A DNA stretch of 64,000 bases from Enchytraeus crypticus (lineage: Eukaryota > Annelida > Clitellata > Enchytraeida > Enchytraeidae). The notes under the pieces were generated by a model, which searched no databases, was not told the origin of the DNA, and saw nothing but the letters and a program-made list of their open reading frames with translations. The stretch is from the NCBI GenBank assembly GCA_905160935.1, contig CAJHZI010000449.1, forward strand, positions 1,737,501-1,801,500, read 5' to 3'. Below, one piece after another: positions 1 through 64,000 of this stretch. Each line of letters opens with the position of its first letter. The stretch's first letter is position 1. Position numbers and translations under genes: made by a program.

Positions 1-232
1 GTGTATCAATCAATCTATCATTCTATCAATCAATCAGTCTATCCATCAATCTATCAGTCTGTCAATCAATCAGTCTATCAGTTTATCTATCAATCAATCA
101 ATCAGTATATCCATCAATCTATCAGCATATACATCAATCAGTCCATCCATCAATCAATCAGTCTATCAATCAATCAATCTATCGATCAATCAATCAGTCT
201 ATCTTGCTTATCACTCAATCCAGACAAACTTT
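1..232. repeat. Imperfect CAAT/CTAT tetranucleotide tract
   Basis: The first 230 bases are CAAT units mixed with CAGT and CTAT variants. The tract is open as a Ser/Gln/Ile-rich frame only because of its composition. Similar tracts occur at the ends of several retroposons in this window (for example near 60,700 and 63,560), so it may be an old expanded retroposon tail. It lies in a JADE intron or in the 3' continuation of that gene. From 233 to 548 I see only more degenerate TTGA-type sequence and no exon. Confidence 0.85.
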
Positions 233-548
233 AAACATTAAATACCAGCCCGTCAGTGAAACGGTCAGTGCAGGCTGCAGTCATTAAGGGTTAAATATAG
301 AGAGATAGAGTAGCAAAAGAATGGTACAGTTTGATTTATAACTTAAAAATTAAATCAATTGAAAGCTACTTATTGATGTCCTACTAACTGAAATCAGCCT
401 TGAATTGATTTACTGATTGACTGCAATTAGCATTCAGCTGATTGAATGATTGATTCACTGCAAATAGCAATCAGCTGATTTATTGATTAATCAATCGATA
501 AATCAGCTGATTGCTATTTGCAGTGAATTGATTGATTGATAGACAGAC

Positions 549-1968
549 CACAGTCAGCTCTGAGTTGATTAAGAAGGCGGAGGTAGCAGACGTCGAGGTG
601 ATCTAGGTCATAGCGACATACTTCCTCCGAGAGCTTGTGCATCTCATGTAGTTCATGTACACCTTGTTTGTATTCACTGTCCTGTACTGCGTGATAGTAC
701 TTCTTAGGTCTACACAGTGTACACACAAACTGCGTACACACAACTCATGTACACACACAACTCATGTACACACACAACTCATGTACACACAACTCATGTA
801 CACACACAACTCATGTACACACACAACTCATGTACACACAACTCATGTACACACAACTCATGTACACACACAACTCATGTACACACAACTCATGTACACA
901 CAACTCATGTACACACAACTCATGTACACACACAACTCATGTACACACACAACTCATGTACACACACAACTCATGTACACTTGTTTGTACACACTGTCCT
1001 ATACTGCGTGACAGTACTTCTTAGGGCTCATTAAGAATTACTCACTGGTGGCCATTCTGATGTGATGAATAAATTGAATTAAATTATGCAGGATATCTAA
1101 TTAAATAATTTCAGGTTCTTTGCACCTTTTATATTTTGTGCACTATGTCTGTATAATGTTTCTGATATCTGACAATGTTTTTATGAATAAACATCGCTCT
1201 CTCTCTCTCTCTTTCTCTCTCTCAATGGCATAGTGTTAATTGATATAACATTTACACCTAGTGACCTACAGTGAGTAACAGTAACAAATAGCAAAGTATT
1301 AATACTCACAACTTGAATGCAAATGGTCCAAACATTGCCATGTTCTCTTCTCTCTTCCTACAAGTCATGAAATAACACATCAATGGTTAAAAACACTTCA
1401 TTGCGACATCCTCGTCCTACCATCAAAGATGATATATCTATCACTTCAGCATTTTAAAGAACAATGTTCTTCAGCAAGCCACACAAGCACTCTCCAGCCA
1501 AAGCAATAATAACAATAATAATTATAATACTAATAATAATAATAAACAACTGCCTCATCAACGCCTGTTCAGGGGAGTCACAGTCGTGGTGGATCGATAA
1601 CAGATGAAGTGGAGACGGGCGCTGCTGGAGCCAAAAGCAATGGATTCAGGGCAATGTCACCCCCTGCGGCAATCAGCAAAGTTTAACTTTCAGCGGACAT
1701 AAAAATAATAATAATGATATTAATAATTAATAATAACAATAATAATAAGTATATTTATAAAGCGCCGCTCATTAGAGAGAATAAGAAGAACTAGAACTAG
1801 AGTGACGTACAGACAGTGTTGTGACTTGATGAGATGGGGGTTGACGGGCACTTGGACACCTTTCTCCCACTCCTGTCTCCATGGATCAGCAATACGAAAA
1901 TACTCCTCCGGTCTTAGCATCTCTGAGTCAGGCAACTTCATAGCGCTGATGAGATCCTTGCGAAACAA
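549..1968 (-). CDS. JADE: JADE-family PHD-finger protein, EPL1-like N-terminal exons (partial)
   Basis: Two minus-strand exons are recognised. Exon A is 1968 down to about 1807; it starts after a CA-rich acceptor and encodes [16 protein letters not shown], then [20 protein letters not shown] and VPVNPH. Exon B is 729-549 and encodes RPKKYY, then [14 protein letters not shown], ending in phase 1 at a GT donor. This matches the conserved block before the PHD fingers of JADE1/2/3 (AMKL..., [27 protein letters not shown]). JADE proteins are scaffold subunits of the HBO1 (KAT7) histone H3/H4 acetyltransferase complex in the nucleus. The PHD fingers and C-terminus lie left of the window. The exon A donor is the least certain point: GTAC|gtcact keeps phase 0 with exon B. 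Both acceptors are bordered by tandem repeats. Which JADE paralogue this is cannot be told. Confidence 0.85.
728..985. repeat. Short minisatellite at the acceptor of JADE exon B
   Basis: About 15 copies of a 15-17 bp unit (acacacaactcatgt and variants) start right at the 3' splice site of the exon at 729 and extend upstream of it on the minus strand. Read on the minus strand, the units resemble the acceptor context gttgtgtgtacgcag. The apparent ORFs of Cys-Thr-His repeats here come from the repeat. Confidence 0.85.
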
Positions 1969-2205
1969 CTACACACACACACATACATACACATACATAC
2001 ACACACATACATACATACATACACACACACATCTCAGAGTCAGGCAATTTCATAGCACTGATTAGATCCTTGCGAAACAACTACACATACACATACACAT
2101 ACAAATACATACATAGTACATACACATACACATACATACACACACATACATCTCAGAGTCAGGCAGCTTCATAGCACTGATGAGATCCTTGCGAAACAAC
2201 TACAC
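1914..2205 (-). repeat. Tandem copies of the first about 55 bp of JADE exon A
   Basis: The exon start together with its tag acceptor (1914-1970) reappears at 2030-2084 and again at 2149-2203, separated by ACATAC/CA-rich tracts. The copies differ by a few substitutions. Each carries an intact AG acceptor and the codons for [16 protein letters not shown], so they could act as decoy acceptors. From 2210 to 2310 the repeat degrades into CA-rich sequence. Confidence 0.85.
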
Positions 2206-2465
2206 ATACACACACACACATTTACAAACACACACATTTACACACACACATGCACACATTTACACACACACAAGCAAACATTTATACACACATACACACA
2301 CGTTTACACACATGAATTCTGTATTTGGTGATTGAAGTTATGGTTGCTATGTTTGCTAATTGGATGTTATGGTTGCTATGTTTGCTAAGTGGATGTTATA
2401 GAACTTTGCTATGTTTGCTAATTGGATGTTATGGTTGCTATGCTTATCAAACCTCAGCAAGTTTA

Positions 2466-2541
2466 TCCTGACCACAACCAAGAGCATGCTTGATAGAGCT
2501 CAGCTTATTGATCACTGCCGTAGTAGAGCTGTATGACACTG

Positions 2542-2573
<32 letters not shown>

Positions 2574-2662
2574 TGTCCTGACCACAACCAAGAGCATGCT
2601 TGATAGAACTCAGCTTATTGATCACTGCCGTAGTAGAGCTGTATGACACTGCAATCAATCAA
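2466..2662 (-). repeat. Direct duplication with a TTGA tract and splice-like AG
   Basis: About 90 bp starting cctgaccacaaccaagagca occurs twice (2468-2570 and 2577-2662), each copy ending in a CAAT-repeat tract. On the minus strand each copy starts with gattgattgcag followed by an open frame of about 20 codons. It sits where a missing JADE 5' exon would be expected, but the frame could not be joined to its neighbours. The two copies differ at very few bases. Confidence 0.75.
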
Positions 2663-2732
2663 TCTATCTATCTATCAATCTGGGTGTGTTGAATGGAATC
2701 AAAATCTATTGATAACAAGGGTAAAACCTGTT

Positions 2733-2862
2733 AAAGCTAAGGTTAACGTCAGTTTCCTCACTCAAAAGCGAAGTCAGTGACGGACGAGCCCAGGATTTAA
2801 ACCCTGCACATACTGATCCGCGGTTGAGTATCTTACCGACTTCGCCACTGGCTCCAGCCAGT
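2733..2862 (-). mobile_element. tRNA-derived SINE, family A
   Basis: The minus strand starts ggctggagccagtggcgaag (A-box-like) and contains a B box within ggtttaaatcct, followed by a conserved tail gaggaaactgacgttaacc and ttagctt. The same element appears at least eight more times in this window, in both orientations, which establishes it as an interspersed tRNA-headed family. This copy has a slightly mutated B box. Confidence 0.8.
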
Positions 2863-3224
2863 AACAGTAATCTATGCTAGATAAATAAATAAATCCACTC
2901 AATCAATTAAGGAAAAGCTTCATGAACACATAATTAGTAAGCAGGTAGGTGGATGAGTGACGAGAACAGATTAAGATGAGAAGTGAGATCATGCGATACT
3001 TGTAGGTATTGCTGTGTATCTCACACTAGCTACTCACTATTTCATCTGAACCTTACGTTACCAAACAACATTGTTCCATAGCCCTACCATGAGCAACAAC
3101 AACAGGAGATCAGAATAGAGCAATAGCAACAGGAGATAGGAGTAGAGCAACAACAAGAGATTTTAATAGAGCAACAACAGCAGCAGATAGAAGTAGAGCA
3201 ACAACAAGAGATTGGGGTACTCAC

Positions 3225-4166
3225 TATCTCTATCGTCATCGCTCAGTTTCAAACGCTTTCTACACACGAAGTCCAGCTCTGAGTCTAAATCAATCAATCA
3301 ATCAGTCAGTCAATCAATCAGTCAATTAAACAGTCTTCTACTTAGACAATCATCTGTTTATAACATTGCTTGTTCTACAGAACTTATAACCCTAGAGAAT
3401 TCTTAAAACCAGAGCGGCATTGATGACCTCATTGATGACGTCATTGATGACTTGCAGCTTTATGACATTTGACACGTTCAAAACGTGCTTAAACATGAAT
3501 TGTAGTGAAATGATCATAATGACAACCAGCATTTACAATACTAATAATACCACACACCATAGTTAAATGATCACCATGCTCATATCTATCGCTTTTAATA
3601 CTACATGTTTAAATCTTAGGCAACTTGGTTCATTTTCCATGTAACCAGTCCAGTGAATGTCCGAGATTTTACTCTGAGATCAGCGAGGCTGGGAATTGAA
3701 CCCACAAGGGTTTAATTCACCTCAGGATCTGTCATTTAAATCTTCATAACATTACTTGACACCTTTAACCATTGCGCTATTGAGACATTCATATGTGATA
3801 CTGCAGGCTGAAACCACAAGACAATGTATAAATGTCCACAACACCATACGAAGTACTACACACGTCAGAGACTTTATTATCTGATAGCGTACATCAGGAA
3901 CCTAACCCACGACCCCAGGGCAACCATTTAAAGTATCTTGATGATACAGGATGTTCAACATGCTGAGCTATTGAGACATTCTAGTAGAAACTAATTACCA
4001 AAGCTGATAATTTATTATATTATTTTTATATTTTTTAAATATTTTTTGTGCTATGTTCTATAAAAGATATAAATAGAGACTGGTGTAACATGGCTATTGT
4101 CCCATAAAAATTCTTTATCTTTAATCTTTACTTTATGGTTGATATTGAATGTCACTTACCTTCCAT
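3225..4166 (-). CDS. Candidate 5' exons of the JADE-family gene
   Basis: A short minus-strand exon at 4166-4160 has ATG GAA G followed by a consensus gtaagt donor (phase 1). A second candidate at 3284-3225 follows an acceptor made of a TTGA tract and TTTAG, and joins in phase to give M-E-D-S-E-L-D-F-V-C-R-K-R-L-K-L-S-D-D-D, ending at a gtgagt donor (phase 1). A charged Ser/Asp-rich start preceding the LFRKDL exon is typical of JADE proteins. The link to exon A at 1968 is not resolved: exon A opens in phase 0, so at least one more exon is needed. A duplicated acceptor-plus-open-frame segment at 2466-2662 is the obvious candidate, but its phases do not close the gap. Treat this as tentative. 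Confidence 0.3.
3540..3791 (-). mobile_element. tRNA-derived SINE, family B
   Basis: The minus strand begins with a tRNA-like head (gaatgtctcaatagcgc...) and a B-box region around gggttcaattcc, then a body with tctcggacattcactggact and ending near a tgatcatttcactat tail. At least six more copies lie in this window. This copy is diverged. Confidence 0.7.
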
Positions 4167-5685
4167 CGTTTAAGCCTGAAACACAGCAAAGAAGCAGATG
4201 ATTTACGTTATAAACTGACAGAATGTTTCATTAAATAAAACAACAATTTTTCTGAAAAATTCTCTAAAGACAACCATTTATTATTTGCAACTTTTTATTA
4301 ATGGAAATAGTTACATATGTAAATGGTGCAGAGATTTTCTAAAATAAGCTCATTTGGTTCAAAGCGATCAGTCACTGATATTTCATTGTAGAACTATGAA
4401 CCAACAAAACCCTTAGCAGTAAATGTAATAGCAAAAGTATCTAAAATTTTATTTAAAATATTAAATTCATCATATTCAATCAAAATCAGGTGCGATACAA
4501 AGTAACTCAGAGTTCGGTTTTGGAAAGAATATAAGGTATTACTGAAGCAATAGGAGTAATACAAGTTATATATAGACATAGCAAAGACACTTGATTTTTT
4601 TGTGTTTTCTATATTTCCATAAAATAGACTGGGTTAAAGATCATGAAAATGATTGGAGTTGACAAAAGAGAGATGGGAGATTAAATTTAAACATGGATAA
4701 GAAATTGATTGGAATTCAGTATAAGAGTTCCCTAAAGAGGTTGAAATAGGTGATACGAGTAGAAACAAGGATGTTTCATGTCATCACTACAATTCAACTG
4801 CTATTCCAAAGCGGTAATGAGTGAGGCGATGGAAGAATTTAATTATTTTGCAGATGATCCTGGTATGCTTGCTAGCAAGGTATGCTTGCATCGTGAATTG
4901 ATAATAGGAAGGATTATGGCTAATCTGAATGACATGGAGGTGTGGTATGGAAAGAAGACTAATACAAAACGACAAAGGCGATTAGAGTATCTAAGGACTA
5001 TGGAGATGTAAATAATACATGATTAAGACAGGTAAATTAAGTTCTGCTATTTGTTAGCTTCAAAGAGATGCGCCATAACATTACAGATGAGGAAAAGTGT
5101 ACGAAATTGGTTGAAAGAGTTATAGGACGTGCACCCGCCGTCAGGCAGCTCACTAAGAGAGATAGAGATTTCTAACAAATATAAACTAATAACATATCTA
5201 CATAATATTTAGAGATCTTCCATATACACGAAGTTTGGTAAGATATTAAATCCAGAAGAGTTAAGATAGAAAATACGGATTTATGAGATAAATACCATTT
5301 ACCTTGGCAAAATTTATCTGATAAGTAAAATATTTTCATTAATCAATAAATAGAGTCTAATTTAAAATTACCCCAGCTGTGACCTCATCACAATGTAAAC
5401 ATTGCTGAATAGGCAATGAAAAATAAATAACAAACACACAAATTCCAGCACATTTGACAATATAATCCCTGAATGAACGCATCTAGAAGAAGCCAGTACC
5501 TGATACTGCGCTGTGATTGGCTGATGGAATAATAAGTTCAACTGATTAGACAGAACAGTTAAAAGAGTTCAAAACATTCACAGAGTTCCGCCGCCATTGC
5601 TTTGCTTTTACAAATACGCATCACATAATTCCAATGCCCGCTAATAGAACATATCATCACAAATATCATTGACAACAAGTAAAAG
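4167..5685. other. Gene-poor stretch with one unrecognised ORF
   Basis: I see no recognisable gene here. A 77-codon plus-strand frame at 4778-5011 (MSSLQFNCYSKAVMSEAMEE at its start, a basic KKTNTKRQRRLEYL end) has fairly coding-like composition, but I recognise no family and see no good splice context. It could be an old retroelement remnant or chance. The rest is AT-rich unique sequence without clear repeats. Confidence 0.4.
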
Positions 5686-5689
5686 TAAT

Positions 5690-5875
5690 CACACTACAGT
5701 GAAATGATAATAATAATAATAACATAACAATAATTAGAGTGCTACAGTCATCAATGACAACATCGAGCACTATTGAGACAAAATCAAGCCGGTGAGCAAA
5801 AAAAGAAGGTCCAAAAACGGTGCAAATTCCAAAATCCAGAAATTCAGTCCAAAGTATGATGTATGATGAACTACG
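5690..5875 (-). mobile_element. LINE 3' end (family L tail)
   Basis: On the minus strand this reads from tttggactgaatttctggat through ccaccgg-like text and ends in agtgctcgatgttgtcat, gactgtagcactctaatt and an ATT microsatellite. The same 3' segment follows a reverse-transcriptase C-terminal frame at 7135-7680 and 18,228-19,005, so it is the 3' UTR of that LINE. Confidence 0.75.
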
Positions 5876-5884
5876 TTGATCTAT

Positions 5885-6050
5885 CACTTAAACTACCACA
5901 TGTTTGAACTGTTGGGCAATTTAGTCTATTTTCCGTAGAACCAGTTCAGTGACTGTCCGAGATTTTCAGATAGCGCGGTTGGGATTCGAAGCCACGAGGG
6001 TTCAATTCACCTTAGGATCTCTCATTTAAAACTTCATGACGTCATCCTTA
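5885..6050 (-). mobile_element. tRNA-derived SINE, family B
   Basis: This is a minus-strand copy with the B-box motif gggttcgaatcc altered to a diverged form, the ctcggacagtcactgaactg body and a truncated end. It abuts the LINE tail just upstream. Confidence 0.7.
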
Positions 6051-6159
6051 CTTTATTAGTACTAGTAAAATGCTACGTAATTGTGTTTTGTTAAATGCAT
6101 AAGTATAAATTAATTATCTTAATAATATTAATTAATTACGATCTCAGATCAAATAAAAT

Positions 6160-6470
6160 TTCTTGACATTACCTATTTTAAATAGGCTATTTAATGTAGT
6201 ATGTCCTGAATCTACTAATTCAGGTCTTATTAAAACATATACATGTACTTTGGACTGATCATCTGGATTTTGGAATGTGTACCGTTTTTGGACCTTCTTT
6301 TTGCTCGATGGCTTGAATTTGTCTAAATAGTGCTCGATGTTGTCATTGATGACTGTAGCACTCTAATTGTTGTTATTATTATTGTTAAAGGCGTCTTAGA
6401 ATTAAATCTCACATTGGAACTCTAGAACTTTCATTTAAAATTTCTTGACATTACCTATTTAATGTAGTTG
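6160..6470 (+). mobile_element. LINE 3' end (family L) flanked by a duplicated segment
   Basis: A plus-strand copy of the LINE tail runs from about 6246 (tggactgatcatctggattt) to the ATT-rich end near 6390. On either side, at about 6166-6200 and 6432-6468, the sequence tttcttgacattacctattt with tttaatgtagt recurs, as if the flank had been duplicated. A segment tcctgaatctactaattc at 6204 recurs at 9532, which suggests that both belong to another dispersed repeat. Confidence 0.6.
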
Positions 6471-6960
6471 TCGCATAACGCTCGGCTCGTACGTGCACAC
6501 CTCCCATATCTTTGGGGTCATAGCTTGGTCTTGGACGCCGGTATTGCTCAGCTCCCTCCAACATTAAATGTTTTTGTTGGTTAGGGCCTCCCCATCCATC
6601 CACTGAGCTAATGGGGACCTCCGGCGCGCTGTGGTAGTATGGTCTTTGGATATTTTGGTCAGTGGCTTGTGTGTTCCTGGTTATTGGAAGGCCTTGGAAC
6701 TCGGCCAATTGTATATGTCCGCTTTCTACTAATGCGCCCAGATCGTCACGACTAAAGGGGGAATGTTTTCGTCTCCCGCCTGTGCTAGGGCTATGGCCTC
6801 TGCCCTATTGGTGGGTTCGGTTCATGGGAATTCAGATCTCGTGCCAGGTCGTCACGGCCCAAATCGGGGGTAAGTCCCGCGTTCGACATCGAGGAGGTTT
6901 GGGACACTGGCCTTCTATCTGTGTTTTGTTCGGCCATCTCCCCCTAGTTTGTTGTAAAGT
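6471..6960 (-). pseudogene. Possible retrotransposon gag-like remnant
   Basis: This stretch is clearly more GC-rich than its surroundings. On the minus strand it contains an open frame starting M-A-E-Q-N-T-D-R-R-P near 6938, interrupted by stops or shifts, and an 85-codon frame at 6451-6708 rich in Pro, Gln and Arg (MAEFQGLPITRNTQATDQ at its start). The composition and broken state suggest a gag-type region of a decayed LTR element, but I can identify no domain. Confidence 0.3.
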
Positions 6961-7134
6961 GTAAAGGTGTAGAATTTATTTTGATTAATTGATTAGTAAT
7001 GATTGGAAATTGAATATGGTGATTGGAATTTGTCAAACGAAAAATACACGTCTAACCTAACCCTACTGTTAATGAGTGTGGAGCGTTGTCTGGGACCACA
7101 CTTGTAAAAGCTAATAAGTAAGTGATAGTAGTCT

Positions 7135-7680
7135 TTAATAATAATAACAGCAATTAGAGTGCTACAGTCATAAATGACAACATCGAGGACTATTGAGACA
7201 AAATCAAGCCGGTGAGCAAAGAAGAAGGTCCAAAAACGGTACAAATTCCAAAATCCACAAATTCAGTCCAAAGTAAAGGGAGTTAAAGAAAAGGTGGTTT
7301 AGGCGCAGGTCGCTCCTCATGGACACTGGATGGAAAAGAGAGATGGTAAAGATAGGTCTTCAACTGCTTATGGAACTGCTCATAGGAAAGCAAAGGCTGA
7401 TGTGATTCAAATGAAGATTTCCGAAGATTGGATGAAAGAGAATTCCAGATCTGAGGTGCAGCATGCTGGAAAGAACGATTAGATAGCTTAGAGCGTGAAG
7501 GTAAGCTAGGTCTCACAAGAGTAATTAACTTAGAAGACCGAGTAATAGCAGGCTGCATTACTTTAATCAAGTGAGACATAGAAGTTTGTCCAGAGATGGT
7601 GATGGACTTATAGGTTGACGAAGCTGTTTTGTAAATGATACGCTCTTTAATCTTTAGCCAGTGCAAAGACTTCAAAATAT
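7135..7680 (-). mobile_element. LINE (CR1/L2-like) 3' fragment with reverse-transcriptase C-terminus
   Basis: The minus-strand frame 7675-7283 encodes MKSLHWLKIKERIIYK, then TRSSKLITLVRPSLPSRSK and AAPQIWNSLSSNLR. This is the standard C-terminal end of CR1/L2-type LINE reverse transcriptases (LKSLHWLPVKERI..., WNSLP..LR). It is followed by the family L 3' UTR down to an ATT-rich end near 7135. It is 5'-truncated, as is usual for target-primed reverse transcription. Confidence 0.85.
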
Positions 7681-7689
7681 TTGTTTCCT

Positions 7690-8346
7690 ATCTAAACCTA
7701 TTTTGTATTTGACGAGGTTTAGTTCACCTCTATTGCGAGACAAAACCCGCCTGCAACTCTTGGAATCCTTGGTCATCCAATATCGGGACCAAAACCCGCC
7801 TATTGGGCAACTATGTACTTCTTTCTCCCTACCCTAATGCTTAATTTAAGAAATGTACCGCTAGCTCTAACTTATACGCCCGCTATGACTACACATATAT
7901 ATCTCTATGACTACATATATATATCACTCTATGAGGGGGGCTTTTTGCTGTCCCACCCTTCCAAATTTCACAGCAAAAATGCTGTGGTGTCTGTATAGTG
8001 CTCAGATTGGCGCTATCTTCCGACCGGGAACTGCTAGAAAGTTATCGACCAGAAGTTGGCCGCTCGTCACGAAAATACGACACCCCTACTAATAGCGCTG
8101 GGGCGCCCTATCCACGGGGTTCCCCAGCACAACCCCCCTTCTGTAACACTGCCTGTTTTAAAACACAGGTCTTTACACAATGGGACCCTTCCCGTTTTAC
8201 AACTTCTCGGCACACCAATGGGACTGTGTTTTAAAGTCGTAAGGCCGCCGATCACTTCTCGACACTCTTAGTTGTGTTTTAAAGCTTTTTAACAACTACT
8301 CTACTTCTCCACACAACGAATTGTGTTTTAAAGCTTTATAGCCGCT
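7690..8346. repeat. Repeat-derived block with about 50-bp direct repeats
   Basis: 7690-8100 holds short duplications (aaaacccgcct twice; a ctatgactacacatata pair) and no gene. From about 8140 to 8390 there are about five diverged units containing tgtgttttaaagctttt and ctactctgcttttc, each starting with a cacaacgaattgtg half-palindrome. The last unit leads straight into the inverted repeat at 8347. Confidence 0.55.
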
Positions 8347-8567
8347 ACTCTGCTTTTCAACACAACGAATTGTGCTTTAAAGTGGTCAGTAATAATATTC
8401 AATCACATCAACTACGTCTGAATATTATTTCTTCGTGATTAGTGGCTTTAAGTTGATTGTGATTGGATCTACTTATCACGAAGAAATAATATTCAGACGT
8501 AGTTGATGTGATTGAATATTATTACTGACCACTTTAAAGCACAATTCGTTGTGTTGAGAAGCAGAGT
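8347..8567. repeat. Long near-perfect inverted repeat (93-bp arms, 35-bp loop)
   Basis: The left arm 8347-8439 and right arm 8475-8567 are reverse complements with only one mismatch that I can see (ttttc against gagaa). The loop is 8440-8474. A hairpin this long should form a stable cruciform, or a dsRNA if transcribed. The left arm contains the last copy of the preceding 50-bp repeats; the right arm abuts a SINE B copy. Confidence 0.9.
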
Positions 8568-8785
8568 CATGAAGTTTTAAAAGACAAATCCTCAGGTGAA
8601 TTGAACCCTCGTGGGTTCGAATCTCAGCAGCGCTAATCTGAGAGTAAAATCTCGGACATTCACTGGACTGATTATACGGAAAATGGTCTAAATTGCCTAA
8701 CGGATTAAACATGTGGTTTTAAAAGTGATAGATATCAACATAGTTGATTATTCACTATAATGCGTGTTTACTTTTTACTTTAACT
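8568..8785 (+). mobile_element. tRNA-derived SINE, family B
   Basis: This plus-strand copy contains gtgggttcgaatctcagc (B box), ctcggacattcactggactg, a ggaaaatggtctaaattgcc body and a tgtttactttttactt end. Its 5' head is cut at the edge of the hairpin. Confidence 0.8.
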
Positions 8786-8789
8786 GCGT

Positions 8790-10500
8790 CTGGACCACAC
8801 GTTTACCACGATACTTCGTGGTAACCCAGACGACTTTGTATGGAGAAACACGGCTTTTTATACTAAATTTTAAAATGGGATAACTACGAGGCCAATCACG
8901 TAAAGCCTTACCTAACCCTCGATTTGTATCACCATACTCTATTGGTTGAAGGTGTGGCCTAAATTAAGTTATATTTAAACTGTGTAACCATCCTGGTTAT
9001 TTTCTTATCCCACCACCTAATTTGTGCTCTTTTCTAATTAAAACTGTTGTATGATCTAGCGCTAATATATACCGTAGCGATAACGTCGTTCTCTCGCTTC
9101 AATTATCGCCACCAATCATCTTTATCTATCATCGCCACCAATCATCTTTCTTAACAATTCTGCAAACCTTATCGAAATATACACAAATCTACATAAAACC
9201 GTTCATAACCTCCAATGGCACTTAACTGACATTTCCTAAAATTTAATATAACGTCTTTCTACTTTAATATAGGCCAACTACGTATATTATAGCATTTACA
9301 ACCAATGATATCTACTTTTACTCGAACCGTTAACGAATTAGAGTTTTCCTTTGATCACTAGCTCAACTTTATTTCTAATATTGCTATTTATGATTATTTT
9401 TATATTCTGGAAAAATCCCTAAACTGGTGCTACGTTTAATCTATACTGGTTTACGGAAGCGTACGAATTTATATTGGTTTAATGCAACAAGCGTAATCAA
9501 AGCGAAAGTCCAATTTCGCTACAGTAGTATATCCTGAATCTACTAATTCGGGTCTTTGTATACATGTATGTCTTGAGTTTTAAAAATGACCAAGTTATGC
9601 AAATAATTATATTACTCAAAGAATCTTTGATGTTAAAATAAGATTTCTCTGGCGACTTCTGCTAGTGTGTGTTAAAATTCTTTAAGCGATTACTTAATCT
9701 TATTTCGTGTTCATTGTTGTTTATTCCTTTGCGCCTAATTCGCAGTCGTGTTGCTATTGGTCAACATCTCGTCGTGATTTAGTTTTTGTTTACATCTATT
9801 TTGTTTAGATCCGGTCGCTGATCAGATTATTTATTTATCATTCATTTATTGAATTACTAGTTGCAGCAATTTATAAAATATAGTAAATATGATATTTTTG
9901 TGTTTGTATGTTCTTTATTTGGTGTAAGACTTTAGATTCCAAAGTTGTCGCTAGCTGTCTATCCAACCACTGATCATTTCGAATCGGATTTCCTTGCACA
10001 GCAAGCTTGTAGGCGTTACCATTTACCAATTTACCGTCTTGTAAAATTTCTCTCAGCGTTGTGACTGGTTGCGATTCGGTGTGGTGGTTTACTGAATGCT
10101 CTTTCTGCATCTGAGCTGATTCGTGGAATGTTGGTATTATTTTAGCCAATAAGGTACATCTTCGGATTAAGTTTAATTTAAACAGAAATAAGCCATTACC
10201 TATCTCTCCTCTAGATACTTTCTAGTGAGCAGATGTATACTGTGCTGGAGAGAATGTGAATCAGGTCTAGTAGATTTAGGCTTAGACATTCAGAACTTAT
10301 GACAAGGATTAATTAATCTCACACTCAAACACTCTGTGATAGTAACATCAGTCCACTTGATCACAGATCCAATATAAAGCTACCAATGATAAACCTCAAA
10401 CTCTATTCTATACAATGCATGAATTGAATTGTAGAAAATATCTAACCACAAACTTATCAGCTGATCCAGTAACAAATACAGATCTATATAGAAGAGGTTT
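8790..10500. other. No gene recognised
   Basis: This is AT-rich sequence with a short duplication (tcgccaccaatcatctt, about 9107 and 9133). The minus-strand 92-codon frame 10149-9871 is polar and Gln/His-rich with no recognised family; it may be a decayed retroelement. About 10,440-10,526 probably holds the promoter and 5' UTR of the coactosin gene, but I see no defined element. Confidence 0.4.
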
Positions 10501-10526
10501 TGATATTTTAACTCGACTACAGAAGA

Positions 10527-13334
10527 ATGGGTACCCAGGCAGTGCCCGTGGACTCGACTAGGCTACAGACAGCTTTCTCTCAGATCAGATCAGATGCGGG
10601 TAACGTGTACCGTCGCTCGTGGCTGATTGTAGGTCACGTGGACAACAATCCAGCGAGTATAGACGTGGTGGACAGCGACAGTACAGATGGAGCCACCGTT
10701 GAGGGTATGTGTGCACAGCTGTGTGATGATCAAGTCATGTATGTACTGCTGCGGCTAACGACTGCCTTCGATTTCTCCACCACCGTCAAGTTTGTCTACA
10801 TTCACTGGTAAATCTTCCTTGAATTACTTGAAGTAGTAAAACTAAATTGTTATTAAGTTAATTATTCTATGGTATTTTTCATTAGTGACTAATATGGTGA
10901 ATAAGTAATTTGTTATTAAATTACTTGAATCATTTTGATGTGATGATTAGGTATTATATATTACTTAAATTTAAGTTCTGCACTTTTGCCTTATAACATG
11001 ATTATTGATTGATGCTATTCACAATAAGCAAACTAAAATAAAGAATTTTATTAGAGTTTTCATATAACAGAGAAGTTTAGCTTCATAACCTGATCAAGAT
11101 TGTTTTGTGTGGGTGAATAGCCTTAGACTCTAATGTGTTAGCTGTCCCCATGTCATTGTCAGATAAGAAACTGACACTTAATCCTTTTGAAATGCATTAC
11201 ATTGCGTTGTAAATTATACTAGCTATGATATAGCTGGTATAATTAGCAATATAGTAGTGTTGTAAAAATGTTATGTAATTTAATTGTAATAAAAATGTAA
11301 TGTAATGTAATAATATAGAGCTATATGTGCTAAATAAGATTAAGTAAAAGCTGATAAAGCTAAGGTTAACGTCAATTTCCTCACTCGAAAGCGATGTCAG
11401 TGATGGGCGAGCCCAGGATTTGAACCCTGCACATACTGATCCTATATAGACTATTGGATTGACTGTGCTACCAGGGTAGGAGAAAAAGTAGCATTTGCAA
11501 AGAAGGGACGTTTTGGAGTGGTGAGTGGTAGCGTGGAGGAATACTTCAGACCTTTCCATCTGCTTGTGGAGACAAGCTCATTGGACGATCTATCTGAGGC
11601 TAATCTACTGCAAAAGGTAAGACATATGCTATATCTGTAATTTGTTATGCTGTGTCTGTTGGAATTTTTGTACTGTAACTTTCTGCGGTTGTCAGATTGA
11701 ACGAAAAATAAACAGATATATTATGACATATTAATGGAGAGAATTAAATGTTATAGTATGGTCCTTAGCAGAGAGAGAGGGAGAGAGGAAGAGAGAGAGA
11801 GAGAGGAAGAGAGAGAGAGAGAGAGAGGAAGAGAGAGAGAGAGAAAGAGAGAGAGGAAGAGAGAGGGAGCAAGATGTGTTTAAGAAGAAAATAATTTAAA
11901 TGCATTGAAGTAAATGTAATGTACTTTATAATCTCTAGTGTCATCTAGTGCTATGTGATCATCCTGGTGCTGGTTCCACCTAAAGGTTTCTTTATAATTA
12001 TTGCATTTTATATAATGAAGCAACTGAGGTTGTTGTCATGTCAATTCACTATATCTTGGACTGCTGCAGTCTTTACTTCTTTTTGTTAGCTATGCAAATG
12101 AGGGCATGTTTTGTTTTCACTGCTCTCTCATAAATAATAGTAAATCTCTGATGCCATATCCTTTGCGTCGAAATAAAACTAGCTAATTAATTAATGGTTG
12201 TGGAACCTTGTTGATGGAAACAAGTTAATAATATAATAATAATAATAATAATAAAAGTTTAACGTCCGTTTCCTCATATAAGGATGATGTCAGGGACGTC
12301 ATTAATATTCATAACCCCCTGTTGTTGACCAATCACAGAGCTCGTTCTATTCTATTTGACTTGCGTACAAGGATGATGTCAGGGACGTCATTAATATTTA
12401 TAACGTCTTGTTATCGACCAATCACAGAGCTCACACTATTCTGTATTCTGTTTGACTTGCGTAGTTGGAGGAGTCGAGTGGAACAAGGAACAAGATCATA
12501 GAAGGCACGACTGCGGGTCTGCAGGAACGAGGTTTCACTCAAACGTCGGCAGCTAAACGATTTGGTGCTGATAAGACATCGGAGCCTCGTGCTGTTGGGC
12601 CCGCTGGTGTCACGGTGCCGTGCCTGCCTGAGCTAACTGAAGCTATCGGGGAGGTGAGGAACGACTACCACCCTACTAGCTGGGTGGTGGCAGGGTTTGA
12701 GGGTGGGGACGTGAAGAGACCCCTGGTGGTGGCGGGGAAGGGTTCGGGGGATGTGGATGAGCTGAAGGAATGTCTGGATGATGAACAGATCATGTACGCC
12801 CTGTATAGAACTACTGATAAATATGATGATATCTCCACCGTCAAGTTTGTCTATCTGTACTGGTGAGTGTCTCTCTGATCTCTCTTTCTCTCACTTTCTC
12901 TCTCTCTCTCTCTCTCTTACTGACTGTTTCTCTCTGTCTCTCTCTCTTCTGCTGTCTCCCTGTTTCTCTCTGTCTCTCTTCTGCTGTCTCACTGTTTCTC
13001 TCTGTCTCTGTCTATCTTCTTCACTGTTTCTCTCAGTCTTATGCTGTCTCACTGTTTCTCTCTCTCTCTTCTGCTGTCTCACTGTTTCTCTCTCTCTCTT
13101 CTGCTGTCTCACTGTTTCTCTCTGTCTCTCTGTTCTGCTGCCTCACTGTTTCTCTCTCTCTCTCTCTCTTCTACTGCCTCACTTTTTCTCTCTGTCTCTC
13201 ATCTGATGTCTCACTGTTTCTCTCTGTCTTTCTCTTCTGCTGTCTGACTGTTTTTCTCTCTCTCTCTCTATCTCTGTCTCTCTTCTGCTGTCTAACTATT
13301 GCTCCCTGTCTATCTTCTGTTGTCTCACTGTTTC

Positions 13335-13378
<44 letters not shown>

Positions 13379-13510
13379 CTCTGCTGCCTCACTGTTTCTC
13401 TCTCTCTTCTGCTGTCTCACTGTTTCTCTCTCTCTCTCTTCTGTTGTCTCACTGTTGCTCTCTGTCTATCTTCTGTTGTTGCACTGTTTCTCTCTCTTCT
13501 GTTGTCTCAC

Positions 13511-13554
<44 letters not shown>

Positions 13555-13564
13555 GTTGTCTCTC

Positions 13565-13608
<44 letters not shown>

Positions 13609-15101
13609 GCTGTCTCACTATTTCTCTTTAGGATATGAATGACAAAAGGATTTTATGATAACTGTGCAGTTAAATCAATAAATCACAACCTTCCTCATCT
13701 TAATGCACCAAAAGTTGCCTAATGAAAAACTATGAATTTATGAAATCACTGAAAATTTGCGTAAAAACTATGATAGAAACTGATAGAGAAATAAGTTTTA
13801 TCGATATTTGGCTTTAATTGCAGATAGAATTTTTGCTAGAAGAGTTCTTCATTATCTTTCATTCTGTTAATTGATTATCTAATTGAATTATTTGATGTAT
13901 TGACTGATTAAGAGACAGACAGACTGACTGATTAATTGATTGATTGATACTTACCACCCTCGACCACTATCACTCTACAGTCTCTACGAAGCACCACCAG
14001 TGATTGATTGATTGACTGATTTGTTGATTAGGATAGGAGAACGTGTAAAGCCGCTGACTAAGGGCAAGGTGTCAGCCTATGCTGGACCTGTCGAGAAGCT
14101 GTTCAGTCCAGCGCACGTGACCATGTCGTTCAGTGCTAGAGCTGAGATCAGTGCTGGTGTCATCAGGGATAAGGTAGGAACCTGCTCACGTGCGGTATCT
14201 GCCTTGAACCTGACGCGTAGCAGAACACTGGAGAGTGCGAGAGAATAGTCTTTATACCTCTGCATGTAGTTATTATAAAAAATAAAAGTAAACACACGTT
14301 ATAGTGAATAATCAACTATGTTGATATCTATCACTTTTAATACCAATTGTTTATACCATTAGGCAATTTAGATCGTTTTCCGTATAATCAGTCCAGTGAA
14401 TGTCTGAGATTTTACTCTCAGATCAGCGCGACCGAGATTCGAATCCACGAGGTTTCAATTCACCTCAGGATCTGTCTTTTAAAACTTCATGACGTTACCC
14501 TTATGCTGTTTAGACATTCAATTATCTACTTGTAGTGAACGACAGATTAATGTTGTAGAAGCTTATGAGATTAACACTTAGAGGTTCTTTTGCAGTGGCC
14601 CAGCTGTCCTTTCAGGTAATCATGTAAGTAAATTGATGTGAATTCTACAGTTACCAGCACAATACTTAAACAGTCGGATCAGTGTGAAACTAGTAGAGAG
14701 TGTTTATTGTTGGAAAAACTCAGTTCACAAAGTTCAATGATCTGAGCTGAACTCTTCCCCCTATCAGTCACGTGACTGATCACGTTACTGATCACGTCAC
14801 TGATTACGTCACTGATCATGTAATCAGTCACTTCACTGATCATGTGACTGATCACGTGACTGATCGCGTGACTGATCATGTGGCTGATCATGTAACTGAT
14901 CATGTGATTGATCATGTGACTGATCACGTCGCTGATCATGTGACTGATCACCTGACTGATCATGTGACTGATCATGTGACTGATCATGTAACTGATCATG
15001 TGACTGATCACGTGACTGATCACGTGACAGATCATGGCCGAGCTATAATGTGTTGTTGTTACTACTACCAGGTGATGTCAAGCAGTGGCTCCAAGCTGTA
15101 A
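10527..15101 (+). CDS. Tandem coactosin-like protein with two ADF-H domains
   Basis: Five exons join in phase: 10527-10807, 11475-11616, 12465-12862, 14032-14173 and 15072-15101, giving 330 residues. Exons 1+2 encode one coactosin-type ADF-homology domain (TVKFVYIHW, VGEKVAFAKKG) and exons 3+4 a second (STVKFVYLYW, IGERVKPLTKGKVSAYAGP). The pattern matches vertebrate COTL1 (KFALITWIGE...), which has a single domain, and the actin-contact Lys before Phe is kept in both. Both domains are interrupted at the same point, with the Trp codon split TG|G, so the whole exon pair was duplicated. A 55-residue charged linker joins them. Coactosins bind F-actin and protect filaments from capping. It is not twinfilin-like in sequence. 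The last exon encodes VMSSSGSKL. Confidence 0.85.
11357..11443 (-). mobile_element. tRNA-derived SINE, family A (head truncated)
   Basis: This minus-strand copy retains the B box (ggttcaaatcctgggctc) and tail, but loses the A-box head at about 11,443. It ends only about 30 bp before the acceptor of coactosin exon 2. Confidence 0.8.
11768..11870. repeat. GA-rich microsatellite
   Basis: A GAGAGAGA tract with GGAAGA interruptions lies in coactosin intron 2. Confidence 0.9.
12235..12464. repeat. Retroposon tail plus duplicated acceptor region of coactosin exon 3
   Basis: 12235-12300 is a minus-strand copy of the common tail (gacgtccctgacatcat, gaggaaacggacgttaaac, then AAT repeats). The following stretch is a direct duplication: about 12282-12368 and 12370-12464 both contain ggatgatgtcagggacgtca, gaccaatcacagagctc and end in tttgacttgcgta. 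The first copy ends gtac and the second gtag, the real acceptor. The upstream copy thus looks like an acceptor lost by one base change. Confidence 0.8.
12870..13632. repeat. TC-rich low-complexity tract with about 30-bp units
   Basis: It starts immediately after the gtgagt donor of coactosin exon 3. Units of roughly 30 bp (ttctgctgtctcactgtttc plus CT repeats) are separated by CTCTCT runs. Long Ser/Leu ORFs on both strands are artefacts of composition. Confidence 0.9.
14284..14519 (-). mobile_element. tRNA-derived SINE, family B
   Basis: This near full-length minus-strand copy runs from the head near gaatgtctaaacagcataa through the B box (ggattcgaatctcgg) and ctcagacattcactggactg to gtgtttacttt. 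It lies in coactosin intron 4. Confidence 0.85.
14768..15031. repeat. 12-bp minisatellite of GTGACTGATCAC type
   Basis: About 22 units of a 12-bp sequence (actgatcacgtg / actgatcatgtg) lie in coactosin intron 4. It is rich in TGATCA palindromes and CACGTG E-box hexamers. Both strands are open (VTDH and ISHM repeats), which is why it produces ORFs; I do not consider it coding. Confidence 0.9.
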
Positions 15102-15211
15102 TTTTTGTTGTTGTTGTAACCACTAGGTTATGTCAAGCTGTAATGTGTTATTGTTGTTGTTGTTACCACTAGGTTATGTCAAGCAGTGGCTCCAAGCTGT
15201 TTGTCAAGTGA
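15072..15211 (+). repeat. Three tandem copies of the coactosin last exon
   Basis: The terminal exon with its acceptor (actaccag then GTGATGTCAAGCAGTGGC) is at 15072-15101. A shortened copy starts at 15127 (GTTATGTCAAGCTGTAATG) and a third at 15173-15211. Spliced from exon 4, the first gives a tail ending S-S-G-S-K-L-stop. The third gives the same run followed by F-V-K-stop. TTGTTG repeats separate the copies. Only transcripts can show which are used. Confidence 0.8.
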
Positions 15212-16940
15212 TGAGGAACTGAAGACAGCCTGTGATGATCTGTTGTGGGCTCTCATATACCGCCTGATATTATACTTTACAAATCTCTCCACTCAATATT
15301 TTATTAGTAATATTTACTTTATCTGATTTTCCTGTTCTATTTCTATTAAACTGTACACGAAAATATTTAAATTATTTGATCACATGCATTATTGTTGAAA
15401 ATGTCATTTAAAGAATTACCAAGTGAAGATTAAATTATTGGCTAGCTCTGTCGTTGTGATTACTGCTCTTGATGTTTTCATAGAGTAACGGCAGACTTGT
15501 TGAGGTCTGTGATAAATAAGGTTTAAGTTGTAATGCTAAGGATAATCAAATCCTATTTCATAAAGGTATCTGACTCATATTGATTTATAAAGTGTTGTTT
15601 ACTAATGCTATTTTCTTTATTAAATATGAAATTCTCTTTTTGCTATAGAACCTCCACATAGTGAAATGCAGCCAATAGTTTTCCTATCGTATTGAAGCAA
15701 CGTTTCCTATTGCAACTTTCTCAGATTTTCTTTTTATTTAGCATCGCTATTATTCTGTGGTTTTATATTGATGTAATCTTTAAATGTTCTGTATTTTAGC
15801 TGGTTCATCCGGATAAATTTTGTAACTATTTTACTTTTACATTGATATACTTTTTATAAATATTTTAGATAGCTTTAAGAGACTGAGTACGCGTGTATTC
15901 TGAGTTATACTCTTTGTTACTTCATTCCAAGAATTGTGCGTTTTATACAACAAGGACTCTTTTAGCATCATCACATCTCTACGTCATTCTGCTCTCTCTT
16001 TCTTTGTGATTCATATGTCGATGCATTAGTGTGATGATGAGGTCATTCCATTCAGTATTAATTACATTGCTACTTATTTCATTTAAATACTTATTTCAAT
16101 TAAAATACTTATTTCAATTAAAACCCTAACTTAATTTAAAATACTTGTTTCATTTAAATACTTATTCCATTTAAAACCACTTACTTTATTTAAAATACTT
16201 GTTTCATTTAAATACTTATTTCAATTAAAACCATTTATTTCATTTATAACTTGTAATCTTATGAATAACCGGATTACTTCTGATGCTCAATGGCAGCTCA
16301 TGATCTGTGGCTCCTAGCAGAAATGTTTTGTTGATTCTCTCGATACAGCTGTTCAATATATGTGCTAACAAGATTAGGTATCTCAGGTTGTTTGTAAGAC
16401 TTAAGATGATTGGCTCTCTATATCTCGGTGTTTTGTAAGACTAGATATGATTGGCTTCACTCTATGTCACTGTAAATATTTTAAGACTAGATATGGTTGG
16501 CTCACTCTGTCTCGCTGTATTGTAAGACTAGAGATGATTGGCTCACTCTGTCTAACTGTATTGTAAGACTAGAGATGATTGGCTCACTCTGTCTAACTGT
16601 ATTGTAAGACTAGAGATGATTGGCAGTATTGTAAGAGGAGAGGATCTCTATATCTCACAATACAGTGAGACATAGAGATATCTAACTGTATTGTGTTGTG
16701 CACGGCACTTAGTATTATGTGTGTGTTCTAATGAACGTAGTATTGAATCTAATGATTATACATTTGTTGTTGTTTTTGTTGTTGCTCTTTAATAAACTGA
16801 TTTTATTACTGATGGATTCCTCAAGTCTGTATACTGGTGATTTTTGAGTCAGATGTTACCTTTAAATCAAACCATATGGTTACATATCACAGTTCACGTG
16901 GTTCACGTGTTGTGTCAGGACACTGAAGTACAGTCTGTAC
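15212..16940. other. Intergenic, no gene; two short tandem repeats
   Basis: The start is probably the 3' UTR of the coactosin gene (attaaa near 15,345 could be a polyA signal). 16075-16255 holds a loose repeat of atttaaaatacttatttca. About 16380-16690 holds six copies of a roughly 41-bp unit (attgtaagactagagatgat, tggctcactctgtctaact). Nothing else is recognisable. Confidence 0.6.
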
Positions 16941-16944
16941 AGAC

Positions 16945-17385
16945 CCACCAAAAACTGCAGTTGTCGTAAGAGGCGACTAAGCAAAAACTGAGGAAGGCAA
17001 CGGGAAACCACCTCAGAAACCATTATGGCCTGTAGCTGTAGACTATATTAAATTGAGAATAAAGCAAAGCATTTTGTAAAGGAACTGACTTGTTGATACT
17101 TGTTGATCGATGAAGTGTTTCTTGTAGAGCGTTACAACAGACTGTGAATAGGAATATGTGCCTAGGATGTGCCACACTTGTCAGAGCACTGAATAGGAAT
17201 ATGTGCCTAGGATGTGCCACACTTGTCAGAGCACTGAATAGGAATATGTGCCTAGGATGTGCCACACGTGTCAGAGCCCAAAATAGGAATATGTGCCTAA
17301 AAATAAGGATATGTGCCTAGGATGTGCCACACTTGTCAGAGCACTAAATAGGAATATGTGCCTAGGATGTGCCATACTACGTGTG
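16945..17385 (+). repeat. Repeat family C fragment expanded into a 45-bp minisatellite
   Basis: tgtcgtaagaggcgactaag and ggcaacgggaaaccacctca at 16963-17010 mark a dispersed repeat also seen at 54,880 and, reversed, at 59,760 and 61,980. Its 3' end (gaatatgtgcctaggatgtg, ccacacttgtcagagcact) is then repeated about five times to 17,385. The minisatellite was therefore seeded inside a mobile element tail. Confidence 0.7.
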
Positions 17386-17739
17386 CTGGTGAATGCACTA
17401 TTGCCTAGCTCACAGTGTCAACAGTCTCATGACATCAGCTCTAGGTTGTCTACAAGAAAATTCTGATTTCTCTCGACTTTCTCTCGTTGACTCGCATTCA
17501 GACGAGTGGTAATAATGATCTCTGATCAACTCTTATATATCACACGCGTAGCAAGTGAAGAGCTATAGAACATGCTATTAACTCAGGAAGATATGGCGCT
17601 GTTCATACGACTATAAGAGTATATACGATAGTTACAAGCTGATACTTCATATTATAGTGTATTATCTGAGATAATTAAGTGCCCGTCTCTTGTCAGCTAT
17701 ACAAGTCTATGGTGGGCTGATTTACTGACGACAAAGCAT

Positions 17740-17746
17740 TATACTG

Positions 17747-17784
<38 letters not shown>

Positions 17785-17785
17785 T
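17740..17785. repeat. TA and CA dinucleotide microsatellite
   Basis: A short TA run is followed directly by a CA run. 17,390-18,220 contains no recognised gene. At 18,150 gtgggttcgaatcccggctg is a B-box-like motif that may mark another tRNA-derived fragment. Confidence 0.7.
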
Positions 17786-18227
17786 GTATAGTAATTAGGA
17801 TTATAGTACAAAGCTGAAGCCTGAAGGTTTTACAATTCTTACGTATTTTACTCACACTCACAAGTGACAAGTGCTTTGTACGTAACTATAGTGTTTTAAT
17901 TCTAAGCCGTTGCTACGACAACTAGGCCTGCATGCTATGTCTGCAAGGCAGAAGTATTTGTACAAATAGAACAGTATAGTCTGTACGGGCTAAATACAAT
18001 TTCTTGGAGCCTGAACGTAATACATGCTTTACGCAGTCACGTATTTTACGTATTTTAGTTTACTTTAGATCGTTCAATATGTTAGCTGATACGTGTAAAT
18101 GTTAATTAAATTCAAGCGATCTGCACTGAGCTGTGGATGCTTAAAGTTCGTGGGTTCGAATCCCGGCTGTGTCGCTCAAAGCAAAGGACATGTCGATTGC
18201 ACTGCACTTTACAAATAATAACAGGTC

Positions 18228-19005
18228 AACGTTAACAACAACAACAAATTTAGAGTGCTACTGTCGTCAGTGACGTCGAGCACTGTGGTACCAAATCAAT
18301 CCGATGAGCAGGGTTTGGGGTCCAAAAACGGTGCGATCCAAAATCCAGGAGTTCGGTCCGAGGAAGGGTACTAGTAGAATGGAGGTTTACGTGTTGGTCT
18401 TAGTTCATGTGTACTGGTTGAATATGAGTGGTCAAAAAGAAAAGCCTTCAACCGTCTATGAAACTGTTCATATGAAAGGAAAGGCTGATCAGCAGAAGAT
18501 GAGGGGGTGCGTAAAGTGGAAGGAAGAGAATTCCAGATCTGAGGAACGGTGTGCTGGAAGGATCGCTTGGAGAGCTTACTGCGAGAAGGGATGCTAAGGT
18601 GATTGACTTAGAGGACCTAGTGGATGGCTGCATAGAGGAAGACTGTCTCACTTGTATTAAGTACGCCTTGTACACAATGCGTTCTCTGACTTTAAGCCGG
18701 TGCAGAGACTTCAAGAGAGGAGTCACATGAGAGTGCTTAGAGCGGCGGAAGACTGCACGTGCAAGGGAATTCTGGATAAACTGCAATCTGTCGATCTCAC
18801 AGCTTGGGAGATTCAGAAACAAGGAGTTACAGTAGTCCAGTTTAGATTGCACGAGAGCCTCACCGATGGTAGAAGCGGTCTCAACGGTAAGATATGGTCG
18901 TATTCGACGCAGATCTTTGATGTGGAAGAAGCAAGCCTGTGAAGTTACAGGCCTATACAATGCTAGCAATACTGGCAATGGATATGTAGAGCAATTGATC
19001 ATATA
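18228..19005 (-). mobile_element. LINE (CR1/L2-like) fragment with reverse-transcriptase C-terminal region
   Basis: On the minus strand from 19,005 the frame reads ACFFHIKDLRRIRPYLTVET, then ALVQSKLDYCNSLFLNLP, LQFIQNSLARAVF and LLKSLHRLKVRERIVYKA. This is the conserved C-terminal part of CR1/L2 reverse transcriptases (LDYCNSL, IQNSLAR, LKSLHWLPV.ERI). The frame decays after that and the family L 3' UTR follows down to 18,228. It is more complete than the copy at 7283 but contains frameshifts. Confidence 0.85.
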
Positions 19006-19560
19006 CATGTAGCTAGGTTAAGCTTAAGCGATATGATTACCTCAAGCATTTTAAATAAATCACATATTTATACCCACTGCTAAAGATTATAAATTGAGTT
19101 TTATCTAATTATGTATCATTTGAGATTTTTTAATTTTCTCCTCATTTCACACTCTCTTTTTTTAAAAAGAGGTTCAACTTATTTAAGTTATTTAACTAAA
19201 TGATCGCCTATAGAGGGCATTCGGTTTGGATCTCGTTGCATTATCAGTAATCAAACGAGTCCAGCTTATAATTAATTAACTCTGGGTGTTGATCGAGTAC
19301 TCATAAATAATGCTGCGTTTCTACAGGCAACCTGTGGATTTCTGTACATGCTCTAACTGCATTTGTTAACTGGATATGCCTAACGATACGAGAGCGAAAT
19401 TGTTATCTATAATTTAATATAGGTATATACTTAATACAGTAGGCACCCCCTATCTAGTTTATGTTGTTATATTTAGCATAGCATTTATTTTCTTTTAGTT
19501 GTTCTAATAACTTTATTTTTCATGGCTTAGTTTGCAGTAAGCTAATCTAGGCTCTACAGA

Positions 19561-22500
19561 ATGGATAAAAAGCACAAACAACAGAAAGAAGAAAAGAAAC
19601 TGTCTACATACGAGAGCAGGAAGATTAGCGAGAGAAGTGGCTTTAACTCACGAGATAAGGAGAGAACTGTATCCTACCACCATCATAACGACAACAACAA
19701 CAATAACAACAACAACACAAGCCATAGAGATGGTGGCAAATCTCCCAAGAGATCCACAAGAACTGGAAAAAACAACAGCAGGCGTCGATCTCCGTCTAAA
19801 GAAGAAGACAGAGAAAACAACAACGCTACCGACTCGCTGATATCAGATGGCGAAGAAGGCAATTCAGGAGATAAAAAGAACGTCAAAGGGGAGCAGAAAA
19901 AGCAAAACAACAAAACCCGCAGCCGTAAACAAGCGGGAAGAAAAAATTCGAATAAGATCTACCAAGCCCCGCCCACGCCGCCACCTGATTGGCTGAGATG
20001 GAGGGAGCGTAGTTTTGTATTGGACAGCGTGGCTGTGGATAATATAGAGCATGAGTATGGGCCTAAACTAGGTCAAGTCATCCCGCCCTATAACTCCATG
20101 AGCGACCGCGCAGTCAGGTCTTATTTCCAGACCAAGCAAGTCCAGAAAACTCTCAAGCGGAACGGGCAGGTAATGTGCCTCGCATTTCTTATATATTAGG
20201 CCTACAATAATTTAATTGTTATTTTGTTCTTGATCTATAGGCCTAGCTCATTGAGTCACTGCCAGCACTAACAATGTCTCTTCTGGAACCGGTAATTTGG
20301 ATTTTGCCCTTCCATCGTTCATTTTTTGTTTGCTTCGTTTTCTCTATGGATGATTTCTGTGTCGCAGATTTCGTAAACATCATGCGGTGGTTTACAATCC
20401 TACAGAAGTAGGTCTATTCTAGGCGCCTCCGATCTTACCATAATTGACAATAATTTGCTTCATTCCACAATGGGCCTAACTTATCCGTGCAGCGATACAG
20501 TGATATACACCCCACATCTTATATATCAGTAAATGATGAGTTACTAAGCATCGCAGGTAACATTCCATAGTCATCCAGGGAGTCCACAGGGCTTGTCGAC
20601 TACACAGTGAGCGTAGTCAAAATCTTAGGAGGGATACTTTACAAATATATTGGTGATTTTTACAGATTTAGGGGAGGGGGAATTGCGAAATGTGTGTTCT
20701 TGATGGGGGCATTCGCATAATGGGTTTAAGGGGGGATAGGCGTCCCTGTCCATAGTAACCATGCATACATCTCAGTAACATCTGGCGCACACTATATAGT
20801 AGACAGTAGTTTTAGTATTGTATGACTAGAGCCAATTTATGAGAGAGTTTTGACTAAAATAAATGTCACAAATATATTAATAGTTTATAAAAAACGAATT
20901 TATTGTTATTTATCACAAACACTCACACACGCGCACACGTACACACATACGCACACTCACACACATACACACACACTGTCACACACTCACACGCGCACAC
21001 TTTCACTCACACACATTCATATGTACACGCACACACGCACACACACACACACACACACAGGTACCCGGAGAGGCAATAGAAGGAGCGGCAGTGGAGAGAT
21101 TCTTCCAGTCAGGTCCAGGATACAAATATCTCATGCCTAGAAATAGACATGGCGCGGGTGAGTCCACAACTTTTCATGCTATCAATCAATAAATCTATGG
21201 GTCAGCTTAACGTCATGTTATCAATCAATAAATCTATGGGCCAGCTTAACGTATGATATCAATCAGTAAATCTATAGATCAGCTTAACGTATGATATCAA
21301 CAAATAAATCTATGGGCCAGCTTAACGTATGATATCAATCAGTAAATCTATGGGCTAACTTAACTGTAAACATCATTTCATTTTCCAAAGCAAGTTAATG
21401 ATAGGGCAAGCACTCGCTATGAACCGTTCAACTACTGATTAAGCATGTTCAATCACTCGGTAAACAGATCAACAAGTGTTTACAATGCAGGTCATTTTCA
21501 TTGATGTATGAGGTTGATGACCTCTATTCGGTATTAGGCTTTTAATGAAACAAAGAACTGATAAATACATTTAACTTGATACTGACCATACAGTCAGGCT
21601 AAATAAATCAACAGACAGCTCAGTTCATAGATCTGCTGAACCTATGCTGAACCTAAGCTGAACCTATACTGAATCCGAACCTATGCTTAATCTATGCTTA
21701 ACCTATGCTGAACCTATGCTTGACCTATACTGAACCTATACTGAACCTATGCTGAACCTATGCTTGACCTAAACTGAACCTATACTGAACCTATGCTGAA
21801 CCTACTTTGAACCTATACTGAATCTATACTGAACCTATGCTGAACCCATACTGAACCTACGCTGAACCTATTCTGAACATAGTCTGAACCTATGCTGAAT
21901 CTATACTGAACCTATGCTGAGTCTATACTGAACCTATGCTGAACCTATGCCGAACCTATACTGAACCTATACTGAACCTATGCTGAACCTATGCTGAACC
22001 AATGCTTGACCTATATTGAACCTACTATACTTAACCTACTATGCTGAACCTATACTGAACCTATGCCGAACCTATACTGAACCTATACTGAACCTATGCT
22101 GAACCTATGCTGAACCAATGCTTGACCTATATTGAACCTACTATACTTGAACCTACTTTGAACCTATACTGAATCTATACTGAACCTATGCTGAACCCAT
22201 ACTGAACCTACGCTGAACCTATTCTGAACATAGTCTGAACCTATGCTGAATCTATACTGAACCTATGCTGAGTCTATACTGAACCTATGCTGAACCTATA
22301 CTGAACCTATGCCGAACCTATACTGAACCTATACTGAACCTATGCTGAACCAATGCTTGACCTATATTGAACTTATACTGAACCTATGCTGAACCTATGC
22401 TGAACCTATGCCGAACCTACTTTGAACCTATACTGAATCTATACTGAACCTACGCTGAACCTATTCTGAACATACGCTGAACCTATGCTGAACCTATACT

Positions 22501-22803
22501 GAACCTATGCTGAGTCTATACTGAACCTATGCTGAACCTATACTGAACCTATGCTGAACCTATCCTGAACCTATGCTGTACCTATTCTGAACCTCTACTG
22601 AACCTATGCTGAACCTGCGCTGAGCCTATGCTGAACCTGTGCTGAGCCTATGCTGAACCTATGCTAAGCCTATGCTGAACCTTTACGTCACCCCTCTTTC
22701 ATTTATCAGTGTAGAATAAAGTTAAATGTTTGTAATGTTGTTGTTATGTGAGACAGGTCACTCAGCGGACACTATTGATGGTCACGCGTGTTTCGTGGCC
22801 TAA
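19561..22803 (+). CDS. C17orf98-family protein with long basic N-terminus
   Basis: Three exons join in phase: 19561-20169, 21061-21157 and 22757-22803, giving 250 residues. The conserved part is SFVLDSVAVDNIEHEYGPKL, IPPYNSMSDRAVRSYFQTKQ and, across the exon 2/3 junction, MPRNRHGAGHS. By memory this matches the vertebrate C17orf98 protein (F.LD.VAV, IPPYN...D..RSYFQ, RN..GTGHS), an uncharacterised family. The first about 130 residues are a Lys/Arg/Asn-rich low-complexity region that I do not recall in the vertebrate protein. The C-terminus is short: it stops 14 codons after the GHS motif, where the vertebrate protein continues. The stop codon lies in the first unit of a 33-bp minisatellite. 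A 5' UTR acceptor (ctctacag) sits just before the ATG. Confidence 0.75.
20912..21060. repeat. CA-rich tract forming the acceptor of exon 2
   Basis: CACACA sequence with ACGCGC variants runs directly into the cag acceptor at 21060, so the usual pyrimidine tract is replaced by CA repeat. Confidence 0.85.
21171..21362. repeat. 36-38 bp tandem repeat, about five copies
   Basis: Units contain tatcaatcaataaatctatg and gccagcttaacgta. It begins about 13 bp after the exon 2 donor of the C17orf98-like gene. Confidence 0.85.
21640..22690. repeat. 11-bp minisatellite (ctgaacctatg), over 1 kb
   Basis: Roughly 90 units of CTGAACCTATG and variants lie in the last intron of the C17orf98-like gene. Blocks of several hundred bases recur within it (compare about 21,780-22,020 with 22,150-22,360), which indicates segmental duplication on top of unit expansion. 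Confidence 0.9.
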
Positions 22804-23140
22804 CACTCGCTGACAGAGAGAGGTGTGGCCCAACAGAGAGAGGTGTGGCCTAACAACACTCGCTGACAGTGAGAGGTGTGGCCTAACAACACTCTCTGAC
22901 AGAGAGAGGTGTGGCCTAACAACACTCGCTGACAGAGAGAGGTGTGGCCTAACAACACTCGCTGACAGAGTGAGGTGTGGCCTAACAACACTCGCTGATA
23001 GGGAGAGGTGTGGCCTAACAACACTCGCTGACAGAGTGAGGTGTGGCTTAACAACACTCGCTGACAGAGAGAGGTGTGGCCTAACAACACTTGCTGACAG
23101 AGAGAGGTGTGGCCTAACAACACTCGCTGGTAGAGAAGGG
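22795..23140. repeat. 33-bp minisatellite containing the stop codon of the upstream gene
   Basis: About ten units of the form gtggcctaacaacactcgct + gacagagagag start with the last two codons and stop of the C17orf98-like CDS (GTG GCC TAA). The first unit has an 8-9 bp deletion relative to the others. Confidence 0.9.
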
Positions 23141-24380
23141 TGTGGCCAAAGAGAACATTTAGAAAAAATTTTCATGCACACTAATGTTGTCCAGTGACAG
23201 AAAAACAGTGAAACATCGATCTTAAGCTAACTTCATCTCAGATTAGTCGAGAAGTTGATTGTGCGGATTTAAAACAATTCTTAGAAAACTTGTCGCACTG
23301 GCTTACAATGAATAGACGACATAGACACAGTTGACAGTCCTTTAACTCTATCAACTTTATTCATATATAGGCCTGTCTTACAGCAATGTTCACTTTATAA
23401 TACACTTATACGTGCACACGAAGTGATTCAACAAACCGTATATCTGCATTCTGCGGTCAGTAAGAGTCTTCAATAAGCGTCAATAGAACATAAAAGTTAA
23501 TACAATCCTATCTTCTAAGCTAACTTCTATTCCTGGTCTATTATTCTAATACCACGTCCATTGTTAACACAAACGAGTGCAGAGTAAACAATATTTAGAA
23601 CATTTACGACTGTTGAAAGGTTATTAATTATTACATTATAATTCATAAGAAAACTTCTTTCTAAACACAAAATTATAATTATCGCAACATTGACATAGTG
23701 ACATCTTGCGAATGTGACTTCACAGACAACCATTTAAATAAATTACAGAAATAACACGGCGACATCGCGTGAATGTAGCTTTGCTAACAGCACGACTATT
23801 CCAGAGAGGTTTTGAAGTGAAATCTTTTCCATAATTATATACTCACGTGTAATTTGTAATAATAACGGTGATAAAAAAGTGTTAGCACTAGATATATAGA
23901 TGACGTCCCTGACATCTTCCATGTATGAGGAAACGGACATTAAACCTTTATTATTATATATACAGGAATACAAACAGTCGCACTGTTACATGACGTTAAG
24001 TACCTAACTGTAGACACACATCTAATCAATCATGTAACTCAATGCACATCAGTTCACTGTCCTTACAAGCATTTTGTGGCGCAGTGAATAAAACAGAGAA
24101 AACGTGAGATATTTACACAAACAAGTAGAAGGACATGGACGAGTAGCGCCACACATACAACCCAACACCCAGTCTATCAATCAATCAATCATTACACGCA
24201 CCTACAACCACTCTTCATGTCTGGAATACGATAGCATTCACCGATATTAATAGTATCAGACCCCTAGTCACCTCTAGTCACCGTTCACCAGTTTCTAACA
24301 CTTATTTACGTCGTCTACTGTTAAATCACGTGACGTTTGAACATTTACAGTCTCGACTCTCTAGTACATCAACAGTACAA
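23141..24380. other. Intergenic; one retroposon tail
   Basis: No gene is recognised. 23,898-23,965 carries the common retroposon 3' end on the plus strand (gacgtccctgacatctt, atgaggaaacggacattaaa, then TTATTATTA). A tatcaatcaatcaatc tract is at 24,175. Confidence 0.6.
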
Positions 24381-24382
24381 GC

Positions 24383-24508
24383 TTGTACCGGTACAAGATT
24401 GTACTAGTACAAGATTATACTGGTACAAGATTGAACCGGTACAAGATTGTACTGGTACAAGATTGAACTAGTACAAGATTGTACTGGTACAAGATTGTAC
24501 TAGTAGGA
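24383..24508. repeat. 16-bp minisatellite (actggtacaagattgt)
   Basis: About eight units of ggtacaagattgtact and variants with GGTACC-like or CTAGT variation. Confidence 0.9.
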
Positions 24509-24744
24509 ATGGAAACCATTGCTAGAAGTAGCAGTTGCAAAACAATTAGTTAACCTTAAATAGCGAGTATTTGAATTAAATAGAGATGAACGTGTTTAGC
24601 TTTTAGTATGGCACTCAAACTCTAGCCATGCTCAAACAATTCATAATAGATATATACATTATACAAACATCTGCATACGATTTTAAACGCTACTTCATTT
24701 ATTTTAAATAAGATTGGCAAATGCTTTCAGATTTTACAAATCAA

Positions 24745-25300
24745 TTTCGCAGAGTCATAGATCTATGTCTGACCCTGAAGCACAAGTCCACGTGCACTCT
24801 ACACACAGTCATAGATCTATGTCTGACCCTGAAGCACAAGTGCACGTGCACTCTACACACAGTCATAGATCTATGTCTGACACTAAAGCACAAGTGCACG
24901 TGCACTCTACACACAGTCATAGATCTTTGTCTGACACTAAAGCACAGTGCACGTGAAGTCTACACACAGTCATAGATCTTTGTCTGACACTAAAGCACAG
25001 AGCACGTGAAGTCTACACACAGTCATAGATCTTTGTCTGACCCTGAAGCACAAGTGCACGTGCACTCTACACACAGTCATAGATCTATGTCTGACCCTGA
25101 AGCACAAGTGCACGTGCACTCTACACACAGTCATAGATCTATGTCTGACACTAAAGCAAAAGTGCACGTGCACTCTACACAGTCACAGATCTTTGTCTGA
25201 CACTAAAGCACAAGTGCACGTGCACTCTACACACAGTCATAGATCTGTCTGAACCTAAACCACAAGTGCACGTGCACTCTACACACAGTCATAGATCTAA
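24745..25300. repeat. 54-bp minisatellite, about ten copies
   Basis: Each unit contains cagtcatagatctatgtctg, accctgaagcacaagtgca and cgtgcactctacaca. Units lie end to end with no unique spacers. The ORFs on both strands (HSHRSMSDPEAQVHV and the reverse) are composition-driven. Confidence 0.9.
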
Positions 25301-25364
25301 ACTTCATCGGCATTAGAAACAACTTTCACTCGTCACTCCAAGCACAGCTGCTAAGGAGACTAAC

Positions 25365-25470
25365 ACAGTGCTCTAGTGAGGAAATACCACAGGCTATAAA
25401 TAGCCTCAGTGTTATTAATAGAGTGCTGGACTCCAGTGAGGAAATACCACAGGCTAAAAATAGCCTCAGT
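25365..25470. repeat. Direct duplication downstream of SPOP
   Basis: gaggaaataccacaggctat + aaatagcctcagtg occurs twice, each preceded by ctccagtgag or ctctagtgag. 25,470-25,657 is probably the SPOP 3' UTR and contains a GA microsatellite at 25,615-25,655. Confidence 0.8.
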
Positions 25471-25622
25471 GCAGGTAACAACAATTCTTGTATGGCTCAC
25501 CAAAGTGGGGACCCTACATAAAAATATTAACGACGAGCTTCGCCATTAACCCCAAATTCAATTCCCTAATTCAAACTGGCCAGCTTCCTACAACAATCAC
25601 GGTGCACATACAGTGAGAGAGA

Positions 25623-25654
<32 letters not shown>

Positions 25655-25657
25655 CTG

Positions 25658-34394
<8,737 letters not shown>

Positions 34395-34859
34395 GTCTCT
34401 CTACTGCTGTCCACCACTCCTTAACCACGTGCTACCACTATATATCCCTCCACAAACCACTCTCCCTGCCTCTCTGTTAGTGCTTCACTTTCTCTAAAAA
34501 GTCTTAAGCTACCAGTATGAAAGTTTTAAATTACATTCCCACACAGTGTGTCTATCAATCTAAACACTTTTATTCTTCTTTAATTATCTGCTTCTTTATG
34601 TTGTCAGCAGCTTAAACTGAATACTGTCGCTCTAGAAGGAGAGCTTTGACAGCTACTAATGGATAGACAAAAGCAACTATTAATAACTTAGCTAAACTGT
34701 TTGAAACTTTAATAGTTTTACTCTATCTCTGGAAATTCTATCAAAGTTGTTAATTTACCAAATAGCTTCAATGCTTCTAGAAGTTTTCAGTTCTGTAACA
34801 GAAAAACTCTACATTTGAATACTCACACAATTATTACAAACACACACAAAAAGTCTTAA

Positions 34860-34864
34860 TTAAG

Positions 34865-34936
<72 letters not shown>
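34860..34936. repeat. AT dinucleotide microsatellite
   Basis: About 68 bases of uninterrupted TA repeat lie upstream of the SPOP start. 34,395-35,235 is otherwise AT-rich sequence, probably including the SPOP promoter and 5' UTR, with no other element that I can name. Confidence 0.95.
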
Positions 34937-34937
<1 letters not shown>

Positions 34938-35244
34938 AAAATCTATTGTTTAATTCTGTCAAAAAATAATATCAGCTGTTTTTTGGAAAAATTTAATTAA
35001 ACTCTCGTTATTTAATAAAAAAATAACGCGTATATGGGCTTAATTGTTAATATACTTTTAAAATTTAAATTTTACCTGTAGCTAAACTATATGCAGGAAG
35101 ATTTGGCTATAAAGAGAGTCTCGGAGTTAGGCAAAAACTAAAAAAAATTTAATTTAGAGAATTAATTTCTCAAACAAAAAAATTCACCAACATCCGGGTG
35201 ATTTAATATTTATAGCTCTTCTTCCTCTTTTTCATTATAACATA

Positions 35245-35690
35245 ATAGTAACATAATAACAACAATTAGAGTGCTACAGTCATCAATGACAACATCGAGC
35301 ACTATTGAGACAAAATCAAGCCGGCGAGCATAAAAGAAGGTCCAAAAACGGTGCAAATTCCAAAATCCAGAAATTCAGTCCAAAGTAAAGGGAGTTAAAG
35401 AAAAGGTGGTTTGGACGCAGGTCGCTGCTCATGGACACTGGATGGAAAAGATAGGTCTTCAACTGCCTATGGAACTGCTCATAGGAAAGCAAAGGCTGAT
35501 GTGATTCAAATGAAGATTTCCGAAGATTGGAAAACTACAATTGTCGTCCATGAAATCTCAAGCACTATTAATACAAATTCAAGTTGATGTGGAAGAGAAG
35601 GTCCAAAGCGTTCCACATTTAGAAATCCATAAAACCAGTCCAATGATGAAGAGAATTTAAGAAAATGAGGTTTATGTGCTGGTCGCAACT
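35245..35690 (-). mobile_element. Two nested LINE family L tails
   Basis: 35,245-35,530 closely matches the LINE tail and 3' UTR at 7135-7430 on the minus strand, and is cut inside the C-terminal RT frame. It runs straight into a second diverged copy at 35,535-35,690 that lacks the RT frame. Confidence 0.75.
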
Positions 35691-35699
35691 TACTTTGGA

Positions 35700-36275
35700 C
35701 TGTCTTAATAGCGTAGGGGTAACGTCATGAAGTTCTAAACAGGGGCGGACTGGCCTGGTGAGGGACTGAGGGATCCCTCAGTGGGCCCCCCCTCACCCTA
35801 TGGATCCCATGGGCCCCCTGCAGCAAAAAAAATTAAATGAAAACGAAAGAAAAATTTGAATTTGAACGGTAAAAATGTGAAATTTGACCACTTGAGATCA
35901 GGCTAAAACCGGCGAATAAATATTAGAAGCGGGAGGAGGAGTACTGAAAGAATATAATATCACAACGTTGCCAAAATAACTACTGCATGAAATTACAGGT
36001 TCTGTTATAATTTGATTCTTCTTGTCGCAAAAATTTCCTCAGTGGGCCTTTGGGAGCCAATCCGCCACTGGTTCTAAATGACAGATCCTGAGGTGAATTA
36101 AACCCTCAAGGGTTCGAATCCCAGCCGCGCTGATCTGAGAGTAAAATCTCGGACGTTCACTGGACTGGTTATACGGAAAATGGTCTAAATTGCCTTACGG
36201 TTTAAATATGTGGTATTAAAAAGTGATAGATATTAACATAGTTGATCATTTCACTATAATGCGTGTTTACATTCT
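35700..36275 (+). mobile_element. tRNA-derived SINE, family B, split by a hAT element
   Basis: The head (tgtcttaatagcgtagggg, aacgtcatgaagttctaaa) is at 35,701-35,739. It resumes at 36,071 with gttctaaatgacagatcctg and continues through the B box gggttcgaatcccagc to the usual tgcgtgtttac end. Removing the insertion restores the consensus order. Confidence 0.85.
35740..36070. mobile_element. Non-autonomous hAT element with 8-bp target duplication
   Basis: The ends are caggggcggactggc and, inverted, cagtggcggattggc, which fit hAT terminal inverted repeats (CAG.GGCGGA.TGGC). Both ends are flanked by gttctaaa, an 8-bp target site duplication as expected for hAT. At 331 bp it is too short for a transposase. 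Subterminal copies of cctcagtgggcc occur near both ends. Confidence 0.9.
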
Positions 36276-36279
36276 TTTT

Positions 36280-36790
36280 GACTGGTGGTTTGATTTTAGA
36301 CTTTGCAGAATTTTGGACGTTGCGTATACTTTCAAAGAGTGGTTGGAAGAGAATTCCAGATCTAAAGTTCAGACTGTAGGAAAGTACACTCAGATGGCTT
36401 TATAGAGCCCTACCAAATATAAATTAAGACATCTCACAGGACTAATTAATTTTAATTTTCAATACCAGGTAACAAAATGCTGCATTTTATTAACTACGCG
36501 AGACATTAAACTTTGATCACGGAAGTTGGACATATAGGTTAACGTTTAGCCCTAATCTCGAAATCAGAAGAGGCGATCATCCTAGAATAACTGATGTCAA
36601 TTTTATGTTCTAAAACTGCAGAATTAATATACAACTATCATAAACCTGATTTGAGCTACATGGAAGTTTAATTAAAAAAATCTGATTCTAAGATTTGTTG
36701 CTAGAGGTCGAGGATTTAAATAAAAAATTATGTTTGGTTTTGCTTTAATTAAGTGGGTTGATGAAGTTTAGGGTTTCATTACTACTACTA
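36280..36790. other. Decayed LINE-like sequence, no gene
   Basis: 36,285-36,600 shows fragments similar to the region upstream of the LINE tails (ggttggaagagaattccaga, compare 18,520 and 7,440 reversed), but it is too decayed to orient with confidence. No coding frame is recognisable. Confidence 0.4.
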
Positions 36791-37105
36791 CTGAGATTTC
36801 TACGTCCTATTTGGACCCTGCAGTAGGCTTCAAGTTTAATTGACTCCACTTCGCTCTATCCTCAGCCAGATCACAGATGCTCTTATCTAATATGTTCAAA
36901 TTCTGATTTATATCTTTGAGATCTTTATTTACTAATTTGATCCATGTTTGTTTATTTTGACAACCTCTTTTTTTGTCTGAGAATTTTAATTCTCGTTTAA
37001 AGCAAGTTTTACAGGTGCATTGTTCGGTAATCTAAGTAAGTGACCTATCCATTTTAGTCTTCGTGTTTTAATTGCAAGACTCCATTTTTTCATTTGTTCT
37101 GATGT
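36790..37105 (-). mobile_element. LINE fragment, C-terminal tail of ORF2
   Basis: A minus-strand reading gives RRLKWIGHLLRLPNNAPVKL and LAEDRAKWSQL with a stop and a shift between them, the same kind of LINE C-terminus as at 33,560 but a different family. It is a pseudogene. Confidence 0.75.
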
Positions 37106-38720
37106 ATAATGTAATGAACACGCCTTGTTCACAATTATTATATTAAGAAATATATATTATAGATAGAAAACAGATATTATACAGCAGTTATTAATATATT
37201 AGGAAATATATATTATAGATAGAAAGCTAATATTATAGAGCAGTTATTTATAAATAATAAGTGACGTAGGGTTTTTCCAAAGATTTATAATAGACGATAG
37301 AAGCCGAGGTTATAGGTGTGTATAGATAGATTATTACGAAGGGTATTTCCAAAGTGACGCAGCTGCGTCGTAAATTAGCTAAGCGAAGAAGCGCTGTGAT
37401 TCGATAGAAGCGTTTGACATCGATCGACAGCGGTGTATATAAGGAGAAGCCAGATACAGTAGAAACAAGTTGGGGCCGGGGGCCTACTTGGTTCGTCTGA
37501 GTAGGTTCCCAGGAGGGCGGCTCCGATGGGTCTATACGGTGTACAACGTGTAGTTCTCATAAAGGATCGAGTCTCAATGATCCTTCCCCTTACTGACTCC
37601 CTACGGGATAGGTAAGGGGGCCCCTCAGGTTGGTTAATGTCCCAAGCCGCGAAGGCTAATTGGAGGCGAGAGAGTTCGGTGTCCCCGTGGGTAGGCCCAG
37701 GTAAGAGGCTGGTAGTCTACGGCAATACTCGGGTCGAGTCCGTCTCTGCGGGTATTTGCTAAGCGCCTGGGTCGAGTGTGTCTCTGCAGGCGAGGAGGAT
37801 GGTAGTCCACGGCAATACTCGGGTCGAGTCCGTCTCTGCGGGTATTTGCTAAGCTCCTGGGTCGAGTGTGTCTCTGCAGGCGGGTCTTTTTCTGAGGCTA
37901 AACGGCATGGGCCTGGCCCGTCGAGTTCGTCTAGAAGGCGGGACGTAGGATTACCCACCCATTACCAGTGACCTTATCATTACCGAATTTCTGCAGAGAC
38001 TACAAGGAAGGCCAAATACTAACTTCAGCAAAGGCGGAAAGTAGAAACTACGATAAGTCCTATAAAAGGGGTATAGGGAAAAGTTGTTAATTTAGGGTAA
38101 AGAAGATTATAAAGTTCGTCGCACGTTTAAAACAACAACCAATCATAACTAAATTATCTTACTATCACAGTTTATAAAATAGTGGAAGCTGGCTAGAGAA
38201 TCAAACCGTGATCGCCCAAGATAATGCAGACGCTTCCACTACCGGTTCGGGTCACCATATCACTTCGCACCGAGACCCACGAATATCACAGGATAGAATC
38301 TATCAAGGGAGCATGGAAGAAACTCAACCGTCATCGTCTAAATACGTAGAAGACTGTGGAGTATGCTTCTACTCCCGACTCGGGCCAGCGCGGACGCTGT
38401 GCACCGGGTTCCCGAGAACCCAATTACGAAGTAGGCAAGGGGGGTTGGACCTTGGCCTACTCAGTCGGTAACGACCAAGAAAGGCCTATCGAGACGGATG
38501 ATACCGGGAAAGAAGTATCATCTGAAGACGCAGCAACTCGGTTCCTCCTGACAAGCGGTACCGTTAGTAAAACATTCGACGATAAAGCTGCCGTCTCAAA
38601 ACACTGCCGGCCGGAGAGCGAGTACAGATGTAGATAACCGCTCGAGGACGGGCAGGCAGTAAGGCAGTCCACGACATATAAGTTATCGTTGCATATAATG
38701 TGAGGGCTGGGTTTCATTAC
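37106..38720 (+). mobile_element. Candidate LTR-retrotransposon fragment
   Basis: The region is more GC-rich than its surroundings, with sharp AT-rich edges. It has a TATA-like motif (gtgtatataaggag) at 37,432, and a 78-bp direct duplication at 37,724-37,880 (gcaatactcgggtcgagtcc, ctgggtcgagtgtgtctctg). From 38,170 there is a run of gag-like composition with plus-strand frames at 38,208-38,471 and 38,356-38,637, possibly one frame broken by a shift. I found no matching second LTR, protease or RT in the window. It could be a solo or truncated element. Confidence 0.4.
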
Positions 38721-38884
38721 TTTTTTAAAAAAGTAATTAAAAAAGAACTAATTAAAAACTAATTAAAAAGGGTTTCATTCCTTTTACTTTTGTATTTCCG
38801 GCTATGCTATGGTTTGTTTGTAAACATTGATATGACTGGAACTTTTTATTTTATTTTATTAAGATTTATTATATATCACCAATA

Positions 38885-39165
38885 ACAGTAACAATGATAA
38901 TAACAATAATTGAAGTGTTACTGTCATCAACGACAACATCGAACATTCTTGAAACGAATTCAAGCGGGTGAGACCAAAAATTATGCAAATTCTAAAATCA
39001 GTCCAAAGATTACAAAAAGTTTATATTTTTATTTCTTTGCACTGATTTTTGGATTTTGGAATTTGCACCGTTTTGGATTTTCTTTCTGCTCACTAGCTTG
39101 GATTTGTCTCAGTAGTGTTCGATGTTGTCATGAATGACATTATCACTCTAATCTTTGGTATTATT
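38885..39165. mobile_element. Two LINE family L tails in inverted, head-to-head arrangement
   Basis: 38,885-39,008 is a minus-strand LINE tail and 39,040-39,165 a plus-strand tail. The 5' truncation points face each other across about 30 bp, giving roughly 120-bp imperfect inverted arms. Confidence 0.7.
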
Positions 39166-39534
39166 ATTATTTATACGCAACATACTCCAGCCGTTTAGCA
39201 ACAGGATATTGTGCCATAATTTTAACATATACAAAATTACATTGCAACTTATTTACCAATTTATTTTCCAAAGAGTCTTCTGTAGTGTGCGATAGTGATC
39301 TAGTGTGAGGTAAATTTAAAGCACTGCATGAGTTCATTAGGACTTGAAGAGTTACAGGAATATAATAACTAAATATTTTCTAAACTTCCATCAATCTCCC
39401 CATATGTCATTTGCAATGTTAAGTCTAAATAAAGTTAGCGATGAGGGTGCAATAAGTAGCATTTTTTTATAAAAAAAGTTGTTTGAAATGCTAAAGATTT
39501 GAATAAATATTATTTAACATAAAATAATAACAAA

Positions 39535-39580
39535 GGTTTATTGTTCATTTTCTCATACAAAGATGATGTCAGGGACATAA
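39535..39580 (-). mobile_element. Retroposon 3' tail fragment
   Basis: A minus-strand copy of the gtccctgacatcatctttgt + atgaga tail, just upstream of ADAT1. 39,170-39,530 is AT-rich with no other feature. Confidence 0.55.
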
Positions 39581-39670
39581 ATTGCCATATTTTGATATAT
39601 AATTAATTACTATTATTATTGCTAATACCTAATATTATTTAATGTCTCTATTTTTCTGTGATATCAAGAT

Positions 39671-42600
39671 ATGACGTTGGAGATTTCTTTGACTGATTCG
39701 ACTCTCAACGATGATTTTGGACGTAGAGTGGCTCGGCTGTGTGCTGACCACTACGTTCAAGTACTGAAGAAGAACGGCAAACCACAACAACATCGAGAGT
39801 GGACGCTGATGTCAGCTGTTGTCATGGCAACCAGTGGTGAGCATCTTAAGGTCGTAGCCATGGGTACGGGGTCAAAGTGCATAGGCAGGAGTAAGATGTG
39901 CGAGAGAGGGAGGGTACTGAATGATAGTCATGCAGAAGTGATAGCTAGGAGGGCTTTACTCAGGTACTTGAAATATTTGTCTCAGCTATAGGTGTACTTA
40001 TTGTATTTAAAATATCATTCTCTGATATAAGTATACTTAAAGTACTTGTCATTGTTATCAGTGTACTTAAAGTACTAGTCATTGTTATCAGTGTACCTAA
40101 AGTACTAGTCATTGTTATCAGTGTACCTAAAGTACTAGTCATTGCTATCAGTGTACCTAAAGTACTAGTCATTGTTATCAGTGTACCTAAAGTACTAGTC
40201 ATTGCTATCAGTGTACCTAAAATACTAGTCATTGTTATCAGTGTACCTAAAGTACTAGTCATTGTTATCAGTGTACTTATTTAGTAATTTCTCTGACATC
40301 ATATGCATTATGATACTCTAACCTTTCACTGTACTGTATATTAGGATTTGTTATATCAATTGATTGTTGTATTGACTCTAGATATCTGTATGAAGAGCTG
40401 GTCAAGATCTATACAGTGTCAGATGACTAGTTATATCAATTGATTGTTGTATTGACTCTAGATATCTGTATGAAGAGCTGGTCAAGATCTATACAGTGTC
40501 AGATGACTCTACGTGTATATTTGAGAGAGGGTCTGATAACAGAATGAGCTTGAAGACAAACATCACGTTTCATTTCTACACTTCCCACGTGCCCTGTATG
40601 TCACTGTATGTCTCTCTGTGTGTCTCTCTATGTCACTGTATGTCTCTCTATGTCACTTCACTGTATGTTACTGCTCACACGTCTGAGACGTTTTACTTTC
40701 ACTGTAAGCTTTCATTAGTAGTGTGGATCTAGTGTTGATTACATCTAATGTCATTGTTGATGCATTCTAATAATGTCTTTTAATAATGTCATTGTTGATG
40801 AGCTTATTATACAATATTATATGATCTTGTTATACAATATTATATGATCTTGTTATATAATATTATATGATCTTGTTATATAATATTATATGATCTTGTT
40901 ATATAATATTATATGATCTTGTTATATAATATTATATGTTATACAATACTATATGACCCTGGCTGGCTGCTTGTATGTAGGTGGAGACGCCTCAATCATA
41001 CCTAAGACGAGTGGATCAGTGGTAGAGGAGGAAGATAATGTGGGAGAGAGTGTACCAGAGAGGCAGTCACACATTGGGCAGGGCGTATCTATGGTCAACC
41101 ACTCTCACAGTCAGCAGAGCGTATCTATGGCCAACCACTCTCACAGTCAGCAGAGCGTATCTATGGTCAACCACTCTCACAGTCAGCAGAGCGTATCTAT
41201 GGTCTCTGACTCTGAACGTCAGATATTTTCTCCACTGTCTGTGGGTGAGCTAATGGATAGGGCTTGCAGGAAGAGCAATGGAGTCACTTCCATCCCATTC
41301 ACTGGAAAGAGAAAGTTTGATGAATCAAATTTATTTGAATCTAATCCAAAGAAATTAAAGAATGTCACAGAACCATCGCTAATAAAATCCTGTGTAGCGG
41401 CTAATTCCACTGATGACTCCTCACTACCTAATTACTCATCACTACCTAATGACTCATCACTACCTAATGACTCATCACTACCTAACGACTCATCACTACC
41501 CAATGACTCATCACTACCGGATATTCACAGAACAGGGGCTAAATGTGTCTCTGGGGAATCCCAGGACGGTAAATCCCAGGGGGCGGGGTATCACGTGGTG
41601 GGGGTGTTGAGGGGCAAGCCAGGGAGGGGAGAGAGAAGTCTGAGCATGTCGTGCAGTGATAAGATGGCTCGGTGGATTGTTGTGGGAGCACAGGGAGCGT
41701 GCTTGAGTCACGTGCTCTCTCACCCCATACACTTCAAGTCTATCACTGTGGGAGGGTTAGAGCAGCAATTCTACGTGCTGTACTGCTATGTATTACAGAT
41801 AATTGTCTATTCTTATAGGCGGGATTTAGCCAACTTGGTTTAGTTGCGCGTCAATTAGCGAAGTTAAGCAACATCGAACTCGGTTAGTACTTTGTGGGTG
41901 ACCACCTGGTAAAACCGAGTATTGACAGCTTACGAAGGCAAAAAATTCCAGGGTGATGGAAGGTTATTCTATAATCCGCGCCGGCTGCAATGGATGCGCT
42001 AACAAAAGGCAACGATTACTAATAACCATGGAGAGGAAGGAGGAAATGGGCATTAAACAAGCATCGGTGCTTCCTGACCTAGAGTGCCGTTATGTTATGT
42101 TATGTTATGTTACTCCACTATCGTGTGTCTTACTAACTAATAGCACCACTTTAAACATTTGATCCATTTAATTGTTTCAGTGCATTAACAAACTATGATT
42201 AAAGGATGGAACTGAATTAAATGAGCTGAGAGTACTGTTTCTTCTCTTAATAGGCTATGATTAGCATGTCAGCCTTGGATTCGATTCTCATTGTACATAT
42301 CTGCAATCAGAGGCCTAATTGATGCTGCCAATAGTTCAGCAGAAGACTATAGTCCTACACAACAATATTTACTTTGATCTGAGACTTCTTAATGAGTGGA
42401 GGATGAAGATGTTTTACTTTAATGGGGCTATGAAACTGCTGTATAAGTTTTCATTGTGAATAATAATAATAATTATAATAATAATAATAATAAATGCTAA
42501 AAAACGCTTCTTAGGGGGTTAAAAATTAGTAGTAGTAGTAACAATAATTATTAATAATAATAATAGCATGAAGTCCAGCTTCACAACTCTGTTTATCTCT

Positions 42601-45600
42601 TGACTCATTTAGTCACTGTAGGACAGGGATATAATTAATGCGAGTGTTTGTGGTGTTTTAATCAAGTTAAATATGAAATTGTGTTGATTAATTAGATTCT
42701 TCACATGGTTTCTGTGTGCATATATTTATCTGTGTGTTTTAAAACTTGTTTAACTATTTACAGAGATCTTTACTCAGCAGATGTTATCAGAAGGGCACTA
42801 TTTGATCGTGTAGCAATACCGCTGAGCTGCACTACATCTCATATAGGCATCCAGTGCCCTGTATTCCTACATGCTCAGGGGACTACTTTCGAACATAGTA
42901 AACAAGCTGTTCAGTTTACTGCAAAGACTGGAACAAAAATAGTTCCTTCTGCTTCAGGTTCTTAATGAAATTACTAAATTAAAAATATTGTTGCATACCC
43001 AACATTTGCTTGAACATTTAAGTATTTCTGTTCTTTGGATTTACTTTGAAACTAACGCCCTATAAATCTTATGATAGAATGTCTCTAAAAGATTTTCTTT
43101 AAAATTATTGTTAAATCGTAGACTAATGAAGCGAGAGGTATTTTAAGTTTTGTTATAGATACGATTAGATGTCGTTAAACTGTTTCTATTTTATTTGACT
43201 TAGCCTGTGGCAGATTGAAAGGTTTCATCTGCAGATGAGTATATCCGGGCTCAGCTGTCACAGATGTCCTAACGAGAAAACAAACTGCGGCTTTTAACCC
43301 ATGACCTTTGGTCTCATTTCTGAGTATTGTAGTCTTTTTACAGTTAGTTTGCTAAATAGTTTTCTTAAGTCCTTTAACCTGGGTATTCTATATCTTGATT
43401 TTAAACATATATTCTAGTCACTTCGGACAGATTGTACATGTAATTATTTGCTGTAACTGGCTGGAGCCAGTGGCGGTAAGATACTCGACTGCGAATCAGT
43501 GTGTGCGGGGTTCAAATCCTGGGCTCGCCCGTCGCTGACATCGCTTTTGAGTGAGGAAACTGACGTTAACATTAGCTTTACCTGCTTTTCTTTGCTTTGT
43601 AATGCCTGTGTAGTGAATACTTTCTATTTGATCTTTTTTTATTTTATTTGATTTTTTTCTATTTGATATGTGTATTTAATGGTTACTATTGTGCCATGTA
43701 GCTCTGTCCTGGTATTTGGATGGAGATGGGCGTGGCATACAGGAGGTAACAGCCAATGGGAGGAGACTTGGTGTGACCAAGAAAAACACAGACAGCAGAA
43801 AAGCCATGTACGTTTATATTAGTCATCTTTGTGTCATTAGTCATGTATGTGTATATGAGTCTTCTATGTGTCATTAGTCATATGAGTCATCTATGTGTCA
43901 TTATTCGTGTATATATGACATTAGTCATGTGTGTATATATGACTCATCTATGTGCCAATAGTCATATATTTATATGACTCATCTATTTTATCTCTGTTGA
44001 CTGATTGTTAAAATTATCATAGTCTTCTCTGTCATATCGTCACGTGTCTGACTTGACATCAATTGGTAGATATTCCAGGCTATCAGGGTTCTAGACTGTC
44101 ACACCGGTTTTGGCGTCTGGTATTCGCCATTGTTCTTCTTAATGCTTCATTGACTTATCTTAGAGAAATTTACTGTATATATAGATACCCATTATGATTT
44201 TCCTATTTGATTTGATTTACGGATTTATTAACTAATCTATTTATCGATTAATTGATTAACAATCTATTTAATTAGTTAATTAATTGATTGATTGACAGGT
44301 CCAGCTTGTGTAAGGCTGCACTGTTTGAGAGGTTTCTAGCACTGTGTGATCTGATACCATCATATAGGCTACCAGCAACACTGAGGTATCTGTTCTACTT
44401 GCAGGTGTGAAGCAGAAGAGAAACTGAATTGATAATTTTTTAATTTATATATTCACTTGTGTCGTCCCAATGCTTAGAAAATCTTCGCTCTCAGATCAGT
44501 GTAAAGGTATATCGGCATTGTATATAAAACCTTCCTCATTATGACTTAAACAAGAGAACAATTAGCTTCCTGATAACTTTGTTCTTTTACCAGATCACTG
44601 TATACGTGCCGAACTCTTTGAGCCTTATATCATCTCGATTTTTTAAGTTAATTAATGTTTACACTGTATTCAGTTTCTTCTTGTTTTCTTGTTTTAAAGT
44701 GACAAAGTTAAGTTCAGCTCAATTATAAAACATTGAGAGGACGTTACCCATGTCATTATATTTATTAAAAAATTTTCCTTTCAAATTCTCATTTAATTAG
44801 AGGCTTCAAACAGAACATAGTTTAGCAAAAGCTTTCGCTTTTGCTAATAGTTGTGTTGATATAATAGCAACTAAAAACATAGCGTGTTCCTAGAAAAATT
44901 ACATGTATGTGTTTGTATATGGTACACAATTGTGTTACATTGTTGGTTAATGAGTGCATTACGCTGAAAATAATACTACTCTCTTGTGTTTAGAACAGAC
45001 TGAAATGTCTAATGTTGTAGACTCTCTTGTGTTTAGAACAGACTGAAATGTCTAATGTTGTAGACTCTCTTGTGTTTAGAACAGACTGAAATGTCTAATG
45101 TTGTAGACTCTCTTGTGTTTAGAACAGACTGAAATGTCTAATGTTGTAGACTCTCTTGTGTTTAGAACAGACTGAAATGTCTAATGTTGTAGACTCTCTT
45201 GTGTTTAGAACAGACTGAAATGTCTAATGTTGTAGACTCTCTTGTGTTTAGAACAGACTGAAATGTCTAATGTTGTAGACTCTCTTGTGTTTAGAACAGA
45301 CTGAAATGTCTAATGTTGTAGACTCTCTTGTGTTTAGAACAGACTGAAATGTCTAATGTTGTAGACTCTCTTGTGTTTAGAACAGACTGAAATGTCTAAT
45401 GTTGTAGACTCTCTTGTGTTTAGAACAGACTGAAATGTCTAATGTTGTAGACTCTCTCGTGCTTAGAACAGACTGATACGTCTATTGTTATAGACTCTTT
45501 TGTGCTTAGAACAGACTGATATGTCTAATGTTGTAGACTCTCTCGTGCTTAGAACAGACTGATACGTCTATTGTTATAGACTCTTTTGTGCTTAGAACAG

Positions 45601-46376
45601 ACTGATATGTCTAATGTTGTAGACTCTCTCGTGCTTAGAACAGACTGATACGTCTATTGTTATAGACTCTTTTGTGCTTAGAACAGACTGATATGTCTAA
45701 TGTTGTAGACTCTCTCGTGCTTAGAACAGACTGATACGTCTATTGTTATAGACTCTCTTGTGCTTAGAACAGACTGATATGTCTAATGTTATAGACTCAC
45801 TTGTGCTTATAATAGACTGATATGTCTAATGTTATAGACTCACTTGTGCTCATAATAGACTGATATGTCTAATGTTATAAACTCTCTTGTGTTTAGACAG
45901 ACTGATACGTCTATTGTTATAGACTCTCTTGTGTTTAGAACAGACTGATATGTCTAATGTTATAGACTCACTTGTGCTTATAATAGACTGATATGTCTAA
46001 TGTTATAGACTCACTTGTGCTCATAATAGACTGATATGTCTAATGTTATAAACTCTCTTGTGTTTAGACAGACTGATATGTCTATTGTTATAGACTCTCT
46101 TGTGTTTAGAAGAGACTGATATGTCTAATGTTATAGACTCTCTTGTGTCTAGAACAGACTGATATGTCTAATGTTGTAGACTCTCTTGTACTTAGAACAG
46201 ACTGAAATGTCTATTGTTGTAGGAACAGGGAGTCATTGAAGACGTATGAAAACTACAAACAAGCCGCTTTGTCGTATCAGTCACTGTGGAAACAATTGAG
46301 AAATTCTGTCTTCTTAAACTGGATGACAACTCCAAGACATTATAATGAATTCTCTCTGGAAGATAATTCTGTTTAA
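39671..46376 (+). CDS. ADAT1: tRNA-specific adenosine deaminase 1 (ADAT1), complete
   Basis: Seven exons join in phase: 39671-39963, 40462-40595, 40981-41755, 42764-42957, 43702-43807, 44299-44385 and 46223-46376, giving 580 residues (human ADAT1 502). ADAT1 deaminates A37 to inosine next to the anticodon of eukaryotic tRNA-Ala. The deaminase zinc site is visible: [12 protein letters not shown] (His and catalytic Glu), HVPCGDASIIP spanning the exon 2/3 junction, and [11 protein letters not shown]. Other matches are [34 protein letters not shown] and the C-terminal [20 protein letters not shown]. Exon 3 holds a 130-residue low-complexity insert with four [12 protein letters not shown] units and six NDSSLP units, which explains the extra length. 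The start is the first in-frame ATG after an AG; a short upstream exon cannot be excluded. Confidence 0.93.
39964..40285. repeat. 30-bp minisatellite at the ADAT1 exon 1 donor
   Basis: About nine units (gtacctaaagtactagtcat + tgttatcagt) begin within 50 bp of the exon 1 donor. The donor context caggtacttgaaatatttgt resembles the repeat unit cagtgtacttaaagtactag. Confidence 0.85.
40346..40508 (+). repeat. 80-bp direct duplication of ADAT1 exon 2 start
   Basis: The acceptor and the first 46-47 bp of exon 2 (ATATCTGTATGAAGAGCTGG, TCAAGATCTATACAGTGTCA, GATGACT) occur twice without visible differences, 80 bp apart (exon starts 40382 and 40462). The upstream copy is followed by AG, so in the exon 1 frame it would read GAC TAG. 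Only the downstream copy gives a full exon. Confidence 0.95.
40596..40675. repeat. Tandem repeat of the ADAT1 exon 2 donor
   Basis: The donor sequence gtatgtcactgtatgtctct is repeated about four times directly after the exon, giving several equivalent gtatgt donors. Confidence 0.8.
40805..40940. repeat. 23-bp AT-rich minisatellite in ADAT1 intron 2
   Basis: About six units of atcttgttatataatattat + atg end about 40 bp before the exon 3 acceptor. Confidence 0.9.
41817..42085 (+). mobile_element. 5S rRNA-derived SINE
   Basis: ggcgggatttagccaacttg is followed by gcgaagttaagcaacatcga, gttagtactttgtgggtgac and caccigg-type 5S sequence, then the shared body (ggaaggttattctataatcc, gcgccggctgcaat). 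It is about 60 bp downstream of the ADAT1 exon 3 donor. A short TTATG repeat follows near 42,090. Confidence 0.85.
42465..42570. repeat. AAT/TAA trinucleotide-rich stretch
   Basis: ATAATAATA runs and a TAGTAG run lie in ADAT1 intron 3; probably a retroposon tail. Confidence 0.7.
43459..43585 (+). mobile_element. tRNA-derived SINE, family A
   Basis: ggctggagccagtggcggta, B box gggttcaaatcctgggctc and tail gtgaggaaactgacgttaac lie in ADAT1 intron 4, about 115 bp before exon 5. Confidence 0.85.
43808..43990. repeat. Degenerate repeat at the ADAT1 exon 5 donor
   Basis: About five units of 30-40 bp built from tgtgtcattagtcatgtatg and atgactcatctat start within 15 bp of the donor. Confidence 0.7.
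44978..46222. repeat. 43-bp minisatellite ending at the ADAT1 exon 7 acceptor
   Basis: About 29 units (actctcttgtgtttagaaca + gactgaaatgtctaatgttg + tag). The last unit's ttgttgtag is the real exon 7 acceptor, and the exon begins GAACAGG, similar to the agaacaga inside each unit. The first eleven or so units are identical. The next part is an 86-bp dimer repeated about four times, followed by more diverged units. Confidence 0.95.
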
Positions 46377-46384
46377 CATTAGGC

Positions 46385-46675
46385 TTATGATAAGGGTGTT
46401 TATCGTAGGACTTAGATAAGGGTGTTTAGCGTAGGACTTAGATAAGGGTGTTTATCGTAGGACTTAGATAAGGGTGTTTAGCGTAGGACTTAGATAAGGA
46501 TGTTTATCGTAGGACTTAGATAAGGGTGTGTAACGTAGGACTTAGATAAGATTGTTTAACGTAGTACTTGGATATGATTGTTTAACGTAGGACTTAGATA
46601 AGGGTGTTTAACTTAAGACTTAGATAAGGGTGTGTAACGTAGGACTTAGATAAGGGTGTGTAACGTGTTATTGTG
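46385..46675. repeat. 26-bp minisatellite just after the ADAT1 stop
   Basis: About eleven units of ataagggtgtttatcgtagg + acttag start nine bases after the stop, in the presumed 3' UTR. If transcribed it becomes part of the mRNA. Confidence 0.9.
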
Positions 46676-47400
46676 GTGCTGTGTGTCGCTATGTATCAGC
46701 GGAACATAGTCGTTGAGGATTGGGTCACGTGGTGTCATCAAGTCTCTAGACCTGAGCGGCATTGAAGGTCTGGGCGGAGAAAGTGTAGACGCTTGTAGCA
46801 ATGCTGAATAACATTTTACATCTGTATTATATGATACCAGAAGAATAGTGCGTGTAACACTGTGCGTCTATAATGAGAAATATAAAGAATCAAATGGTTC
46901 CTCTCTTTGGTTGTCAGTGATAACGTAATTTCATTCAGCACAGAGTTTAATCATATATATTTACTCTTTCTACTGTTCTGCCAACTGGCAAGTCCAGTGC
47001 TCCTATAGTCTGCTTTCTCACTCCATACAGGAGCATTCCAACGATGAACAACGATTGTTCCTTTGTACAAGGATAAACCCTATCCATATCTTAATGTTGC
47101 CTATAGCTGGAGAGAGTGGGTACAGATAGACAGCTGATAAATGCATTAAGAAATAGGAACAAGATTTGGATAGAGTCTACTAAAATAAAGTAATAGAAAA
47201 CAGAATAGAAGCAGAGGAAGACCGAGACTAGGAATGCTAGATTGTTTAAAGATCTTCGCTATCTATTGTGGACATAGAGAGGAGAGCGAAAGATAAAGAA
47301 AAGTGGAGGCGTTATATGTCATGGACCTGCCAATAGCCAGTACACTACGAGAGCATTAGGAAAATATGGATTCTGAGGTTATTAACGCAGTCAGGTTTTT
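46676..47400 (+). mobile_element. Intergenic with diverged LINE C-terminal tail
   Basis: 46,970-47,100 resembles the repeat family C on the minus strand (ttctgccaactggcaagtcc, ctccatacaggagcattcc). 47,100-47,360 on the plus strand reads as a broken LINE tail (ERRAKDKEKWRRYMSW near 47,275). No intact gene. Confidence 0.5.
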
Positions 47401-47424
47401 CCAGGGGGGGGGGTTAGAGAGTCT

Positions 47425-47590
47425 CTCTTTCTCTATTTTTCTCTCTTTGTCTCTGTTAGTCTCTCTCCCTCTCTCTCTCCCAGTGTCTCTCTCTCTCTTT
47501 CTCTCTCTCGCTCTCCCAGTGCGATTGTCAAATTGCTTGCATCAATTTATAGTCTAAGTCTCTCCCTCTGTGTGTGTGTGTGTGGAAGTG
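47425..47590. repeat. CT-rich and GT microsatellites
   Basis: Interrupted CTCTCT runs are followed by a TG run. Confidence 0.85.
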
Positions 47591-47776
47591 TGTGCGATTG
47601 CTAGGTCTCGGATGACTATTGTTATTACACAAAGAATGGACAAGGCTGACCACACTACAGCTCTCAACATACCGACCATGCACCGAGAGGAGTGAATTTA
47701 TACCCAATTATCAATCAATCACCGCTTCTAGTGCATAAAGGTGACTGAAATTGTTTGCACGGAGTTTTACTGAATG

Positions 47777-47893
47777 TCTCCATAGCGCAGCGGTTAGAGG
47801 CGTCATGACGTTATAAATGACAGATCCTGAGGTGAATTATACTCTCGTGGGTTCGATTCTCAGCCGCCCTGACTTGAGAGTAAAATCTTTTAT
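47777..47893 (+). mobile_element. tRNA-derived SINE, family B (5' part)
   Basis: This copy shows the clearest tRNA-like head: ccatagcgcagcggttagag (A box), then cgtgggttcgattctcagc (B box). The 3' half is missing after gagagtaaaatc. Confidence 0.85.
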
Positions 47894-47974
47894 TATTCAT
47901 ATTGTTACACACATTACATACCGAATGTGTTTACATGGTTTCCTTTCTTAGTTGCTGTTTTTGTAATTTTTGTT

Positions 47975-48212
47975 TTTTCCTCCATTGCTCTCCATGGTTA
48001 TTAGTAATTGTTGCCTTTTGGCGCATCAATTGCAGCCGGCGTGGATTTAAGAATAACCTTCCGACACCTTCGGGATTTTTTCTTTCAAAGCTGTAAACAC
48101 TCGGTCTTCCAAGGTGGTTGCCCACAAAGTACTAACCGGCGCGATGGAGCTTAAATTCGTTCAATTGACGCGCAGCTTAACCGAGTGCGCTAAATCCCGC
48201 CCCCATGTTGTT
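47975..48212 (-). mobile_element. 5S rRNA-derived SINE
   Basis: On the minus strand: gggggcgggatttagcgcac, cggttaagctgcgcgtcaat, gttagtactttgtgggcaac, caccttggaagaccgagtgt, then the shared body (ggaaggttattcttaaatcc). It is a complete copy of the family at 26,447. Confidence 0.85.
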
Positions 48213-48371
48213 GTTGTTGTTGCTAGAGATGGTCTGGGTGCACTAGGCCACTAGAGCTCGTAGTGCTGTTACATATAGGACGAGTATAACCCGTATAGTT
48301 CATGACCTCTGGACTCATCGGTTCTGATCCATTGTTATATCAACTAGCAGCCACACAGTGTGGATAATGGA

Positions 48372-48422
<51 letters not shown>
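48372..48422. repeat. GA microsatellite
   Basis: A GAGAGA run of about 45 bases. 48,425-48,930 contains no recognised feature. Confidence 0.9.
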
Positions 48423-48936
48423 CCTAGGTTCAGTTTATAGGCCTATAACCAGGCAGTGCCTGGTTATTTAACATGTGCTGACTTCGTGCTTGTTTATAAT
48501 GCAGGAGTTTGTTTTCAACATATTTCACAGATAGAACTGTTATACTTGTATAGGGTAGCACAGCTTGTGTTTACTGGTTCAGTGTAGATTATCTCTATGC
48601 GTCTATTCTCGTTTTATACACAAGATCATATAATTATTCAATCCTAGTGTGCCTATGTAATGTAGTCATGTTTAATTTATACCTGATGATATTTGGGAGA
48701 CCCTATCGAAGCTCCAGTAAACATTTGCAGTTTATTTAGTGTAACGGTCGGAATATACCATGAACCTGCTAGTAGGCAGTGATCTAAGAGAGAGAGAGAA
48801 AGAAAACGGGCGGAATAAGCAGGGAATTAACTCTATAATGTTGATATTAAACGTGAAAAAATTCGCCAATTGTTGACAATTTCAATTACGCATTATGTGC
48901 AATCTTATTTAGTAGCCTATACGCTATCAAAAATTT

Positions 48937-49049
48937 AAGGATAATTTTAGTTTCCTCACTCGAAAGCGATGTCAGTGACTGGCAAGCCCAGGATTTGAAT
49001 CCGCACATACTGATCCGCGGTCGCATATATTATCGACGTCGCCAGCCGT
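48937..49049 (-). mobile_element. tRNA-derived SINE, family A
   Basis: A minus-strand copy with a shortened T-arm region and a diverged A box (ggctggcgacgtcgata). Confidence 0.8.
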
Positions 49050-49359
49050 TCAACTATTTTTAGTCTACGACTTTAATTGGTTTTTTTAATTTGTATTTTT
49101 AATTTAATTTGTCTACAAATGATTTTGCACTCCAACGTCGCTAATGTGATGGGTTTGTCGCTTCGGCGACGAATCATGCGCAAGTTATACTATTCTAAGC
49201 CTGAGTCTGTGTTCGAAAGAGGCAGCTAACACCGATATAAGAGAGAACTGCTGAGCTGATCTTGACTTCATCCACTCGTTAGGTCTTGCCCAGCACACCG
49301 ATGAGCCACCGGCTCAATACACAGCCTCTATACAGTGAACGTGCCTCTGAGGTTGAGCG

Positions 49360-49855
49360 CTGTAGAGAGGCGCTGTTGTAGCTGCTGTAGACTTACTGGC
49401 AGCCGCTGTTGTAGCTGCTGTAGTTTCTCTGACAGCTGTTGTAGCTGCTGCAGAAGGTTCACTGACAGCTGTTGTAGCTGCTGTAGTTTCACTTGCAGCT
49501 GTTGTAGGTGCTGTAGTTTCACTTGCAGCTGATCTAGCTGCTGTAGTTTCACTGACAGCTGTTGTAACTGCTGTAGTTTCACTGGCAGCTGTTGTAGTTG
49601 TAGCTGCTGTAGGTTCACTGGCAGCTGTTGTAGCTGCTGTAGTTTCACTGGCAGCTGTTGTAGCTGCTGTAGATTCTCTGGCAGCTGTTGTAGCTGCTGT
49701 AGGTAAACTGGCAGCTGTTGTAGCTGCTGTTGTTTCACTGGCACCTGTTGTAGCTGCTGCAGAAGGTTCACTGGCAGCTGTTGTAGCTGCTGCTGTAGTT
49801 TCACTGGCAGCTGTTGTAGCTGCTGTAGTTTCACTGGCAGCTGAAGTTTAGGCTT
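49360..49855. repeat. 30-bp minisatellite upstream of the PP1 subunit gene
   Basis: About 16 units of gttgtagctgctgtagtttc + actggcagct. The minus strand is open for 185 codons as Leu/Gln repeats (QLQQLPVKLQ), starting at an ATG at 49885. No splice sites or neighbouring domain support expression, so I list it as a repeat. It ends about 300 bp before the PP1 subunit start. Confidence 0.85.
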
Positions 49856-50162
49856 TAGGATGGACCAGCCGTGTAACATTCTCACAATTAATGAATTAAT
49901 TTATTAATTATCGGCCAGTTTTAAGTTGCTAAGTGAACTTAATTCTTTACAAATTAAGGTCTCATATTTACTTAGATTTTGCAATAGGTGCCCTAATTCT
50001 AATGTATCAATTACGCCATTAATTAACGTAGCAGTTTATGTTTTCAGACACAGCTTTGCATTGATGATGTTATCATATTCGTTCACTATCGTGTGAAGAC
50101 ATTTATATTGAAGTTTGCACGACCGGTTCAATACCTTCCATTGATCGTAGTGATTCTACAAC

Positions 50163-51956
50163 ATGTCTACTAAAGCTGGCACGACGCCAACTTCACCACA
50201 ACGGTTTACCTCTCCTACATCTAGACCCAGCCCAGCAAAGATCAGCTCAAGCAGCTGTGGACAGCTGTCAGTGGCATCTGACACAGCTGAGGCGACTGCT
50301 GTCACAGCTGTTAATGACGTCACTGCAGCAGCTACTGCTAAAACTAGTAGAACAGATGATGAGCTAGCAGTTGCCACGAATGATAATGCTACAGTTGTTA
50401 AAACATCTGCTACACCTGTAGTACAAGCTGCTAGGCCAGCTGCTGCTACTGCAAAGGATATTTCTGATGACGTCACAGCATATACTGATGACGTAGTAGA
50501 GCAGAATGACTCTAATGTAAACATGACATCTACCCCCAACAGAAGAATCTCATCAACCAGTATTACCACTTCCAATAGTGTTACCATCTCCGATAGTGTT
50601 ACCATCTCCAGCAGTGTTACCACTCCCTGCAGTATTACCATCCCCTGCAGTGTTACCACCTCCTGCAGTGCTACCACCCCCTGCAGTGTTACCACTCCCT
50701 GCAGTGTTACCACCACGCCCTGCAGTGTTACCACCTCCTGCAGTGTTACCACTCCCAGCAGTGTTACCACCTCCGGCAGTGTTACCACTTCCGGCAGTGT
50801 TACCACGCCCTCCAGTGTTACCACGCCCTGCAGTGTTACCACCTCTTGCAGTGTTACCACGCCCTGCAGAGTTACCCTGACCAGGTCGCCATCTGTCGAC
50901 ATCGATGGTCTGCCGCTAAGCGACGAGAAGAAGAAGATAAACCTCAAGCGTCTTCTCTCCCACGAGTCCTCAGAGACGCTCGATGATGATGATGAAGCAG
51001 TCCTGGGTAGACTACAACAGGAACAGCTTCCAGCGAGCAGTGAGACACAATCATTTCCTTCAAGTCATCTTTCCCAGTCCAGAATCGATGACGAGGAGAG
51101 CAGTGAGACACAATCATTTCCTTCAAGTCATCTTTCCCAGTCCAGAATCGATGACGAGGAGAAAAGTTTCGCTGAAGACTGTTCAACACACCTATCCCAG
51201 GATGAAGAACTTTGTATAGAGACATCCCAGCACAAGAAACAAGAAGAAGGGTTCAGCCTGGATGACTATGAGTTCCCGGATGAAGATGATGATCCTGAGA
51301 GACGAGAAAGAAAGCTGAGCCGGAAGTCCTCGATACGCTCAATCCGGAGCGATTGTTCTCAGGATAGCCTGGCCTCGCCTGCGTCCAGCAAGAAGATGGT
51401 CAAGTTCGCTGACGCCATGGGAATGAGCCTGGAGGACGTGCGGGCCCTGCTGGACCAGGGAGAACCGCCCCTCGTGCCTGCCTCGGCTCTCAGGGACCTC
51501 AACATGAGGCGACGCCGCACCCGCCCGGACCATCCCTTCACTCTCGTGCCAGACTTCGAATCACCGAGTGTCCGCCCTGACTTTATCCTACGACTACTAG
51601 AGCACAAGGTGTTGCTGGAGCATTGTGTAGTGTCAGAGATGAACGTTAGTTGTGTGGTGCGGGTTGCTGATGTGGCTTATAACAGGAGAGTGTTTGTTAG
51701 GTACACCCTGGACGACTGGATCACTGAACAGGATGTCCTAGCTGTCTACGTCCCTGAATCCTCGGATGGGACGTCAGAGAGATTCGCTTTCTCGCTCAGA
51801 CTTCCGGAAGAGTTTGGATTAAAGGAAGCGAGGGAGGGTGAGAGCGCTCGGATGGAGTTTGCTCTGTGTTACTGCGCTGATAGTCGTAACTACTGGGACA
51901 ATAACAACGGCGACAACTACCTCATCCTGTGTCACCTTCTAGAGGTCTACCAGTGA
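50163..51956 (+). CDS. PPP1R3: Protein phosphatase 1 regulatory subunit 3 (glycogen-targeting), CBM21
   Basis: A single open frame of 597 codons. Members of this family tether the PP1 catalytic subunit to glycogen and so promote dephosphorylation of glycogen synthase and phosphorylase. The PP1-binding RVxF motif is at about residue 409-415 (KKMVKFADAMG, compare KK.V.FAD in the family). The C-terminal CBM21 carbohydrate-binding domain spans about 480-597: NVSCVVRVADVAYNRRVFVR, YTLDDW, and ALCYCADSRNYWDNNNGDNY with the expected Trp-Asp-Asn-Asn glycogen-binding pattern. Residues about 130-240 are a minisatellite-encoded S-V-T-T-P-C repeat. Residues about 290-332 hold a 21-residue unit repeated twice (SSETQSFPSSHLSQSRIDDE). 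Which vertebrate PPP1R3 paralogue is closest cannot be decided. Vertebrate members are often single-exon too. Confidence 0.9.
   Translation: MSTKAGTTPTSPQRFTSPTSRPSPAKISSSSCGQLSVASDTAEATAVTAVNDVTAAATAKTSRTDDELAVATNDNATVVKTSATPVVQAARPAAATAKDISDDVTAYTDDVVEQNDSNVNMTSTPNRRISSTSITTSNSVTISDSVTISSSVTTPCSITIPCSVTTSCSATTPCSVTTPCSVTTTPCSVTTSCSVTTPSSVTTSGSVTTSGSVTTPSSVTTPCSVTTSCSVTTPCRVTLTRSPSVDIDGLPLSDEKKKINLKRLLSHESSETLDDDDEAVLGRLQQEQLPASSETQSFPSSHLSQSRIDDEESSETQSFPSSHLSQSRIDDEEKSFAEDCSTHLSQDEELCIETSQHKKQEEGFSLDDYEFPDEDDDPERRERKLSRKSSIRSIRSDCSQDSLASPASSKKMVKFADAMGMSLEDVRALLDQGEPPLVPASALRDLNMRRRRTRPDHPFTLVPDFESPSVRPDFILRLLEHKVLLEHCVVSEMNVSCVVRVADVAYNRRVFVRYTLDDWITEQDVLAVYVPESSDGTSERFAFSLRLPEEFGLKEAREGESARMEFALCYCADSRNYWDNNNGDNYLILCHLLEVYQ
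50578..50880 (+). repeat. In-frame 15/18-bp minisatellite in the PP1 subunit
   Basis: About 20 units such as agtgttaccactccctgc encode Ser-Val-Thr-Thr-Pro/Ser-Cys. The unit length is a multiple of three, so the frame is kept. The protein is disordered and Ser/Thr-rich here. Confidence 0.9.
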
Positions 51957-52172
51957 GAGGTCTACCAGTGAGAGGTCTACCAGTGAGAGGTCTACCAGTG
52001 AGAGGTCGACCAGTGAGAGGTCGACCAGTGAGAGGTCTACCAGTGAGAGGTCTACCAGTGAGAGGTCTACCAGTGAGAGATCGATCAGTGAGAGGTCTAC
52101 CAGTGAGAGGTCGACCAGTGAGAGGTCGACCAGTGAGAGGTCTACCAGTGAGAGGTCGACCAGTGAGAGGTC
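51942..52172 (+). repeat. 15-bp minisatellite containing the stop codon
   Basis: About 15 units of gaggtctaccagtga begin with the last codons and stop of the PP1 subunit (GAG GTC TAC CAG TGA). The downstream units alternate gaggtct and gaggtcg. Every unit carries an in-frame TGA in the same register. Confidence 0.95.
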
Positions 52173-52526
52173 TTGTATGTACGTGTATGTGTACATGTAT
52201 GTGTATACGTGTATGTGTACGTGTGCGTATATGTGTACGTGTATGTGTACGTGTATGTGTACGTGTATGTGCACGTGTACGTGTATGTGTATGTGTATGT
52301 GTATGTGTACGTGTATGTGTATGTGTACGTGTATGTGTATGTGTACGTGTATGTGTATGTTTATGTGTATGTGTACGTGTATGTGTACGTGTACGTATAT
52401 GTGTACGTGTACGTGTACGTATATGTGTACGTTTATGTGTATGTGTATGTGTACGTGTACGTGTACGTGTATATGTATGTGTACGTGTACGTGTACGTGT
52501 ATGTGTATGTGTACGTGTATGTGTAA
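52172..52526. repeat. Alternating purine/pyrimidine GTAYGT repeat
   Basis: About 350 bp of gtgtatgtgtacgtgtatgt with almost perfect purine-pyrimidine alternation, following the stop-codon minisatellite. Tyr-Val and Cys-Thr ORFs are artefacts. 52,530-53,130 (probable 3' UTR and intergenic) shows nothing recognisable. Confidence 0.95.
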
Positions 52527-53137
52527 ATTCGCATTTCGTAGAAGCCTCTCTCTGCTCATTTCAAACAGTATTATTATTATCAATCAGTAGCGATGTTTCC
52601 AACTGTTCATTTTTATGTTTGCTTTTCAACGTATAGCTAATTAATTAAACAATCATGGGTGCTGATTTATATTGTGCACTAATTTAAGACTTGACCCTTG
52701 CTAGTACGCCGCTCTTGTTTCTAAGCGAGCTTTTGTAAATGTTTAACTTTACAGAGAGACACAACGCCTTGTTCATACATCGTTCTTCATTAGCATCACA
52801 TAGGCTTCGCTTTAAAATGTATTTTATTTCAGCTTTAAGGAAGTTGAGAAATTGTGTAAAATTGTGCGTAGATAAGTTGGCATTATAACTGTTGAATTGT
52901 AGATGCCATTTCAGTTGTAGTGACTTTGATATAAGTAGTTTGTATGTCTTTATTTCACGATCAAATGGCGTATTAACTCTAAACAATTGATCTAAGAAGA
53001 GAATTAACGCTTTTACTAACAGTTAATGTCTACAAACGGTAATTAGAGGTCGCTAAGTCTTTAATCATCTGTGCTATAGACGTTCTGATACTTAATGTAT
53101 TCTGTATATAAATGTATACGCTGGAAATAAATGTATA

Positions 53138-53271
53138 GGCTGGAGTCAGTGGCGATGTCGGTTATATATTCGATCGCGGATCAGTATGTACGGGGTTCAA
53201 ATTCTGGGCTCGCCCGTCACTGACATCGCCTTTTTGAGTGAGGAAACTGACACTAACATTAGCTTTTTTAT
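53138..53271 (+). mobile_element. tRNA-derived SINE, family A
   Basis: ggctggagtcagtggcgatg, B box gggttcaaattctgggctc and tail gaggaaactgacactaacat. Confidence 0.8.
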
Positions 53272-53362
53272 ATCTTGATTTTATATTGGCTAATTTTCAC
53301 TATCTAGTCAACATCATCTTTTCGGTAATATGAACGTCTTACTGTCATTGAATGTATTGCAA

Positions 53363-53570
53363 TTAACTGGACGTCCCTGACATTATCACTGGACGTTTCT
53401 GACATTGTCACTACACGTCCCTGACATTGTCACTGAACGTCCCTGACATTGTCACTGGACGTCTATGACGTTATCATAGGACGTCCCTGACATTATCACT
53501 GGACGTTTCTGACATTGTCACTAGACGTCCCTGACATTGTCACTGCACGTCCCTGACATTGTCAGAGAGG
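53363..53570. repeat. 22-bp minisatellite resembling a retroposon tail
   Basis: About nine units of ggacgtccctgacattgtca + ct. The core acgtccctgacatt is the same as in the dispersed retroposon 3' ends at 23,900 and 60,655, so the array was probably seeded there. Confidence 0.85.
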
Positions 53571-53734
53571 TAAGGCGGGTGATAAGGGCTTTGATCTGTT
53601 CTAACTTCTGTATATATGCGAGACCGTGATGATCTCTGTTTAGATAAATTGACATTTAACAAGATCTGCGTTTCTTACATTAATTAATTGATTCTGCGTT
53701 TCTTACATTAATTAATTGATTAATTGCTTAATTA

Positions 53735-53862
53735 AAGCTAAGATTAAAGTCAGTTTCCGCACTCGAAAGCGATGTCAGTTACGGACGAGCCCAGGATTTG
53801 AACCCCTCGCATACCGATCCGCGGTCGAGTACCTTACCGACTTCGCCACTGGCTCCAACCAG
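53735..53862 (-). mobile_element. tRNA-derived SINE, family A
   Basis: A full minus-strand copy ending at ggttggagccagtggcgaag. 53,865-54,470 holds no recognised feature. Confidence 0.85.
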
Positions 53863-54473
53863 TAGCGAAGTCGTTGCCGATGTTCAGGTCATTATGACTC
53901 CTACAAGAGGTTATTAGATAACAGTCGCTAGGTGTCTTCAATCTTGGCGACCTGGGCGTTCCAGTCAATTAGTTATCCACAAAATGTTTCAGTTTTATAT
54001 TTCATTTCAAGAATAAAGTGAAATGACGAGCGTTGAAATGTTTGTGCAGTGATAATATAATTTTACTGATCGCCAGAGGCTTGGTTTATTTGCTGTTGTC
54101 CCACAAGGCATTCCACAGATGTCACGAGTTGTTTAAGAAATTTACCTAGTCGATTATAGTACTGAAGTCACTAGGGAATGTCATTATATGTTTTTTATTA
54201 CTTCACAAAGACTAATTTATTGAAAGCTGTCGTAACAATTTTTGAAAAGATATCACACTGTTTTCATCATTTTCACGAAACACAGTTTATTAAACAGATG
54301 TCAGGAGATCTTTGGTATTTTCACACAATAATGAGTCAATTCCAAACATAGATAAAAAGAAGTGTTACTCACAGTTCCATCATTTTTTTACAAATGCAAC
54401 GTCATTTTTTGCCAACTTGAGATATAACTGCGAATGCGAGTATAATAAATGAACCATATAAACTGGTCTGATC

Positions 54474-54660
54474 TAAGTACTGAAATACTTTTAAGTACTG
54501 AAATACTTTTAAGTACTGAAATACTTTTAAGTACTGAAGTACTTTTAAGTACTGAAATACTTTTAAGTACTAAAATACTTTTAAGGACTGAAGTACTTTT
54601 AAGTACTGAAATACTTTTAAGTACTGAAATACTTTTAAGTACTGAAATACTTTTAAGCAC
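54474..54660. repeat. 18-bp minisatellite (aagtactgaaatactttt)
   Basis: About ten units with an internal AGTACT palindrome. Confidence 0.9.
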
Positions 54661-54874
54661 TCCTGTAGATAGCACTTCCTGATGCAGTAATGGGAAATAC
54701 CAGGATGAAGAATTTTCTAGTCGTTGATACGAATATTTTTGGATGTTTAGATTTGAAAATGCAGTCACCCTATTGATTGAGAACTAAAAATGTTAGTAAA
54801 TGAATTTGAAGTATGGGAACAAATTCTGTCAAGTGCTGCTCGTGTTCTAAGTGGCGATTACGCTATAATTAGTG

Positions 54875-55075
54875 AAGGCAACGGGAAACCACCTAAGAAG
54901 CTATATTTTTCCCAAGCTTTTGGCTACATAAGGTATGGATAAGGCATAGACGTTATGAAGGGATTAACTTGTTTATCTAAGGAGTGCTCTTATGGAGCGG
55001 GAAGGCAGACTTTGAGTATGAATATGTACTTTGAACCTGCCACTTGGCAGTGCATTGAAGAAGAAGATGAAGTGA
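54875..55075 (+). mobile_element. Dispersed repeat family C (plus-strand copy)
   Basis: ggcaacgggaaaccacctaa, gctacataaggtatggataa, ctaaggagtgctcttatgga and tttgaacctgccacttggca match the reversed copies at 59,760 and 61,980. Class unknown. 55,080-55,840 holds only a GTT microsatellite (55,262) and unique sequence. Confidence 0.75.
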
Positions 55076-55839
55076 AGGCAACGTTAAGTCACCTCAGCGC
55101 TCCTATTTTTACTAAGATAACGTTAGATTAAGGATAGATTCCTGTCCACCCAATGTCCATGAACTAAGACCAACACGAAACTTTCATGCCGTTACTACCC
55201 TTCCTTGGATTGATTACCCGTATTTTGGCTCGCACCGTTTGTGGACCACCCACACTCTATTCTTGTTGTTATTGTTGTTGATGTTGTTGTTGTTACGTTA
55301 ACAAGAGCCTTTAATATGAGAGCATTGAACCAGTAGATAGGCCTAGTCAAATGTAGTGAACTGCATGTTGAATCTGTACTTTGGGCTGTTTGATATGACT
55401 GCTTTGGTCCTACTGTTTGATATGACTTTTACCGGTCTACTCATCTATACAGTTATCTCTAGAGAAGTTTGAATGTCATCATTAAATCATTAAAATCACA
55501 TTATAACAGAGAAGTGATCCCATGTTTAGTGTCACTCAGCCACAGAGTGTGGCCTATCAGTTAGATGACGTTATATGAGAGCGCTAATTAAAACTTTGTG
55601 GTATTAAATAGCTTTAAATTAATGATAGCAGTGCTATCAACTCAAGATACGTTGAACTTAATACTTAAACGGAACAATATGAATTCTACTACAATTACTC
55701 ATATAGCCTACATGTATAGTTGTATACTTCCATCTCTCTCAAGTAGCGCGTCTCTGGCATATATCTTATCCATGTAATCCTTTGCTTATCCATGTAGTAC
55801 TTTGCTTATCCATGTAATCCTTTGCTTATCCATGTCTAT

Positions 55840-56135
55840 CCTTTGCTTATACTTTGGACTGATTTTCTGGATTTTCGAATTTGCACCGTTTTTGCTCCTT
55901 CTTTTTGCTCGCCGGCTTGATTTTGACTCAATAGAGCTCGATACTGTCATTGATGACTGTAGCACTCTAATTGTTGTTCTCTCTCTCCTTCTCTCTCTCT
56001 CTCTCTTAGTGCACTGCCTGCTGGCTGATCCATGGTATATAACTCCTCTACTCATGCTATCTTCCGTTCTCATCTTCATGTCCACATCAATCAATCAATA
56101 AGAATTTAACGTCCGGTTCCTCGTCATAAAGCAAC
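55840..56135 (+). mobile_element. LINE family L tail and adjoining retroposon tails
   Basis: 55,850-55,985 is a plus-strand LINE tail (tttggactgattttctggat to actgtagcactctaattgtt). 55,990-56,050 is a reversed LINE end (gcactgcctgctggctgatc). 56,085-56,140 is a reversed ggaaccggacgttaaattct tail. 56,195-56,290 matches 62,365-62,460 (ccttcctcagctt, aactaacatttactg). Confidence 0.6.
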
Positions 56136-56704
56136 ATCAGAGACGTCACATACGAGTAGGTCTTTAAGCTATAGCAATCTTTTTGATACACCGTTATTCT
56201 TGGGGGATTTTGCCTCTGACGAGGTGGGCCTCCTATACCTTCCTCAGCTTCAACTAACATTTACTGGACAGGGGCCATTCCCTAATTGTTGTTATTATTT
56301 AGTATTTCCACTTAAGAATACTATATCTAGTAATCTATTATCTAACGTCTCGATCCTGACTATTTCTATCAGATACGATGTACATATATAGCAGAATATA
56401 GATTAGAGATGTGGCAATATGCAAGATAATTCTTTTTATGCAATATGTTTTTTGAGGTAATAGACATTTCACTGACAATATGCAAGCTTGCATATTGTTG
56501 ATGTGTACGTCATTGAAAACAATGACACTCCATTTCTTTGAATTCGCAGCCGTTGAGCGGCGGGAGGTTGTTATGACGCCCTCTAACCTCCCCCTCCTAC
56601 TTTAATAGGTTCACTTAGAAATATTCAATAAAATAACTTATGGAATAGATCTTTATATCCATTCATTGAGAGTTATAACATTCATTATACTCAATCCAAG
56701 ACAA

Positions 56705-56930
56705 GTGACTTCTTGGAATAGATACACAGGAGAATGACTTCGTGGAATAGATACACAGGAGAATGACTGCATGGAATAGATACACAGGAGAATGACTTCA
56801 TGGAATAGATACACAGGAGAATGACTGCATGGAATAGATACACAGGAGAATGACTGCATGGAATAGATACACAGGAGAATGACTGCATGAAATAGATACA
56901 CAGGAGAATGACTTCTTCGAAGAGATATAA
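56705..56930. repeat. 29-bp minisatellite, about seven copies
   Basis: Units of ggaatagatacacaggagaa + tgactgcat. 56,300-56,700 and 56,935-57,360 show no feature apart from a short CAA run at 57,005. Confidence 0.9.
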
Positions 56931-57374
56931 AGGGGAAGTTAATTACTGAATTGAATATTTCGGCGCATAGCACCAGCATCGCGGCTGATATTTTGTGAGA
57001 ATGACAACAACAACAACAACAACAACATTGTGTCAATGACGTAATGAGCCAATTATCTCAAATTGAAATTTAACCAGATGACGCGAGTATAGGCATACAC
57101 ATAGGAAGATTACGTTAAACTGACGTTCCTATGGATTATAAACTAAACTATTCGCGATCTGGTTGACAACTTTAATAACAACAGATTTTATAAATACGAC
57201 CTACACTAGATGCAGCAAAATTTGAAATTTAGCAGCTTTGCCTGAGATATTGATAAAATGATAATTTTGAACGTACATATACTGTATATACTGTGGATTA
57301 ATTATAGCAGAGTAGACCTTTAATTAGCTGTAAATAGAGGTTTAGTTCCTGGTACATAAACTTTTTCTTTCCTC

Positions 57375-57478
57375 TCTTTGTCCTTCTCTCCTTCTCTCTC
57401 TCGTTTATCATCATCGTCATTAACATCATTTCCCTCTCTCTCTCTCTCCCCCTCTCTCTCTCTCAGTCTCTCTCTCTG

Positions 57479-57538
<60 letters not shown>

Positions 57539-57605
57539 CTCTGTATATATCTCTATCTATATCTCTATAGTCTCTTATCTCATCCTGTCTATACCTATAT
57601 ATATA

Positions 57606-57658
<53 letters not shown>

Positions 57659-57716
57659 GATATAATATATAGATATATATATATATAATAATATATAATA
57701 TATATAATATATCATG

Positions 57717-57797
<81 letters not shown>

Positions 57798-57800
57798 TTT
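57375..57800. repeat. CT microsatellite followed by a long TA microsatellite
   Basis: About 165 bp of CTCTCT with GT interruptions is followed by about 210 bp of TATATA with short interruptions that make it partly self-complementary. Confidence 0.95.
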
Positions 57801-57879
57801 ACTCTCTATATTTCTCCCAAACTCCATGTCCTTACATATTCTATCTCTTTTATTTGTGTGACATGTTTACTTACTGTTT

Positions 57880-58040
57880 TTTAATCACCGGACCGGCACC
57901 GTTTAGGACCTTTTTCTTTCTGTTCAGCACATGTTTTTTCATATCGTTTGGGGTGAATCGATTTGTAGTGACATATGATGGGGGAACGCTCCTGACATCA
58001 TCATTGTGTGAAGAAACGGACGTTAAAACTTTATTATTAT
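57880..58040 (+). mobile_element. Retroposon 3' end
   Basis: A diverged LINE-like tail (ggaccggcaccgtttaggac) ends in gctcctgacatcatcattgt, gaagaaacggacgttaaaac and a TTA run. 58,045-58,870 contains no recognised gene; it probably includes the receptor promoter and 5' UTR. Confidence 0.6.
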
Positions 58041-58874
58041 TTATTATTACATACTCGTATCTTAGCTTCGATTAAGACTCTTCTTGGTGTGGTAAGATAA
58101 GTGGATGGCTCCATGATACGCAATGACTGTTGTTGTTGTTGTTGTTGGCTCTTAAAATATTAAGCATGGACTAAGAAGTCAGCGTTTTAGAAAAATATAA
58201 ATAGTCTATGGATATTTGAGAAAAGCAAAGCAAAATTCTAAATTATTGTTTTTAGATATTTCTTTTTAATTTAAAAGTTAAATGGACACTTTAGAAGCAA
58301 TAAAAACATACAATTCTATTATACGTTAGTTAAGCTAGATGAGTATTTTACATTAGCATAAATACAAAACTACAATCAATTCATATAAAGATAAGTGCAA
58401 CAGATGAGTGTTAGGTGGAGCACAGGCTCTCTCTACCCAGTGTTACTGATTAGTATTAGATAAAGCGCAGGCTCTCCAGTATTATACACAAGAGGGACAA
58501 CGCCCTGTTGTGATGAGTCAGAGGGAGTTTTGTGAGACTGTTTCATCACTACCGCATAACGGCCTCAGTTCTATGCCGCATTCATTCTGTAGAATTATCC
58601 CTTACTGTCCAGTTATCAATAGTTGAGTAATTTACTGAATAAATAATTATTTATAAAATGTAAATTATTATCAGGAGTTTTGTTGGTAACATCTTATTCT
58701 AATCGGACGCGCCCGCGTTGTTGTTGTTGCTAAAGAATAAAAAGCAAGAAGAGCTTCTAGTATTATCTACATTCGAACATTTTGCTATTAATATTATGAC
58801 TAATAATTAATACTATAGCCAGAAGAGCTTATAATCTACATTCGAACTCTATGCCATCAATACTATAACTCTCG

Positions 58875-61800
58875 ATGACTGCAATGCGGTTGTCGACGAC
58901 TCTATTCTTAACTCTTTGTTGTATCTCAACATTCCTCATCCTCTCTCTGACAGGATGTAGGACATTAAATGACGACAAGATCGCTCCAGACTCTGACGAG
59001 ACAGACTCGTTGACTTACCATCGAGAGGTATCACAGGAGGAACTAGGAGAAGACTGGGAGAGCTCTTACACTGGGTCACTCAGTGAGATCAACTCACGAC
59101 CTAAGCGATATGTTAAACTAGATGGAAGCTCTTTTGAATTGAAGACCAAAAGCGAAGATGAACATAAAGAGCTGCATATATCCTGCAATGATTCCTCGCT
59201 ACTGATCAGCGTCCAATCTGCCGTGTATCACGTGAAGAATCCAGAGGAGAAGAAAAATTGTAACACTGCACCTGAAATCAACGGCTCTGTTTCACAGAAA
59301 ACTGCATACACGGCGGTGACTAAAGAGTAAGTACTATGATCAACCGTCGCTTGTGTCCTTCATAGCTAATCATTAACTGACTGCAAGCATTGGTTAGTTG
59401 TTTTGTTTGATCGATGGATCTAATCATAAAAACTAAGCTAATGTTAACGTCAGTTTCCTCACTCGAAATCGATGTCAGTGACAGGCGAGTCTAGGATTTG
59501 ATCCGCGGTCGAATATCTAACGACATCGCCACAGGCTGTAGCCAGTGGCGATATCGGTAAGATATTCGACCGCGGGTAAATACTGTAAAAATGGCTACTA
59601 TAATGATAAACTATAATGATAAACTATAATGATAAACTATAATGATAAACTATAATGATAAACTATAATGATAAACTATAATGATAAACTATAATGATAA
59701 ACTATAATAATAAAAAATGGTAAAATATAGTAGTAAACATTACAGTAAACTCTTCTCCTCAGTGCACTGCCAAGTGGCAGGTCCAAGGTACATATTCATA
59801 CTCAAAGTCTGTTTTCTCGCTCCATAAGAGCACTCCTTAGATCAACAAGTTAATCCCTTCACAAAATCTATGCCTTATCCATACCTTATGTAGCCTATAG
59901 CTTGGGAAAAGTATGGCTTCTGAGGTGGATTCTCGTTGCCTTACTCAGATGGATTAATTACCATTTAATCCTGGGGGAAAATATTTCATGCTGAGGTGGG
60001 TACCCTCTTGCCATCCCCAGCTCCTGCCTTAGTCGCCTCTTACGTACATGCAGCAGATTGTTTGCGGTTGCCCTATTCTGCAGTGGTCCAACCATGCCCG
60101 AGCACAACACGGGGTATAGCAAACCATAATGATAAAAAACGGTAAAAATGTAAAAAGGCGACCATATAAAAATGTCTTTGTGTTTTTATAATTTTTATAA
60201 TTAAATGACAGTGTTAAGAGCGAGATTACCTCAATCGTCTCCTCATTGGATAGGGCACTGCAGTATTAAGAAGAACTAAGACTGAGCGATAGGGTCCTCA
60301 TTTATTCTACATTTTTGATTGATTGATTGATGAAAACGGGCAGATGTAACAACAAGCCTAACTGCTCACTTATAGTAAACAATACGCTGTTTGCGGACGT
60401 ATGCCATACGTATATAAAGCAACTGACGGTCAACTACACCTGTGTCTGGATTACCTATGCGCTGGAGGAAAAGGTTATCGTAATTACTTAAGCTTTTCTT
60501 TTAGTTTCCGTTCCCGTTTATTATATTTTGACCCGCTTGCCTTGGATCTTGGACTGGCACTGTTTTGATCTCGCTTTCTCTTGTGGTCTCTGTGTACTCA
60601 GTCGTTATCGTGTGGTGTTTTAGCTCCTGTTATTGTAGAGTCTGCAAGAGACGTCCCTGACATTGCCTTATGGCGAGGAACCGGACGTTAAATTCTTATT
60701 GATTGATTGATTGGTTTATTAAGAGGTTAAGGGGGTTAAAATCAGAATTAATGCACGTAGGCACATGAGCAGCTGGTATGAACCCTACTCCAGTCTAACT
60801 CTGACCAATCTCGATCAATGAGCCGCAGTCTGATGGAATCTGTGCCTTGAACCTGCTCATTATGTTGATCCTACCAACAGCGCTACATCAGCAGTACTTG
60901 TTAAATCAGCAGTACTTGTTGAATCATCAGTACTTGTTAAATCATCAGTACTTGACGTTTGTTGACAGTTGAGAATCTTCGAGAACTTCTCAGTAGAGAA
61001 GGACACTACGGACCACCCCGGAGCTCTACTGACGGAATGCCTGGACCTCCTGGACCTAGCAAACAGTCACTTGACTGTGCAGGAGCGTCTCAATAGCTCG
61101 CTGAGTGGCGCTCAGGTTTCTACAAGTTCTTTATTTACGAATCTTTATTACACCATCAAGACGTGGTAGCAAATTACATGCAATAAACTCAAAATAACAA
61201 TAGTGCATTAAAACAAATGCAACTCCATTGAAAATAAAAATAAAAATAATAAAAAAACAAAATTTTAAAATAGGTAATGTGAATTTATTTCCTCAGTTCT
61301 TTACTTCAACAACCTGTTGATGCAGAAACGCTCAATTAGCGCTTAAAGGCACATTTATTTTAACGTCGGTATTTATTTTATTTTATTTTATGCACATTTA
61401 TTTTAACGTCGGTCTCGTGTCTCGAAGGCACACCTGTTACAGACGGAGCTTTGATTCCTATATCTCTTGATCCGCAGGGTGACATCTAACTGATCAAGCC
61501 GCTGTCTCAGTCCTCGAGTGTAAGATTCACAACATCAAACGTTATTATCTACTTAGAGTTTTACCTATCGAATGAGCGTAGCCTGCAGGTGGCATTACTG
61601 TTTGATATACCAGAGACCATGGATTCAAACCCAGCTCAGTGAATAGTTTTATTCGTCAATTAGACAACCAAACAAATATAAAAAGCGTCTTGCAACGAAC
61701 GAAAAACGAGAGAGAAAGAGAATAGCCCTATTGTTGTAAATTTAGAGCGGATAATTTAGTTATACTTCTTCAGGATGACTTATTTCAAGCTTTCCTGAAT

Positions 61801-63983
61801 TTACAAGGGATTCTATATACTCATTGATGCATAACCTCTCTCTATCTCTCTCTTAGTGCACTGCCTGCTGGCAGGTCCATGGTATATAATGCATTCACTC
61901 ATCCCTATGATTCGTTTTCCTCTTCATGTCCATATTCGAGTAGATCTTTGATTCATCCATAATATCTCTTCTCTTCAGTGCACAGACAAGTAGCAGGTTC
62001 AAGGTACATATTCATACTCAAAGTCTTTTTTGTCGCTCCTTAAGGGCACTCCTTAGATCAACAATTTAATCCCCTTCACAAAGTCTATGCCTTATCCATT
62101 CCTTATGCAGCCTATAGCTTGGGAAAAGTATGGCATCTGAGCTGGTTTCCCTTTGCCTTCCTCAGTTAGATGGATTAATTACCATTTAATCCTGGGTAAA
62201 ATATTTCATGGTGAGCTGGGTCCCTTTTTGCCATCCTCAGCTCCTGCCTTAGTCGCCTCTTACGTACACGCAGCAGATTGTTTGCGGTTGCCCTATTCTG
62301 CAGTGGTCCAACCACACCCGAGCACAACACGGGGACATCCATAATATATTCCTTTGATATTCTATTATTCATGGGGGATTCTGCTTATGAAGAGGTGGAC
62401 CTCCTGTGCCTTCCTCAGCTTCGACTAACATTTACTGAGCTGGGGCGTCATTCCCTGAGAACACCACCATGATTACCCAACCGCCTCTCAAGAACCACTC
62501 TGAGGCAATCATTCACTGGCTGGAGCCAGTGGCGAAGTCGGTAAGATACTCGACCGCGAACCAGTAGGTGCGGGGTTCAAATCCCGGGCTCGCCCGTCAC
62601 TGACATCGCTTTCGATTGCGGAAACTGACGTTAACCTTAGCTTTTTAGCTTTATTATGACTTCTCCTAGTTCACTGAGTTAGAACCTCTCTGTTTGTTGT
62701 TGCTCAGCTGGTGACGAAAGTACCAGATGTTCTGTTGAGTCCTCGAGCGTCCAGAGCTTGGAACAGTCTGCCCGTGGAGACCAGGGTTGAGACAGCTTCG
62801 AGATTGCTCAATGTTGTCGAGGATAGCGCCTTTCTCTTAGCCTATAGTCTTCCAGCAACATCCCAGCAAATCTCTGCCGTCCGTGATAACATCGGTAATC
62901 TATATTCTGCTTCCATATCTGTATTTTTCCATATTATTTTTTAACAACGAAAACTTATATTGCAGTGTTATGGCCGAACTCTGTCTTCGAGACTACTTTA
63001 CACATAGAGTTCAATAATAATAATAAGCTAAATTCATTTAAATTAGTATCTAAACTAATAAGAATGTCTACATATGAGCGGAATTTTATACCATCCAGCA
63101 ACACTCATTCCTGTCTTCATATACAGAATACTTATCATAAACATGCATGCGAGTATAGTAATTTCATGTAGAAAAACTACGCGACCACAATAATGTTTTG
63201 ACACCACGACGGAAAGTTACATAATTGCACTCATGTCTCAGACTATTAGGTGTCAAACCATTCCAAACGAAAGCCGCGGCAGAAGGCCAGGCTAGATCAC
63301 CTAATGAAACACTTGTTCTCGGTTGAATGAGTAGACTCGAGCCATCTGACCGAAGATCGTGACGCTGACGACCCAGAGAAACATCCTGTTGTACTGTAAG
63401 CCTATACGTTGCTTTGTACAAGCCTATTTCACTTTTTTGAACTGCGGCAGATAAGTCGTCATCGTGTGGTGCTTTGGCGCCTGTTTGTGTGGAGTCTGCA
63501 AGAGACGTCCCTGACATTGCCTTATGGCGAGGAACCGAACGTTAAATTCATATTGATTGATTGAAGTCGTTGTTAAGAGCTCAGCAGACCTGAGCTGCTC
63601 TTCTTTTTCTAATTTTCTCAAATTTCTCTTTTTGTAAACGTTGTAAGTATACATTGATACTGTTGACTAACTAAACAAAACAAATTATTATATTCCACTC
63701 ACACTTTTATATCACATAATGATATATCGCGTTTATTTTCGTGCATTAAGTACATTTAAAATGCAGCTAATTCTATAATCTCAGGCATTGATTGGTCAAC
63801 TGACTGATTTATTGATTGATGCATTGATTGATTGATTTGTGAGCACAGTGCTGCAGATCAATGTTATAGCTTCCAATGACTCGAGACATAAGAAAGATCT
63901 CACTTTCTCTCCATATGATGATGACAAGAGTGAATCTTTTTTAAGACTTTCTGCTAGAGATCTACAGCAGGCTGCGAAAACAG
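58875..63983 (+). CDS. ADGRL: Latrophilin-like adhesion GPCR, N-terminal exons (partial)
   Basis: Five exons join in phase: 58875-59326, 60344-60473, 60969-61115, 62708-62894 and 63849-63983; the gene continues past the right edge. A signal peptide (TTLFLTLCCISTFLILSLTG) is followed by a short acidic region and a SUEL/Gal-lectin domain split over exons 1 and 2: ELHISCNDSSLLISVQSAVY, then CNNKPNCSLIVNNTLFADVC and QLTVNYTC. Exons 3-5 match the GAIN-A part of latrophilins: LLSPRASRAWNSLPVETRVE, SRLLNVVEDSAFLLA, and FLRLSARDLQQAAKTG (compare the human ...LLLDTLEE.AF.LAD..., ...IQLSAKT...). Latrophilins are synaptic and developmental adhesion receptors binding teneurin, FLRT and other ligands. GPS and seven-helix exons lie outside the window. 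No olfactomedin domain is seen between the lectin and GAIN regions. Confidence 0.88.
59433..59580. mobile_element. SINE family A with an inverted second head
   Basis: A minus-strand copy (59,433-59,543) ends in its head ggctacagcctgtggcgatg. It overlaps a plus-strand head at 59,534-59,578 (ggctgtagccagtggcgata, tcggtaagatattcgaccgc). The two heads form an inverted pair. Confidence 0.75.
59590..59712. repeat. 13-bp minisatellite (ctataatgataaa)
   Basis: About nine units in the first intron of the receptor gene. Confidence 0.9.
59755..60115 (-). mobile_element. Dispersed repeat family C, full-length copy 1
   Basis: About 360 bp. On the minus strand it starts ccccgtgttgtgctcgggca, includes tacgtaagaggcgactaagg and accacctcagaagccatac, and ends caagtggcagtgcactga-like in reverse (gtgcactgccaagtggcag on plus). 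Nearly the same sequence recurs at 61,975-62,335. No tRNA-like boxes are obvious, so the class is open. Confidence 0.8.
60530..60715 (+). mobile_element. Retroposon 3' end with TTGA tail
   Basis: tctgcaagagacgtccctga, cattgccttatggcgaggaa and ccggacgttaaattctta, then a TTGA repeat. It is matched by 63,425-63,570. 60,116-60,340 holds nothing clear. Confidence 0.75.
60888..60960. repeat. 19-bp repeat at the acceptor of receptor exon 3
   Basis: Four units of atcagcagtacttgttaaat end about ten bases before the gttgacag acceptor. Confidence 0.85.
61116..61970. other. Receptor intron, no gene
   Basis: AT-rich sequence; a duplicated gcacatttattttaacgtcg at 61,348 and 61,390. 61,850-61,930 carries a reversed LINE end (gcactgcctgctggcaggtc, compare 56,000). 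Confidence 0.55.
61975..62335 (-). mobile_element. Dispersed repeat family C, full-length copy 2
   Basis: Nearly collinear with 59,755-60,115, same orientation, about 2.2 kb away. It differs by scattered substitutions, so this is either two insertions or an old segmental duplication of the intron. Confidence 0.8.
62518..62650 (+). mobile_element. tRNA-derived SINE, family A
   Basis: The best-preserved copy: ggctggagccagtggcgaag, tcggtaagatactcgaccgc, B box gggttcaaatcccgggctc and tail gcggaaactgacgttaacct + tagctttt. It ends about 58 bp before receptor exon 4. Confidence 0.9.
63170..63425 (-). mobile_element. LINE fragment, reverse-transcriptase C-terminus (minus strand)
   Basis: The frame gives DVSLGRQRHDLRSDGSSLLI, GDLAWPSAAAFVWNGLTPNS and RGVKTLLWSR, matching the usual CR1-type end (LRS....L..PR..., GD.AF..AAP.LWN.LP, FK..LKTHLF). 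Confidence 0.75.
63426..63575 (+). mobile_element. Retroposon 3' end with TTGA tail
   Basis: The same sequence as 60,590-60,715 (gtcatcgtgtggtg, tctgcaagagacgtccctga, ggcgaggaaccgaacgttaa, TTGA run), opposite in orientation to the LINE fragment it abuts. 63,580-63,780 contains nothing else recognisable. Confidence 0.75.
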
Positions 63984-64000
63984 GTTAACAATATAATGAT

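Follow-up and report, generated by a model that had tools for sequence, protein, structure and literature searches.

Analysis of a 64-kb stretch of the Enchytraeus crypticus genome (hereafter the window), together with eight gene loci elsewhere in the same genome, established that tandem arrays with long repeat units lie at exon edges well in excess of random placement. At the eight loci, 32 of the 40 arrays with units of at least 30 bp lay no more than 50 bp from an exon edge against 12.9 expected (maximum 24 in 20,000 simulations), and 17 of the 40 spanned a splice site against 6.5 expected (maximum 16 in 20,000 simulations). Judged by sequence organisation, these exon-edge arrays fit well with the 'mirages' of amphioxus (PMC3087553, PMC3902484): the structure is one already known, and what is new is its occurrence in an annelid and the measured excess.

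When the window was scanned with TRF, a tandem array covered eight of the 49 mapped splice edges, one further acceptor was exactly abutted by an array, and two of the five stop codons lay inside an array. JADE exon A was recognised via similarity to human JADE1, and the SPOP protein was 91% identical to P0001 across 100%; the names ADAT1 and coactosin-like are presumptive, given by resemblance. The SPOP matches, together with COX1, ruled out a sponge as the host. The relevant features are as follows.

1918..2258, minus strand: mirage at the JADE exon A acceptor, 112 bp x3, with 51 bp of exon inside the array (exon start 1968)
10527..15101, plus strand: presumed coactosin-like two-domain gene, 5 exons
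15072..15196, plus strand: coactosin-like last-exon start (VMSSSGSKL), located three times by string match, at 15072, 15127 and 15173, with no TRF call
22833..23147, plus strand: array past the C17orf98-like stop, 33 bp x9.5, beginning 29 bp beyond the stop
25658..34394, minus strand: SPOP gene, 8 exons (34284-34394, 33325-33446, 32460-32739, 29933-30110, 29052-29107, 27757-27879, 26930-27072, 25658-25802)
27042..27418, minus strand: mirage at the SPOP exon 7 acceptor, 38-bp unit, reaching 31 bp into the exon
27863..27973, minus strand: mirage at the SPOP exon 6 acceptor, 39 bp x2.9, reaching 17 bp into the exon
27989..28831, minus strand: array adjoining the SPOP exon 6 mirage, 26 bp x32.4, the unit resembling the exon 6 edge without its AG (by eye only)
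30054..31554, minus strand: mirage at the SPOP exon 4 acceptor, unit of ~138 bp whose intron part is AC-rich, reaching 57 bp into the exon; three main TRF pieces, counted as one family
32692..33065, minus strand: mirage at the SPOP exon 3 acceptor, 62-bp unit, reaching 48 bp into the exon; the exon edge at 32739 was recovered by spliced alignment
39671..46376, plus strand: presumed ADAT1 gene, 7 exons
40350..40508, plus strand: mirage at the ADAT1 exon 2 acceptor, 80 bp x2, TRF match 100%
40594..40657, plus strand: array at the ADAT1 exon 2 donor, 10/20-bp unit, reaching 2 bp into the exon
43805..43881, plus strand: array at the ADAT1 exon 5 donor, 18/37-bp unit, reaching 3 bp into the exon
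44978..46222, plus strand: array at the ADAT1 exon 7 acceptor, 43 bp x29, its final base being the last intronic base
46370..46666, plus strand: array at the ADAT1 stop codon, 26 bp x11.4, including 7 coding bp
51941..52173, plus strand: array at the stop codon of the PP1 regulatory-subunit gene, 15 bp x15.5

A preliminary description of the window had claimed that, in most multi-exon genes, arrays begin exactly at splice sites or stop codons. The presence of arrays at exon edges stands, and those it listed at JADE exon A, SPOP exons 3, 4, 6 and 7, the ADAT1 exon 2 acceptor and donor, the coactosin last exon (by string match) and the PP1-subunit stop were all seen; the arrays at the ADAT1 exon 5 donor, exon 7 acceptor and stop codon are additions to it. 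TRF called a spanning array in three of the six multi-exon genes (JADE, SPOP and ADAT1), string matching added coactosin as a fourth, and the C17orf98-like and GPCR-like genes had no TRF array at a splice edge. The arrays do not start exactly at edges: those of the window enter the exon by 2-57 bp, and the exonic share of the unit did not differ from uniform (n=15, JADE exon A retained; KS P=0.16). The 'about 30' copies ascribed to SPOP exon 6 proved to be the adjoining 26-bp units, in which the AG is missing; it is the 39-bp array that crosses the edge. At SPOP exon 8 a short-unit microsatellite occupies the polypyrimidine tract, wholly intronic and with no entry into the exon. The stop-codon pattern did not generalise beyond the two cases in the window, none being found with units of at least 15 bp in six other genes with usable flank; at the C17orf98-like stop the unit does contain a stop-like string by eye, but the TRF array starts downstream of the stop itself.

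The arrays in the window are genuine. Taken by itself, however, the window is weak evidence for an edge excess because its introns are so rich in arrays, which occupy 41% of intronic bases: with units of at least 10 bp, seven arrays spanned an edge against 4.65 expected (P=0.15), and with units of at least 30 bp and JADE excluded, five of 12 did so against 2.8 expected (P=0.12). Arrays less than 30% intronic were excluded from the counts, and JADE (model score 715, with masked letters in the stretch) was left out of most pooled ones. A Pfam scan of two forward frames of window positions 1-15001 gave no match, nor did a scan of viral contigs with one repeat from the E. crypticus genome.

The test set outside the window comprised eight gene loci with 119 introns (87,132 bp), five of them related ATPases and two of the eight being paralogs with at least one ancestral mirage in common. 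VCP itself was absent from the search matches, which included 55 related-ATPase entries at 32-70% identity; six of the matched ATPase loci (L033-L038) were fetched, and L037, an untrustworthy gene with a spliced model score of 351, was omitted from the final counts. The SPOP, CLTC and PRPF8 models were intact, with homology nearly end to end; those of SF3B1, at exons 5-6, and of L035, L036 and L038, at their end exons, are less certain. Long-unit arrays occurred at exon edges in all eight modelled loci, and both sides of the intron were affected, with acceptors spanned by nine arrays and donors by eight (3.3 expected for each), a result that refuted the acceptor-only effect hinted at by the window. 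A null model based on entire arrays and raw intron lengths agreed (near edge, 29/35 against 11.2 at seven loci and 32/40 against 12.5 at eight). When long-unit arrays were spiked in, detection was equivalent for edge (326/350) and mid-intron (325/349) insertions, which shows that detection bias toward edges is absent. Edge enrichment is strong at the eight loci for units of at least 30 bp, and not significant in the window alone.

The 30-bp cut on unit length was set after the data had been seen; a first cut at units of at least 10 bp gave 16 spanning arrays against 8.8 at seven loci (P=0.01). An initial reading of chance placement, based on the small excess in the window and on CLTC plus PRPF8 (7 against 4.8, P=0.19), fell once arrays were split by unit length. 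Arrays with 10-29-bp units at the eight loci were near an edge in 13 of 54 cases (10.1 expected, P=0.19) and never spanned one (0/54), differing from long-unit arrays on both counts (Fisher, 8.5e-8 near and 4.2e-8 spanning), and the near-edge fraction rose from 5/36 for 10-19-bp units through 8/18 (20-29 bp) and 14/19 (30-49 bp) to 18/21 at 50 bp and above. A total lack of near-edge excess among short units was nevertheless refuted by the microsatellites (units <10 bp), of which 16 of 37 were near an edge against 6.5 expected (P=0.0002) and none spanned one (0/37). Because these and, mildly, the 20-29-bp units (4.0 expected, P=0.02) are enriched near edges, it is only the spanning of edges that is confined to long units.

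Among 18 near-edge arrays examined, none of the nine on the donor side contained a clear exon copy, which means that some of the excess comes from arrays close to an edge and not across it. The arrays in CLTC introns 16 and 17, scored as near and not spanning, also contain copies of the exon edge. Throughout, the coding-side exon edge stays intact and the decoy copies are intronic.

The preliminary description knew of no described phenomenon that fits these arrays, a view which the amphioxus literature overturns. In Adh3, the globins BflGb6 and BflGb9, PGBD5 and troponin C, mirages are reported as minisatellite-like duplications across 3' or 5' exon boundaries, with units of ~10-160 bp, variable copy number and AG/GT retained in many but not all copies (PMC3087553, PMC3902484). 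The E. crypticus arrays share the unit that crosses the exon-intron boundary, the duplication of both 5' and 3' boundaries and the retention of the splice dinucleotide in most copies. Copy number differs between paralogs: judging by shared 12-mers, the 81-bp unit at the PSMC4 exon 3 donor is present in ~1.4 copies at L034 and ~3.5-4 copies at L033. Whereas the amphioxus cases come from a chordate and were reported gene by gene, those described here come from an annelid, occur at all eight loci with a measured excess, and span edges there only with long units.

Other precedents are less close. Human segmentally duplicated genes carry internal tandem repeats, minisatellites whose units average 30 bp and some of which lie at exon-intron boundaries; they vary between recent paralogs and can give rise to new introns (PMC2812944), whereas the genes considered here are conserved and show no new intron. 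The model of Rogers (1989), as cited in PMC3087553, invokes intron gain via tandem duplication of AG/GT proto-splice sites, and likewise involves the copying of a splice-like site; the spanning units in E. crypticus, however, hold intron as well as exon sequence, the intron being older than the array, and do not represent introns created from duplicated exonic sequence. Nor are the spanning long-unit arrays plain polypyrimidine-tract microsatellites. In another clitellate annelid, earthworm metallothionein has intron-1 minisatellites and exon 4 duplications missing from the transcript, although this concerns one gene family and, in the accessible text, is not presented as exon-edge mirages (PMC12783039).

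Decoy splice sites were scored in 22 spanning long-unit arrays. AG or GT was kept in 83 of 89 decoys, where identity elsewhere would predict 72.1 (sd 3.5), an earlier count that included low-complexity matches having given 73/106 against 69. Per position, decoy AG was kept in 58 of 65 cases (mean over arrays 0.86, against 0.72-0.96 at neighbouring positions). All 24 decoy GTs were kept, compared with 17-23 of 24 for neighbours up to 3 bp upstream and 9 bp downstream. Strictly neutral decay was set aside on the cleaner total, which exceeds expectation, though position by position the values lie within the neighbour range; pure neutrality does not predict such an excess unless indels lower the flanks, and the per-position data fit that.

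These values bear directly on selection for multiple splice sites, as suggested in the preliminary description, here taken to mean that mirages are retained as spare sites that aid splicing or regulation. The excess in the cleaner set, the fully conserved donor GT and the involvement of donors and acceptors alike would favour it; but it is unproven because decoy dinucleotides are kept about as well as adjacent bases, and the earlier count showed little excess. Moreover, mirage-bearing sites are not weaker than others (acceptors 9.74 against 8.54, MWU P=0.18; donors 8.40 against 8.03, P=0.68), and for 12 of 14 acceptor mirages use of the nearest decoy would insert sequence with stops in all three frames, so that we consider selection distinctly improbable. 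Somewhat less improbable, though still unlikely, is differential survival, whereby arrays would arise uniformly and be lost by fast indel turnover in mid-intron while exon-adjacent sequence is retained for longer. The 39% repeat content reported for E. crypticus (PMC8460440) and the near-edge microsatellites are consistent with such a process; against it, 10-29-bp arrays sharing these introns lack a clear gradient and never span an edge, the median percentage match of long-unit arrays is similar at edges (90) and in mid-intron (87.5), and the ADAT1 exon 2 array, which with two copies at 100% match is presumably young, lies at an edge.

An origin by copying of pre-mRNA, cDNA or lariat RNA back into the junction would account for the location of the arrays, but appears very unlikely. 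Spliced-cDNA templating, one of the processes proposed initially, is improbable because the spanning units examined are contiguous genomic exon plus intron, no exon-exon junction having been noticed in a reading that was not systematic; lariat templating, another, fails to account for donors and acceptors both being hit, and the breakpoints are scattered over ~50 bp around the edge rather than fixed at a splice or branch site. Marginally less credible again is the combination of chance and tolerance, in which arrays fall anywhere in array-dense introns and edge overlaps are merely permitted: the array content and modest excess of the window accord with it, whereas for units of at least 30 bp at the eight loci it is rejected, the observed counts lying beyond all 20,000 simulations. 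Least credible of all is an assembly artefact, with mis-joined reads yielding tandem copies at exon ends. One amphioxus mirage was indeed misassembled in a draft (PMC3087553), but the published E. crypticus assembly combines PacBio and Illumina data (PMC8460440), copies within most arrays differ from one another, and the edge preference is found in long-unit and not in 10-29-bp arrays.

The preliminary argument that uniform intronic slippage does not predict where long-unit arrays lie in unrelated genes was borne out, and a shared process is consequently likely. The reading we prefer, to which we would give an even chance, is that the arrays are mirages: tandem duplications of ~30-140 bp that span the junction and later grow as minisatellites, the junction serving as a duplication hotspot. 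Germline duplication breakpoints would then be commoner within ~50 bp or so of the exon-intron junction than deep in introns, possibly by virtue of the GC step (exons 0.507, introns 0.34; 51% to 34%) or, equally speculatively, of a nucleosome boundary, and the copies would afterwards expand or contract through unequal exchange or slippage. Junction duplications may be tolerated because splicing takes the exon-proximal copy, while those within coding exons would be purged unless in frame, such that only junction cases are seen. The broader proposition, advanced rather more tentatively, is that tandem duplications of 30-140 bp have a specific germline hotspot at these junctions, in this annelid and by convergence also in amphioxus, and that the junctions would be the source of most long-unit genic minisatellites and of a genome-wide reserve of duplicated splice sites for new introns or alternative splicing.

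Until now mirages had been described in only a few amphioxus genes. Now that most of the long-unit minisatellites in introns of the tested annelid loci prove to lie at exon edges, the origin of genic minisatellites becomes a testable question, as does the means by which introns gain splice sites, and gene finders may face decoy splice sites throughout genomes of this kind.

Exons in the window were read by eye, with translation and splice signals checked, and provided a set of 24 acceptors, 25 donors, five stops and six starts. A purpose-written spliced protein-to-DNA aligner, tested with human SPOP as the query, reproduced all internal splice edges of the eight-exon SPOP model; along its whole length, the encoded protein is 91% identical to one in the database. 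JADE was named by a tblastn match, and the other window genes bear tentative names given by resemblance. The genome holding the window comprises 524,188,772 bases in 802 contigs, and the nuclear assembly of E. crypticus is given as 525.2 Mb in 910 scaffolds derived from PacBio and Illumina data (PMC8460440). Among the best 120 of 7,999 matches to the COX1 on the mitochondrial contig C802, the top named relatives were clitellate annelids (Mesenchytraeus 93%, Lumbriculus 93%, Enchytraeidae 92%).

Eight of the 49 splice edges in the window were located inside arrays detected by TRF, which confirmed arrays at edges of JADE exon A, SPOP exons 3, 4, 6 and 7, and ADAT1 exon 2 where a preliminary description, made from the sequence alone, had placed them:

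JADE exon A: spanning array
SPOP exons 3, 4, 6 and 7: spanning arrays
ADAT1 exon 2, both sides: spanning arrays
ADAT1 exon 5 donor: spanning array
ADAT1 exon 7: one further array, additional to the eight edges, of 43 bp x29, its final base the last intronic base before the exon

Base units are shorter than 20 bp in two of the spanning arrays, both of them at donors of ADAT1. The stop codons of ADAT1 and the PP1 subunit also lie inside TRF arrays, and string matching showed the start of the last coactosin exon to be present three times. Arrays reach 2-57 bp into the exon, and for 15 spanning arrays, which belong to five genes, exon overlap as a fraction of unit length did not differ from a uniform distribution (KS P=0.16): contrary to what had been claimed, the arrays therefore do not begin exactly at exon edges. 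Elsewhere in the window, a 26-bp unit repeated x32.4 with a TRF match of 100% (27989-28831) suggests either that the array expanded very recently or that it has been homogenised, and in-frame coding minisatellites occupy 41078-41204, 41413-41518, 50558-50876 and 51035-51162 (ADAT1 exon 3 and a PP1-subunit exon).

Arrays with units of at least 10 bp account for 41% of intronic bases in the window. Under a first null, in which each array was reduced to one unit and placed randomly in its own intron with exon overhang allowed, seven such arrays spanned an edge against 4.65 expected (P=0.15); nine acceptors had an array within 15 bp (3.4 expected, P=0.002), as did three donors (3.4 expected). For units of at least 30 bp in the window without JADE, counts to which the SPOP exon 4 family contributes several arrays, 8/12 were within 50 bp of an edge (5.2 expected, P=0.077) and five were spanning (2.8 expected, P=0.12). 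The proposed association with stop codons held within the window (ADAT1 and the PP1 subunit, 2 vs 0.19 expected over the whole window, P=0.014) and failed elsewhere: in the six other genes whose downstream flank could be used, no array of unit at least 15 bp lay within 50 bp of the stop.

Eight further loci of the same genome were then considered: CLTC (31 exons), PRPF8 (33) and SF3B1 (20), picked blind to their arrays, and two PSMC4 paralogs, PSMC1, PSMC6 and PSMC5, picked from matches to a VCP search (119 introns, 87,132 bp). With units of at least 10 bp, 16 arrays were spanning at seven loci against 8.8 expected (P=0.01). After a split at 30 bp, set post hoc with the data already seen, all eight loci had at least one long-unit edge-spanning array, and comparison with random intron placement bore out the claimed excess at edges: 32/40 long-unit arrays were within 50 bp of an edge (12.9 expected; simulation maximum 24) and 17/40 were spanning (6.5 expected; simulation maximum 16; 20,000 runs), nine at acceptors and eight at donors with 3.3 expected for either. 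A second null, placing whole arrays in raw intron lengths, gave 29/35 near (11.2 expected) and 16 spanning (5.8 expected) at seven loci, and 32/40 near (12.5 expected) at eight.

By comparison, 13/54 arrays with units of 10-29 bp were near an edge and 0/54 spanning (Fisher 8.5e-8 and 4.2e-8, respectively), the near fraction rising with unit length from 5/36 (10-19 bp) through 8/18 (20-29 bp; 4.0 expected, P=0.02) and 14/19 (30-49 bp) to 18/21 (50 bp and above). Units below 10 bp broke this order, with 16/37 near (6.5 expected, P=0.0002) and none spanning; this microsatellite excess was on both sides and did not enter exons (L021-L028, L031-L036 and L038, covering CLTC, PRPF8, SF3B1 and PSMC introns). 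The near-edge excess is therefore wider than long units, and only spanning is a long-unit trait at these loci. Spiked-in long-unit duplications were recovered as long-unit arrays equally well at edges (326/350) and mid-intron (325/349), and detection was thus without position bias. Among 18 non-spanning arrays 0-65 bp from an edge (L038 excluded), two, in CLTC introns 16 and 17, hold clear exon-edge copies and some other acceptor-side arrays resemble the intronic part of the edge; a clear exon copy was found in 0/9 of those on the donor side.

The founding paper on mirages, minisatellite-like tandem duplications spanning an exon-intron boundary, is reportedly Canestro 2002, according to citing text. 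The earlier statement that no described phenomenon is known to fit exactly was overtaken by the amphioxus mirages of globins, Adh3, troponin C and PGBD5, described in two reports (PMC3087553, PMC3902484). Also on record are repeats at exon-intron boundaries in human segmental duplications (PMC2812944) and, in an earthworm metallothionein clone, exon 4 duplications missing from the transcript (PMC12783039). Searches of open-licence literature listings turned up no account, other than in cephalochordates, of minisatellites at exon edges as a trait of a whole genome.

A dispersed repeat that includes a tRNA-like segment (GTTCAAATCC...) and looks like a SINE is present in the window in eight copies (at most three mismatches, both strands; 0 expected by chance), which are listed here together with other features:

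2768, 11391, 26840, 43510, 48966, 53195, 53769 and 62575: copies of the tRNA-like dispersed repeat
58875-63983: beginning of a gene that presumably encodes an adhesion-GPCR-like protein and includes a segment resembling a galactose-binding lectin
7283-7687 (-) and 18448-19017 (-): open frames resembling, by eye, retroelement reverse transcriptase ends

The GPCR-like gene loses frame at its exon 4/5 junction, an exon possibly being missing. Nuclear contigs contain short, stop-interrupted COX1-like fragments (L030; C361, C424, C796, C373, C166), probably nuclear copies of mitochondrial DNA.

Extra copies of the splice-site AG or GT within arrays (decoys) were intact in 73/106 cases (~69 expected) in a first count on four genes that included low-complexity matches, and in 83/89 (72.1 expected, sd 3.5) in a later count on 22 spanning long-unit arrays from 13 genes, a single array supplying 27 of the 89. 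By position, decoy AG (58/65; mean over arrays 0.86) was nothing special beside its neighbours (0.72-0.96); decoy GT was intact in 24/24, against 17-23 of 24 for the neighbours from 3 bp upstream to 9 bp downstream. Comparison of sites did not find weaker splice sites at mirages. At 12/14 acceptor mirages, splicing to the nearest decoy would add an insert that carries stop codons in every frame; such predicted coding consequences fit tolerance, and decoys may or may not act as spare splice sites.

At donors as well as acceptors, breakpoints gather within ~50 bp to either side of the junction. GC content drops from 50.7% in exons to 34% in introns, which makes the junction an abrupt step in composition; across 13 gene models, the CpG observed/expected ratio was 0.72 for coding exons and 0.52-0.54 for introns. 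We favour the exon-intron junction as a hotspot of tandem duplication, for which any trigger is a guess. Duplications in the coding interior would be purged, although ADAT1 and the PP1 subunit do carry in-frame coding arrays. The main rival, differential survival of arrays near edges, draws some support from the near-edge microsatellite excess.

The two PSMC4 paralogs (L033 and L034), which represent a proteasome ATPase duplication and are not fully independent samples, have equal exon lengths in exons 2-8, the coding sequence of which is 88.4% identical. Shared 12-mers suggest that an 81-bp exon-3-donor duplication is common to both, one paralog having ~1.4 copies of it and the other ~3.5-4; related arrays occur at the exon 8 acceptor of each: the mirages therefore predate the paralog split, and their copy number varies.
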